This document shows, in pieces, positions 1 to 64,000 of a stretch of DNA of 64,000 nt. Numbering within the stretch: the stretch's first letter is position 1; each line of letters begins with the position of its first letter. The position numbers and the translations under genes are program-made. Origin of the DNA: Rhabditoides inermis. Lineage: Eukaryota > Nematoda > Chromadorea > Rhabditida > Rhabditidae. Where the stretch lies: contig CAWZYM010000397.1 of assembly GCA_963966185.1 (NCBI GenBank), positions 295,563 through 359,562 of the forward strand. Direction: 5' to 3'. Under the pieces are notes generated by a model. That model had not been told where the DNA came from. It searched no databases and saw only the letters and a program-made list of their open reading frames with translations.

Positions 1-1374
1 ATCCGCACTATACAAATAAGCCATTTGCCACAATGTGTCTTGCATTTCACTTTAGCTCGCTGCCTCGCATCTCACTGCGAGTGGTGAGCTGTGAGCACGC
101 GGACAGAGCCCTCTTCGACAAGGTATACGGTATTTACTATGATGTCATACCGTAACCGCTCCTAGGTACTGGAGGAGAGGAAACGTGACAGGTGTGATCC
201 CGACGTCATCTTGCTGATTCTCGTACAGGTGAGAAGGCATTAGGCATCTATTACGGTAATGTCGAATCCAGGCGGGCTCTCTTCTGACGACGTTTGTGTG
301 GTCTAAGCCGAAAATCAAGTTAGACGTGCAGCTGACAGCTGAAGGCATCTTCAAGGTATCGTCTTGCCTATCGCCTCTCGCTTCGTTGCCCCTTCCGCCT
401 CTTCTTCTGCCTCTGATCGCGCTGGCTCCCCCCTTTCCCCTTCTCATCCACCCATCAATTTATATGAGCTCATTTCATATGAGACACACACCACCATTTC
501 CAGGCATGCGCAATTGCCGCTGCCAAAAAGCGTTGGATACAGTGGGGGCGGGGAAAAACGCGCGGCGCTCGCGCAATTCCTCTTCTTTCCCGGTCCGCGG
601 CAGGGCGGGTCGAAAAAGGCAATGATGGTTTTTGAGGGAGGGGCCGATGCCCGCCTCCTCTCCTCTTTCTCTCGCTCCCGTTTTATTGTGCCATCATTTC
701 GACCATTGCAACCAACATCCCACTAGTCATACATACATTTGCAACCGCATCCACCATCGCTCTTTCCCGTCCCCTCACTCTGTCACTCTCTCTCATCAGG
801 TCAGTCTCTTGATGTGATATGATGAGTGACGAGCGAGGAACGAGCTTGCGGTTGACTGGCAATGACTGCGATGATATTGGTGTTAAGATGTGATGGTGTA
901 CATATGAGTGTCCCCGCCTCCTACACATTAGCGTTCTTACGATTCCTCCGCTTCATCCCTCCTTTCACCATATCACCCCGCATATAGGCAATCGTTTCAT
1001 TACAAACATGCACTTATATGTTGCCTAACGGTGTTTAATTGGGAACGATACTACGCACCATAAAAGGGGGGGGTAAACACTCAGTCCCTCCCCCTTCTCT
1101 CCCTCCCTCCCCCCTCTCTCTCTCTCTCTCTCTCTCGTGGACAACGCAGACCTGCCCACATCGGGAGAGCATCATTTGATTTGAGCACATTCCAGCGTGC
1201 TCTCGTCAATGCTTTCTGCCTCCTCCCCCTCCCTCTCTCTCTCTCTTTACCCCTCATCGTCCTTTCACATTTTCCTCCCTCCTATTATATTAATTACCGG
1301 CTACGTCCCACTACCCTCACAACGCCAAGTCATTTACAATGCACTGTCGACTTTCCACTCGCCCCGCATTCTCC

Positions 1375-1435
<61 letters not shown>

Positions 1436-1597
1436 TCTCCCTCTCTCTCTCCCTACCTTTTTGATAGCAATGTGTTTGCGCGAGCTTCCGTTCGCACATT
1501 CGTCTCGTCTCTTCTGTAATCGTGTTGTCGAGCCGTGGGCTGTGGGGTGGACGGGCGAGAATTGTGCGAGGCTTTCTGGCTATGATGTCCCGACACG

Positions 1598-1628
<31 letters not shown>

Positions 1629-1665
1629 ACCTGCCCCTTGCCCCCTCATAATTGCTCTGTTGCAG
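1..1665. other. No supported gene; CT-rich microsatellites
   Basis: I see no convincing exon here. Several long pyrimidine tracts, mainly (CT)n, lie around 1107-1136, 1374-1450 and 1600-1625. They create artificial Ser/Leu- or Arg/Glu-repeat reading frames on the two strands. The stretch before 1666 ends in an acceptor-like TTGCAG, so its last part is probably an intron or 5' region of the next gene. Confidence 0.5.
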
Positions 1666-2053
1666 AGTCGGCGGCGTGACACGTTGAGTTCGCTGCATGC
1701 CCTTCTCGAAGCCGTCTTCGTGAACATGGAATCGCCGTCAGCGTCCGGCGACGCCACACAGGTAAACTGCTTCTTCTGCTCCTTTTCGTCATATCCCTCC
1801 TCACTCATCAGAGTGCATCCACTGCCACCGTCCCCCCGTCTAATTGTGAATCTATCTCCAATATCGCTCCAGTGTTTTTGGCTGTGGCTGTGGTGGAGGT
1901 GGTGTGTACAAGTATGTCGTCGATATCCCCTCTCTCTATCCATGAGTATCGCGTTTCTGTCTTACATGCGCGGAGTGTGTTGTGGCGAGGGAAGCCGTAG
2001 AGGTGATGAAAGAGAGAGATAGGGAGATAGAGAAAGGCACACACATACACATA

Positions 2054-2088
<35 letters not shown>

Positions 2089-2390
2089 AGGGCGCTCTGC
2101 CGCTGCCGCTGCCGCCGACAAATCGGGTTGTGTGATTCGGGATTGCCACCGCAGGGGCCATCCGCCGCATCTGCGACTCAATTTCCGCCCCGACGTCCCC
2201 CCTCTCTCTCCTATCCGAGAGAGAGTCGATTGTTTTCGAGGAGAGATAGATGGAATTCGGCGGGGCGAGATTCTCCTATCCGCAATTTACGCGCGCGTTG
2301 ACGACGTAAGCACGACTGATGAGCATGTGAGGGGTGATCAGGGAATACTACTTCCTCCTTCTCTCTCTAACCCTCCACTCTCTCTAGACC

Positions 2391-2430
<40 letters not shown>

Positions 2431-4769
2431 CCCTCTGATTACAGGGCAAGGAGCACTGGCCGACTTGGGCGATCATCGTGTTGGTAGTCTGTGTGCTTCT
2501 CTCGCTCGGAGCCTTTCTCATCGGAAACTGCATCAATAAACGAGCCGCGCCGCTCAGGTACTCCTTATACAGTCGATTACGCAATTTGACATCGTACATT
2601 TTGTTATCTCGAAGATACCTCTAATCGGCTTAGTTCCACGGATCTTAACTGATAGTGGGATAAGAAGGAATATATCGTTCGTACACGTCCATTGTTGTTG
2701 AATGTTCCATTCGTACCTTTTATGAAAAGGAGGAACAAGAACACAATGTAAAATATAGAAAACACAATGTAAAACACAGGTGATTTCGAGCGAGCTTGTG
2801 AGTGAGTGAGTGAGTGAGTGAGTGAGTGAGTGAGTGAGTGAGTGAGTGAGTGAGTGAGTGAGTGAGTGAGTGAGTGAGTGAGTGAGTGAGTGAGTGAGTG
2901 AGTGAGTGAGTGAGTGAGTGAGTGAGTGAGTGAGTGAGTGAGTGAGTGAGTGAGTGAGTGAGTGAGTGAGTGAGTGAGTGAGTGAGTGAGTGAGTGAGTG
3001 AGTGAGTGAGTGAGTGAGTGAGTGAGTGAGTGAGTGAGTGAGTGAGTGAGTGAGTGAGTGAGTGAGTGAGTGAGTGAGTGAGTGAGTGAGTGAGTGAGTG
3101 AGTGAGTGAGTGAGTGAGTGAGTGAGTGAGTGAGTGAGTGAGTGAGTGAGTGAGTGAGTGAGTGAGTGAGTGAGTGAGTGAGTGAGTGAGTGAGTGAGTG
3201 AGTGAGTGAGTGAGTGAGTGAGTGAGTGAGTGAGTGAGTGAGTGAGTGAGTGAGTGAGTGAGTGAGTGAGTGAGTGAGTGAGTGAGTGAGTGAGTGAGTG
3301 AGTGAGTGAGTGAGTGAGTGAGTGAGTGAGTGAGTGAGTGAGTGAGTGAGTGAGTGAGTGAGTGAGTGAGTGAGTGAGTGAAGGGGAAAACAGTGAAGTA
3401 GTAATTAGTACTTACTTACTTGAATACTTGAATGCTCCTTCAGCTTGCAAGCGCGGAGCCCATCTTTCGCCACAGTGAACGGTCTCGAGCTGCAGTTGCC
3501 CACTGCTTGTAGTCGTTCCTGCGCCCATAGAACAGTTTTGTATTATTGCGGACAGAATCTGCCCAGCGGGTTGGCGGCCGTCCGGGTTCTCGAGTGACGT
3601 TGCGCGGCCTCCAATCGGTAGTCGCCCGTGTCCATCGCCCGTCCGTCCTCCTTTGTATGTGTCCGGCCCATCTATGTTTGCTGCGCGCCATGTAGGAGGT
3701 TGGGTTGGTCAACGCGGATCTTGCCCGCATGTCCTCGCTGCTCAGTCCCTCGTCTCGCTGCCGATAGAGTGAGTATCCCAGCATCTGTCGCTCCATTGCG
3801 CGGTGTGCGGTCTGGATGCGACCGAGCGTGGTGGTAGTGTAGGCCCACGTCTCCGAGCCGTAACACAGTGCGGGGAGTACGCACGTGTTGAAGAGGTTCG
3901 CCTTGAGGTGTTTGTCGTTCAGCGTGCCCAGTGTCTCCTTGATGTTGCCAAATGCCGCCCATCCTGCTCTCGTTCTCCTTGCCAGCTCCGAAGTGAGGGT
4001 GTTCTTTGCGTTTATGGCCCGTCCGAGGTAGACGTACTCCTCCACCTCTTCGATTGCCTGGCCGGAAAGATGGATAGTCCCAGCGGCAGCCTGCTCGTTT
4101 CGGATGAACTGCGTCTTGCCGATGTTGATGCGCAGCTCGTTCAGCATCCGTTCAGCATCTGCCGTGGTCTCGGTGATCAGCACGATGTCGTCAGCGAAGC
4201 GCAGATGGTTCAGCTTCTCTCCGTCCACTCGAAGGCCGTAGTCGCTCCAGTCAATTTGGCGGAAGACGACTTCCAGCGCAGCAGTGAAGAGCACTGGGGA
4301 GACAGTGTCTCCTTGCTTCACTCCGCATCGCACAGGGATCTTCAGCTCGTTGGAGAAGAAAGATGTCTTTAGCCATGGATATGACTGGTGGGTGGCTGGC
4401 CCTGCCAGAAAGGAGTCCGGCCTAGAGTCCGTCTTGTTTCCCGTGTTCAGTTCAGCCATCCGCGGAATGCGGACGGCCTATCCAGCGGCACCAGCGTGGA
4501 GGCAAGGGAGACGACCATGCGGAAGTCGCCCAACGGGAGTCGCCGCCTAATAAGTACTAAGATAAGAAACACATCGATTGGATAGACAACCCGGAACGCG
4601 TGTAGTCAATATTACACTACGAGATGATTGTGTAATGAATGTGGAAATACTGAGTGATTATCCTGGCAAAACGAACGTTTTCAGACCGATGAAGACTCCG
4701 AAAGAGGGCGTGAAACCGAAGCGGAATTGGGGCGCCGGCTTCTCGGGCGGTCTCTGGGCCGCCGCCTAA
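1666..4769 (+). CDS. Single-pass membrane protein gene (3' exons; 5' end unresolved)
   Basis: Unrecognised family. The two 3' exons join cleanly. Exon 2445-2557 has an acceptor ...TTACAG and encodes one strong membrane segment (TWAIIVLVVCVLLSLGAFLI) followed by a basic stop-transfer (NKRAAPLR). It ends in phase 2 before GTACTC. Exon 4685-4769 follows TTTTCAG, restores the frame and ends in GGLWAAA-stop. Exon 2155-2305 upstream is open, ends in phase 0 before GTAAGC and joins 2445 in frame. An exon at 1666-1761 (contains MESPSASGDATQ) is also open between good splice sites, but its phase does not match 2155, so at least one exon is missing or misplaced. Inference: a type I-like membrane protein with a short cytoplasmic tail. 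The last intron (about 2.1 kb) contains a tetranucleotide array and a LINE fragment. Confidence 0.5.
2798..3381. repeat. (GTGA)n tetranucleotide microsatellite, about 146 units
   Basis: About 584 bp of uninterrupted GTGA/AGTG repeat, with no substitution visible by eye. It directly abuts the 3' side of the minus-strand LINE fragment, so it may be the expanded 3' tail of that element (RTE-clade LINEs end in short tandem repeats). It lies in the last intron of the membrane protein gene. Confidence 0.97.
3382..4459 (-). mobile_element. 5'-truncated RTE-like LINE fragment
   Basis: A minus-strand non-LTR retrotransposon copy. Only the 3' part of the pol ORF, a very short 3' UTR (about 60 bp) and an adjoining tetranucleotide array are present. 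The apurinic endonuclease and the N-terminal half of the reverse transcriptase are missing, as expected of incomplete target-primed reverse transcription. No target-site duplication could be identified with confidence. It sits inside an intron of the membrane protein gene, in antisense orientation. Confidence 0.85.
3440..4459 (-). pseudogene. LINE reverse transcriptase, C-terminal fragment
   Basis: An uninterrupted reading frame of about 339 residues. In order: the RT block GVKQGDTVSPVLF, the catalytic box LRFADDIVLIT (FADD in place of YADD), a thumb segment with YLGRAI, then the C-terminal region typical of RTE/BovB-type LINEs (LPALCYGSETW, HRAMERQMLG, HRWAGHIQR, GRPPTRWADSVR, ARDRSLWRKM). 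The frame has no stops, which suggests a recent insertion, but the 5' truncation removes the endonuclease and early RT motifs, so it cannot be autonomous. The RTE assignment rests on motif similarity recalled from the family; a neighbouring clade is possible. Confidence 0.85.
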
Positions 4770-5061
4770 TCCGCCAAGAGTACTGTACATTACTGTGACT
4801 CACTGTTATCGTATCTATTTCAGCACTTCTTTGCGTTTCCCAACGGGTACATCGATCTCTCTCTCTCCATTCGCAGCGTGGTCAACTCTACCAGTGTCTA
4901 CTGTATCCTGTCTGTCTCTGTCTCTCCCACTCGCATCGTGCCACCAAATATGTCTATATATACACGTATGTGCCGGCAAGCCATGTCGATAAGAAGAATA
5001 AAGAATACACATTTATACACTTGGCGCATATAACACATAGTGTGGGAAGGTTAGTGTGTGA
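4770..5061. other. 3' flank with AATAAA-type signal
   Basis: Between the membrane protein gene and the peptide gene cluster. Contains CT-rich sequence and an AATAAA near 4998, a plausible polyadenylation signal for the upstream plus-strand gene. No separate gene is supported. Confidence 0.4.
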
Positions 5062-5416
5062 TCAGCGCCCGTATCCGTAACCTCCTCCCATTCCTCCTAT
5101 GCCTCCACCGTATCCTCCCATACCGCCCTGCTGGAATCCGGAAGACTGCTGGAACGACGACTGCTGGAAGCCGCCGCCCTGCTGTCCGAAACCACCCACA
5201 TCTGAAAGACGATTCTATGATTCTATGAGAGGAGAGAAAGAGAGAGAAAGAGAGAAAGAGATAGAGAGAGAGAGAGAAAGAGAGAAAGAGATAGAGAGAT
5301 AGAGGGAGAGAGATGGCGATCTCACCTCCAAAGCCGCCCATTGGTCGTCCGTATCCGGGATAGGGCTTGGCGAGGGCGAGCGCAGCAAGGGCAGCGAGGA
5401 AGAACGCGACGCGCAT
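5062..5416 (-). CDS. Small secreted Gly/Gln/Phe-rich peptide, paralogue 1
   Basis: Two exons (minus strand): 5326-5416 (91 nt) and 5062-5201 (140 nt), giving about 76 residues. Exon 1 encodes a signal peptide (MRVAFFLAALAALALAK) and the motif PYPGYGRPM. Exon 2 encodes repeats GGGFQQ, SSFQQSSGFQQ and a Gly/Tyr-rich tail ending YGYGR. The intron holds a GA microsatellite. The exon 1 length and phase-1 junction are shared with the paralogue starting at 7182, which confirms the gene model. The protein resembles nematode glycine-rich secreted peptides (antimicrobial- or cuticle-like in other species), but function is unknown. Confidence 0.85.
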
Positions 5417-5477
5417 CGTTGAAGGAGGTGTGGGGAGAGAACCGCAGATGGCCTGCCGCCACCCACTCCCTGCCCCT

Positions 5478-5485
5478 TCTATATA
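5478..5485 (-). promoter_or_regulatory. TATA box of peptide paralogue 1
   Basis: TATATAGA on the minus strand about 60 bases upstream of the start codon at 5416. The other two paralogues have TATA-like boxes at comparable distances. Confidence 0.5.
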
Positions 5486-5486
5486 C

Positions 5487-6794
5487 CCACGCCACTCCGG
5501 GGGGAGGTACAGGGTGATAGATGACCGGCTATCACTATCAGCCCCCGAATACCAGTTCCCGGACGACTCTGTGGAGATCGCGGGGAGACGTCAGCGCGGC
5601 CCGGCCTCATATTCCACGCATTTACGCCCAGTGTAACCTGCATTATGCGGCGAGTACAGACTATGCGCCGGGTAGAGTGTAAAAGGCATATCGCGGAATT
5701 GTGGACGGAATCATTCTCCGTCGATTGGAGTGGACTTACTTTCCGCAGTCTCCGAAGTCCGCCCAATTTGTTGAACTGTCTCTTCCGGTCCTCGAATCCA
5801 CCTGTCGGTAACGTTGTTTGATGACGTTATCAAGATGGCGAGCAGTATGAGAAATTATTGTCAAGTTATGATTCAGATTACGGTGACGATTTTTCTCATT
5901 TACATTAGTATAAGTAATCACCTAATCAGCTCCCGTTGTGGTTTTGGACTGAATCCTACTAGTGTAGAGAGGTGTAGAGAGTTTCTAATGTAGAGTGTGA
6001 GTCACGAGTACGGAAATTCTTAATTACGATTGTTCTGCTTTTATAAATTACGGTATGTGTGATCAAATGATAAAAACCATTAATAACGTTGTATGTTTTC
6101 GATTAGATTCCATGAAGCACCGCAGTATGGCTCCAGAGGGCATAATCAGTGCAATATTCTAATTTATACCCCGTATGAAGTAATCTGAAGAGTTCAGAGG
6201 AGTCAGAGGAGTCGGAGGCATAATCTAAAACGTATTTTGTATGTGCGACGAAAATTATTTGTAAGGTTTTGCTGCATAATTTGTTTGAAATGATCACGAA
6301 ACAATAACAATAACTTATGAGCCTTCCAAGATCTTTGACAATACACAGATCGGAGAATACAGTTGTGAGCAGTATAAGAGTCCTTCGGATTCCGCTTGCA
6401 TACACGAGAAAATGATTCAACCAAACTCGCCTCACTTTCCTCACTCAATGCGGAACCACAAGCATTTCGTTGTTTTTTCAGCATGACAAATTCTCGGAAA
6501 TCTTTGCTCAACTGTTCAACACACATCACACATTGTACATTTAGAATCGAGTAAGGGGTAGGAATCGAATAGTCACCGGCCTTCTCTCTGCTTGCACTCT
6601 ACGGCAAAGATGGAGTGGACACATATTCCGGGTCTCTCGTTTCAACGACACTCGCCAATTATTGTAATCATTGATACTGATCAGCAGATCATCACATATA
6701 TTCCCATTAGCCAATCAAAGACTGTATTTTGGTGGCCACGCAATATTTATTGGATGTACAGGAATAAACTCTTTCAAAGTTTCCCCGACACAGA
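5487..6794. other. Intergenic, AT-rich; no gene seen
   Basis: No spliced coding pattern is recognisable. Open frames here are short and without family motifs. The part beyond about 6000 is AT-rich. Confidence 0.4.
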
Positions 6795-7039
6795 TCACCA
6801 GCCGCCACCGCCCATCATAGGTCCGCCCATGCCTGAAAACAATAAAATAACTATGTAATTTACGAAACAGTTCACAGAAGTATTCATAGTGTATATTTAG
6901 GTTTGATACGCACCTCCCATCATACCGCCGCCAGCCTGCTGGAATCCACTCGATTGCTGGAATGAGGACTGGCGGAAACCACCCTGTTGGAATCCTCCAC
7001 CCTGTTGGAAACCTCCGCCGCCCATCACTGAACGAGAGG

Positions 7040-7087
<48 letters not shown>

Positions 7088-7182
7088 GCACTGGGACCGT
7101 AACCGGGCCGTCCGTATCCTGGTCGAGGCATAGCGGAAGAGAAAGCGAAGAGAGCAGCTAGAAGAAAGACGAGGAATTTCAT
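6795..7182 (-). CDS. Small secreted Gly/Gln/Phe-rich peptide, paralogue 2
   Basis: Three exons (minus strand): 7092-7182, 6914-7027 and 6795-6832, giving 80 residues. The start is the ATG at 7182, giving signal peptide MKFLVFLLAALFAFSSA, then MPRPGYGRPGYG. The middle exon encodes GGGGFQQ, GGFRQSSFQQSSGFQQ and a GGGMMGG run; the last short exon ends MMGGGGW. Exon 1 is 91 nt and ends in phase 1, as in paralogue 1. Intron 1 is mostly a (GA)n microsatellite. The C-terminal Trp and the extra third exon distinguish this copy. Confidence 0.85.
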
Positions 7183-7216
7183 GTTGGGATGTTGTGGAAT
7201 CACGGAGCAGTGAAGC

Positions 7217-7224
7217 TCTTATAG
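7217..7224 (-). promoter_or_regulatory. TATA-like box of peptide paralogue 2
   Basis: CTATAAGA on the minus strand, about 35 bases upstream of the start codon at 7182. Confidence 0.55.
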
Positions 7225-7539
7225 TCGTGTGATCCGGTCGGGTACCTGTTCCTAGCCCTGCACACACACACAACAACTTGTGTAAAAGCGTGCGGCGGCC
7301 GAGAGTGGACGACAAATTAAGAGAGCTCACATCAGAGAAACAAGTCGACAGAAATCAGCATATGAGATCGCTGACGCCACTTTCGCCGAGCACTCACCGT
7401 TGTAACATAAATCAGAAAGTGAAAATAAGCATTGCAAATTGTTTTTCGTATTTTGTGAATTCCGCTTCTGTGCAGTCGATATAAAAATAAGTTTTATGGG
7501 AAAATAATATTATTGATATGTACAATGAATCGTGAAAAA

Positions 7540-7860
7540 TTAGCGTCCATACAGGGCTCCGACAGGCATGCCTCCGACTCCTCCGACTCCTCCGAAGCCA
7601 CCGCTGCCTCCCTGGAAGCCAGATTGCTGGAAGCCAGACTGCTGGAAGCCACCGCCCTGGTCGAAACCGCCAACCTCTGAAACGATCGTTGAAGAAGAAA
7701 TGAAAGTGAAAGACCCTGTTGGAATCCTCCACCCTGTTGGAAACCAGACTGAGAATCGCGCACCTCCACCTCCCAGTCCCAGCATGGGTCGTCCGTAGCC
7801 GGGGAAAGGCTTGGCTGCGACTGACGCAAGGAGGGCAAGGAGTGCTGGGAGGAATCGCAT
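7540..7860 (-). CDS. Small secreted Gly/Gln/Phe-rich peptide, paralogue 3
   Basis: Two exons (minus strand): about 7764-7860 and 7540-7676, giving about 77 residues. The alternative donor six bases earlier gives 75 and leaves exon 1 at 91 nt, as in the paralogues. Signal peptide MRFLPALLALLASVAAK, then PFPGYGRPM as in paralogue 1. Exon 2 encodes GGGFQQSGFQQSGFQGG and a GGVGG run ending GALYGR. The intron contains decayed FQQGG-coding sequence (around 7720-7745), suggesting an exon repeat lost to the intron. Same orientation and spacing as the other two, consistent with tandem duplication. Confidence 0.82.
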   Translation of the reverse strand: MRFLPALLALLASVAAKPFPGYGRPMLGLGGGGARFSVWFPTGWRIPTGSFTFISSSTIVSEVGGFDQGGGFQQSGFQQSGFQGGSGGFGGVGGVGGMPVGALYGR

Positions 7861-7894
7861 GGCTGATGAGCTGTAGATGATCACTCGACATCTC

Positions 7895-7902
7895 CTTTTA
7901 TA
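7895..7902 (-). promoter_or_regulatory. TATA box of peptide paralogue 3
   Basis: TATAAAAG on the minus strand about 35 bases upstream of the start at 7860; the best TATA match of the three paralogues. Confidence 0.65.
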
Positions 7903-8832
7903 CCAGTCCAGTCGAGAGTGCAGCCTGTTGTTGTTCACACGTCAGACAGTGTACTGTCTGGGCGAGAGTATGATGGAATAGTGGGTCATTCGGAGAAATC
8001 CAGACAGAGGTGAGCGTCAAAGTGCGAAAATGTCGGGTATATAGCGTATACGTAGAAATCATCTTCAAAAACATTGTGTAAGATATTTTGACGGATACCA
8101 TAAAGAAAGCGATTTGTAGTCAGATATAAGAGATATTCTATAGATTTCTACACCAAAGTAAAAGTATTCCTAGAAAAGTTCGCATTATATAGCATATTTT
8201 AAAACAAATAGGCGTAGTGTTGAGATACATGTTTCATTACGTTTCATAGTAAGTATAGTTCAAAATGATCTCAACTAGGTCTTCCTAAATCTTTTAAGCA
8301 TTACAAATATAGTATAACCTTGGACATCGGAATGTAATGAATGGTTCTGTATATCTTTGTTTGGTTCTATACACTATATGGTACTATAATATTTGTTTTA
8401 TTATTTAACTTGTTCTCCTTTTCTACCGTAGTTCGTCTGGCAAAGGGCCAAGAGATATGCCGGGTAAAACAAGGATTTAAACACGTATCAAAAGTCTTCA
8501 ATCCGCAATTATATGTATTATATATTACACATAAATTTCCCTTCTAAAAGTTTTTGATTTTATATCTTTCAATTCACCTAGAGGGAATTCATACGTTTCA
8601 CACAGTACCGCTTGTGAAGAAGTGACCCAGCAATGTATTATTGATTGGCGGGGATGCGGGGCGGGCGCGTCGCGTGCGCTGCCGCCTGGGCTTGGCACAG
8701 GCGGGTGGGTGAGAGAATCCGTGTCGGAGAGCAGCTAGTGAGCGTACACGACGCGAGAGAGTGGAGAGAGAGTGGAGAGCAGTGCCGCTTCGTTCATCGC
8801 CGTCCCGTTGCCCTGCACCACACTCACATGGC
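7903..8832. other. Intergenic region between divergent genes
   Basis: AT-rich from about 8000 to 8600, then GC-rich sequence leading into the next plus-strand gene, presumably its promoter and 5' UTR. No further gene seen. Confidence 0.4.
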
Positions 8833-11800
8833 ATGGACGAGAACAAGCGCCTCCTCTCCGGATTCGGACTGCCCGCATTCGCAGGTAATCACTTTCGCAA
8901 GCCCCATCATGACTCACGTTTCTTTCTCTCACTTTTCCGCCTCTCGCTTTGTTGTTAGATGCTTGCTTGTTTATTCCGCGCGCGTCATATCCCCCCTCCA
9001 CCGCCGTATATCATTGCTTATCGATTTTTTTCTTCTGTATCCTATAACAATAGCTTTTTTGATCACTCAATCGGAAACGCCGCTGCCACACATGCCGCGT
9101 TTATCTTATCATGGCGCTTTTTTGAGATTTCAATGTTTAATTAAATCATTTTTAGTTTACATATTAAATAACATTAAATATGTACAACGAAATCTAGGCA
9201 TTCCGACGGCGCCGTCGAACGTGGCGCTCATGTCGACGCTGCAGCAGCTGAGCGGCCTGTCCGCACCCATGATGCCCACCGACATTGCCCAGTGGGCCGC
9301 CGCCACACAACATACTAACATATTCGACCAGGTACCCGCTATATGAATCAATCAATCAATCATTTATCCAGAATCGCTATATCCTGACTATACAACAAGT
9401 GTACCTGCTACATTTACCTGTATTTCATGTCTCACATATCCCATATTTCATGTATACCTTTCTCTTTCAGGCCAAGGTGGCGGCGATGATCCCCATGTAC
9501 TCGGCACTCGCCGGCGGCGTCAAGGGAGTGTGAGTGTTTTTTTTCTCCATTATTCAATCATTTATCCGGAATAGTTATATCTGAATGTGACAACACAATC
9601 GTGATGATAGGAAGCATACAGTTGTGCCTAAGATGTTTTTTTCTTGTTTGTTTACATTGCATGTGTTGCAGTGAGTCGGATGTGTTGATGCACCCGTCGA
9701 CGTCGCGCGCCTCGGCCGCGCTGCCCGTCAACTCGCCCCACATCAACCACGACTCGCCCCTCGCCACAGCGTCCGGCCCCGGCTCCTCGCACCAATCGCA
9801 CCACTCGGCCACGCCGGTACGCACTTTCATTCGTTCTCAGGATCATCGTGATTTTTAGGGTGAGATGGAGGCGTCGTGCTCGCAGCCCTCGTCGCAGCAG
9901 CAGCAACCCTTTGACCTCTCTGCCAAAGACAATGCCGTGCCATCTACTAGCAAGGTTTTCGACGTGAGTTGATCATCCTCTATAGATTGACATGTATACC
10001 ACTGTTTCAGTCGTCCGCCGCTCCATCAACGGCTACAGGAGCAGCAGCGGGGCAGCCGTCGGACTCGCTGGAACCCGAGTGGGCCAACCTAGACATCTCC
10101 GACTTTGACCTATTCATGGGCGCGTCTGCTAAGGAAAAGGAGGCGGTACGTAATGTATACTATTTTCCTCCATTACCTATATCCGTTCAGGTGATGCATT
10201 CTGTCCTCGAGTACGACATGGGAAGCATATTCCAATCCGATCCCACACCGAGGTACTGTATTACCGTAATCTATATGTATACATGTTGAACATACAGTAC
10301 TGTGAACGGCGGTGCGTCGACGTCTCGGCAAGGTCAAGGCGGCGGCGGCGGACAGAGCAACGCCCAACAACGAGAGGAGCTGGCCAATGCTGACATGGAG
10401 CTCGACAGGTATAAATCAATCTAAATTTCATCCAGAATCGCTATATTCTGACTATACAACAAGACGATCACTGCCATGTGGAGTACAATTCATACTCACT
10501 GCTTGAAATCACCAGGTTGTTATCGTTGGTTGCGGAGCGGAACGACGACGAGAAGAAGGACGATCTTTTCCCGTTTGGTCTGCTCGGAGGGAGCGGCGGC
10601 GACGACGGAGCCCTGTCGCCCGTACAGGTACTGAAAACTACATTCTGTTGTCCGGACGGCTTGATTGATTGCTTTCAGTTCACCCCACCCGACTCGCCGA
10701 CCCCCGTTGCCGATCCCATGTTCAGTCTGTTCTCGCTGCCGTCCACGTCAGCAGAGCCCAAGAAGGTACATTCGCCCATATACTCCCGATCCTAATCTCT
10801 ATTCAGCGCACCCCTGTGACCGCGCAGCAGCAGCAGCGCAAGCAGCTTCCCCTGCCGAGGAGAGAGCGGGAGACACGCGACGTGCCCAAGGTGAACAAGG
10901 TGCCCATCTACAAGCTTAAGACCCACTCCACCATCGTCAACCAGCCAAAAGTCGAGGAGGTGAGTCAAACGTTTTAAGGTGTCAAGACTAACATTCATGT
11001 TCAGAAGGTGGACGACGCGTATTCGTTCACGGACGAGGAGGAGGATCCGATGGCGGTCGACAAGAAGGAGGTGGATGTCGATGTGCAGCAGAAGCTCGCG
11101 CGCCTCGCCGGTCAGCCACACGTCGAGGGACGCAACGGCGGAAACGTATACGTGCCTGGAGTGGGATTCGCTGTACCGCAAGAACCCACTGTAAGTCACG
11201 TTTCCGTGTACTTCCACTACTACATTGTATGTATTTGTGTTTTCATAGTTTTCATTATATTGTGTGTGATTGTAGGATCTGTGGCGTCACGTGGTTCCGA
11301 AGAAGCGGCACGCGCTGGCCGAGCGTCCCCTCCTCCCCTCCACACCCCTCCTCCCACCCGCCGCACAGGCCGAGGCCAGCCAGGCCATTGGTGAGCAGCT
11401 ACCTCTCATATTTATATCCACATACACTCTCCCAACCCTCTGCATTCAGCTTCGCTCACCTCACCGGAGATTGTGTCTTTGGCCGAGTCGATCCGCCGTC
11501 GGAAGATTGACCGCTTGACGAACCGCTTCGTGAAGACGGAGACGAGCGGCGGCAGCGAGTGCGCCAAGGGAACGGGCGAGACGCTGGGGTGAGTGGATGT
11601 GACACGGTGACTCACCTCGCTCTTGGCTGTTCAGATCAGTGCCCCCGCCGCGCCTTCCCAAACTACTCATCCGCATCCCCAAACGACCGGCAGAGGAGAC
11701 GTACGAACGCGAGAAGAAGAAGCACAAGAAGAAGAAGAACAAGGTGAGCATTGTTTGCATATTTATCCCGTACCTGTTTTGTATTCTTGTTTTGCAGGAT

Positions 11801-12285
11801 CGTGACCATGAATGGGAGGGCAGCGACCGCGCTCGGAAGAAGAGGCGGAAAAAGCACCGCGATCGGATGGAGAGAGAGAAGGACAGCAGCGTCGGGTGCG
11901 TTTGGTTATTCGGTGTATATTATTCTTGTGTATATTAAATTATTAATGTTTATGAACTGGCGTAAATGTGTTCTGGCTGAAACGTATTCGTTCCGGGTTT
12001 TTTTAATGTTCGTTGTTTTGCAGGTACATGTCTCGTCTGGTGACAGAAGAGGAAGAGGCTGAGAGAAAGTGGTTGCGCAGCGACACTGTTGCATCACCCG
12101 TGAGTTCATTTACTTTATCCTTGTTTGGTCCCGTGTTCACCTGTTTACTGTCCTCGTGGCAGGTGGAAGAGCGACCGGCCGAGATGATTTTCAACAAGAA
12201 GAAGCGCCTGATGGCACAGTGGCAAGACGCGGAGCAGGAGAACAAGCGTGAGTAAAACTCATTATTATTATTATTATTATTATAC

Positions 12286-12316
<31 letters not shown>

Positions 12317-13794
12317 TAATTGATATCACATTAGTATGTTCTACTTTCTGATTTTGTATCTGCATTGTTTGTACACGGGTTGGTGTGGTTGCAGAGGAGG
12401 AGCCGCGCGCGAACGGCTCGCAGCGGGTGGAGGAGGAGTGTGTGCGGGGGGAGCGGCACCAGCCCCCGCCCCCGCTCGCCGCCTCGGCCCACTCGGACGC
12501 CGTCCGAAAGCGACTCGCCAAGTTCGGATCCGCCGAGGGATACCTGCCCGTGAGTGGTTTTGCACGTTTCGGTCAGATAGTTTGTTTTGCTTGTAAATTC
12601 TTCTGGGTTTTTTTCTCTCGGCAAAGTTGTTCATTCGTTTCGTTTTCAGAAGGGCACGTTTGTGGTGGCCAAGTCGGATCTGTTCAAGGAGGACTGCGCG
12701 CTGTGGCGGGTGGACAACCAGAACCTCCTGCAGAAGTACATCCCGCGACTCGACGCCGACACGAAGCGGATACTCTACAAGAACAGCAGCACCGTGAGTT
12801 GTTGCACTTTTTACATATGGGGTATTTGGATGATGAATGATGCAGCAAAGTGATTTCCTCTATGGTTTCCGCTCTCATATACCATGTTTAGTACTCTGGC
12901 TGGTGCGAGCAGATTGCCAGCGGATACCTCACCATCAAGGTGAGTGTTTTTTTTATTACAAATTCAATGCTGACATGTTTTTAGTGTTTGATAATTTATC
13001 GTTTCTACTTGAATACGGCGGTGTTGCAGGTTGACCACATCAAGCAGTCTCGTTCCGAGTGTGTGGTCGAGCCGTGCATCCCCATTGCCGACCTCTTCCC
13101 AGCTGTCTCCCACGAAATGGACAAGACCCACGGATCCAATACAATAGAGGGTGCGTTGACATTGATGTGCATAGCATACTGTATTTTGAGATGATTGTTA
13201 GGCGTTCCGGTATTTTTGTGCATTTGAATGTAAGAAAAATTTGAATGTAAGAAGAGTCGACGTTTTTCAAATTATGTCATGTAGGATGCGAAATACTTTT
13301 ATTCTTCTGAGGCCTATTTTTGCATTCGAAAAGTTTATGTCATCTTATTTTTCGCGAAAATCAGCTATTGGATTTCAGTTTCAGATTAACCCCTAATTTT
13401 TGTAAATAATAATGACATATGATTGCAGCTGTCGCATCGACGTCAAAAGACGATGTGAAAGTGGAGACGGACAGTATGGCTCTGCTGCGCGACCCCATCA
13501 GGTAAGCGAGAGGGATAGGGAGAGAGGGGGAGAGGGAGAGAGACAGAGAGGGGGGGGGGGGAGACAGAGACAAAGACAGATGGGAGAAGACGAGAATGTG
13601 ATTTTGTATGCGATGTTGCTACTTACATATTACCCACTACCCTTTATTTGTTAAACAATATTTGTGCCTTCAGACTGGCGCTCAACTCGTTCACCGATGC
13701 CACCCTCCAGCACGCCCTTTCCTTCGAGTTCTATCAGAAGATGAAGATGAACAACGGTACGTATTTGTTTTTTAGTACTGTACTGTTTGTTCAG

Positions 13795-13858
<64 letters not shown>

Positions 13859-14733
13859 ATTGTCTGGTTGCAGACTGGACGTTTCTCTCTGCTCTCACTG
13901 AGATGGAGCGTTCGACGTCGGACGGTCTGGAGAAACTGCGCGCCCGCCTCAACTGGACCGACGTCTTCTTGGTTCGTTTTTTTTTCTGTTTTTTTTTCGA
14001 CTGTAACGTTTTCATCTTATAGGAATCGCTGTCCAACTACGTTTCTGTCAACGTAGCCGACTCGGATCTGCATAGCGTCACGTGTCAGGTGAGTATTACT
14101 GTAATTCACATTAATGTTTTCCGTTTATATTCACATTACCATATCTTCAGGCTTGCTGCCAGCGTCCTGTGGATCGCACGCTGCAACTGTACGGATATGA
14201 GAAGTACGACCCGGATACACTTGTGCCTATCGAAGCGGAGGAGAAGAAGGAGAAGGAGCAGGACGAAGAGAATGTGGAGGAGGAGGAGAGGGAGGGACGA
14301 GCGACGCCTTTGCCCGCCATGGTGAGTTGGGATAGAAATGCGTGGAGGGAATACCGTAACATGTATTTCTTTCAGGAGCAGCTCGTGTGTTCTCCGTGCT
14401 CTCTCGCCTCCCAGCTCTACCACAAGTGTCTCCATCTCAAAATGTACATTATGAAGCGATGCGAGGATAAGGTGAGTGATTCTGTTTTTTTTCCCTTTGT
14501 GTCATTTAATACGCACAAATATTTTTTTTTAAACTTTTAAGGAACGTAAAAACATTATAAACTATGTCAACGATTGATGATTGCAGCTGGAGTGGCTGAA
14601 CTGCTGGCAGCCGTCGCTGTCGCCAGAGGGTGTGGTGGACGCGTGTCGCAAGAATCGCGCGTGGATCGCCGGAGTGGTGGGCGAGTTCGCAGACGCCCTC
14701 AAACAACTCCACTCCACACTCAACTTCCAATAG
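8833..14733 (+). CDS. Large nuclear-type protein with C-terminal DUF4211-like domain (QSER1/PRR12-like)
   Basis: About 26 exons with consistent phases from ATG 8833 (MDENKRLLSGFGLP) to TAG 14731-14733. The N-terminal half is low complexity (Ser/Gln/Pro) with acidic DISDFDLF-type patches, a PFDLSAK motif (around 9930) that fits the PxDLS CtBP-binding consensus, and FTPPDSPTP. The middle is highly basic (KKKHKKKKNK, RARKKRRKKHRDR), like a nuclear localisation region. The C-terminal roughly 450 residues read as DUF4211: LWRVDNQNLLQKY, NSSTYSGWCEQI, SFTDATLQHALSF, RLNWTDVFL, then CQACCQRP...LQLYGYEKYDPDTL and a Cys/His-bearing end (VCSPCSLASQLYHKCLHLK). In vertebrates this domain occurs in QSER1 and PRR12, chromatin-associated proteins. 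Family assignment is by recalled motif order, not a search. Inference: transcription or chromatin cofactor. Confidence 0.75.
9357..10466. repeat. Related segment in three introns of the DUF4211 gene
   Basis: Introns at about 9357-9402, 9553-9603 and 10415-10466 share a roughly 45-50 bp sequence (ATCCAGAATCGCTATAT, CTGACTATACAACAAG in the first and third; the second is diverged). This points to intron duplication or a small dispersed repeat. Confidence 0.6.
12260..12313. repeat. (ATT)n microsatellite in intron
   Basis: ATT/TTA trinucleotide array with one interruption, inside an intron of the DUF4211 gene. Confidence 0.85.
13794..13853. repeat. (GTT)n microsatellite in intron
   Basis: About 20 uninterrupted GTT units. 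The poly-Cys, poly-Leu and poly-Gln frames through it are artefacts of the repeat; it lies between two clear splice sites. Confidence 0.9.
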
Positions 14734-15060
14734 CCACTGCCTTGTACATACTCTCCTCTCCCAAACACGTGTCACCCCAGTGCCGCCCCGCTCATTGTCC
14801 CCTCCCCCATCCTCATCTCCCGCCCCTCTTCATCTACTCGTCGAGTCAATTGTCTGTCATTCACTTACTGCGATCATGTATCCCCCACTCACATCGTATT
14901 TTAGAACCCTTGGAATACAATTCACCCTTTCACACACAGCGCGCCTCCGCTCTTTATATTTTGTATCTCAATTTGTATCACGTTTGTACAGACTGAAGTA
15001 CTCTCATCGCAAATTGTATTGTTTTTGATCTCAGACGTTTTACTATACACAGATACCTAG

Positions 15061-15066
15061 AATAAA
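15061..15066 (+). terminator. Polyadenylation signal AATAAA (DUF4211 gene)
   Basis: AATAAA, about 330 bases downstream of the stop codon of the DUF4211 gene and followed by an AT-rich tract. No intervening plus-strand gene. Confidence 0.55.
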
Positions 15067-15071
15067 ATAAT

Positions 15072-16525
15072 AAACATTTTATAAATCATTGATGGTGACT
15101 CTTGGGTTCATCTTCCAGGCATCAGCGGCAATTACACAGTGTGATGTGAGTCTAGAACCTCATAGTGAGAGAGTGTGTAGTGAGTGAGCAGTAGACTAGA
15201 CTGGGGGGAGAGGGCGTGTCGCTAGTGTGGCTGGAAATTGGTCCCGGCGCGGGCGCGCGTCTGCGAATCGTAGTGGGTCGCGGGGCGGGCGCGTCGCGGC
15301 GCGGAATGCGTGCTGAGCGGGCGGCTCTCGGCTGGTGTGTGGCTGGGGATCGATGCATTGATCGACCGGCCCGGCTCGAACGTGTTATGATTCATTCGGC
15401 TGTTCACAGTCCGGTCACGCATTCAGCCACCAGCCATGCATCCATCTCCATTCCACTACTACTACTACTACAATCGCTGCTCGTCCCCCCCCCCGCCGCC
15501 CCCGACGCCGCCATCGCTGCCCTCGCTTTTCTTTTTCTAGCCACGCACACGTATTCCACCACCACTATTCGCCGTCTATTATTGTTTACTCATTTCATCG
15601 GTCAATATTCTGTTTGACTTTTACGTCAGACAACTGTTCGTGCAATGCTGTGTTAGCATGTGCGGCGATTTGTTTGGCATTGTTCCCATATTTGGTGTTG
15701 TTTGGATGCGCGATTTGGCGCGTCTCCAATGGTGCGCCGCGCACCGACCAGCCGTCTTCTCTCTCTTCCTCTCCGTTCTTGCCCCATTCGTGTTGTTGTT
15801 GTGTCCATCTCGCCTCGCAGCGGGAGAATTGTTCTAGAACGCGCTCGGACGCGTACCAAGTGCATCGCCACTGTCCACGTATTGTATTTATGCGACGTCT
15901 ATGTCGCTCTCTCTTTCTCCCTATCTCACGACGTCATTTCTCTTGCATCGACCTTTCTAGCTTCGGTCGTCGTCATCGCGTGGATGTGTGATCTCTTTCC
16001 AACCGATCATCCGTGTTTATTTTCTGCCGTTATCCGCATTTGTTTATACATTGTGTGGTCGGCTGACTGCAGCTGAGGATGAGGCCCAGATGAATCGGCT
16101 GTGGTCGAATCGAATGGTGATGCTTTTCCACGGCATGCGCGCACGCGCGTTGTACACTGCGTTTCTTCCCCAATTCCCGAATTAATCGAATTGTGCTGTG
16201 TGCACGGCCCCTGCGTCGGCGGCCTCTCCCATCTCCCCTCCAACCACGCTCTCATCCTACCCCCTCCATCACAATACCTCTACCTCTATCTCTGCATCGC
16301 GCTGTTTGTATTTTGATATCAGCCCGTGTGATTGATGGCTTTTCGTGTGCGCGCCGTGGTTCCTATTGGAATTTGCGGAATTGATCATACGTCTTCTATT
16401 GTTCCTGTCTGCGCTTTTATTCTTATTGCAAACGTGATTAAATGGTGCATGTTCCGGTATAATGTTTTGCTCGCATGATTTGATCGAGATTACGTTTGTT
16501 TGTTGGTTATTGATTGATGTTGTAG
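15072..16525. other. Intergenic/5' region of the MATH gene
   Basis: GC-rich sequence with no supported exon. It ends in an acceptor-like TTGTAG directly in front of the next ATG, so the last part may be a 5' UTR intron or the outron of a trans-spliced message. Confidence 0.4.
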
Positions 16526-18446
16526 ATGGCAACGGCAGAGACATTGGACGAGGCCGGCGGCAGTCGCACTCCGCTCGCCGCTGACGACGAGTCGAGTCAA
16601 GGTATGTCCTTGTTTATTAGTTCATTTGTTTACTTGTTGTTTATTTATTTGTGAATTTTTTTCTGCTCGGTTAGTAACTAACTGTCAGACGACGCTTGTC
16701 GGCAATGCAGGGATAGATAGATATAGAGGGATGAGCAGGGCCGGACCGAGTGAGTGCGAGAGCGGAGTGAGTGCGTGTCCATTGGAATTTGGTTTCGGCA
16801 GAGAGAGCGGGGAGATAGAGAGAGAGACTGCGGCCTGTCTGCGCAGGTGTGCGCGTCGGCATGCGTCTGCGCCCTCCGCGCCGCGCGCACTCTCTCCGCC
16901 CTGAGTATTCGCGAGTCGCCGGCTGCTGTGGTGGCGCGCGCAAATGACACGGAAAGGCTCTACAGTGCGAGCGAGGGGAGGAAAGTGCAGAAGCGTTCCT
17001 CTCCTTTCCTCTCTCTTTCTGCCAAGCCAGCTGCCTTCTTTTGTATCCGGGAGATGATATGGGGGCTCGCGAAAAGCCACAGTGCATCCTGGCGCATTCC
17101 CACATGAGAAAGAGAGACTGGGTGGTCTGTCTCTCACTCACTCATTGGATAATGCTTGTAGGCTCTACTCGTGCCGCGTCTCGCGAGAAGGACCCAGTGG
17201 CGGCGGCGGCCCAGCACCGCAACCTCTGCCACCACCACCTACAGGAGCTCATGTGAGTCTAGTGGTATTAGGAAGATGATTGATTGACCATCCTTGATTT
17301 CAGCAAGATCCGCCGCTGTTCGACGAACACTGTGGCGTGCCAGACGGACCAGACGGAAGAGTTCGCGGGTGGCATTCGAACCGTATCCAATAGAGGTACT
17401 GTCTGGTCGACGCTGTTCTCGATTGATGTGCTGGTGTGTGTAGGCACGACGATGGCGGACGTCGGGAGCAGCAGCGGCGGCAGCAGCGACGCGGCGTCGA
17501 CGTCTTCGGATGGCGTGCTGCGGTTGATGATCAAGAACTTCCGCGACATGACGGAGACGGTGCGGGGGCCGATCAAGCGCATCCAGGGAGTGCACTGGTG
17601 AGTCTCTCTCTCTCTCTCTCTGGCTGCGAGTGATGCGGGCTGCCGTTTCTGTTTTGGCTATTTTGCTCGCCGCCCGCCCCGTGTGGGAAAACATATGCGA
17701 GTGTGGTGACCTTTGCAATACAAACTGGTGCATATGCGAGACGAGGTTGTCAGTGAGCCTGTGACTGGTAACTCCATCTTCTTTTCTCCCTGGTCTTCTT
17801 CTCACCCTTCTCCTTTGCAGGCGCATAATGGTGATGCCGCGACAGCACGTTGTGCAGAAGAAGGGCACGCAAAAGTGCCTCGGCTTCTTTCTGCAGTGCT
17901 GTCCGGAGGCCTTCTCAGAGTGAGTACCCTCCCTCCCCCTCCTACCACTCACCTCCTCTCTTTAGCCAATGGTCGTGTTCTGCGAGCGCCGAGCTGAGGC
18001 TCATCTCTCAAAAGGTGAGATAAGATTGTATAATTTTTTTGTAATATACGAATACATAATTGTTTTTAGTCGAACGTTCCGCACTTTACACGGAAGACGA
18101 ACCACGTGTACACGGCCAAGGAGAACGACTGGGGATACTCGTGCTTTATGACGTGGGCGGTGAGTGATCATTTGCATATTTATAATGTCCTTTACGAGCC
18201 GATTGTGTACTGTATGTGTAGTGCATAATCAAATGTAGCTTTCCGTGACATAGCTTATTAGTGTAGTCTGCAGTCACCCAAATTACAATTGTTTCGCAAA
18301 ATTTTGCGAACTCTGTGCATTTGTGTGTTTTGCAGGATATTCTGGACGAGAATCAGGGGTACATCAAGGACGATCGAGTCATCCTCGAAGTGTCCGTCAA
18401 GGCAGAGCCGCCCAAGAACATATTGTGAGTGTTATTGTTATTATTA

Positions 18447-18490
<44 letters not shown>

Positions 18491-19874
18491 GTGGTTTGCG
18501 CATAATGTATTGTCTTTTGAGGTCGTTTTGACGTTATTGACGTATTGTTATGCTTTTACATTTCATAGTTTCTCGAAAACGTCACGGCTATTTCCATTGC
18601 AAAAATTAGATCCCAATCCCAATTAGGGATTGTATTACGCTTTACGCGCGAGACAGGGGTGCAAAAAGAGAATTACACGAGCGAGATAGAGGGAGCAGCA
18701 GCAGCAGGGATATAATGTGGTTGTTCAGGACTCTGGACGAGTTCCGAAAGCAGATCCAGTCGTGGTTCGACCTGGCTCAGATGCAGTACAAGCGGGGCTG
18801 CATCGACCTGGCGATCGAGGCGAACGCGCAGGCGCTCAAGTTCTGCAAGGACAGGGACAAGGAGTGCCGCGAGAGACTGGAGGAGCAGAAGGCCTTCCTC
18901 ATCGAGGAGAAGCTCGTCGAGAGCATCCAACGCATCGAGAAAGGTAAGCATTGTTTCATTTTCTGTGATTGCATTGCTGATTGTTGTAGGTCCTATCGTG
19001 AACGGGAAGCAGGAGGAGGACGCGGCGACGCAGATGGCCTCCCTCAAAGCCGCCATCACAAACTCCACACCCAAGCTCGCCGGCACCGCCAAGAACAAGA
19101 CGGCGCCCAAGAAGGTGGGCTCGTTTTTCATTGACGAAAATGCGGCGTGTATCATCTCACGTAATTACAAGTAACTGCGAATATATCATATATTGTACCC
19201 ACTGTCGGTTGTAATTACAAGCTAGCTGAAATTAAACATATGTAACTATTCATAATTACCGGATTTCCTTATTGTTTGTTGCAGGACGCGAAGAAGTCTC
19301 GTCCGCAGACGCCGCCCGGCAGTCCGCCGGCGGCGCGGGCCATCGACGCCTCCAAGCTGCTGTCGGGCGCCTTCAACAAGCAGCTCCTCACCCTGCCCAA
19401 CCTCTGCCAGTCGTGGGTGAAGCGCACCAAGGCCGAGGACGAGCTCTTCGAGAAGGTATTTTTTTTGGTTTTTTCATGCGTTACTGTTTGTTTAACTGAT
19501 TACAACTAGGTGTTTACGAAGTTGTTTCAGTTTGTCGCCGAGTTGCAGTTTGACGAGACTTCGATCGAGCAACTTTCGAGGGATTCGCTCATGGTGCAAT
19601 TCGTGCAGGAACAGGTGGGCTCATTTATCATTGATCTGAGATTAACTTACTCTTGCATCATCCCATGCAAGCAAGCAAGCAAGCAATCAACGCCGTGTCA
19701 TGGTAGTACTCTATAAAAATGCAACACTCGCGTGACGTCAGCGATCTCTCTCTGTCTATGTGTGTGTGAATCTGTTTATGTGCGTGAAACGGGTTCCGCT
19801 AGGTGTTACATTGCGGGCTAGAAAAGCATATGAGTCATTGGAAATGGACGAATGGATTTGGACGATCGAAGGAT

Positions 19875-19909
<35 letters not shown>

Positions 19910-22898
19910 GATAGAGTAGCATGTAGGAATGACTAACAAACATATGCGTGGAAGTGGTCACTGATCAGTGTAGCGTATCGTATCCATAACACTACTCAAT
20001 ATAAAACTGATGCGTCGTTCAGATCCGTATGTTGTCGATGGATGGCGATGGTGGTGACGGCGGGGGAGGGGGAGGAGTGGATATGACGGCGGCTGCCGGA
20101 GAGGCGCGCATCAAGCACGCCATCGAGCAGGCACACGACACGTTTGTCTACAAGATGGCGTCGAACCGCGCCGCCGAGTTCCAGGCGCGCTGGGACGGAC
20201 AGCCCGTCGACCAGACGCCCATTCCCGAACAGGTGCGTGAGAGTGACAGTTATTTTCTACTGTATCAGTGTTGTTATGTGCTAATATGGTTGCATACCGT
20301 TTTCCCAGCCAAAAACAATCTCTCATTTGTTCAATATGTACACGAATAAGCGGTTCTGGAAAACTTTTTGATTTGACTTGATCGTTTATATTCTAGGTGG
20401 ACATGCCGTTGGACACGCTCTTCACGGCGGAGGCTCATCGCGCGCGCGTCGACCGGTTCGAGTGGTGCATGCGCAACATTGCCTGCAAGAGCACCAAGTA
20501 CTGCGTGTTTGACGACGACGACTTCAGCGAGTACGGATCGGAGCGTGAGTCGATGAACGTGTACTGGTTGAATATGGTGTTTGTTGTGTTCCTAGATCTG
20601 TAAGTGTTCCACTGATCTAGCGTAATGATGGTATTTAATGTACAATTGATGAATATTATTATTATTATTTTCAGCCGTGTGCGAGTCGTGTATGCATCAA
20701 CAGCAGCAGCAAATTGAGGAGCTGCCAGCGACGTGTGACGGACACTCGCAGACGGACGCACTGCTTGTCAAGGTTGGCTCGTTGTTTTCTTACTAGTTAA
20801 TATTACCCGTTGATTTGTTCAGCAGGAGCCGCTTCCGAAGGACCCGACGCCCGTGGAGCCGCCACCCGCCAAGAAGACGGCACGCAGAGTGGAGGTCGTG
20901 CAAAATGTGAGGACTGAGACTGTACGGACCACCGAGACCAACGAGGTACGGTAGACGGGATACTGTTGACGTGACATTACAAAGTCTGGACAGGCAGATG
21001 GCAAGTACATGAAGCGAGAGGAGAGAATACCATTAGTGCCTTTGTCCGATCCGGCGTTTTGAGCCGAGAACCAGGTGTCTCTTTCTGTAAGAAGTTGTTT
21101 ATAAAGATTATGAATAGAGGGAGAAGAGAGATAGAGAGAGAGAGGAGGGGAAGGATGAGGGAAAGGGGGTGGGACCGCGGGACAGCAGCTGCAGGCTCTG
21201 CTCAGACAGTCATTTCTTTTCCCTTGCCCGTCTCATGCTCGTCTTTTTACAGGGCTTTGCCGAAGCCAGGAGCGCACTCGACGCAGTCAACGCCACCTAC
21301 AAGGTACCGTTTGTTATCAGTTATCAATGATTATGGTTCATTGTCTGATTGTAGCCGATGTCTTCCCCTGCTTCTCCGGATCTCACTCTGCCCACCACGG
21401 GAGACAACATCGATGCGATGTCGGCAGCTACTCAACAACAGGTACTGTACAGACATCGTGGTGTAGTACAAACTTGGCACGAGTTTTCAATGGGATTAGT
21501 ATTCAAAATTGGTCCCGCCACGAAGAACTGACGATTTGTATCATCTTTTTTTTTGACGTGTGACAGCAGAGAGCAGATCATCATTTCATTTGATCACTCC
21601 GTGCTCCTCTCCTCTAAATTTCTTTTTATTTGATGTCGACCATGGCGCATCATTTCAGTTGTCGGTGCCGCTGTCGGCCGGTCTGCCGCCCGCCCTGTCT
21701 GACATGTACGAGCCGGCCTCTCCCGCTGGCATGAACGCCATGCCCCCAATCATGCCCATGGAGTTCGCCATGCGATTCTATGACGACGCCGACAGTGCCG
21801 AGGTGGGTGCGAGGGGGAGAAGGAGCAGTAGGGGGAGGTGGAGCAATTGGAGCAGTATAGGATGAGAAGAAGGAGCAGTAGAATGATAGGACGATAAATG
21901 GAGAAGTTGAATAAATACCCATTCTTGCAGACTCCGCCGCAGGAACAGGACGTGAAGTACATTGAGGACTGGCTGAAGGTGAACATCAAGACGTGCTGGA
22001 AGCTGATGAAGACGGGCGACGACAAGGCGATCCGAATGGTGAGAGGGGGGAGGGGAGAGGGAGTAGGGAGAGCACATAGGAGGAAGGAGGGAAGGAGACC
22101 TGTACTCATAGAGACAATGGAAAAATTGGGCATATGGAAGAAAGAGATGACAATGGGCTAATGCTTGCCTGGTTCAGCTCGCGCCTCTTCCCAACATGGG
22201 CACGACCGGCGGTCCCGACGGCCACTCCACCGCATTCACCGAACAGATGGTGAGTCGCGGATAATGTGATATGGATGATGTAGAGGTTAGAAACTTACTT
22301 TTTTTTTTTTGCTTTTCACGGAAGGAGGGTAACTGATACTGAACTATCCGCGTTATTAGTCTAGACAGAAAGTATGAGTGATTATTAAGAGGATGTGTGA
22401 CGGGTGACGCAGTTGTTTCATGCAATACATTATTAGATGTACATAAACTATATTGAAAATGTGATCCTAGCATCCCGGATAAATATTTGATTTGATACAT
22501 CATTTTGCAGTCTCACCAGGTGATGGCGGCGCTGTCGGTGATTGCGATGAACTGCATCAACACGAAGAGGGTGGTCGACAGGGTGAGTGAGAAGGAGAGG
22601 GGGGAGTGAATGAGTGATGGTCCCTTTCAGGCTTCGGACTTTGTGCGCGTCGTGTCTGGCAAGGCGTCGAACGAGAAGGCGATGAAGGCGGCCAAGACGC
22701 TGCACAAGCTCGCCGAGAGGGAGGACGCATTCGAACTCGCCGACGACGGTGTGTTTTGTGTTTTGGTCATTTGTGTTTTAGGGTTTAGATCAGTTTCTAT
22801 TGTGATGTTTAGTTGTGCTGCCGCAGTCGCCGGTGCCGCTCTCGCAGGAGGAAGAGGACTTTGCGCGACTCTACCAGCGACTCCTCAACAAGGTTAGC

Positions 22899-22958
<60 letters not shown>

Positions 22959-24118
22959 ACCCCCTCTCTTGCAGCACGACTTCCACGACTACATGCTGGA
23001 GCGGGAGATTCGTCGCATCGACGAGTGCCGACAGGCGGTCGACAAACACGTCGCCTTCCTGCGCATCGGACACGCCGAGAAGTGAGTGCCAAAGATGTTT
23101 AATGTTTTTTTGTTATATTTATCTTTTCTTATCGTTTAGAGTCGTATTTATCATACTCAATGCGAATTGCGAATGTAAACGGTATCAGTTTGTTGTGTTC
23201 CGTTTACCTGTTCACCATTTATTTATATTTGTTTAGCCTGTACGCGAATGTGAACGCGGTGGCGAACCGGGTGCAGAAGCTGGAGCACGAGATTCGATCG
23301 CTCAAGCAGCTGCTCGAGGAGACGAACAAGGCAAAGGGGCGGGTGAGTGGAGCGGGAGAGAGAGAGAGGGAGAGAGAGAGATTCATTTGCAGGCGGACGA
23401 GAAGGCGCAGAAGGACCTGAAGGCTGCCCAGCTGCAGCTCAAGCAGGAGAAGGAGAAGGTGGAGAAGGCGGCGCAGGCAGCCAAGGAGAAAAAGGCCGAG
23501 ATGAAGAAGCTCGAGAAGCGCGCCAAGGAGGCAAAGTGAGTACTTACTTTACTACAGTACTTACTTTTGTTTTGCTTACTTGTGCTTTCTATATTTTAAA
23601 ATTGTCTTCTTTTCAGCCAGCTGGAGTCGGAGAAGCACGAGCTGCAGGAGAAGTGCGATCAGCTGCAGAAGGAGAACAAGGAGCTGACGAGGAGGGCGGG
23701 AGAGGAGGCGGCAAAGTGGAAGAGGGAGCTTGCGTCGGTTGTCGACTCGCGAAAGAACACACTCGGAGAGCTGTCCTCCAAGACGACCGATCTCACCAAG
23801 GCCACCACTCAACTCGACGCGGCCAACGCCAGGCTGAAGAAGCTGGAGGCGATGGTGGCTACGGAACGGAAGACGGCCGAGACGGAGAAGAAGACCGAAG
23901 CAGAGAGGGCAAAGAGGGCAGAGGTACGAGGAGAAAGAGTGGGAAGAGGGAGAGATACATTTGTCCCTTTCAGATTCAAGTTCTGGAACAGCGCATGGAC
24001 TTTGGAGTGTCGCGATTGGAAGCTGCGAGGGATGAGGCCAAGATGAGGGCGAAGGAGATGCAGGAGGCCGCGGCTAAGTGAGTCTCTCTCTATCTCTTCC
24101 TTTCTTTCTTTTTCTCTT

Positions 24119-24172
<54 letters not shown>

Positions 24173-25555
24173 ACACACCACCTCCCTTCCAGCCCGGCCC
24201 GTCCTGCCGCCGAGGTGGAGTTGTACAAGGAGTCGCTCGGACAGTGGAACACTCGCATCACGGATCTCGACAACATGATCAAGAACATCAAGAACGACTT
24301 TGAGAAGAACATCGAGGCGATCCGCGGTGGCAAGAAGTTGGAGCAACTACCCAAGGTGAGTGAGGAGACACATATGGACAGCGTAGGAACTGTTCCCGTT
24401 CAGCTCGCCCTCCCCTCCGCGGGCACTGCTCCTCGTGTGGTGTCGGTGGCTGCGCTGGCCGTGGAGCCGCCGCACAAGCCGCCGCCGGGAGTGATCGGGT
24501 CGTCCCGAGCCTCGCCCTCCTCCTCCAACAGAGCACCCGGCAGTCCGCAGAAGACGTCCTCCCCGAGAGAGAACAGCCAGCCCGCCAGCGCTACCGGTCA
24601 GTTGTTTGTTTTTTTGTTTGCTTCTTGTTTATCATTGCTGTTTTGTAGGCGGTCCGAGCCCTCTGTGGCCGTGGAGCGAGCCTCTCGGAAACATCTCGGA
24701 CATTCTCAGCAAGCGCTCGTTCGATCCGCTCTCGGACTTTATGCCCAGGCAACAGTGAGTTTCTCTCCATTTTTCCATTGTATTTTGTAACGGCCTCGTA
24801 TTTGCAGGGAGAATGGTTGGCACGGCGGTTCGTCGGACGACTGGCCTCCGTCGTCTTCGAACTCTTCGTTCTCGGCGGCGCCCGGCGGCGGCATGCACTC
24901 TCAGATGGGCGCGTCGCCGGCCCCGATCGGCCAGCCACGTCCGCCCTCATCCACTGCCTATCCCACACAGCAGCAACACGCGGCCAGCAACGGATGGGAC
25001 GCGATCGACTCGCGCAACGCCAACAAGCCCATGCCGCGGGTGAGTGGCAGTAGTTGTATCAGTATAATAGTAAACTTTTTTCTTCTACCAAGAGATGTTA
25101 GAGATACAGTCATGTACCTGAATGTCCCTCATTGACTGTGCCTGTTCAGCCCGAGGTGCGTCTGTCGCCGCATCACGCGCAGATTCTCGACCAGCTCTTC
25201 CGCCTCTTTCCCCACGTCGAGAAGTGAGTGTTGTGATGACGTCACGTGGGCGTGTGTGTATGACGTCATTTTGTGCAGGGAGCGGGTGATTGAGTACGCG
25301 AACGAGTTCTGCTCTGTGATGAAGACGAACCTCAACGACATTCCCGTCGACAGGGCCGTCTCCGTACTCCAGAGACACATCCTATCCAAAGTGCGTCTCT
25401 CTCTACTTCTCTCTCTCTCTTCTCTCTCTCTCCCTCTCTCACGCTGTCCCTTGTAGATGCAGCAGAAGACTCGGCAGCAGCACGGCTTGGACGGTCTCCT
25501 CAACGGCTACTTTGACGTTGACCGCCAGCTGTCGGATCTTGGCCCCAAGTGGTGA
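16526..25555 (+). CDS. MATH-domain plus long coiled-coil protein
   Basis: About 30 exons with consistent phases, from ATG 16526 (MATAETLDEAGG, just after TTGTAG) to TGA 25553-25555. Residues from roughly 100 to 270 form a MATH/TRAF domain very like that of USP7: HWRIMVMPR, KCLGFFLQC, WSCSASAELRLI, TAKENDWGYSCFMTWADIL, YIKDDRVILEVSV. Unlike USP7 it is not followed by a ubiquitin protease; no Cys/His-box motif is seen. Next come a helical segment (SWFDLAQMQYKRGCIDLAI), Pro-rich linkers, helical blocks, and a heptad-rich Lys/Glu coiled coil coded at about 23225-24060. The C-terminal part is Ser/Pro/Gln-rich and ends with a compact helical motif (LDQLFRLFPHVEKERVIEY), CUE-like in appearance. Probable role: scaffold or ubiquitin-linked adaptor; this is inference. 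A split into two genes near 21.06 kb is possible. Confidence 0.7.
18429..18492. repeat. (ATT)n microsatellite in intron
   Basis: ATT/GTT-rich trinucleotide array right after an exon of the MATH gene. Confidence 0.85.
20994..21062 (+). other. Candidate alternative terminal exon in the MATH gene
   Basis: After the exon ending TTETNE (phase 0, donor GTACGG), the acceptor GGACAG opens a short frame ADGKYMKREERIPLVPLSDPAF that stops at 21060-21062. The next well-formed exon (coding GFAEARSALDAVNATYK, acceptor TTACAG) is also phase 0. The transcript can therefore either end here with a MATH-only protein or skip this exon and continue into the coiled coil. It could also be where two genes meet. Confidence 0.4.
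22905..22958. repeat. (CT)n microsatellite in intron
   Basis: Uninterrupted CT dinucleotide array directly after a donor site in the MATH gene. Further CT arrays lie at about 24083-24172 and 25400-25440. Confidence 0.9.
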
Positions 25556-25819
25556 CGCCTTCTCCTCCGGTGACTGTTCCATCCCCCCGTCCGTTTCGCA
25601 ATTGTCATCGTTTGTGTGTTTCTTGCTACATGTGTGCTGCGTGTCGATGCATAGTGGAGAGAGACGGGAGTCTGCGCGTGCGTCCTCGCTCTTTCCTCGC
25701 CGTGTCCTCGATTGTTTCACCCTCTGCCTCCAAGCCTGTCAATTCGTTTTCTGCGAGCACACCCCACCCACACACCACCCCATCCCCTTTCAACAACAAT
25801 TTGTTTATGATAGATGGTT

Positions 25820-25825
25820 AATAAA
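25820..25825 (+). terminator. Polyadenylation signal AATAAA (MATH gene)
   Basis: AATAAA about 265 bases after the stop codon of the MATH/coiled-coil gene. Confidence 0.6.
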
Positions 25826-26477
25826 TATGTTTTATTTTATACGTTTGGTTTGTTGTTCGAGAGAAAATATTATGTTCGAGGGAACAAATGGTTGTTATCT
25901 AGGAGGTACGATTTTACTGTTTGATGTTTCGCAGATAAGATGATGTTGTTGGAGAGTGTGTTCCATAATGAAAAATGAATCTCTCAAAAGTTGTGTCAAA
26001 GCAAGGAGAATCAGGCGCCACCAATGAGAATTACGAGACCGGGAAGGTAAAATGTTAAAGAGGCCAGAATACTCTAGACTAGTGCGATTAGTCATGAAGT
26101 TGTGAATATACGCGATATCGTTTACTATCATGTGCAGAATGTTTGTTTGTAGAATATGAATAATGAACCTACTGCGTGTCTGAATGTCTGTGTTGGTGAA
26201 ATCATCACGATTTGCACATGTTTTGTCTTGGCGAGATCGTATATCGAGAACAGTCAGGAATGTCACGTTACCAAATGCTATAGTTGCGGTCAGTCTCTTC
26301 GGAAGCAGTTCCGAAGTGTTTCGAAGGCATAGCAAGGCATTCCGAAGTGTTCGGGAGTGTTCGGGAGTATTCCGAAGGCAATTCGGGAGTGTTCTGAAGG
26401 CGATTCGAAAGGCAATTCTGAAGTGTATAATTCCGAAGTGTATAAAATGGTTGCCGGAGCATGCCAGGAAAGACACC
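25826..26477. other. Intergenic; repeated TTCCGAA-like motif and TATA box
   Basis: No gene seen up to about 26270. From about 26285 to 26440 there is a degenerate direct repeat of roughly 10-13 bases built on (T)TCCGAAGTGTTCGGGAG and TTCCGAAGGCAATTC. Most units contain the short palindrome TTCCGAA or TTCGAA. A TATAAAA (about 26441-26447) follows, about 30 bases before the next start codon. The array therefore sits immediately upstream of a core promoter. Confidence 0.5.
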
Positions 26478-28073
26478 ATGCGTTTTGTGATTCTAGTTGT
26501 CAATGCGGTGGCAGCGTCCACTCGGCATGGTCCGGGATATGGCGGGCAGCCCAGTCAGCCCAGTCAGCCCAGTCAGTACCCGCCCAGTGGAGAGATGTTT
26601 GTGCGAATGTGTAAATGATATCGTAGCCTTCGATTCGTAGGAGTTTTTAGGTAGGGACTGCCGACGAGTGAGGTCCTTCAAAGACGATGCGACGCTCACA
26701 TACGGAACAGTGATGGTGAGTGCAGTGTACATCATAGTCTAGAACTAGAAAACATTCCGAGTGTCTGGAGAGAAGATTGCGTCACTCGAAAGATGCACCG
26801 TCTCTATCGTAACTTGTGAGGAAGAGGAGGAACAGGTATGTGAAAGCGAACAACGTGAATGAAGACTTTGTGCAGACCTTCAGACTCATCGACGAGCAGA
26901 TGAGGACTTTGGAGCAGGGCAGTGACATTCGTCATATAATAAGCTCGCACTTAGCTCAGGATTTTTCGTTGAAAACATTATCGTGGATTTTGAACATACA
27001 GTATACTGAACGAAATGCACAGCATCTTGTTTTTGCAGTTCATTTCTCTACTCCATTGCTCTCCTCACATGACCACGTGGCGTAGTGGTAACGCTCTCGC
27101 TTATCAAGCAGCGGTTCGCGGGTTCGATCTTGTGTACCCCGACAAATTTTGTCAAATTGAAAACATTATCCAAAGGGTTTTGATCGTTGTCTAACCACTC
27201 TAATGTCTCTCATCAAAAGAGTGGAACTCATTTGCGAGCCCACTATAGGATTGTTTGTATGGGAGGGAAGAGGCGAGTAATAACGCTAATTGCGACTTTG
27301 CAACGTGTAATATGTTTAGATGGAAAACGAAAGATGTCGCTGGTGAGAAAGTCGTTTTCACAAAACTGGCATGTGTTGCGAACCCAGTAGCTACCACTGA
27401 TGGACCGACAGTCACCACTGAAGAACCTACCACCACCACATTTGAGCCAACTACCACAACCGCAGAACCAACCACAACTACTACTGAAGAACCAACTACC
27501 ACCACTGAGGAACCAACGACAATCACTGAGGAACCAACCACCATCACTGAGAAATCACCAACAACCACTGAAGAACCAACCACCATCACTGAAAAATCAC
27601 CAACAATCACTGAAGAACCAACCACCACCACTGAGGAACCAACTACAGCCACTACAACAACTGCAGAGCCAAGTACTCTTCCGCCAGGTATACATTTGTA
27701 GCAGATGTCTTAATTACAATAAGCTAGGAATCACTCTGGTGACGTCGTTCATTGCCAATCAGCAAGAACATCACTGCTACTCATACGACCTCGTACCTGA
27801 CTGTATGAAGACATGGGTGGACGGACCGAAGGAAACCATAGAGGTATGGACAAGGAATAATTGAATAGAATAAATTGAATATTTGTACTTCAGGTGGAAC
27901 ACTTTTGCATTCTGACAAGCTCAGATCTGGCCACCGAATTCCGAAAGCATTACGACAATAACAACAAGCGGATGGACTACACTAAGGTGCCGCCGGTGAT
28001 TCCATATGAAAACCATACCCTATCTGTTAATTTGCCCACTAGCTGTGCCAGGAACAACGGAAACGGATCGTAA
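26478..28073 (+). CDS. Secreted Thr-rich, mucin-like protein gene (exon map incomplete)
   Basis: ATG 26478 gives a short hydrophobic leader (MRFVILVVNAVAAS) and a QPSQPSQPSQ repeat. Later exons (all plus strand) encode a Cys-containing stretch (RDCRRVRSF, ATLTYGTVM), FRVSGEKIASLERCTVSIV, and an exon starting about 27250 (DCLYGREEASNNANCDFATC). That exon continues into about 25 tandem copies of TTTEEPT/TTITEKSP-type sequence, a typical O-glycosylated stalk. The last exons (about 27730-27842 and 27895-28073) encode a Cys-bearing C-terminal domain ending RNNGNGS-stop. Around 27688-27730 the frame does not join simply, so a splice site is missed or the gene is damaged. Family not recognised. Inference: extracellular or cuticle-surface protein. 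Confidence 0.45.
27071..27143 (+). other. tRNA-like sequence (pol III A and B boxes)
   Basis: TGGCGTAGTGG matches the A-box consensus and GGTTCGATC the B-box core, spaced as in a tRNA. The D arm can pair, but the acceptor stem does not close and the anticodon and T stems are poor. More likely a decayed tRNA or the head of a tRNA-derived SINE than a working tRNA gene. It lies in a probable intron of the mucin-like gene. Confidence 0.45.
27408..27672 (+). repeat. Thr/Glu/Pro-coding minisatellite
   Basis: Imperfect repeat with units ACCACCACTGAAGAACCA and ACCATCACTGAGAAATCA, encoding TTTEEP and TITEKS. It forms the mucin-like stalk of the surrounding gene. Confidence 0.8.
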
Positions 28074-28307
28074 AAAAGTGTCGCACATCATGAATCATGT
28101 TCGAAATATTTGCAAAATGGTTCATATGGCTATTTTTTCGTAACTGTTCTTGTACTTTTTTGAATCATGTGGTTACGTCGCGTGAAGCACTTTCACTCAA
28201 CTTTTCACGCGAGTTTTTTTTTAAGTCGATGCAAGTTTGTTTCAAGATCTCGTCTTGCAAGACGATAGATAGTGTTTATTGATTCCTGCCCCCACTTACG
28301 CCATAGA

Positions 28308-31300
28308 ATGTTCTTATCCGAGAGTGCATTACTTCGGTATATTAGACAATGTGATTACCGCTACTTGGAACTATTCTGTAGGAAACACGCATATGTTATA
28401 ACAAATAATTGTTGTGCCCCACATTACCACATGTTAGACGAAGTTATGCAAGCGTTTTTGTTTGCGATAGGAACTATTTCCTCTCTTCTGCATATTTTCC
28501 TGATAATTTCAATTTATCATCAACGTAAATTTCATCGGCCTCTGCGCAGCTCGTTTTTCACATTAGTTATTTACTATGTAAGTTTCATTTACAATTACCA
28601 GTACTCATTTCATTCATTTAGTTTTGGGCTACATTGTTTCTATACATCGAGTTCAATATTCTCATGCGCGGTCGAAAATATGGGTATCTAAATTTCATAT
28701 TTTATCCTATACCAGAAGATAGTCCACTCGCTGATTTTATTCCACGAGCGTCTACGTTTATACATTATTACTTGAAGGTGAATAGTTATTTGTTAAACCT
28801 TTTAAACTGTTTTTTATAGATTGTATTAGATTTGGGGCAAATCCTTTTTGCTATCAATCGATTTTCGGCAGCGTTTCGACCCACCTCCTATGAAGCGGTT
28901 TGTGATAAAATACTTTCACGTAATTGTGCAAATTCCCAGTTATGGTCGTCCAAACTTATGTCGTTTGTGCGGTATTCTATCTGGGTGATACCACTTTGTA
29001 TAATGCTACCTGTATGTGTAAATCCACACAATGCGATCCACTATCAACGTACAGAAGCGATTATGCGACTCGTAACCGACCCAGAAACCACTAAAGTATG
29101 AGAGTATCATACTCCCACATCGATTTTTGTGTTTTTTTCAGTTCATTTCCGAAATAGACCTCAGTTTTTCACTGTTTGCCACGTCCGTTTCGCTCGTACT
29201 CTACTCGATAACAATCTACGTACTGCGCCAACATATTCAAGCCAAGGTGATTTCACATTTGGATTTCGCAGAAGTAGTATTTATCCAGCTAATTTGGGGC
29301 TAAAATCATATATATGATTTTTGCCCCAAATTAGCGTTTGGGCCCCGACCCCTTGAGTAAACATATGATTTTAGCCCCAAATTAGCGTTTAGGCCCCGCC
29401 CCCTTGAGTAAACATATGATTTTAGCCCCAAATTAGCATCTGCCAGTGTTTTAATCGATAATCAATCGATAATCAATCGATAATAGGCCCCGCCCCTTGA
29501 GCAAACAATCGATAATCAATCGATAACGCCGCGTCCCTCGGTGCAAACAATCGATAATCAATCGATAATGCCGCGTCCCTTGAGCAAACAATCGATAATC
29601 AATCGATAGCAAGCGCGCCGCGTCTGTTGATGAGGTCACCCATGCCGCGCAAACACAGCCAGTCGATCATCTACCAACTCGAGTTCAGTGAGTACAAAGA
29701 CAACCTACGATTACCAAACACATCCTGAGGTGTATTGAATAACAGGGATGCGCACACCACTTTATACAGTTTCTGTTTTTAAAGAGAACGATTTATTGTT
29801 TTAATTCTGTTGACATTTTCTTAATATTATAACTTTGAATATGGTCTATTATTGTTTATAAATCGTTTCATGCGGCTTTTATCAATAATACATCAATCAT
29901 ATCTACCGGGCGGCTAAATGACGTAATCGCCGCACCCTACAGTCCATTGACACCTTCTCACCTGTTACGTCATAAAAACCAGCACCGACTTGTTTGCTTA
30001 CCCTACCTATTGAGACACAGACAATGTCTGTCCAGATTCACTGTACTCCGAAGCAGTATTGTTGTCTACTGAAATAATGCTTATATGCTTCTCACCGAAG
30101 TGACTGTACGCATGGGTCATGTATAGTCTGACACGATTGTTGCTGACACCGCCGATAGTAGCGGTGTATCTTGCATCTGAACGAAATGCAGATAAACACA
30201 AATTATAGCTGCGCTGCGCTCCGCTATAACGCTCATTTAGAACCATGAATCGCCCTCCTTCGCAACAAACGATATAAGGGTGGAACGGGCTTTATCGTAT
30301 GTGGACGGTGCGAGCACAACACTAGTGTCAAATAAGGTGTCGGCGAAGGAGATACGCACGCCGGGGAATCCGACGGTGTCGATGAGCGCGCCAGTTCCGC
30401 GTGAGAAAACGGAGCCTGCAAGGACGGGCGAGACGGGGGAACAAGAGTTTATCGCGCTGCGAACAGAATAACGAACAACAACGAACATAGCGACAACACA
30501 ACAAGAGATAACAAATAAGCTCGGGGGACAGTAAGTAGGCAAAAAACGTTGAGAGTGGATGAAAGTGAGGGGGCGATAAGGTCGGAAGGGAGAGAGTGGA
30601 CAACATGACGGAACGGCTCAAAAGGACAACGATACAACAATACGCAACGAGGATATGGTGAGCGGCTGGGTGGCCGCGGTGAGCGGGCGGGTAAAAGAAG
30701 GAGGTCATGTGCTGGCGGCTACAGGCCGTGCAGAGCGGGAGAGGGAGAGACATAGCTGTCGAGAGATGATGCGCTCCTCCACCGTCCGGCCTTGAGCACC
30801 TTCCCGATCTCGACGCCAGAACCAATCCGGTGGGACGCTCCTCCGGAACGCAGGCCATGGGGCTTCAGCGCGGGGATGCCCAGCTTGTTGCACACCTGAA
30901 ACCTGACGACTACGGGGGTCAGATGTAAGGAAGTTCGAACCTGCGACAAGTCCTTGCGCAGCAAGTCTGGGGAGGCGGTGGTGGACGCCCTCGTGAGCAG
31001 CAACGGGCCCGATGGTGGAGTCTTGGCCCACATGATCCTCCTCTGGTCTCCTTCCGAGCCGAGCTCGACGAAGGCAGTCTGGCCGTCCCCTCTCTGGTCG
31101 GTCTTGCTGCACTTGATGAGGACGCGCAGAGTGTCGCCGTTGATCGAACAGTCCTAGAATAGTCACGTGACCCGGTCCGCCGTTCTCTCATATCCCTCAC
31201 CTCTGCTCTCAACGCGCAGACCTCGCTGACCCGCAGCAGCCCGCCGAACCCGAGGAGGGCGAGGATGCCGGCTCGGTAGTCCCTCAGCTCGTCCCCGACG

Positions 31301-34300
31301 ACTCCGTTGATGATTATCTTGTTGACGTCGTGCAACGAGGCGGGACTGCTGTGCGTAGCCGGGGGCCTCGCTCTGCGCGCACACTCGCCGAAACGGCCCA
31401 CCAGAGCCGCTAAGTCGGGCTGAAACGGTCGCGTCAAATCTCGTACGACCGAACGCTTGCTCACCTGGATCGCAGATCCCCAGAACAGGTTACTCGCCGG
31501 GATCACCGGCCCGATCGCCTTCTTCCTCTCGAATCTGTCCAGGAGGAATGCGATCAGGGTCGACGCGTCTCCCTCGGGGAGCTGGTTCTGCTCGGCAAAA
31601 TGGCACAGTTGGCCGATGGCGGACTTGTAAGCGGATATGGTAGTCGGGGCTTTGCTGGTGCTGATGACCTTCTCGAACAGCTCTCTGCAGCTCTGGAGGT
31701 CCCTGCCGACCTGCGGAGCCAGCAGAAACGCCGCTCTCTCGGCGAGACCTGCAATGCGCCGGAGTGAGACGGGGTGGGAGGGTGGGGCCAAGCGCGTAGA
31801 ATGAGGATCGGTGGAATTTCACAACACTCATCGCGCGCAAAGTGAACAGATACTCAGCCAACAGCTCGAGACTACGGTAACGCCGCGCGACCGCTCCGCG
31901 CAAGCTCAGTCGGGCGGAGTTCTAAACACGCATTATAGCTGCGCTGCGCTCCGCTATAACGCTCATTTAGAACCATGAATCGCCCTCCTTCGCAACAAAC
32001 GATATAAGGGTGGAACGGGCTAGAACAGAAAAACCGGTGAGCTAGAACGCAAAGCTGATGAAGGCGAGAGGGAAATCTAGCCTATCCGACTTAAAGACTT
32101 CGTTACCCCTGGGTGCGGGGGTGATGACCCTTGCTCCCTTGCCGTATACGAGGGAGTCCACCACGAAAGGCGCCCATTCGCCGCCAGGTTTGAGCAGAGG
32201 AAAGTAGGGGGCGCTGCGCCACAGGGGGGCCACCAAAGTACCCCTAGAGTGTCTCCTTTCGGCCTCCGACAGAAATCTAGCAATCAACTTGGGGGGAGGG
32301 CAGGCCCACAACCTCCCTTCCCATGCTTCAACCGACCTCCAGATATCGCAGCCGAGGGAACCGACATCGGGTCTCCTGGAGAAGAACCGGGGAAGTTGGT
32401 GGTTGGTGCTGGAGGCGAAGATGTCGACGTCGTGGGGCCCGAAGCGGCGAGAGACGAGCCTGAAGATATCGGGCCTTATTCCCCAATCGTCCGTATCCAC
32501 CACTCTGCTTTCCGAATCCGCTGCCGCGTTTTCACCGCGGGGCACCCACGAAACGACCGCGTCAAACCCGTGTACCCTAGCGCACTCCCAGAACCGCTCG
32601 CACAGGGCTTGCAGCTTGTCACTCATGCTACCTCTCTCGATAATAAGGCTGGCGCAAGTGCTATCGGTTTTGAACAACACTCTTAATCCCCTCCACTCGC
32701 CGCCGAAGACTTCTGCCGCGAAAAGGATTCCTAGCAACTCTCTGTACGCACTCGATTGGCATTCTTCCTCGAGGGAGAGATTTCTAGATGTGCTACGCTC
32801 CTCATCGCCCTTCCTCACGATAACTCCTAGGGCGTCCGCTGACGCGTCAGTCTCAATTATCACACTGAAAGGCCGCTCGTCGTCGTACAAAGACCTGCGG
32901 CAACCGGCTCGCAGAACCGATAGCCACCAGCGCAACTCCCTCAATTCGGCATCTCCAATCACTCGAGACTTACCGATGTTCGCGTGTCCCTGCCGCACCT
33001 CCACCTCCTCGTCACCGTGCCACCATCGGAGAGAGCCGTCTGCAGCCAAAGAGAGGAGACGTCTCGTGTTCCGCAGGCCATCTGGAACGAGCAGGCTTAG
33101 CGATGCAAGAGTCCCGTTGACACACTGAAGGAGCGACACTGATCGCTCTGGCCCACTGAGACCACCACGCCCACTGAGGCACTTCTCAACACGGTCAATC
33201 GCACTCTCCAGCCTACGCGAAGAGGGCCACACCTCCTTCCGCCTCAGGTCCCAAACCAGGCCCAACCACTCGACGACGTCTCGCGGATGCCACTGGCACT
33301 TCTCCTCGGCGGCCACGAGACCCGCTGACACGAGGTCCCTCCTGACCCTGTCAACAGCTTGTTGCACCTCGAGCTCCGAACGCCCTAGGATAATTCCATC
33401 ATCTAAAAACATGGTCACTTGTATCCCGTCTGCCCTCCAGTGCTCGACCAACACGCGCAGGCACTTAGAGAAGACGAACGCCGCGGGGGAAAGGCCGAAG
33501 GGGAGCGCTGTAAAGGTGAAGAACCTAGGAACTCCGTGTACTGTCTCTCCCCACTGAAAACCGAGGAACTGGCGGTCTCGAGGATCTATCTGAAAGTGGT
33601 GGTAGCCGGCGTGCAAATCGAAAGTGGCCCCGAAGGTGAATGACCTCGCGAAGCTCCAGAGAGTCCGCGCGTCCTCGAAACGCATAGGATACTTTGGGAG
33701 GAACGCGTTGAGCCGCTTCAAATCCAGAATCAGCCGCAGCTTGCCAGACGGGCGCACGTCGACTGAGAGGGGGCTGACGACGTCGGGCTCCGAAAACACC
33801 TCCGACACCACTCCGTCTCGAAGATAACTAGCAATAGAATCGTCAACAAACTTACCGTGCTCCCTGGAAGACGCCCTATTAGGCTCCTTAGGCACGACGG
33901 GGTCGGAGACAAAGTCAAGAGAGAAACCGCGCCGGATGACCGAAGCGACAAACGGACCGGCACCAATAGCGAGCCAGAACCCCAGACATTCCCTCACACC
34001 ATCACCCAGAAACTCACCAATGACGGCAGCTGGCGGCGACGTGGCCGAAGCGCTGGCAACGGAAGCAGCGGGACTTGGAGGAGGAACCTCCGGAGCCGTT
34101 GCCCATGCCGTATCCGGAAGCGGGACGGCGGCCACGGCTGCCACCGTCCCCGGTCCGAAAGGGCGAACGGGACCTCGAGCGACGCCGGTCGTCGGAGCGC
34201 GACGAGCGAGACTCCCTACCGCTATCTCCCTGGAGGGCCTTGGAAAGCAGAAGGAGACGAAGAGGGTCGTCCACTCCAGATCCGCCGGGCAGTGCGGCCA

Positions 34301-37300
34301 GCGCGTCCACTCCGTCGGCGAGCTTGAGGACCGAAGGGTCCCTGTCCGCCGCGACCACGAGGTGGTACCTCTTCTCGAGCACGGAAATCGCCTCCTTGAT
34401 CTTCTCGGTGGGGTCGCGGGAGACGAGGGTCTCGTCGAGGGAAGAGAGAGCCTTGTGCAGGACGGATGCCTGGGCTGCGAAAGACTTGTTGGCCAAGGCA
34501 GGGGGCTGAGCTCGAGGCTCGCGCAGCTGAAGGAACGGCCTGAGGCTGGCAGCCAGCACGTCAAGAGCAATGGGAGCACCCGGAGCGGGGGCTGCGGGCG
34601 GGGCAGGAGGCGCGGCCGGAGGGGCAACCACTGCTGCGGGGGCCGCGACAGGCGGAACAGCACCGGGCACTACAGGCGGGGCGGACATACTGCAAAAGAA
34701 AATTGGCTGAAAGATAGTCAGTCACCTGCAATCAAATTTGGCTGAAATGCGGGTAAAATCATGCGCTTTGAAGGGACGAAAAAAATATGCGAAATGAGGG
34801 AAAACGTCCTAAAATTTGAAAGGGGCCTAAATGAAGGGCACGTACTGAACGGCGAAGGCAAGAGAAGGATGAGACAGAACGGGAAAAAAGGATATGAAAC
34901 CTCCAAAAAAAAAATTATCCGTACTTCAGGAAAATGATCGAAAACAAAAAACAGGTTAACGATATAAAAACACACCGTCCACAACGTCACCAAGCGCGTA
35001 GAATGAGGATCGGTGGAATTTCACAACACTCATCGCGCGCAAAGTGAACAGATACTCAGCCAACAGCTCGAGACTACGGTAACGCCGCGCGACCGCTCCG
35101 CGCAAGCTCAGTCGGGCGGAGTTCTAAACACGCAAACTAACCACAATTAGAGTTGCGGAGAGCTGCGGGCCAATTCCGCGTCGCGCCTCAGACGTGCCAA
35201 CTCAGAGTCGGTCACTGCGTGGCGATGAACGAGCAGATTTGACATGTCCAGTTGCAGAGCAGCCTGTAAATTAGCAATAAGGAAAAATGTAATAAAAGGG
35301 ACCAACCAATTAATAATTCGAGGGACCAACCAATTCTTCAGTTAATTGTCATAGTTCTTTTGACTGTTTACAGTATTGACAGTATGCAATTGATAGCGTG
35401 TCGCAGCGCTGCCCCACCACCCTGGCGTGTCTAGGCATGCGTGCTGATGAGCATGCGCCAGCTGCGTGCCACGTGTGCTGATCATCTACTGCCACATGCT
35501 CACCAAGTACAAGTTACGAAACATGTTAAAATTGTGAAGGGTTGATGGATACGCTTACGAAACGAGAGTGTAATAAAATGCGACTGAATGTATCTTCTAA
35601 CTCGAGGGACCAATGTATTGTTATTTGTTTTCGCCCGTTCCTATTTCGAAGTTATTGCAACTATGCCTATGTTGTCACTCACAAACTCTCTTTTGCTCCT
35701 CCTCCACCAGTCTCTGATTCTCTATAAGTTAACATGATAGAGTAGCGTAATTACGTCATTCGTTCATTCACATCCATCATGAGTGGTCGCATTATTCGAC
35801 ACATCAATTTTCTTCGCCGCGTACAGAAAAATGGTTCTTTGATCAAAACAGCTTCCAACGGAGAGATTGGAATTCTCATTGAACTTGTTTATAACCTCAT
35901 TCATAATCGACTAAAGGTGGACGCCGTGAAGAAGAAGATATTCAAGAGATACATGGAAACACTAGTTGTTCTTTCTCAGATACGCCAATGTGAAAAGGCG
36001 AGACAGGCGCTTTTGACGGATGGAAAGATTCTTGTCAAACCTCTCGCAGAGGCCGCCGTCATGGCAGTACGAGAACCGATATAGTCACTGCAATTGAGCC
36101 GATCATTAATACTTTTGTCATTTTCTTGTGCGGTTGTTTGAAAAAATGAATAAATGTCCATGTGACAACTATAGCTCGATTGCCAGCGATGTCTCAACAA
36201 GAGGCAACGCTTTGTATGACAATAGATTGACTGAAGCACAAAAGTTTGCATTTTATGCTGATCATATTGCGCGTTCTATAGATTTGAATCAGCAAATTTG
36301 GTGGGATAAAAGTGCTCATGTAAATAGTGGAATGGTTTTTGATTGTTACTGTAAGAGTAAGACGATACCACCGCCCGCCACGACATCACCGCGCCAGCCC
36401 ATATTTCAACCCGTCCGCCGGAATGATAAGGTGTCAGACGGAAAAGTCTTTCCTAGTGAACCAGAGGAATCGGGCGCAGATGACTCAAACAAAGTGTTTG
36501 AAAAGGGAGCGGACCAAGCGGACCATGCGCCTACACTCCGAACTCGGAAACGTCTGAGGACTGAAGAGAACGAGGAGGAAGGAAATAAGAAGAAGAAGAT
36601 CAAGCTTCAAAACGGCAGCGGATATGACAGGCTACGAATTCGTTTGTGGAAAACAGCAATTTAAACTTCTTACCAGCTGATTAAGTGTGCATGTAATGAC
36701 CCCACGTCTGAGTGAGAGTGAGGTCGTGCCGCATTCGCGCTCTGCTCGCCTGCTAATTGCTCTGTGAGCAGACGAGGATTACGGTAATGTGCCGATCAAT
36801 GCTTAAAGATGTATTATAACACAAGTGTTCAACAGAGATGAGTTTTGACACAATAAAATTATGTAGAGTTAAATTCCCATAATTTGTAAAATAAACAAAC
36901 ACTTATAAAATATGAGTGGCAGAAAGACACGTGTGAACGTGTCTGACTAAAACTTCACTCTGACAACTGTTAAATATACACTGGTAAATGATTAGAAATG
37001 TATTAACTATTGCGCTGATCGCATTTCGCAATGGAATGTGGGGATTTCGTTTCGAGACATTAATGATCGATGGTGGTTTTACATAAGAACAAAAGGCTGG
37101 ATAGAGGCGATAGAGGATGAAAAATTTGATCTCACCTACTCACTATTGCCTTTTCTCAAACTATTTATGTCATATTCACTACAGAGGGAACTGAAAACAT
37201 AACCAGAAATTGCGTTTTAGGTTTGGTGAGTTAAGGATATGCATATATCTGAAATCTCCATGAAAAAATATCCATGACAAAGTACATACAAAAACACATC

Positions 37301-40300
37301 AGCACACTAATTTTGTGTGCTGATTAGTGATCAGCACAATATCGTGCTCATTACTGAGTTCACCTCACATCAGCTCACGGAATGATGTGCTGAACGTAGA
37401 CCAGCTCATGTTTCCATGCGCAGATCTAAGCCCGAGTATCTCACTGGGTGATGACATGCCATGTAATTATCTATGTTGTCTAGTTACCTATGTACTGTCC
37501 TATGACATAACGGTCCTGTGTTCCAATCGCCTATCACACCATGTATTCATTGGATCTCACACGTTACTCGCGCGCGAATGATTGCTGGCGGTGCGTGTCA
37601 AGTGGCTAGCACTATCGATCTAGATTTATGGCAGCAGCCAAAGCTGCTTCTGAACTATCTGAACATTGTGCTTACGTGTCACCCTCAATCTGCCGAGTAT
37701 GTGCTGGAGAGGCGCGGTCTGGAAAAAGCAAGTGGTCGCCCTGTCGTATTTCGATAATTATGCAAATCTGAAATTGGTTATCTGGAAAGTATAGAATCTA
37801 TGGCAGGTTGCGGTTTCGGTGAGGCTTATTGATCCGCACTGGTAGGATCGGGGCAAAGGTCATATGTTTTTGAGCAAACATGAATGGGGCGATCGTCATC
37901 GAAAAACCTCACAGGTGTGTGCTCATTACGAGTCGAAGACGGTGGTGTCGCTGATGGGGCGCAATGAGGATGGCGTGCTCGGGATGGCCGGGAATATGAG
38001 TTCGATCTCTCCGCACTTGCACTCGCACTCGTGGTAGTAGTACTCGATGACGACGAGGAGGGCGACGATGAGCGCGAGGAAGATGATGAGAATAGTCGTG
38101 AACAAGCCGTGTGGTCGTCTGGAAATAGATCCATTCGAAAGAAATGATGTTGTTGTTGTTGCAAAGTCCGGATTACCTAAAAATACAACAATTGACAAAG
38201 AGATGACGCGGACACTTTCCAGCGCCTCATCAAATACGCAAACAGCGTATCCATCTCTTGGTTGATTTTCACTCGCTCGCGTCTATGAAATGGCAAAGTG
38301 GACATGGACAGGCGGTAGTATAGTGTAGCGATTTCAGTAAAGCGCTTGTACAAACTCATAGTCTCTTTGTATTTCAGACCATGAGCGAAAGCGAATTGTG
38401 ATATTTTCAATTGCTCCGAAGAGGGAAAATTATTCGCGAGATCATCAAGGTGAGAAGAAATAAAAGCATCCTCACCCTCCTCTTCGGACGATGCCATGAC
38501 GATACACTGATGAAATAATGTACTTGCTGTTAAAAAAGAGTATTGTAGGCGGGGCTTATGCGAGAAGGCGCTCAGTCGGTGGTATAAAAGGTTGCGGTCG
38601 GCTCGTTGTTCACTCTTGTTGCTGGCGAATAATGTGCCGTCCGCGTTTGCCCCACACCGTACTTGTTATTGCACGAGAAATAGCCGCGGCAGCTCGGTGT
38701 GCTGAAATAAACATGTTTCAAGAGTATTATTTGAGGGACCAATCAAATATTAATTTCCCAATTTGAGGGACCAATCATTTATCAAGCTCCCAAATTGAGG
38801 GACCAATCAATTATCAAACTCCCAAATTGAGGGACCAGTCAATTATCAAACTCCCAATTTGAGAAAAAAAAGTATTCAACGGTCATGTTTTTCGGGTTAG
38901 TGAGACACACACAACACATCTATGGTTGAAAAAGCGTTCAGTAGGTACAAGGAACACATAATCACAGTAAACGTGTGTCGTCAGCTCTCTTCTTTTCACT
39001 TCTCTCTAGTTGTTAAATCAAATAAATTATGACCACAAAAAAGTTCGAGAGGCGAGAGATAATCTGACTTTCTCAAACATACATTCACACATATATGCAG
39101 TCAACAAAATTAATATAGATTATAGAAAATGAGTGGAAGGAAGGCGCGTGTGGACGTGCCTGACTGGAATCTACTTCACCGTGAGTAGTGAATCAGAAAG
39201 TATGTGCTGATTACGGATCAGCACACTGAACACTGTGCTGAACAGTGTGCTGATAGCACATCAGCTCATAGAATAGGATATTGAAGGGTTAGAATCGCAC
39301 GCTTCTGACACATTATTACAGAAAGGTTCATGTCAGGCACGTCCACACGCGCCTAACTCTCACCTTGAACATTATGTATCCATGTACTATTCATGTATAT
39401 TCTTTAAACTTGACCACTTTTATCTGGGATTTTGCACGTATTCAACTACTAAATCGCAACTCACACATGTCGCAAACAATTGCACTATTTTGACGTAGCA
39501 GGACACTGTTTGTGTAGAAGGTGGCAGATTTAGGGCAACTTTATGCAGAAGTTTGATTATTGATATTATTCTGCGGTAATCACACTACTTTTAGAACGAG
39601 TCTGGTCTGTTGTAGACATCTTTTTTATTGCTGCATAGAAATTACATAGAAATAAAATACGTTCAGCGCAATGATGTCTTCATTCATTAACATACAAACT
39701 TCAAGAGAGGTCGCACTAATCTTGGACAAGTGTATTGTCTGTCTAACTACTATTATCTTAAAATGGATTCAAGAACTCTAAATAATTTCGGCCGAAACGT
39801 CATAGACAGCTCGTTTCTGGGAGTGTTCCCTGCTGATAGGCTACCTAGGACTGTTCCACGAACTTTTTCACTGATTGTGAACGATTCCATTCACACCTCG
39901 GAAGGCACTCATTGGTTTGCAATAAAAGGAGATGGATCCACTGCGTACTTCTTCGATTCTTTCGGTCGCAAACCTGTAAACGCATATATCTGTCATTTCA
40001 TGCGTCATTTTCACATTGTGAAATATAACGCTATTCAGAACCAGTCAAAGAGAGAAGTCAGCTGCGGCGGCCATTGTCTATTCGTGAACGGCGAACCTAC
40101 GATCCGCACTCCAGCTATGCACTGCTCTGTCATAGGGAGTAGAAGCGTTTGCCGCTAGAACCCTCGAATCAGCGATCCTCATACCTGTATTGATGATTGT
40201 ATTGAGAAAACTCGGGTAACTCACTTATGAAAGAATATACTCGAGATTGCGTACGGCGAACGACTAGGGCGTCCTTTTTTTATTAGCGTTCCAATACCAA

Positions 40301-43300
40301 CAGCTGCAGCCGCGACCAGCTATAGTATGCTACAGTGTATATACACCCTGCACTTCTGCACGGTATGCCATCTGCCATTCTCTCTCTCTCTCTCCCTCCC
40401 TCTCTCTCTCACTCCCTCCCTCCCTCCCTCTCCCTCTCTCCCTCTCTCCCTCTCTCCACTCACATTCCATCCACGAATACGACGCACAGATCGAGTGTGG
40501 TTCGAAGGACGAAAGTGGATGGGCAAAGGGGGATCTGAACCGAGATTCGTTGTGATGTTCATATGATTTTGATCACCTCTGCTTGGTCCCTCAATTTGGG
40601 AGCTTGATAAATGATTGGTCCCTCAAATTGGGAAATTAATAATTGATTGGTCCCTCAAATAATACTCTTGAAACATGTTTATTTCAGCACACCGAGCTGC
40701 CGCGGCTATTTCTCGTGCAATAACAAGTACGGTGTGGGGCAAACGCGGACGGCACATTATTCGCCAGCAACAAGAGTGAACAACGAGCCGACCGCAACCT
40801 TTTATACCACCGACTGAGCGCCTTCTCGCATAAGCCCCGCCTACAATACTCTTTTTTAACAGCAAGTACATTATTTCATCAGTGTATCGTCATGGCATCG
40901 TCCGAAGAGGAGGGTGAGGATGCTTTTATTTCTTCTCACCTTGATGATCTCGCGAATAATTTTCCCTCTTCGGAGCAATTGAAAATATCACAATTCGCTT
41001 TCGCTCATGGTCTGAAATACAAAGAGACTATGAGTTTGTACAAGCGCTTTACTGAAATCGCTACACTATACTACCGCCTGTCCATGTCCACTTTGCCATT
41101 TCATAGACGCGAGCGAGTGAAAATCAACCAAGAGATGGATACGCTGTTTGCGTATTTGATGAGGCGCTGGAAAGTGTCCGCGTCATCTCTTTGTCAATTG
41201 TTGTATTTTTAGGTAATCCGGACTTTGCAACAACAACAACATCATTTCTTTCGAATGGATCTATTTCCAGACGACCACACGGCTTGTTCACGACTATTCT
41301 CATCATCTTCCTCGCGCTCATCGTCGCCCTCCTCGTCGTCATCGAGTACTACTACCACGAGTGCGAGTGCAAGTGCGGAGAGATCGAACTCATATTCCCG
41401 GCCATCCCGAGCACGCCATCCTCATTGCGCCCCATCAGCGACACCACCGTCTTCGACTCGTAATGAGCACACACCTGTGAGGTTTTTCGATGACGATCGC
41501 CCCATTCATGTTTGCTCAAAAACATATGACCTTTGCCCCGATCCTACCAGTGCGGATCAATAAGCCTCACCGAAACCGCAACCTGCCATAGATTCTATAC
41601 TTTCCAGATAACCAATTTCAGATTTGCATAATTATCGAAATACGACAGGGCGACCACTTGCTTTTTCCAGACCGCGCCTCTCCAGCACATACTCGGCAGA
41701 TTGAGGGTGACACGTAAGCACAATGTTCAGATAGTTCAGAAGCAGCTTTGGCTGCTGCCATAAATCTAGATCGATAGTGCTAGCCACTTGACACGCACCG
41801 CCAGCAATCATTCGCGCGCGAGTAACGTGTGAGATCCAATGAATACATGGTGTGATAGGCGATTGGAACACAGGACCGTTATGTCATAGGACAGTACATA
41901 GGTAACTAGACAACATAGATAATTACATGGCATGTCATCACCCAGTGAGATACTCGGGCTTAGATCTGCGCATGGAAACATGAGCTGGTCTACGTTCAGC
42001 ACATCATTCCGTGAGCTGATGTGAGGTGAACTCAGTAATGAGCACGATATTGTGCTGATCACTAATCAGCACACAAAATTAGTGTGCTGATGTGTTTTTG
42101 TATGTACTTTGTCATGGATATTTTTTCATGGAGATTTCAGATATATGCATATCCTTAACTCACCAAACCTAAAACGCAATTTCTGGTTATGTTTTCAGTT
42201 CCCTCTGTAGTGAATATGACATAAATAGTTTGAGAAAAGGCAATAGTGAGTAGGTGAGATCAAATTTTTCATCCTCTATCGCCTCTATCCAGCCTTTTGT
42301 TCTTATGTAAAACCACCATCGATCATTAATGTCTCGAAACGAAATCCCCACATTCCATTGCGAAATGCGATCAGCGCAATAGTTAATACATTTCTAATCA
42401 TTTACCAGTGTATATTTAACAGTTGTCAGAGTGAAGTTTTAGTCAGACACGTTCACACGTGTCTTTCTGCCACTCATATTTTATAAGTGTTTGTTTATTT
42501 TACAAATTATGGGAATTTAACTCTACATAATTTTATTGTGTCAAAACTCATCTCTGTTGAACACTTGTGTTATAATACATCTTTAAGCATTGATCGGCAC
42601 ATTACCGTAATCCTCGTCTGCTCACAGAGCAATTAGCAGGCGAGCAGAGCGCGAATGCGGCACGACCTCACTCTCACTCAGACGTGGGGTCATTACATGC
42701 ACACTTAATCAGCTGGTAAGAAGTTTAAATTGCTGTTTTCCACAAACGAATTCGTAGCCTGTCATATCCGCTGCCGTTTTGAAGCTTGATCTTCTTCTTC
42801 TTATTTCCTTCCTCCTCGTTCTCTTCAGTCCTCAGACGTTTCCGAGTTCGGAGTGTAGGCGCATGGTCCGCTTGGTCCGCTCCCTTTTCAAACACTTTGT
42901 TTGAGTCATCTGCGCCCGATTCCTCTGGTTCACTAGGAAAGACTTTTCCGTCTGACACCTTATCATTCCGGCGGACGGGTTGAAATATGGGCTGGCGCGG
43001 TGATGTCGTGGCGGGCGGTGGTATCGTCTTACTCTTACAGTAACAATCAAAAACCATTCCACTATTTACATGAGCACTTTTATCCCACCAAATTTGCTGA
43101 TTCAAATCTATAGAACGCGCAATATGATCAGCATAAAATGCAAACTTTTGTGCTTCAGTCAATCTATTGTCATACAAAGCGTTGCCTCTTGTTGAGACAT
43201 CGCTGGCAATCGAGCTATAGTTGTCACATGGACATTTATTCATTTTTTCAAACAACCGCACAAGAAAATGACAAAAGTATTAATGATCGGCTCAATTGCA

Positions 43301-46300
43301 GTGACTATATCGGTTCTCGTACTGCCATGACGGCGGCCTCTGCGAGAGGTTTGACAAGAATCTTTCCATCCGTCAAAAGCGCCTGTCTCGCCTTTTCACA
43401 TTGGCGTATCTGAGAAAGAACAACTAGTGTTTCCATGTATCTCTTGAATATCTTCTTCTTCACGGCGTCCACCTTTAGTCGATTATGAATGAGGTTATAA
43501 ACAAGTTCAATGAGAATTCCAATCTCTCCGTTGGAAGCTGTTTTGATCAAAGAACCATTTTTCTGTACGCGGCGAAGAAAATTGATGTGTCGAATAATGC
43601 GACCACTCATGATGGATGTGAATGAACGAATGACGTAATTACGCTACTCTATCATGTTAACTTATAGAGAATCAGAGACTGGTGGAGGAGGAGCAAAAGA
43701 GAGTTTGTGAGTGACAACATAGGCATAGTTGCAATAACTTCGAAATAGGAACGGGCGAAAACAAATAACAATACATTGGTCCCTCGAGTTAGAAGATACA
43801 TTCAGTCGCATTTTATTACACTCTCGTTTCGTAAGCGTATCCATCAACCCTTCACAATTTTAACATGTTTCGTAACTTGTACTTGGTGAGCATGTGGCAG
43901 TAGATGATCAGCACACGTGGCACGCAGCTGGCGCATGCTCATCAGCACGCATGCCTAGACACGCCAGGGTGGTGGGGCAGCGCTGCGACACGCTATCAAT
44001 TGCATACTGTCAATACTGTAAACAGTCAAAAGAACTATGACAATTAACTGAAGAATTGGTTGGTCCCTCGAATTATTAATTGGTTGGTCCCTTTTATTAC
44101 ATTTTTCCTTATTGCTAATTTACAGGCTGCTCTGCAACTGGACATGTCAAATCTGCTCGTTCATCGCCACGCAGTGACCGACTCTGAGTTGGCACGTCTG
44201 AGGCGCGACGCGGAATTGGCCCGCAGCTCTCCGCAACTCTAATTGTGGTTAGTTTGCGTGTTTAGAACTCCGCCCGACTGAGCTTGCGCGGAGCGGTCGC
44301 GCGGCGTTACCGTAGTCTCGAGCTGTTGGCTGAGTATCTGTTCACTTTGCGCGCGATGAGTGTTGTGAAATTCCACCGATCCTCATTCTACGCGCTTGGT
44401 GACGTTGTGGACGGTGTGTTTTTATATCGTTAACCTGTTTTTTGTTTTCGATCATTTTCCTGAAGTACGGATAATTTTTTTTTTGGAGGTTTCATATCCT
44501 TTTTTCCCGTTCTGTCTCATCCTTCTCTTGCCTTCGCCGTTCAGTACGTGCCCTTCATTTAGGCCCCTTTCAAATTTTAGGACGTTTTCCCTCATTTCGC
44601 ATATTTTTTTCGTCCCTTCAAAGCGCATGATTTTACCCGCATTTCAGCCAAATTTGATTGCAGGTGACTGACTATCTTTCAGCCAATTTTCTTTTGCAGT
44701 ATGTCCGCCCCGCCTGTAGTGCCCGGTGCTGTTCCGCCTGTCGCGGCCCCCGCAGCAGTGGTTGCCCCTCCGGCCGCGCCTCCTGCCCCGCCCGCAGCCC
44801 CCGCTCCGGGTGCTCCCATTGCTCTTGACGTGCTGGCTGCCAGCCTCAGGCCGTTCCTTCAGCTGCGCGAGCCTCGAGCTCAGCCCCCTGCCTTGGCCAA
44901 CAAGTCTTTCGCAGCCCAGGCATCCGTCCTGCACAAGGCTCTCTCTTCCCTCGACGAGACCCTCGTCTCCCGCGACCCCACCGAGAAGATCAAGGAGGCG
45001 ATTTCCGTGCTCGAGAAGAGGTACCACCTCGTGGTCGCGGCGGACAGGGACCCTTCGGTCCTCAAGCTCGCCGACGGAGTGGACGCGCTGGCCGCACTGC
45101 CCGGCGGATCTGGAGTGGACGACCCTCTTCGTCTCCTTCTGCTTTCCAAGGCCCTCCAGGGAGATAGCGGTAGGGAGTCTCGCTCGTCGCGCTCCGACGA
45201 CCGGCGTCGCTCGAGGTCCCGTTCGCCCTTTCGGACCGGGGACGGTGGCAGCCGTGGCCGCCGTCCCGCTTCCGGATACGGCATGGGCAACGGCTCCGGA
45301 GGTTCCTCCTCCAAGTCCCGCTGCTTCCGTTGCCAGCGCTTCGGCCACGTCGCCGCCAGCTGCCGTCATTGGTGAGTTTCTGGGTGATGGTGTGAGGGAA
45401 TGTCTGGGGTTCTGGCTCGCTATTGGTGCCGGTCCGTTTGTCGCTTCGGTCATCCGGCGCGGTTTCTCTCTTGACTTTGTCTCCGACCCCGTCGTGCCTA
45501 AGGAGCCTAATAGGGCGTCTTCCAGGGAGCACGGTAAGTTTGTTGACGATTCTATTGCTAGTTATCTTCGAGACGGAGTGGTGTCGGAGGTGTTTTCGGA
45601 GCCCGACGTCGTCAGCCCCCTCTCAGTCGACGTGCGCCCGTCTGGCAAGCTGCGGCTGATTCTGGATTTGAAGCGGCTCAACGCGTTCCTCCCAAAGTAT
45701 CCTATGCGTTTCGAGGACGCGCGGACTCTCTGGAGCTTCGCGAGGTCATTCACCTTCGGGGCCACTTTCGATTTGCACGCCGGCTACCACCACTTTCAGA
45801 TAGATCCTCGAGACCGCCAGTTCCTCGGTTTTCAGTGGGGAGAGACAGTACACGGAGTTCCTAGGTTCTTCACCTTTACAGCGCTCCCCTTCGGCCTTTC
45901 CCCCGCGGCGTTCGTCTTCTCTAAGTGCCTGCGCGTGTTGGTCGAGCACTGGAGGGCAGACGGGATACAAGTGACCATGTTTTTAGATGATGGAATTATC
46001 CTAGGGCGTTCGGAGCTCGAGGTGCAACAAGCTGTTGACAGGGTCAGGAGGGACCTCGTGTCAGCGGGTCTCGTGGCCGCCGAGGAGAAGTGCCAGTGGC
46101 ATCCGCGAGACGTCGTCGAGTGGTTGGGCCTGGTTTGGGACCTGAGGCGGAAGGAGGTGTGGCCCTCTTCGCGTAGGCTGGAGAGTGCGATTGACCGTGT
46201 TGAGAAGTGCCTCAGTGGGCGTGGTGGTCTCAGTGGGCCAGAGCGATCAGTGTCGCTCCTTCAGTGTGTCAACGGGACTCTTGCATCGCTAAGCCTGCTC

Positions 46301-49300
46301 GTTCCAGATGGCCTGCGGAACACGAGACGTCTCCTCTCTTTGGCTGCAGACGGCTCTCTCCGATGGTGGCACGGTGACGAGGAGGTGGAGGTGCGGCAGG
46401 GACACGCGAACATCGGTAAGTCTCGAGTGATTGGAGATGCCGAATTGAGGGAGTTGCGCTGGTGGCTATCGGTTCTGCGAGCCGGTTGCCGCAGGTCTTT
46501 GTACGACGACGAGCGGCCTTTCAGTGTGATAATTGAGACTGACGCGTCAGCGGACGCCCTAGGAGTTATCGTGAGGAAGGGCGATGAGGAGCGTAGCACA
46601 TCTAGAAATCTCTCCCTCGAGGAAGAATGCCAATCGAGTGCGTACAGAGAGTTGCTAGGAATCCTTTTCGCGGCAGAAGTCTTCGGCGGCGAGTGGAGGG
46701 GATTAAGAGTGTTGTTCAAAACCGATAGCACTTGCGCCAGCCTTATTATCGAGAGAGGTAGCATGAGTGACAAGCTGCAAGCCCTGTGCGAGCGGTTCTG
46801 GGAGTGCGCTAGGGTACACGGGTTTGACGCGGTCGTTTCGTGGGTGCCCCGCGGTGAAAACGCGGCAGCGGATTCGGAAAGCAGAGTGGTGGATACGGAC
46901 GATTGGGGAATAAGGCCCGATATCTTCAGGCTCGTCTCTCGCCGCTTCGGGCCCCACGACGTCGACATCTTCGCCTCCAGCACCAACCACCAACTTCCCC
47001 GGTTCTTCTCCAGGAGACCCGATGTCGGTTCCCTCGGCTGCGATATCTGGAGGTCGGTTGAAGCATGGGAAGGGAGGTTGTGGGCCTGCCCTCCCCCCAA
47101 GTTGATTGCTAGATTTCTGTCGGAGGCCGAAAGGAGACACTCTAGGGGTACTTTGGTGGCCCCCCTGTGGCGCAGCGCCCCCTACTTTCCTCTGCTCAAA
47201 CCTGGCGGCGAATGGGCGCCTTTCGTGGTGGACTCCCTCGTATACGGCAAGGGAGCAAGGGTCATCACCCCCGCACCCAGGGGTAACGAAGTCTTTAAGT
47301 CGGATAGGCTAGATTTCCCTCTCGCCTTCATCAGCTTTGCGTTCTAGCTCACCGGTTTTTCTGTTCTAGCCCGTTCCACCCTTATATCGTTTGTTGCGAA
47401 GGAGGGCGATTCATGGTTCTAAATGAGCGTTATAGCGGAGCGCAGCGCAGCTATAATGCGTGTTTAGAACTCCGCCCGACTGAGCTTGCGCGGAGCGGTC
47501 GCGCGGCGTTACCGTAGTCTCGAGCTGTTGGCTGAGTATCTGTTCACTTTGCGCGCGATGAGTGTTGTGAAATTCCACCGATCCTCATTCTACGCGCTTG
47601 GCCCCACCCTCCCACCCCGTCTCACTCCGGCGCATTGCAGGTCTCGCCGAGAGAGCGGCGTTTCTGCTGGCTCCGCAGGTCGGCAGGGACCTCCAGAGCT
47701 GCAGAGAGCTGTTCGAGAAGGTCATCAGCACCAGCAAAGCCCCGACTACCATATCCGCTTACAAGTCCGCCATCGGCCAACTGTGCCATTTTGCCGAGCA
47801 GAACCAGCTCCCCGAGGGAGACGCGTCGACCCTGATCGCATTCCTCCTGGACAGATTCGAGAGGAAGAAGGCGATCGGGCCGGTGATCCCGGCGAGTAAC
47901 CTGTTCTGGGGATCTGCGATCCAGGTGAGCAAGCGTTCGGTCGTACGAGATTTGACGCGACCGTTTCAGCCCGACTTAGCGGCTCTGGTGGGCCGTTTCG
48001 GCGAGTGTGCGCGCAGAGCGAGGCCCCCGGCTACGCACAGCAGTCCCGCCTCGTTGCACGACGTCAACAAGATAATCATCAACGGAGTCGTCGGGGACGA
48101 GCTGAGGGACTACCGAGCCGGCATCCTCGCCCTCCTCGGGTTCGGCGGGCTGCTGCGGGTCAGCGAGGTCTGCGCGTTGAGAGCAGAGGTGAGGGATATG
48201 AGAGAACGGCGGACCGGGTCACGTGACTATTCTAGGACTGTTCGATCAACGGCGACACTCTGCGCGTCCTCATCAAGTGCAGCAAGACCGACCAGAGAGG
48301 GGACGGCCAGACTGCCTTCGTCGAGCTCGGCTCGGAAGGAGACCAGAGGAGGATCATGTGGGCCAAGACTCCACCATCGGGCCCGTTGCTGCTCACGAGG
48401 GCGTCCACCACCGCCTCCCCAGACTTGCTGCGCAAGGACTTGTCGCAGGTTCGAACTTCCTTACATCTGACCCCCGTAGTCGTCAGGTTTCAGGTGTGCA
48501 ACAAGCTGGGCATCCCCGCGCTGAAGCCCCATGGCCTGCGTTCCGGAGGAGCGTCCCACCGGATTGGTTCTGGCGTCGAGATCGGGAAGGTGCTCAAGGC
48601 CGGACGGTGGAGGAGCGCATCATCTCTCGACAGCTATGTCTCTCCCTCTCCCGCTCTGCACGGCCTGTAGCCGCCAGCACATGACCTCCTTCTTTTACCC
48701 GCCCGCTCACCGCGGCCACCCAGCCGCTCACCATATCCTCGTTGCGTATTGTTGTATCGTTGTCCTTTTGAGCCGTTCCGTCATGTTGTCCACTCTCTCC
48801 CTTCCGACCTTATCGCCCCCTCACTTTCATCCACTCTCAACGTTTTTTGCCTACTTACTGTCCCCCGAGCTTATTTGTTATCTCTTGTTGTGTTGTCGCT
48901 ATGTTCGTTGTTGTTCGTTATTCTGTTCGCAGCGCGATAAACTCTTGTTCCCCCGTCTCGCCCGTCCTTGCAGGCTCCGTTTTCTCACGCGGAACTGGCG
49001 CGCTCATCGACACCGTCGGATTCCCCGGCGTGCGTATCTCCTTCGCCGACACCTTATTTGACACTAGTGTTGTGCTCGCACCGTCCACATACGATAAAGC
49101 CCGTTCCACCCTTATATCGTTTGTTGCGAAGGAGGGCGATTCATGGTTCTAAATGAGCGTTATAGCGGAGCGCAGCGCAGCTATAATTTGTGTTTATCTG
49201 CATTTCGTTCAGATGCAAGATACACCGCTACTATCGGCGGTGTCAGCAACAATCGTGTCAGACTATACATGACCCATGCGTACAGTCACTTCGGTGAGAA

Positions 49301-51717
49301 GCATATAAGCATTATTTCAGTAGACAACAATACTGCTTCGGAGTACAGTGAATCTGGACAGACATTGTCTGTGTCTCAATAGGTAGGGTAAGCAAACAAG
49401 TCGGTGCTGGTTTTTATGACGTAACAGGTGAGAAGGTGTCAATGGACTGTAGGGTGCGGCGATTACGTCATTTAGCCGCCCGGTAGATATGATTGATGTA
49501 TTATTGATAAAAGCCGCATGAAACGATTTATAAACAATAATAGACCATATTCAAAGTTATAATATTAAGAAAATGTCAACAGAATTAAAACAATAAATCG
49601 TTCTCTTTAAAAACAGAAACTGTATAAAGTGGTGTGCGCATCCCTGTTATTCAATACACCTCAGGATGTGTTTGGTAATCGTAGGTTGTCTTTGTACTCA
49701 CTGAACTCGAGTTGGTAGATGATCGACTGGCTGTGTTTGCGCGGCATGGGTGACCTCATCAACAGACGCGGCGCGCTTGCTATCGATTGATTATCGATTG
49801 TTTGCTCAAGGGACGCGGCATTATCGATTGATTATCGATTGTTTGCACAGAGGGACGCGGCGTTATCGATTGATTATCGATTGTTTGCTCAAGGGGCGGG
49901 GCCTATTATCGATTGATTATCGATTGATTATCGATTAAAACACTGGCAGATGCTAATTTGGGGCTAAAATCATATGTTTACTCAAGGGGGCGGGGCCTAA
50001 ACGCTAATTTGGGGCTAAAATCATATGTTTACTCAAGGGGGCGGGGCCCAAACGCTAATTTGGGGCAAAAATCATATATATGATTTTAGCCCCAAATTAG
50101 CTGGATAAATACTACTCGCAGAACATTGTTTTTATACATGATCTATAGATTTATAAAATTTACAATTTACATTTACATATTATTTATTGTCACATCTAGA
50201 AAGTGCAGTCTTCGTTCGAGCTGCGTCTGCTCGCCTCGTCTGTGGCGTTGTGCGTGGTGTTCAGTACGAACACTGCCGTCCAACTCGCCACCATACTCGC
50301 CGATCCAGACACGGTCATGTACCTGCACGGACTCAGGTATATTATTATAGTTCACACTGTACACACAAAATATATTGTGGAAAATACGAGAAAAACCTGT
50401 GTGCAAAAAAGCGTATCAATACGCTTTACTTATTTGCGTGTTTATGTACCACGTAGATTTTTTTTCGTTATTTGGACTGGAACTTTATATGTTCGTGTTG
50501 ATGGTGGATTTCTCGTTCTTTATGTCGCAGTAGTACAAGACACCCTCGGTTTTACACTATCCATTAGTGCGCGTATAAGTCTACTACGTGCAGGTAGAAA
50601 ATTGGTTACTGTTTTCTGATTATCTTTCAAAAGTACTTCCAAGTAAAAGTAGTTGGTTTGTACTGTTGTCTCAGTTGAGCAAAAGGACTGACATGTTTTC
50701 AATGGAGACATGTGCCAACAGGCTCTCTCTCTCATACCAGTGCAAAGCGGCCATATTATAATGAACGCGTTTACAAAGTTATGCAGTTATTATCTAAAAA
50801 CACAACTTCTGTTGTAACATAACACGTCGAATAATGCTGAGAGCCTGTTTGCACATGTCTCCATTGAAAACATGTCAGTCCTTTTGCTCAACTGAGACAA
50901 CAGTACAAACCAACTACTTTTACTTGGAAGTACTTTTGAAAGATAATATCTGTCCTTTTCTTAAGTTTTGTTTCACAAAATTATATTTTCATACACGTTC
51001 GCGATTCGCTGCGAGGATACCGACGCGCACCCGCTATTCGCCTCTCTCTCTCACTCACACACAGAGGGGGCGGGGCGAAAGCGATTGTCCGACGCCCGAC
51101 ACCAATCTCAATCCGCACTCGAATGCGGACTCTCCGTATCTCGCTTCAAATTCAATCAAACTCAATACAACTTTCTATAACTCTATCGAATAGAGATGTG
51201 AATGCAATGTAACAGTGGAAATCACTTCAAAATGAGGAAAAGTGCTTCATCCGGGAAAAGTCGTTTTTGAGCATTCTAGCGCGCGGGGACATCCAGTACA
51301 AACGAGAGGGCGCTGGCGCGCCCTCTCTAATTGCACACGCTTGATTGCCACTCAAGTTTTCAAGCATTGCATTATCGTCACGAGTAGCAAATGAGATGTG
51401 AGCACGGAGTGTGCTGGCGCACATATAGACATTAGACATACGCACATTACATACATAAAACAATTAGAGGAAATCTGTAACATTGTTATATTATGTCACT
51501 GTCCAACAGACTTACGGTCACTGTTTTCAGTTATCCAATCATCGACCTTCTCTATTCCACTCAACCGTGGGTGCTTCTGCTGACGGCGTCTGTGATTCGT
51601 CCGGCTATGCGGAGGACGCTCCACTCGCTCGTCCGCCCTCACAAACTCCGCGCCTCTGCTCCTGTGAACGTTGCTGTTTCTCCAGCTAACACACCACACA
51701 ACATTTCCGTGCATTGA
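28308..51717 (+). CDS. 7TM chemoreceptor gene (Srg-superfamily-like), split by a 20.8-kb intronic insertion
   Basis: Six exons, all phase-consistent: 28308-28577, 28622-28777, 28820-29095, 29142-29246, 50200-50336 and 51531-51717. The first exon starts MFLSESALLRYIRQC and contains a hydrophobic helix (FLFAIGTISSLLHIFLIISI). Later exons give further hydrophobic helices, the motif LGQILFAINRFSAAFRP (as in nematode Srg/Srv/Sru receptors), IWVIPLCIMLPV, SLFATSVSLVLYSITIYVL, RLLASSVALCVVF, and the last helix with SYPIIDLLYSTQPWVLLL. Subfamily not assigned. The fourth intron starts at 29247 with GTGATT and ends at 50199 with TCTAG. It would be only about 100 bp without the palindromic element, which lies wholly inside it, so the coding frame is intact and could still be spliced. 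Expression across a 21-kb palindromic intron is uncertain. Confidence 0.7.
29267..29272. repeat. Target-site duplication, left copy (CGCAGA)
   Basis: CGCAGA directly precedes the first base of the left arm, and the same six bases follow the right arm at 50117-50122. A 6-bp duplication is the Polinton/Maverick hallmark. Collapsing the two copies restores a normal short intron of the chemoreceptor gene. Confidence 0.85.
29285..29640. repeat. Subterminal tandem repeats, left end
   Basis: Outer block: three units of about 55 bp built on CTAATTTGGGGCTAAAATC, CATATG and a GGCCCCGCCCCCTTGAG core, the first arranged head-to-head. Inner block: about four units of about 47 bp with ATCGATAATCAATCGAT and GCCGCGTCCCTTGAG. 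The mirror copy is at 49749-50104. Such arrays often bind a transposase or initiator; that role is inference. Confidence 0.85.
30007..30176 (-). CDS. Arm ORF tail next to PAT, left copy
   Basis: Mirror of 49213-49382; see that entry. Confidence 0.3.
30719..31748 (-). CDS. PAT tyrosine recombinase, left-arm copy
   Basis: Mirror of 47641-48670, with the same two short introns and catalytic residues; see that entry. Confidence 0.85.
32042..34018 (-). CDS. PAT reverse transcriptase-RNase H, left-arm copy
   Basis: Mirror of 45371-47347; see that entry. Confidence 0.88.
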   Translation of the reverse strand, partial: GEFLGDGVRECLGFWLAIGAGPFVASVIRRGFSLDFVSDPVVPKEPNRASSREHGKFVDDSIASYLRDGVVSEVFSEPDVVSPLSVDVRPSGKLRLILDLKRLNAFLPKYPMRFEDARTLWSFARSFTFGATFDLHAGYHHFQIDPRDRQFLGFQWGETVHGVPRFFTFTALPFGLSPAAFVFSKCLRVLVEHWRADGIQVTMFLDDGIILGRSELEVQQAVDRVRRDLVSAGLVAAEEKCQWHPRDVVEWLGLVWDLRRKEVWPSSRRLESAIDRVEKCLSGRGGLSGPERSVSLLQCVNGTLASLSLLVPDGLRNTRRLLSLAADGSLRWWHGDEEVEVRQGHANIGKSRVIGDAELRELRWWLSVLRAGCRRSLYDDERPFSVIIETDASADALGVIVRKGDEERSTSRNLSLEEECQSSAYRELLGILFAAEVFGGEWRGLRVLFKTDSTCASLIIERGSMSDKLQALCERFWECARVHGFDAVVSWVPRGENAAADSESRVVDTDDWGIRPDIFRLVSRRFGPHDVDIFASSTNHQLPRFFSRRPDVGSLGCDIWRSVEAWEGRLWACPPPKLIARFLSEAERRHSRGTLVAPLWRSAPYFPLLKPGGEWAPFVVDSLVYGKGARVITPAPRGNEVFKSDRLDFPLAFISFAF
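34014..34688 (-). CDS. PAT Gag-like protein, left-arm copy
   Basis: Mirror of 44701-45375; see that entry. Confidence 0.8.
   Translation of the reverse strand: MSAPPVVPGAVPPVAAPAAVVAPPAAPPAPPAAPAPGAPIALDVLAASLRPFLQLREPRAQPPALANKSFAAQASVLHKALSSLDETLVSRDPTEKIKEAISVLEKRYHLVVAADRDPSVLKLADGVDALAALPGGSGVDDPLRLLLLSKALQGDSGRESRSSRSDDRRRSRSRSPFRTGDGGSRGRRPASGYGMGNGSGGSSSKSRCFRCQRFGHVAASCRHW
35147..35263 (-). CDS. Short arm exon next to PAT, left copy
   Basis: Mirror of 44126-44242; see that entry. Confidence 0.3.
   Translation of the reverse strand, partial: AALQLDMSNLLVHRHAVTDSELARLRRDAELARSSPQL
35779..36084 (+). CDS. 101-residue helical/basic ORF, left copy
   Basis: Single-exon ORF starting MSGRIIRHINFLRRVQKNG. 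It contains LIKTASNGEIGILIELVYNL, then a basic helix (KKKIFKRYMETLVVL), and ends with KARQALLTDGKILVKPLAEA. This layout (an AS-x-GEI helix, KKxxxKxY, and a downstream leucine-rich end) is reminiscent of the short conserved ORF found in many Polintons/adintoviruses and some animal DNA viruses; function unknown. The family link is a recollection of pattern, not a search. Preceded by AT-rich sequence; the next ORF (36146) reads the same way 61 bases downstream. Confidence 0.6.
   Translation: MSGRIIRHINFLRRVQKNGSLIKTASNGEIGILIELVYNLIHNRLKVDAVKKKIFKRYMETLVVLSQIRQCEKARQALLTDGKILVKPLAEAAVMAVREPI
36146..36664 (+). CDS. 172-residue ORF with Cys-rich start and basic tail, left copy
   Basis: Starts MNKCPCDNYSSIASDV, with no recognised family. 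It has a Cys-containing N-terminal region (CPCD, FDCYCKSK), a Pro-rich linker, an acidic stretch (EPEESGADDSN) and a strongly basic nuclear-localisation-like run (TRKRLRTEEN, GNKKKKIKLQ) ending RLRIRLWKTAI. It follows the 101-residue ORF in the same direction. Possibly a DNA- or nucleoprotein-associated virus-like protein; that is a guess from composition. Confidence 0.5.
   Translation: MNKCPCDNYSSIASDVSTRGNALYDNRLTEAQKFAFYADHIARSIDLNQQIWWDKSAHVNSGMVFDCYCKSKTIPPPATTSPRQPIFQPVRRNDKVSDGKVFPSEPEESGADDSNKVFEKGADQADHAPTLRTRKRLRTEENEEEGNKKKKIKLQNGSGYDRLRIRLWKTAI
36912..36950 (+). other. MSGRKTRVNVSD mini-ORF, left arm
   Basis: A 12-codon frame after ATAAAATATG that ends in TAA. It is a diverged copy of the exon-like MSGRKARVDVPDWN start at 39129 in the unique centre; probably a decayed 5' exon. 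Confidence 0.35.
37578..37757 (+). CDS. 59-residue ORF, left arm
   Basis: Starts MIAGGACQVASTIDLDLW and ends EKASGRPVVFR. No recognised motif. An exactly matching mirror copy lies at 41632-41811 (minus). Coding status uncertain. Confidence 0.25.
   Translation: MIAGGACQVASTIDLDLWQQPKLLLNYLNIVLTCHPQSAEYVLERRGLEKASGRPVVFR
37926..38177 (-). CDS. Single-TM small protein, left copy
   Basis: Mirror of 41212-41463; see that entry. Confidence 0.45.
   Translation of the reverse strand, partial: GNPDFATTTTSFLSNGSISRRPHGLFTTILIIFLALIVALLVVIEYYYHECECKCGEIELIFPAIPSTPSSLRPISDTTVFDS
38177..38497 (-). CDS. 106-residue acidic-start ORF, left copy
   Basis: Mirror of 40892-41212; see that entry. Confidence 0.5.
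   Translation of the reverse strand: MASSEEEGEDAFISSHLDDLANNFPSSEQLKISQFAFAHGLKYKETMSLYKRFTEIATLYYRLSMSTLPFHRRERVKINQEMDTLFAYLMRRWKVSASSLCQLLYF
38730..38868. repeat. Tandem GAGGGACCAATCA repeats across the left arm/centre junction
   Basis: Four units of about 33 bp built on TTTGAGGGACCAATCA, NTTATCAA and CTCCCAAA. The mirror symmetry stops inside the third unit (38806), so about two units belong only to the left side. Related GAGGGACCAA motifs recur at about 35315-35335 and 35604. Confidence 0.85.
39138..39353. repeat. Inverted 21-bp motif pair in the centre
   Basis: GCGTGTGGACGTGCCTGAC near 39141-39160 recurs inverted as GTCAGGCACGTCCACACGC near 39333-39352. A diverged form (ACGTGTGAACGTGTCTGAC) is in the arms near 36929. 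This may be a binding-site pair or the remnant of an inverted exon. Confidence 0.7.
39763..40158 (+). CDS. Adenain-like cysteine protease (Polinton/adintovirus-type PRO)
   Basis: 131 residues from ATG 39763. The catalytic layout of the C5/adenain family is visible: His50 in GTHWFAIKG, Asp65 in YFFDSFG, Gln94 in NQSKREVS and Cys101 in SCGGHCLFV. The Gln-Cys spacing of 7 equals that of adenovirus protease (Gln115/Cys122, established). Polintons use such a protease to mature virion proteins. The protein is shorter than usual (adenain is about 200 residues), and the sequence after CLFV diverges abruptly, so the C-terminal helices are probably lost by frameshift or truncation. It is the only ORF of clear function in the unique centre, flanked by the inverted arms. 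Confidence 0.75.
   Translation: MDSRTLNNFGRNVIDSSFLGVFPADRLPRTVPRTFSLIVNDSIHTSEGTHWFAIKGDGSTAYFFDSFGRKPVNAYICHFMRHFHIVKYNAIQNQSKREVSCGGHCLFVNGEPTIRTPAMHCSVIGSRSVCR
40379..40457. repeat. CT/CCCT microsatellite in the centre
   Basis: Pyrimidine-only tract of CT and CCCT units between the protease ORF and the right arm; open frames through it are artefacts. Confidence 0.85.
40892..41212 (+). CDS. 106-residue acidic-start ORF, right copy
   Basis: Starts MASSEEEGEDAFISSHLDDL and is largely helical (SEQLKISQFAFAHGLKYKE, TEIATLYYRLS), ending in a basic stretch and CQLLYF-stop. No family recognised. Its stop TAG lies in GTATTTTTAG, which is also a splice-acceptor-like sequence leading into the single-TM frame immediately downstream, so the two may be exons of one gene. 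Confidence 0.5.
   Translation: MASSEEEGEDAFISSHLDDLANNFPSSEQLKISQFAFAHGLKYKETMSLYKRFTEIATLYYRLSMSTLPFHRRERVKINQEMDTLFAYLMRRWKVSASSLCQLLYF
41212..41463 (+). CDS. Single-TM small protein, right copy
   Basis: An open frame entering from the TTTTTAG junction (no in-frame ATG upstream), so probably a second exon. It encodes SNGSISRRPHG, a strong membrane helix (LFTTILIIFLALIVALLVVI), then a Cys-rich juxtamembrane segment (EYYYHECECKCGE) and a short tail ending DTTVFDS. Small single-TM proteins are found in Polintons and large DNA viruses (membrane or minor virion roles), but this one has no recognised relative. Confidence 0.45.
   Translation, partial: GNPDFATTTTSFLSNGSISRRPHGLFTTILIIFLALIVALLVVIEYYYHECECKCGEIELIFPAIPSTPSSLRPISDTTVFDS
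41632..41811 (-). CDS. 59-residue ORF, right arm
   Basis: Mirror of 37578-37757; no recognised motif. Confidence 0.25.
   Translation of the reverse strand: MIAGGACQVASTIDLDLWQQPKLLLNYLNIVLTCHPQSAEYVLERRGLEKASGRPVVFR
42725..43243 (-). CDS. 172-residue ORF with Cys-rich start and basic tail, right copy
   Basis: Mirror of 36146-36664; see that entry. Confidence 0.5.
   Translation of the reverse strand: MNKCPCDNYSSIASDVSTRGNALYDNRLTEAQKFAFYADHIARSIDLNQQIWWDKSAHVNSGMVFDCYCKSKTIPPPATTSPRQPIFQPVRRNDKVSDGKVFPSEPEESGADDSNKVFEKGADQADHAPTLRTRKRLRTEENEEEGNKKKKIKLQNGSGYDRLRIRLWKTAI
43305..43610 (-). CDS. 101-residue helical/basic ORF, right copy
   Basis: Mirror of 35779-36084; see that entry. Confidence 0.6.
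   Translation of the reverse strand: MSGRIIRHINFLRRVQKNGSLIKTASNGEIGILIELVYNLIHNRLKVDAVKKKIFKRYMETLVVLSQIRQCEKARQALLTDGKILVKPLAEAAVMAVREPI
44126..44242 (+). CDS. Short arm exon next to PAT, right copy
   Basis: Follows an acceptor (TTTACAG) and encodes AALQLDMSNLLVHRH, AVTDSELARLRRDAE and LARSSPQL-stop. PAT begins 14 bases later. The flanks of PAT join into GTGGTTAGTTTGTG...TTCGTTCAG, which looks like a small intron, so PAT may have inserted into an intron of a Polinton gene whose next exon is 49213-49382. The phases do not join simply, so this stays open. Confidence 0.3.
   Translation, partial: AALQLDMSNLLVHRHAVTDSELARLRRDAELARSSPQL
44256..44399. repeat. PAT split direct repeat A1
   Basis: Starts GCGTGTTTAGAACTCCGCCC and ends CTACGCGCTTGG; identical to A2 at 47458-47601. 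Contains an ATG at 44356. Confidence 0.92.
44356..44398 (+). other. Candidate leader exon in A1 for the PAT recombinase
   Basis: ATG 44356 opens MSVVKFHRSSFYAL and reaches a donor (G|GTGACG) in phase 1. The recombinase frame begins at an acceptor (CATTGCAG, ending 47640) needing exactly one preceding base, and the join gives a Gly codon in frame. The A2 copy has the same ATG but not the donor (GGCCCC follows). Suggests a spliced subgenomic message for the recombinase. Confidence 0.4.
44701..45375 (+). CDS. PAT Gag-like protein with zinc knuckle
   Basis: 224 residues from ATG 44701, placed just after a TTTTGCAG acceptor-like site. The N-terminal part is Ala/Pro-rich, followed by a helical capsid-like region (FAAQASVLHKALSSLDETLV, IKEAISVLEKRYHLVVAAD), an Arg/Ser-rich segment (SRSPFRTGDG), and a C-terminal CCHC knuckle CFRCQRFGHVAASC. 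Presumably it packages element RNA in cytoplasmic particles. The stop overlaps the entry of the RT frame, which is open in +1 relative to gag; a GTGAGT donor also sits on the gag stop, so RT could be made by frameshifting or splicing. Confidence 0.8.
   Translation: MSAPPVVPGAVPPVAAPAAVVAPPAAPPAPPAAPAPGAPIALDVLAASLRPFLQLREPRAQPPALANKSFAAQASVLHKALSSLDETLVSRDPTEKIKEAISVLEKRYHLVVAADRDPSVLKLADGVDALAALPGGSGVDDPLRLLLLSKALQGDSGRESRSSRSDDRRRSRSRSPFRTGDGGSRGRRPASGYGMGNGSGGSSSKSRCFRCQRFGHVAASCRHW
45371..47347 (+). CDS. PAT reverse transcriptase-RNase H polyprotein
   Basis: About 658 residues in one open frame to TAG 47345-47347. The frame also runs upstream, overlapping gag, but without an obvious start of its own. 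RT motifs: GKLRLILDLKRLNAFLPK, FTFGATFDLHAGYHHFQI, FTALPFGLSPAAFVFSK and the catalytic MFLDDGIILG. RNase H motifs: IETDASADALGV, AYRELLGILFA, FKTDSTCASL and ENAAADSESR. After RNase H comes the DIRS-order module VDIFASSTNHQLPRFFSR...WACPPPKLI, which non-DIRS retrotransposons lack. It copies element RNA to DNA for circular-intermediate integration by the recombinase. No internal stops or frameshifts seen. Confidence 0.9.
   Translation, partial: GEFLGDGVRECLGFWLAIGAGPFVASVIRRGFSLDFVSDPVVPKEPNRASSREHGKFVDDSIASYLRDGVVSEVFSEPDVVSPLSVDVRPSGKLRLILDLKRLNAFLPKYPMRFEDARTLWSFARSFTFGATFDLHAGYHHFQIDPRDRQFLGFQWGETVHGVPRFFTFTALPFGLSPAAFVFSKCLRVLVEHWRADGIQVTMFLDDGIILGRSELEVQQAVDRVRRDLVSAGLVAAEEKCQWHPRDVVEWLGLVWDLRRKEVWPSSRRLESAIDRVEKCLSGRGGLSGPERSVSLLQCVNGTLASLSLLVPDGLRNTRRLLSLAADGSLRWWHGDEEVEVRQGHANIGKSRVIGDAELRELRWWLSVLRAGCRRSLYDDERPFSVIIETDASADALGVIVRKGDEERSTSRNLSLEEECQSSAYRELLGILFAAEVFGGEWRGLRVLFKTDSTCASLIIERGSMSDKLQALCERFWECARVHGFDAVVSWVPRGENAAADSESRVVDTDDWGIRPDIFRLVSRRFGPHDVDIFASSTNHQLPRFFSRRPDVGSLGCDIWRSVEAWEGRLWACPPPKLIARFLSEAERRHSRGTLVAPLWRSAPYFPLLKPGGEWAPFVVDSLVYGKGARVITPAPRGNEVFKSDRLDFPLAFISFAF
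47368..47457. repeat. PAT split direct repeat B1
   Basis: Starts AGCCCGTTCCACCCTTATAT and ends CAGCTATAAT; identical to B2 at 49098-49187. Contains an internal palindrome (AGCGTTATAGCGG with CCGCTATAACGCT-type symmetry). Confidence 0.92.
47458..47601. repeat. PAT split direct repeat A2
   Basis: Identical to A1; directly abuts B1. Confidence 0.92.
47641..48670 (+). CDS. PAT tyrosine recombinase (YR)
   Basis: Three exons: 47641-48188, 48236-48448 and 48494-48670, with short introns (47 and 45 bp) and consistent phase 0 joins; stop TAG 48668-48670. The first part is a core-binding-like helical domain (FEKVISTSKAPTTISAYKSA). Catalytic residues: Arg in LLRVSEVCAL, His and Arg in HGLRSGGAS, Trp in GRWRSASSL, and the nucleophile Tyr in LDSYVS. 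It replaces an integrase: the reverse-transcribed circle is recombined into the target without duplication. The N-terminus is probably supplied by a spliced leader exon in A1 (44356-44398). Placement between A2 and B2, downstream of RT, fits the split-repeat architecture. Confidence 0.88.
48671..49097 (+). other. PAT 3' region with open frame running into B2
   Basis: Downstream of the recombinase. From an acceptor-like CTTGCAG (about 48972) an open frame (AGSVFSRGTGALIDTVGFPG, ARSTLISFVAKEGDSWF) continues into B2 and stops in its TTCTAA. No family recognised; it may be a small extra exon or untranslated. Confidence 0.35.
49098..49187. repeat. PAT split direct repeat B2
   Basis: Identical to B1; marks the 3' end of the PAT copy. 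Confidence 0.92.
49213..49382 (+). CDS. Arm ORF tail next to PAT, right copy
   Basis: Follows an acceptor (TTCGTTCAG) 25 bases after PAT. Encodes ARYTATIGGVSNNRVRLYMT, HAYSHFGEKHISIISVDN and a Ser/Thr-rich end LSVSQ-stop. It looks like the last exon of an arm gene disrupted or spanned by PAT. Family not recognised. Confidence 0.3.
49749..50104. repeat. Subterminal tandem repeats, right end
   Basis: Mirror copy of the left subterminal arrays, with one or two base differences. Confidence 0.85.
50117..50122. repeat. Target-site duplication, right copy (CGCAGA)
   Basis: Second copy of the 6-bp duplication flanking the palindromic element. Confidence 0.85.
50619..50947. mobile_element. Fold-back (MITE-like) inverted repeat in the last intron
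   Basis: 50619-50730 (ATTATCTTTCAAAAGTACTT...) recurs inverted at about 50837-50947, with about 105 bp of spacer, forming a potential long hairpin. It lies in the 1.2-kb last intron of the chemoreceptor gene. No coding capacity. No target duplication was established, so MITE is a working label. Confidence 0.75.
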
Positions 51718-52540
51718 TATTGACACAGACAATCAGCTCTATGCACATGTTATTGAGTTATTTGTTGTATTTTGTGACTGATTTTTTTTGTGAAAATAGT
51801 TTTGATTACAATCAGAGCCAAGTTAATAATGTATTTGTGGTAATCAGGAGCAAAACTAATTGGGAAAGATGTTAATGTGTCTGCTACATGGTGAAGATTC
51901 ACAGTAGTACTGTAATATGTCACCTATTGAATCTAGACAGAATGATAATCGTTCGAAAACAATCGAGCAGTGGTGGACGGATATCTGTGACAATCTATAA
52001 GTCTATTGGTCTACGCTGACGAATCAGACTTTTCGCTCATCTTTTCACATGGCAAACCGTTTACATGATTTTCATCTCACTCACTTATTGTAACGAAGCA
52101 CCTTCCCTACAGTAAACCATTCCTCCTTTAGTCTGCTCATTAGAGAGGAGCGCCCTCTCTTTTGGCTTAGGATAGGGCTCGCGCCAGAAAACCAGAGGAC
52201 ATATTAACAATAATGTGAACTCATATAATTCATGCTATGTAGTTAGATTCGCACGGTTCTCTGTCTCTGTACTCTGTCTCCCCAGACACAATTCTTGTCA
52301 ATTTTGTGTGTTCCGAGTGACACTCCTCCTCTCGTTCAGAGGTCGACTAGATCCGCCAGCATTGACATATCCATGCGAACCATGGACAACATCGTACAGG
52401 AAATTCCCTTGTAATAAGCATATCTATTAGCAAGGCAAACTCGTCCCTATTTGCATTCCCATAAGCCTGATAAAAATTAGTCATTTCTCGCGAACTCGCC
52501 GATTTGCATGTCTGGAGGGGCGAATAAAAGGCGGGCACGG
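51718..52540. other. Intergenic; msp-like promoter at its end
   Basis: AT-rich, no gene seen. At the end, AATAAAAG (52523-52530) is a TATA-like box about 35 bases upstream of the ATGGCTCAGTC start typical of nematode major sperm protein genes. Confidence 0.45.
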
Positions 52541-52563
52541 CGGGCTGTTGGCATCCTTTCGCC

Positions 52564-53786
52564 ATGGCTCAGTCACCAACACTGGAGGTCGCCGCATCGG
52601 ATGGGCCATCGAGACCACCAACATGAAGCGCCTCGGCGTCGACCCGCCAGTGTGGAGTGCTCGACCCCAAGGAGGCCGTGCTCTCGAAGATATCACCCAG
52701 CCGGTTGCCAAGATCGTCTTCAAAGCCCCCTACGATGACAAGCACACCTCCCACATCAAGGTGCGTGGTTATCGATCAGATATCGATCGATCATTGAATG
52801 ATTGATCTTTTTCAGATCACCAACACTGGAGGTCGCCGCATCGGATGGGCCATCAAGACCACCAACATGAAGCGCCTCGGCGTCGACCCGCCAGTGTGGA
52901 GTGCTCGACCCCAAGGAGGCCGTGCTCTCGAAGATATCACCCAGCCGGTTGCCAAGATCGTCTTCAACGCCCACTACGATGACAAGCACACCTCCCACAT
53001 CAAGGTGCGTGGATATCGATCAGATATCGATCGATCATTGAATGATTGATCTTTTTCAGATCACCAACACTGGAGGTCGCCGCATCGGATGGGCCATCAA
53101 GACCACCAACATGAAGCGCCTCGGCGTCGACCCGCCAGTGTGGAGTGCTCGACCCCAAGGAGGCCGTGCTCTCGAAGATATCACCCAGCCGGTTGCCAAG
53201 ATCGTCTTCAAAGCCCCCTACGATGACAAGCACACCTCCCACATCAAGGTGCGTGGTTATCGATCAGATATCGATCGATCATTGAATGATTGATCTTTTT
53301 CAGATCACCAACACTGGAGGTCGCCGCATCGGATGGGCCATCAAGACCACCAACATGAAGCGCCTCGGCGTCGACCCGCCAGTGTGGAGTGCTCGACCCC
53401 AAGGAGGCCGTGCTCTCGAAGATATCACCCAGCCGGTTGCCAAGATCGTCTTCAAAGCCCCCTACGATGACAAGCACACCAAATCTTTACAGTGCATAGC
53501 CGCAGTTTGTCTATACCTGCAGTTTAATATTCTACAAAGAGCTTGTAAATTCGGTCTTGATTTGTGGCTAAAGCATTACGATCTCACAAATCAACCTAAA
53601 AATGATAAAACTCTTGTATTCATTTCGAAAGCTGCTTCTTTCACCTATTTTTATCGAGGCAAGATTTGTTTGTTTGAAGTTACATATAGTTTACCAGTAT
53701 GTGATGGGATTCGGTTAAATGTATATTTGCAACGAATTGAGTTTTTGCAGCGTTTCTACCTCTTACATGTGAAGAAGTTCGTATAA
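52564..53786 (+). pseudogene. Circularly permuted MSP tandem array
   Basis: The start ATGGCTCAGTCA (MAQS) and promoter look like a normal msp gene, but the sequence jumps straight into the second half ([22 protein letters not shown]). Four copies of a 244-bp unit follow: a 189-nt exon-like part plus a 55-bp intron. Exon-like parts: up to 52760, 52816-53004, 53060-53248 and 53304 onward. In each unit the msp segment after VDPP carries one extra G, which shifts the normal [11 protein letters not shown] into another frame. It then runs into the N-terminal msp strand ([20 protein letters not shown]). The shifted frame is open across all four units with phase-0 introns, ending in an unrelated tail that stops at 53784-53786. 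The authentic ATG frame stops after about 20 codons. Probably a pseudogene array, but a spliced 63-residue-repeat protein is formally possible. Confidence 0.7.
52572..53481 (+). repeat. 244-bp tandem repeat (four copies) of msp sequence
   Basis: Copies start at about 52572, 52816, 53060 and 53304; the first and last are partial. Differences are few (GAG/AAG at the first copy's ATC GAG, an AAC GCC CAC variant in the second). The intron part contains ATCGATCAGATATCGATCGATC. Confidence 0.93.
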
Positions 53787-54440
53787 TAGAAGATTCAGTG
53801 AATTGCAGTTTTGTTTCAGTATTGGAAGAAGATTGAAGTGATTATGTTCATCCGATTTTTCTCAATGCTCAATTCATCTTGATCTTTGTTTCGCTCAAAG
53901 GGAATATACGAGTATGGCTGAACACGTACTCGAGAAGTGTATGTAAATCCATATTGCTCATACTAAGAACTAACATGTTGTGATTAGATCTACGCAAAAC
54001 TATAGTTTTTCTTTTATTCGTCTGTTACTCTCACATGTACTGTGCTGTATGGCAGCGTTATTTTAATTCTCCGAAAAAAAGTTGTTAAACAAAATGGTGA
54101 GGACAATTTAATTAATCGAGCATACCACTCTAAATGTCGTATATAAACTGCAACTGCAACATGAAAAAATGTAAAAATTCAATACCTTTTCATAATTAAA
54201 CTAAACACGTTCATAAATCAACTACATAACTCAACGTAAATGTATAACTCTACGCACCGATTGGGTGTTTCTCACTACGAAATGAAACGTTTTCTACATG
54301 TTGCGTTCATTTTAGGCATTTATGTAGTTTGTTTATGAAAAAAATGAAAAAAAACGGTATTTTTATATTCTTCATGTCGCGGGTGTAGTTTATGTTCGAA
54401 ATTAAGAGTGGTGTGTTCCTTCAAGTTTTCCAAGTATAGT
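53787..54440. other. AT-rich intergenic stretch
   Basis: No coding signal seen. Confidence 0.4.
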
Positions 54441-54447
54441 CTTTCAG

Positions 54448-54790
54448 ATGAGCTCCATACAACTGCGACTGTTTTACACATCTATGTTTCTCTCCGTCAC
54501 TTTTAGCATGCAAACCGTGCTGCATCTTCTGGTTTGGTATGCAACAAGCAAAGAACTGGCGTACTATCTACATGGATTTAGGTATCGATTCTGGTTAACG
54601 CTATGATAATAATTAACATCTTTCAGCTATCCAATCGTGGACGTGATCTACGGCTCGCAGCCGTGGTGCTGCTTCTGTCGGGTGGGGCAGTACGGACGGC
54701 CGTCCTGCACACTCTTTGTCGAGATCGCGCGAGAACACACGCTTCTGTCATAGCATTCACATCCGCTTCCAAATCTGTTTATGGTCGCTG
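54448..54790 (+). pseudogene. Decayed 7TM chemoreceptor 3' exons, copy 2
   Basis: Exon 54448-54581 (after CTTTCAG; encodes IQLRLFYTSMFLSVTFSMQT and YYLHGF, ending phase 2) and exon from 54627 (SYPIVDVIYGSQPW). Both align with the last two exons of the chemoreceptor gene ending at 51717, with the same phase-2 splice. In the second exon one base is missing after CAGCCGTGG (about 54665), so the last helix (VLLLSGGAVRTAV) continues in another frame. No upstream exons were found. A truncated paralogue. Confidence 0.65.
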
Positions 54791-55610
54791 AGCTTCAGAC
54801 ACATTTCGTTTCCGAGTTTGTAGATGAGTATGACCTTCTGTCTGCCATGATAGTGGATTGCTAAACGGCTGGCATTAAGAAAGACGGTTTACCTCTGAGG
54901 TACTTTCTTGATTTGTGATTGGTACAATAAACAACCTTGTTATTTATAGAAGTATTGTACAACACAGCAGATTTTAGAAATTTTCCTGAAAGAAACAATG
55001 ATAAATCATGAATAATGGAATACACATTTCACCTGTTTTGCTGCATCACAGTTTGTTATTCTTTTTTGAGAGTATAGGGTGGTCGTGGTTGCCACGAAAA
55101 ACGCGTGCGGAGACGACGAAATAAAGTCTACTCTAAACTGTGTAATCTGCGGTTGGCTCTTCTTCAACTGCACAAAAACTATCAGCTCAATGATTTCATT
55201 ACCAATTATCCAGAACACATGTACTGCCATGACTCTTCCTAACATGATTCCGTTTCCGCGGTCACAAAACTTAGTTTAAATCCATGCTGGTTTTGGCATT
55301 GAGGTACTGACGACTATAGTAAAAAGACGAATAAATTAGTGATGCAGTTTGCAGTTATGACCATCCATATTTCACATTTCAGAGTTTGTTCGAGTGTGAA
55401 TGACTTTCTCGCGTGTTCTTTCTGCAAGTCGTTCTGCATATATTCACATTGACTGACGCACTGCATGCATCATTCACATCTGCACCATCCAAACGCGGGA
55501 ATGAATACACTCTAGCATGATGTTAGTCAGACAAATGACTAATGAGACGGACTAATTGCTAAAGAGAACCACCGGAGCACCTGGTGGTTTGCTCTTACAA
55601 ATGTCGCAAT

Positions 55611-55700
55611 TATGAACTCATAGATCTGATTTCTGGTTCACAACCTTGGATGCTAACAAGAGATAGTAGGAGGGCTAGTGTGAGACGCGAAATCACGTGA
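55611..55700 (+). pseudogene. Decayed 7TM chemoreceptor last exon, copy 3
   Basis: An open stretch YELIDLISGSQPWMLTRDSR, stopping at 55698-55700, resembles the YPIIDLLYSTQPWVLLL end of the intact receptor. The upstream exon and the acceptor are missing. Confidence 0.45.
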
Positions 55701-57184
55701 TAATGTATATATCACACATTCAAACGCATGTATCTCACGCATGTAAACATGTCACATCCGATTTTTATGATAAAAATCATGCTGAACAAACTTCACACGC
55801 GCTTTCTAATGGTGCTAATCGTATTTGCTTCCCGGGACCGTAACAGTTTCAAAAAATCGAAAATATGCATTTTTTTCATTTTTTTGATCATAACTTTTTT
55901 CAAAATTGTTTTTTTTTTTCGAAAAACATTTCATTTTAAAAGTTACTGATAATACTGTGAGAAATCGAACAAATCCTTATTTAAAGTGTTTTGACTAAAA
56001 CTGGCTGGTTTGAGGTAGTGGTCCCTTAATGAGCGAAATTTGCATATTTGAGAAAAAACGAGTATATACATCTTGTAGAGGACCTTTGATAACCCATGTA
56101 TGTACAGACATAGCTCCTAGTAACCACTTCGTCCGATTCTTACAGAGACGGTGTGATATTACTACACACTTTTCTTCATTCTTTATACATGGATGCAGCG
56201 CTGTTTTCTTTGTCGTATCTCAATTAAATCACGTTTTGAATACGTTAGCCCAAATCTGTTTATTTTGTTCGTTTCACTTCCTAAGGAAAATGTACTTTGT
56301 GTCCGTACCGGGTACAGAGATCGTTCATTGTTTGCTTTGCCCTCGCTAAAAGCACGTGGTCGAGGTCGTTTAGGTCCAGAATACGAATATTGTCATTTGA
56401 CAACACCTGATTGTTTTCAGACAAGAGAAAAAAACGAAAAAAAGAGACAGTATGTGAGAGGGAGAGAGAGAGAAGGGGGAGAGAAGGAGAGAGGGAGCTT
56501 GATAGCCTTACACCAACGTTCCCAGCCTATCCAGTAATGCAGCTATAAATACGGAACGAGCCTCAAAGAACATTGGCCGGCTGTATAGTATATATGATAA
56601 ATTAACCACCATGTTCTATGTGCTATTTCCGCGCCCGCTTCATTTTCGAAAAGCGAAGGCGATTCACTATGTATGAATGAGTAAACGGTTGGGGGGAGAA
56701 ATCTGGAAGAGGTGGTGGCATGGAAAAACTGCGCATCCATCTTCCTCGCACTGCCTATTCCGGAAACGAGAGGTGAGATTCTGAGGGTCAGTATCTAGCG
56801 GATTCCACAACCTGTGGCGCGTTTTCAGCACCCGTGGAGATGACCTCATAGCCGTGTTGTGTGATTGTGGTTGTGAGGGGGAGAGGAGACAAGAGAATGT
56901 CTTCTCCTCCGTCACTCAACCCGTGTATCCATGACACATCCATATCCACACACGACAAGTGTGCCATTCCACATTCTCCCGTTCGCTTTTCTTCTTTTTG
57001 GACCGTGCTGATGAATTATTCTCGTCAAATACGCGTCGTTATCCGTCAATCGTCGGTCGGGGAGGGGGGGGGGGAGTCTTTCGGAGGGCGGGCGCTTCGT
57101 TCGAGCTCTATGCACTGCTGTTCCACGATAGAGCCAGTCGCCGCGCTGCTCCGACCTTCTGATACTCTGTATCATACTTTCCTT

Positions 57185-57241
<57 letters not shown>

Positions 57242-57620
57242 TGAGAGAACCCACATTAGGTATAACAAGTACAACGAGTGCGACAGACATGTGCGAATGT
57301 ACGCCCATCGAGTTTGTTAGTTTCGTCGCCTCTAATTATATATTGATCCATGTACCATGTCACCAAATATGCAAATGTTGGCTGAGAACTCATCTATTTT
57401 CCATCGTGTTCCGCGTTCACGTTCAATGTTTCTTGTTGTGAAGTCAGATCAACGTAATCCAACCTTTCTTCCAACGGTCTCCTTTCTTTCTCTTTCCCTC
57501 ACTATTCACTGACTAGTTTTGTTTTCCCACCATTTTCATACCTTTGATGGAATCTCGTAGATTTTGTTGACGATGCTAACATAATACATATTTGTCGTTT
57601 TTCCAACTCAAGAATTACAG
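55701..57620. other. Intergenic; GA microsatellites
   Basis: AT-rich to about 56000, then unassigned open frames without recognised motifs (about 56029-56537). GA/AG tracts lie at 56455-56500 and 57190-57240. No gene supported. Confidence 0.4.
57190..57240. repeat. (GA)n microsatellite
   Basis: Uninterrupted GA dinucleotide array of about 50 bp. Confidence 0.9.
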
Positions 57621-58349
57621 ATGCTGATTGCTGGGTTTCTGTGTTTTCTCCTCGCCACAGCCACTTTTGCACAGCCGCGACGGCAAATGGTTCGTCTCCC
57701 TAATGATTCCGAAGCCTTCATAGTATAGTATCATATTAAAGTAAAAGTATCATAGTTGAATAACCACCTGTTTGCAGGTGTTCGGACTGGGCAAGCGCGA
57801 CATTGGCTCGTCAATGGAGATGTTCGAATACCCGAAACGCTACCAGGTGTGATCAAATCAAATGAATAAAAAAATCCTTGTACAAAGTGAAAAATACTTA
57901 TTTTTCTTGTATATCAATAGTTGCCTTTTCTTCTTCAATTCCATATCTTCTCTCACATTAAGCTCTGTAAATGTTCTCATATTACGAAGAACCCCGCTTA
58001 TATAATCTTCATCTATCGTGACGTAAGAAATGATGAAGAAGATATGCAACAGAAATGACGCAAATTTTGAGTGACCTGACCCTAGGCATGTATCAAACAT
58101 CTAGATGTGTTTACATTCAAGGGGGTGGGGCTTTTGTTTGTTCATATTTTCTTGCAAAATCTGTTTGTCAGACCAAGTTCACGATGGGTTTCGGTAAGCG
58201 AGCGGCGGGCGGGCAACGGTTTGTGATGGGATTCGGAAAACGATCAGGTATTTGCACAATTATAAAAATTATCAATCTGTTTAATCGCGCATTAAGGTAT
58301 CGGGATGGGTGGCAACAACCGCTTCCAGATGGGATTCGGCCGGAAGTAG
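57621..58349 (+). CDS. nlp-6: NLP-6-like MGF-amide neuropeptide precursor
   Basis: Four exons with consistent phases: 57621-57689, 57778-57846, 58172-58247 and 58297-58349; 88 residues. Signal peptide MLIAGFLCFLLATATFA. Predicted processed peptides, each with a C-terminal Gly amide donor before dibasic sites: ending MVFGL (FGLGKR), FTMGF (MGFGKR), FVMGF (MGFGKR) and FQMGF (MGFGRK, directly before the stop). C. elegans NLP-6 gives the same series (QMVFGF and several MGF-amides), which supports the name. The spacer between the first two contains KR-delimited DIGSSMEMFEYPKR. The start follows an acceptor-like ATTACAG, consistent with trans-splicing. Weak point: the last intron ends in ATTAAG, not the usual TTTCAG, so that junction should be treated with caution. 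Confidence 0.82.
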
Positions 58350-58831
58350 CAGCAGAGGTGGGTGGCTATACTCTATCTCGAGTGATCGTGCAAGTGTGTG
58401 TGTTGCAGATGCGACCCGTTCCGGTGGCAGGTCGCACGCCGACCGACCGGTTCCTTCCCGCCACCCACACACACACCGCCGACCCCGCCTAGTCCTCTAG
58501 ACTCACTCCGATCTCACACTACACTATTCACTACAATTCGTGTTCCATATGCCAGTGATAAAGAGGTATTTGTTACCCCTCGTCCTCTCCTACGGCAGAT
58601 CGATATGCCGGGTGTTGGGTGATCGGCTGATTGTCGATCCGGTTCTATTGCGGTTGCGCGCGGCGGGTATTTTCACCCGCGTGCCAAGGCGTCGCCAGTT
58701 TTCCTATCAGCCCCGTATTTTGATTCCTTGCCCGACGCGCGCCGTTTTCCTGTGACACATTTCCGACCACGTCCACGTCGTAAGCGGATTCCGCGTATTC
58801 CAAGCATGTAGTATTGTGTGCTCCTCTTTAG
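58350..58831. other. Intergenic between nlp-6-like and CRAL-TRIO genes
   Basis: 3' UTR of the peptide gene and promoter of the next. No gene seen. Ends in TCTTTAG directly before the next ATG. Confidence 0.4.
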
Positions 58832-61602
58832 ATGGCTGAGAAATTTCGCTCGATTCTCGGCGCGGACTTGTCGGATCAGCACAACACCGACTTCCACATC
58901 GCGCGCTGGCTCAAAGCCAACAATGGGGTGTGTCACTATAGCCGACTACGCTCTACCACAAGTTCTTTCCATAGCGTTATGATCTATTCTCGCCCACTCT
59001 TTTTTTTGTACTGAGAAATGCAAATGGTTTTGAGGTGTTACATTTTACATACATATTTATGTGTGGGAACGAACATTTATACGAAGAAATTGTCTGGGAA
59101 CGAACATGGTATTTCGTATCTAATTATGTGTGTTACCTGTGCTCTGAGCTACCAAGTGTGTTGTCTTTGATCAAGTTAATGTGTTTTACGTGTTCTTTTC
59201 ATTCAGGACGCTGTGCGGGCAGCAGACAAATACCGCGACTACCTCAGAATAAGAGAGACACTCGGAATCGACACCCATGAAGGAGCCAGCAAGTGAGCTA
59301 CAATCAAACCTTGATAGACACTACACAATGTGACAGATGCTAATTACACAACCTTCTCAGAACTCATACGCGCGCACATAATGACACACTGCTTGACTGG
59401 CCAAGTGGAAAGAGGCGCGTTCTCACTTTCCATACTTCGAACCGCATTCGAGTGCATTCGCAGAGAAATCGTCTCGGAACTGTGCACGCTTGCATCACCC
59501 GCCATCCAGTTTCACAACACTCAGCACACAGCCATGACAATTGCAACTAGGATTAGGCGCAATACCCCTCAATTGCAACCTTCTCTGTACAGATTAGTCA
59601 GGCGCGGAGAAGTTGCAGATGACATGGAAGACACTGCAGGTTCTACGCGGCGTCGTGCGATTCGGGGTGTGCGCGTTTCCTGCGGCAGTCGAAGCTGTCG
59701 GCCGAGTGGGTCAACGAGCGCGACAACGGCATGGTGTTCGTGGAGATGAGCATAGAGGACCCCAAGAAGGTACGACAGTGTCTAGAAGAAGTAACCAACT
59801 CACCCTCCTCACTTCCAGTTCATGAAGGCGGTTCGTGTGGGTGACTATCTGCGCACCTTCTTCGGCTACTGCGAGTACTTCCAGAATATGGTGGGGCAAC
59901 GTTGATATGATATCATGGTTCATGAAAATGACATTGGTATGATATCATTGATAATGACATCACACTCTTCAATCCACGCCGTCTAGGTTCTGGAGCGCGA
60001 GAAGACGACCGGGCGGCCCTCGCACGGCGTGTGCCTATTCGACATGAAGAGTGGGTGGTTACTGGTTTATGTCGTTTTAAAGTGATTAGCATTATAGAAT
60101 AGTGGATGTTTTTTTTCAGGCGCCAGCATCACTCCTTACATGTCACTCAACAGCGCCATCAACGTTCTCATGCAGGTATGTAGTCTCCTTTCGGTTTGCT
60201 TGTTGTTTTTGAATAGTATACCAATCTGAAAAGACAACACTCGCGTTTTCCGCCGGAGAATAGCGAATGAGTCGTGTCTACATCAGGCAAACAGAGAAGT
60301 GATCCACTCGCGTTCTGTGTATTGGCTGCAAACACACACTCGCGTATGTATGGGGAAAGTTCAGGCGTCGCCATTACACGCTAAAGTGCAGCGGAGATGA
60401 AACATAGATGAAGTATGCGTCTGGTGCTCAATGAATAATCGAAATGATTAGAGTGTCATCAGTATGAGAGAGTGTTTCAAGGACACAAAACAAAAAGAAC
60501 ACGAACTGTCACTTACAAATGAGTTTAAAAGAACTACATGAAAGTGCGGTTGACAGGCTCGCGTGAATATCTGGCTGGACTACTACAGCGAGCTGCTCAG
60601 CAAGGTCATCATCGTCAACCCGCCCACCATTCTCGCCCTCATATGGAAGGTACTGTAAAATATTTTGTGCCAGTATTGTGATACATGATTTGTGTACATA
60701 TGAAGTGTCTTTTTTAGGTTTTCATATTAGAAGAATGTCAGTTTTTCACTCGAAACGTTCAAACCCTTCAAAACCAAATTTTCAGGTGGCTTCTCTGGTT
60801 CTGCCAGCAAACGTGCACGACCGATTCTTCTTCGCCTCAAAATACCCCGCCGATCTCACTCCCCACATCAGGTAGTCTACCTAGTGTTTTCCATCTTGCA
60901 TTGATATATAAATATATTTTCAGTCTTGCCGCGCTTCCTCCAGCGTTCGAGGGCACTCACATTCTATCCGCGCACGAGCTCTCCAACGGCTGTCGGCCCA
61001 ACGGAAAGATCACCGATGACGACTGCATTGTGAGTCTTTCATTGATGAACTTTATGTTACATTAATAACATGTAACGTTACATGTAACATTATCTCTTAT
61101 TGCAGGTCGAGGGCGCAGTTTGGCAGCAGAACTCGATCGAGCCAGTGTTCGAGACTATAAATATCAAGCCGGGAGAACACATCGAGAGACAGTTCGACAA
61201 TGCCGACAAGGCCAAGAGGTTCATCTACGATTTCCACACCAACGGAGAGCTGCAAGTGTGGTTCGAGCAGGGTGCGTTTTGACCTTTGACGTTGGTGTTT
61301 TTTTTAACATCTCGTGTAAAAATGTACAACATGCCAAAACAATTACAATAAAACAAATATCAATGGGGAGCCACCGGCAATGAGCGGAAGGAAAAAGCGC
61401 ACAGACCATTGAATGCAGTGAATTGACTGTCTCTCTTTCAGGCTCCCGCGATCTCATTCCGCGCTTCAAGTACGCGTGTCCGAAGCTGAACGAGGAGGGC
61501 GAGTGTGGGCTGGCGGCGGCGGACGAGCCGGTCCGACTCATCGCCGTCAATCACGCCAGATACTTCTCCGCCAAGCTCAAGTTCGCCACCGCGTTCTGCT
61601 AA
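58832..61602 (+). CDS. CRAL-TRIO and GOLD domain protein (ctg/SEC14-like)
   Basis: Twelve or so exons in consistent phase, starting at ATG 58832 ([13 protein letters not shown]) and ending TAA 61600-61602. The N-terminal CRAL-TRIO-N part has [13 protein letters not shown] and [14 protein letters not shown]. The lipid-binding CRAL-TRIO domain has [59 protein letters not shown] and [11 protein letters not shown]. After a linker comes a GOLD beta-sandwich ([51 protein letters not shown] end). This two-domain layout is that of nematode CTG proteins and vertebrate SEC14L, cytosolic carriers that exchange small lipids at membranes. The ATG is directly preceded by TTTAG, a trans-splice-like acceptor. 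The specific paralogue is not determined. Confidence 0.85.
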
Positions 61603-61657
61603 GCAGACGTGCGTCTCCTAACTTATTACACTGTACATATCCCGTTCATTGCCATAG

Positions 61658-61663
61658 AATAAA
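61658..61663 (+). terminator. Polyadenylation signal AATAAA (CRAL-TRIO gene)
   Basis: AATAAA, 56 bases after the stop codon. Confidence 0.75.
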
Positions 61664-62010
61664 GTGTTACACATCAGGGCTAACAATATCTCGCCCACTC
61701 AGTGTGATTCGCCTATTATGTCGACTTTCTCGGCTGCCTATGAAATATAAATCACTGAATCATTGCCGGTGTGACACTGGCGTTTTCGACCGATTCTCCC
61801 TTTTCACCTATGATCTGTCAACGACCAGTGAAACACTTGGCTCTCGACTACTCTCTCCGCTTTGCCTGAGTCACTGTTTCGTGCGAGGATTGCGAAGTGC
61901 GCACGTGATTTGCATAATCAACTTACACAACCAGTCGTGCGCAGTTGCTCCCGAGTCGAGTTCGAATTCGCTGGCGCAATTGATAGATAGCCTGTGACAG
62001 TGCGAGCACG
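61664..62010. other. Intergenic/5' region of the antiporter gene
   Basis: No gene seen. A TGACAG acceptor-like site lies 10 bases before the antiporter start codon. Confidence 0.4.
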
Positions 62011-64000
62011 ATGGATGGCGGACAGAGCATGCGCGGCTCCAACCTCCGAAACACCATACACAACTTCTTCCACCATCGACAAGTTTGTTTTCCTTTTACC
62101 GTCGGTAGTATACATTTTTCAAATGTTCAGGTCAATGTGCTGGTCACGACTTTCTTCATTTTCATCTCGATTTACATGTTGCTCATTTCTATGATAGGTG
62201 TGTTATCTTTTAGAAAATGTGTTTGCGCGAACCCTAGAATGGTTGGAAGGCATCTATGCTGGCCACTACACCGCATACGCTTGAAAAAGCGGACGACTCT
62301 TTCTATGCGATTCTGTGAAAACAGGATATCCGCGAGGTCGCGCAAATGCAAGATCATGTCTGATTGGGAAACACTGCGCAACAAGCGTCTGTGGTGTAAT
62401 GGTCAGCATGGATGCCTTCCAAGCATTCGACGGGGGTTCGATTCCCCCCAGACGCATACATTTTTGCGAATTTCCCTTTCAGGCCAAAATGTGTTGCATC
62501 CCTATTCCGAGTGGGACAACTCGACACTCGGATCAGAGCCGCAAAGAGAATTCGTCAACACTACAATGTAACATATTATTCTTTCAATATATTTCACACA
62601 TCCGTTCAGGTCGCTGTTCTTCCTTACCCTTCTGGGTTTGTTTGTGGGCAAGCTGTTCAGCTATATCATGGTGCCGCCATTGTTCGGTGAGTGTGTTCCT
62701 TCTCCTCCGATGAATGCCGTCGATTTCTAGGCGCCCTCCTCGTGGGTATCGCTCTCCGCAACATTCCTTTCTTGAGTGACATCATCTACGTGAACGCCTA
62801 CTGGGACTTTTGCGTGCGCCGATTCGCATTCATCGCTATTCTTGTCAGGTATCGGCACACTACGAATACGTGAGAAAATATGTTGTCAACGTGAGATTTC
62901 AGGTGCGGCATCGGTCTCAACCTCGACACGCTGAAGAGGAACCCGGTGGGTAGTGAGTAGTGATCAAACGTTATTCCGAACTTCAGGTCGTGCCGGTTTT
63001 TGTCGGATTCCTGTCTCCGATCTGCGAGGTGATCGCCGTGTGCCTAGCAGGTATAGATTCGTTGGAAAAAAATTCAGCCATGTTACCTCTAACTGCAGCC
63101 CACCTGATCTTCGGCGTGTCTCTCGTCATGTCGATCATCTTCGGCCTTCTGCTGGCTGCCAACAGCCCCGCGGTGACCGTGCCCACTATGCTCGACATGC
63201 AGGTGGGAACAAGATAGTTGTCTATCATAGACATTCACGTGAATCATTCAACAAGTATTCAGAACGAGGGTCTGGGCACGGAGCGCGGCGTCCCCACGCT
63301 GGTGCTTGCTGCGGCCTCCCTCGACAACCTCCTCTGCATTACCGCCATCTCCGTCGCCTACACCCTCACTTTCTCCACTGGTTGGAATTCCCAAAAAACT
63401 CGGAGATCAATGTTTCCTGTTTCCAGACGCGATCTCCTCCACAATCATCCTGACGATCGGCGAGCTGGCTATCGCGATCCTCGGCGGCTTCGTCGCCGGC
63501 TGGCTGCTCGGACACTTCCCGCGCAGCAGTGGGCTCATTTGTGATTTGATTAAGCCTTCATGTTACTTACGTGTACACTGCATTGCAGCCGACCCGCACA
63601 CGCACCTCGCGCGCACCATCCTCGTCTCGGCCGCCTCGTGCGCCATCGTATTCGGCACCACCGCCATCAAGTCAGTGGCGTTGGGAAAATGAATAAATAT
63701 GATGTATGTCAGGTGCGACTTTGCCGGAGTGATAGCCGTGCTGATCATGTGCATCGTCGCCGCGGCGCGCTGGAAGAACGACAACGCCAAGAAGGTGTGG
63801 ATGTGAGCATAATAACAATAATGGTTTATCCATAGGTGCAGACATAACCCAAAACATAAAATACAAACTTGGTCCTGATAGTTGCTTACGTTGTCTTGCA
63901 GGTGACTGTGGAGCAGAGCTCGCTGGCCGCCATCTGGAACCTGCTCCTCCAACCGCTCATGTTCACACTTATCGGACTCAAGTTCGACTTCAGCAAGGTT
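62011..64000 (+). CDS. SLC9B/NHA-type cation-proton antiporter (CPA2), 3' end outside window
   Basis: At least 13 exons in phase from ATG 62011 (MDGGQSMRGSNLRNTIHNFF); the last visible exon runs off the window. Successive hydrophobic helices: VLVTTFFIFISIYMLLI, SLFFLTLLGLFVGKLF, FAFIAILVRCGIGLNL with DTLKRNP, VVPVFVGFLSPICEVIAVCL, LIFGVSLVMSIIFGLLLA. The ion-binding core segment follows (EGLGTERGVPTLVLAAASLD then NLLCITAISVAYTLTF), then STIILTIGELAIAILGGFVA and further helices. The order matches SLC9B1/B2 (NHA) proteins, membrane exchangers of Na+/Li+ for protons. In human NHA2 the core has an Asp-Asp pair (SMDDILAIT); here it reads SLDNLLCIT, so the second Asp is Asn. Host of a tRNA-Gly gene in its second intron. 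Confidence 0.8.
62216..62280 (-). pseudogene. Decayed tRNA-Gly(TCC) copy
   Basis: On the minus strand, GCGTATGCGGTGTAGTGGCC, then AGCATAGATGCCTTCCAA, closely follows the intact tRNA-Gly (same anticodon loop CTTCCAA). The 3' half is diverged: AGGGTTCGCGC replaces the T arm, and the acceptor stem cannot close. It sits about 105 bases from the intact gene, in inverted orientation. Confidence 0.75.
62385..62456 (+). tRNA. tRNA-Gly (anticodon TCC)
   Basis: 72 nt that fold fully: acceptor GCGTCTG with CAGACGC and discriminator A, D arm GTGT/GCAT, anticodon stem GATGC/GCATT with loop CTTCCAA (anticodon TCC, decoding GGA), and T arm GGGGG-TTCGATT-CCCCC. No intron and no encoded CCA. It is followed by ATACATTTTT, a pol III-type T run. 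It lies in an intron of the antiporter gene, same strand. Confidence 0.95.

Follow-up and report, generated by a model that had tools for sequence, protein, structure and literature searches.

A palindromic insertion in an intron of an Srv gene

The sequence analyzed here, referred to below as the window, is a 64,000-nt stretch of contig CAWZYM010000397.1 in the Rhabditoides inermis assembly GCA_963966185.1; C-numbers denote contigs of this assembly. An intron of an Srv chemoreceptor gene contains a palindromic insertion, the features of which are listed in Table 1. The joined translation of the exons (the upstream exons plus the exon from 50200) matches Srv (PF10323, 1.2e-8) over residues 6-149 of 173, and the downstream exon starts at residue 128. 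Since Srv exons continue on both flanks, the flanks belong together, and the locus is not a simple assembly fold-back. The assembly contains no empty site of this insertion, and because the left flank is single-copy, no empty allele is represented in it.

Table 1. Features of the window element and its surroundings (window coordinates).
Feature	Position	Strand	Basis or remark
Host intron of Srv chemoreceptor gene, contains the insertion	29247-50199	+	Phase 0, splice sites by eye; PF10323
Left target-site duplication CGCAGA	29267-29272		Sequence of flank
Left palindrome arm, 9,534 bp	29273-38806	+	3 mismatches vs right arm
Subterminal tandem repeats, 51-bp and 42-bp	29312-29608		Mirrored at 49781-50077
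PAT-like DIRS insert, left arm	30203-35124	-	Gag-like CCHC frame, RT/RNaseH, weak tyrosine recombinase
Arm ORF 1	35746-36084	+	Mirror 43305-43643; distant homolog of first ORF upstream of C402 integrase
Arm ORF 2	36110-36664	+	Mirror 42725-43279
Cargo gene, function unassigned	37826-38665	-	Mirror 40724-41563
Single-copy center, 1,776 bp	38807-40582		Outside mirror symmetry
Truncated adenain-like (C5) protease frame	39691-40158	+	Homology to other copies stops at 40086
Center stretch not common to other copies	40087-40582		Comparison with C204, C321
Right palindrome arm, mirror of left	40583-50116	-	Self-comparison
Same PAT-like insert mirrored, right arm, same site	44265-49186	+	Self-comparison
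Right target-site duplication CGCAGA	50117-50122		Sequence of flank

The two arms are mirror images with a coordinate sum of 79389 and differ by three mismatches in 9,534 bp (29348, 29540, and 38747), all of which sit inside tandem repeats. The symmetry ends at both outer termini and at 38806/40583, is far beyond chance, and covers 19,068 of the 20,844 bp of the element (91.5%). The outer ends read AGTAGTATTTATCCAGC...ACTACT, and the termini (AGTAGTATTTATCC...ACTACT) have the 5′-(AGT)2 // (ACT)2-3′ form of Maverick/Polinton elements, and the target duplication, CGCAGA on both sides, has the 6-bp length of this class; the 9.5-kb arms, by contrast, depart from the short terminal inverted repeats (TIRs) of this class.

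Approximately half of each arm is a nested PAT-like retroelement, the limits of which (30203-35124) are approximate and were set from the uninterrupted copies on C321 and C406. This insert is equipped with the features that define PAT/DIRS retrotransposons, namely split direct repeats (31788-31932 = 34990-35134, 145 bp, 100%; 30193-30291 = 31923-32021, 99 bp, 98%), RT/RNaseH (RVT_1, 9.6e-15), and a tyrosine recombinase, which is called weak because its Phage_integrase match (0.017) falls below the cut-off. It occupies both arms of the window element, whereas C406 and C321 have no insert there; thus, it was inserted after these elements separated, and its presence in both arms places its entry before or during the last equalizing of the window arms. 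As about 4.9 kb of each 9.5-kb arm is PAT-like insert, the Maverick part of the element amounts to about 11 kb.

The protease in the center displays a His-Asp-Cys and Gln pattern, which we take to be the adenain-like motif. Its match to PF00770 (E 0.0017) is under the curated cut-off, and in a large protein set it matched one hypothetical protein (45% identity, 61% of the query, E 4.6e-12); a single-sequence structure prediction was too poor to use (mean pLDDT 43). All four arms of the two C204 elements described below, as well as C321, depart from the window sequence at 40086, beyond which C321 and C204a are 98% identical for 159 bp. The window protease has therefore lost its end, and the stretch 40087-40582 is not ancestral; within it, 40379-40582 is 95% identical to C308:799603-799806 and contains CT repeats. 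Neither an integrase query (rve type with chromodomain) nor a capsid query matched the window element, PolB was undetected in the window by the Pfam model and by protein search, and no ATPase-like frame was noticed among the window frames. The window copy has lost the integrase and capsid genes, carries PAT on either side of its center, and retains no more than a truncated protease.

These results bear out the initial annotation, which had described a near-perfect palindrome with the above sum, a CGCAGA duplication at both flanks of AG...CT ends, and an arm share of about 92%, and which had found no polymerase, integrase, ATPase, or capsid genes. It had overlooked the PAT/DIRS insertion, the truncation of the protease, and the recurrence of mirror pairs at 14 clusters of the assembly, to which we now turn.

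Palindromic relatives across the assembly

The terminal 958 bp of the window element match C406, C321, C398, and a partial copy on C355. C406 carries an independent palindrome of 6,869 bp (C406:156431-163299) with 99.8% identical arms, a 142-bp center, and a perfect target duplication (GATACG). The copy on C321 is an asymmetric derivative whose arms are unequal, one being long and the other short; it also contains a nested repeat pair and the protease and is flanked by a perfect duplication (AATAAC). C398 starts at window position 40153 and is identical to the window across the 13 kb compared, for which reason it was rejected as a second copy of the element; we take it to be the end of an overlapping contig from the window locus. 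On this reading, one contig breaks inside the window palindrome, which shows how difficult the region is to assemble. Two more palindromes, C204a and C204b, both with the protease in each arm, are located on C204. C204a ends AGTAGTATCTTC, and its flanking 6-mers (GGTGTC/GCTGTC) match at 5/6 positions. The left flank of C204b matches that of C204a, and the three flanking bases compared at its right end lack a repeat of its left flank, so that the pair was rejected as two insertions; because the left flanks match, a segmental duplication is likely.

A search with the window arm gene (37869-38674) identified a second lineage on C402, C70, C130, C179, C178, and C590; the window cargo gene shows 87-91% DNA identity with copies in the other palindromic lineage. 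The C402 element (C402:552836-588001) has 11.2-kb arms and a perfect target duplication (GTCCTC). Its arms are 99.5-100% identical over three longer pieces (837, 1,167, and 5,174 bp), a comparison that omits about 4 kb of the right arm, including the place of the right-arm ATPase. In the left arm, a chromodomain frame comes after an rve integrase frame (2e-13); a candidate ATPase, capsid-like frames, and the protease are also encoded there. The distribution of the integrase over two frames implies an intron or a break. The integrase core and the major-capsid frame give 100% matches in both arms. Both also have the protease and the minor-capsid-like frame, the latter uninterrupted over 711 aa on the right and divided between two overlapping frames on the left. 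The candidate ATPase and capsid proteins have no convincing Pfam match, and the capsid profile had no matches in the viral contigs or the protein set. They align with those of an ordinary element on C386, to whose counterpart the major-capsid candidate is 35% identical; this ordinary element begins AGTAGTTG and has a perfect TCTGTC duplication and a 175-bp TIR. Except for the polymerase, C402 retains almost the complete set of Maverick genes. Arm ORF 1 of the window is related to the first ORF upstream of the C402 integrase (27% identity, 2e-8 for the pair), and arm ORF 2 has no significant match to the neighboring C402 ORF.

The middle of C402 is occupied by an LTR retroelement with identical 597-bp repeats, Gypsy-like by eye. 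The 663 bp that follow it are self-palindromic (90.6%), from which it follows that C402 was palindromic to its axis before the LTR insertion; the retroelement sits in one arm only, so homogenization of the arms is not immediate. An AGTAGT at this axis was considered as an internal terminus and rejected, because the next bases differ from those of the terminus. C70 (GGCGAC) and C130 (AGCGCG) have perfect target duplications and are independent insertions. The start of the 603-bp terminus of this lineage occurs as mirror pairs on C70, C402, and C130 and singly on C178, C179, and C180. On C179 and C180, the partner terminus would fall before the contig start. Residue 133 is where the capsid match stops, in each arm of C130, C178, C179, and C590 and also in the one capsid copy of C70.

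Both flanks were compared in seven elements (window, C406, C321, C402, C70, C130, and C204a), all of which begin AGTAGTAT. Six have perfect 6-bp duplications that all differ from one another, and the seventh (C204a) matches at 5/6. The initial annotation had proposed a search for further copies that share these ends but carry other 6-bp duplications; such copies were found (C406, C321, C402, C70, and C130), and these data show several independent insertions.

A census of the assembly was made by joining matches into clusters with a 14-kb gap; 36 of 36 matches were used for the protease, 36 of 53 for the integrase, 42 of 68 for the major capsid, 10 of 11 for PolB, and 20 of 103 for the arm sequence. 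Those dropped were further fragments of loci already included and, for the arm sequence, short repeats, single matches at contig ends, and weaker partial matches (e.g., C10, C369, C308, C180, C398, and C204:822955); the left match on C397 was trimmed to the arm. Inverted pairs were found in 14 of 45 Maverick-gene clusters, as judged by the coordinates of matches (C130, C144, C178, C179, C204 twice, C276, C301, C388, C397, C402, C406, C590, and C70). In six of the 14 (C130, C179, C204b, C276, C402, and C590), at least two different genes or segments have coordinate sums no more than five bases apart, for example four at 1140835-1140838 on C402 and three at 240083 on C130. C144, C178, C179:3-18k, C301, C388, and C590 were counted as palindromic from match coordinates alone. 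Among the 14, the mirrored protease frames of C301 face outward, unlike those of the other palindromes, the sums of the gene pairs on C388 lie 6.1 kb apart, and the integrase pair on C144 is offset by 1.2 kb from the capsid and protease pairs. Not all of these loci are independent, as C204a and C204b share a left flank and C590, C178, C179, and C180 appear to be cut by contig ends. The element on C276 (10 kb compared) has arms of at least 4.1 kb with 99.4% identity and a divergent ATPase candidate. Its integrase and capsid match those of C402 at only 34-36% and 24-33%, respectively, in fragments; C276 is thus far from C402, and the palindromic form is not confined to one lineage.

Within a 2.4-kb segment, the window arms have no differences and the C406 arms have two, compared with 74-75 between the two elements, and none of the 85 variable sites in this segment unites left arms against right arms. 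In the tree, the two arms are sisters with high support in each of the window, C406, and C204a. These comparisons show an apparent homogenization of the arms in palindromic Mavericks. The sister relationship implies either that the palindromes were formed after the elements separated or that the arms were copied onto each other; the capsid end at residue 133 in both arms favors the spread of ready-made palindromes together with homogenization.

Distribution and position of PolB

PolB was detected with the Pfam PolB model (11 matches) and with a 1,065-aa PolB protein from C210 as the query (45 matches, assigned to clusters by eye from coordinates). It adjoins 11 of the 15 ordinary clusters with integrase and capsid (C165, C179:48-60k, C194, C210, C221, C340, C348, C375, C407, C412, and C463), the four without detected PolB being C167, C327:735-740k, C328, and C386. 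Among the palindromic clusters, no PolB was detected in the nine with integrase or capsid, nor in the 14 overall. The difference between 11/15 and 0/9 gives a Fisher p of 6e-4, a value that treats the loci as independent, which some are not. Because PolB is undetected in 4/15 ordinary clusters, its loss is not unique to palindromes and was rejected as proof by itself; a degenerate PolB could also escape detection.

In C407, C375, C221, C412, and C179:48-60k, PolB lies at most 2 kb past the protease on the opposite strand, with a 192-aa frame between the two in C407. In the other six of the 11 (C165, C194, C210, C340, C348, and C463) it is located elsewhere, not as in C407; in C348 it is on the integrase side, and the stretch beyond the protease contains no large frame. 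The ordinary elements nearest to C402 by integrase and capsid are C407 and C375, and the C402 axis lies a few hundred bases past its protease. Thus, mirroring the integrase half of a C407-like element at the PolB border would give such a palindrome.

Origin of the palindromes and their relation to known systems

Degenerate and non-autonomous, the window element belongs to a palindromic Maverick group. The ends, the 6-bp duplications, and the relatives with mirrored integrase, capsid, and protease genes lend good support to the suggestion of a new Maverick form that is palindromic and non-autonomous; the other suggestion of the initial annotation, a distinct class that borrowed its protease, is not supported. 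The window probably harbors a real Maverick in a symmetric-recombinant form, in which the mirrored integrase half has replaced the polymerase half, and which spreads as a palindrome with PolB provided by relatives.

Protein-primed polymerases, as in adenovirus-type systems, start at either end of a linear template and, in copying it, displace one strand over its whole length. We infer that the elements spread as ready-made palindromes of fold-back (snap-back) origin, with PolB acting in trans and replication via hairpins. The integrase half (the terminus, integrase, ATPase, capsid genes, and protease) would be copied back on itself just past the protease, either because the polymerase changes template near the middle, to the displaced or the opposite strand, or because the displaced strand folds back. 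The mirrored half would displace the polymerase half and provide the same terminus at both ends, and insertion by a Maverick-type integrase would yield the 6-bp duplications at AGTAGT ends. As these duplications are single, what an integrase inserted was either the palindrome in its entirety or its parent. The palindromic elements would depend on the protein-primed PolB of ordinary relatives in the same genome. A displaced palindromic strand could fold into a hairpin whose sole open end is a complete origin, so that no partner strand would be needed to restart replication. Such a restart would favor palindromes once formed, hairpin extension or repair may account for both the origin of the palindrome and the near-identity of its arms, and asymmetric deletions near the axis may have produced the single-copy centers. 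It is also tempting to speculate, with rather less confidence than in the recombinant form itself, that palindromic Mavericks without PolB are stable, self-perpetuating satellites, which replicate via hairpins with borrowed PolB, have their arms homogenized in each cycle, and have originated in more than one lineage.

An unlikely alternative is that the long TIRs were made on the chromosome, where an ordinary Maverick was inserted and break repair or gene conversion then copied one end over the other, a mode of arm growth that has been proposed for Foldback/Galileo-type elements. The sister relationship of the arms of each element, the PAT insert in both window arms, and the variable arm-center boundaries between copies are what it would produce. 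However, the shared end point of the capsid match in the two arms of C130, C178, C179, and C590, taken with the different target duplications of C70 and C130, is explained more simply by the spread of a ready-made palindrome. Also against it are that C402 was once palindromic to its axis and that matches to the start of the lineage terminus lie in mirror pairs (C70, C402, and C130) or singly on seemingly cut contigs (C178, C179, and C180). Very improbable is a fold-back artefact of the assembly: although C398 begins within the window palindrome and the sister contigs C178, C179, C180, and C590 seem to end within such elements, an artefact would mirror the flanks too, whereas the window flanks differ, share a 6-bp duplication, and carry consecutive exons of one Srv gene, the palindromes of C406, C402, C70, and C130 likewise have perfect flanking duplications, and the arms carry differences. 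There is equally little likelihood that two ordinary Mavericks were inserted side by side in opposite orientation and then lost the middle, since, although clustered Mavericks do occur (C210, with two integrase-capsid sets, and C327), each palindrome as a whole is flanked by one 6-bp duplication, the C402 axis is without terminal sequence, arms within an element are far more alike than arms between elements, and mirror pairs recur at 14 clusters.

Several known systems resemble the symmetric-recombinant Maverick proposed here, the nearest analogies being adeno-associated virus snapback genomes and the adenovirus 12 symmetric recombinants. Foldback/Galileo elements have very long inverted repeats, but are defined by a P-type or other cut-and-paste transposase of a different superfamily and by a longer target duplication, and they are not known to carry a viral gene set; the 6-bp duplications and the Maverick-type integrase of the window relatives set the present elements apart. 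The symmetric recombinant adenovirus Ad12 SYREC is likewise palindromic, has one and the same viral terminus on either side, and belongs to a protein-primed replication system; it carries host DNA in its arms and is not known as a chromosomal insertion. Snapback genomes of adeno-associated virus are described as defective genomes in which one end of the linear DNA is doubled as a mirror image (PMC8235507). They share with palindromic Mavericks the mirrored end and the defective state and, by analogy, perhaps replicability through a shared terminus; they differ in being found in virions and in their unrelated replication enzymes, whereas palindromic Mavericks are chromosomal insertions. In the account of vertebrate Mavericks in PMC8097293, the ends are (AGT)2//(ACT)2, the target duplications are 6 bp, ppolb is among the core genes, and the TIRs of intact elements are 46-1,447 bp (mean 402). 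The palindromes share these ends and duplications, and relatives of the window element encode an integrase with chromodomain, candidates for the ATPase and capsid proteins, and an adenain-like protease. The palindromes differ in that their arms measure 3.4-11.6 kb and make up as much as half of the element, and in that PolB is undetected. A survey of titles and abstract openings in the open-licence literature found no report of palindromic Mavericks, although one may exist elsewhere, and the word “palindrom” is absent from the main text of PMC8097293 and PMC11071308.

Symmetric recombinants, the expected residue of linear-DNA replication with template switching, bear on whether Mavericks replicate extrachromosomally, as viruses do, or are mobile solely as transposons. 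A dozen or so such palindromes, of which several have clean 6-bp duplications, would amount to genomic evidence for a replicating linear form of Maverick, and would also indicate that Mavericks generate defective, trans-dependent genomes as viruses do. If the satellite reading were true, snap-back defective viral genomes would have their chromosomal counterpart in these elements. The set also provides a natural series on the persistence and identity of very long inverted repeats in an animal genome. The PAT insert, for its part, is a passenger within the window palindrome and not the palindrome itself.

A cargo gene in the two palindromic lineages

The cargo gene in the arm of the palindromic Maverick in the window is 87–91% identical at the DNA level across the two palindromic lineages, whereas the proteases of the window element and of C402, a contig bearing a palindromic Maverick of the second lineage, share only 35% protein identity. 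This disparity between the sequences suggests that the cargo gene was recently exchanged between the two lineages. An innexin (gap-junction) gene, which matches PF00876 at 1.2e-50, is carried by the ordinary Maverick on contig C386, an element of 12.8 kb with a terminal inverted repeat of 175 bp and the target-site duplication TCTGTC.

Contig overlap at the palindrome centre

The contig C398 starts within the centre of the window palindrome, at window position 40153, and is identical to the window from this point onward (toward 64000) across the 13 kb read; in addition, the final base of the window is the final base of its own contig, C397. Thus, C397 and C398 overlap.

Insertions, repeats and inverted pairs

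One arm of the C402 palindrome contains an LTR retroelement, located approximately 330 bp off the axis, which appears Gypsy-like by eye and the 597-bp repeats of which are identical to each other. A 361-bp repeat forms arrays on either side of the palindromic element itself, at distances of ~1.6 kb (left) and ~4 kb (right). On C70, which bears another palindromic Maverick of the second lineage, a separate self-palindrome occupies the expected position of the left integrase. In contrast to the other palindromes, the inverted protease pair on C301 faces outward; it might be that the opposite half of a Maverick is mirrored here, or that the element is a distinct one. Two further observations, on C355 and C348, are listed with the remaining features of the window in the table.

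Locations of features in the window and in other contigs of the assembly
Feature	Location	Details
Cargo gene	window 37826-38665	minus strand
Inverted repeat pair	window 50619-50947	109 bp, 99% identical; 500 bp right of element
Tandem repeat	window 52569-53480	unit ~244 bp
tRNA gene	window 62385-62456	
Innexin gene	C386:97917-98816 (= L052:2417-3316)	
LTR retroelement	C402:564081-576091	
Self-palindrome	C70:274306-275446 (L049)	1,141 bp, 98.5%
Outward protease pair	C301:1141160-1148662	
Partial copy of outer arm of window element	C355:689677-690063	88% identity
Another inverted pair of identical-looking frames	L053:2519-4322 (C348)	near ordinary Maverick
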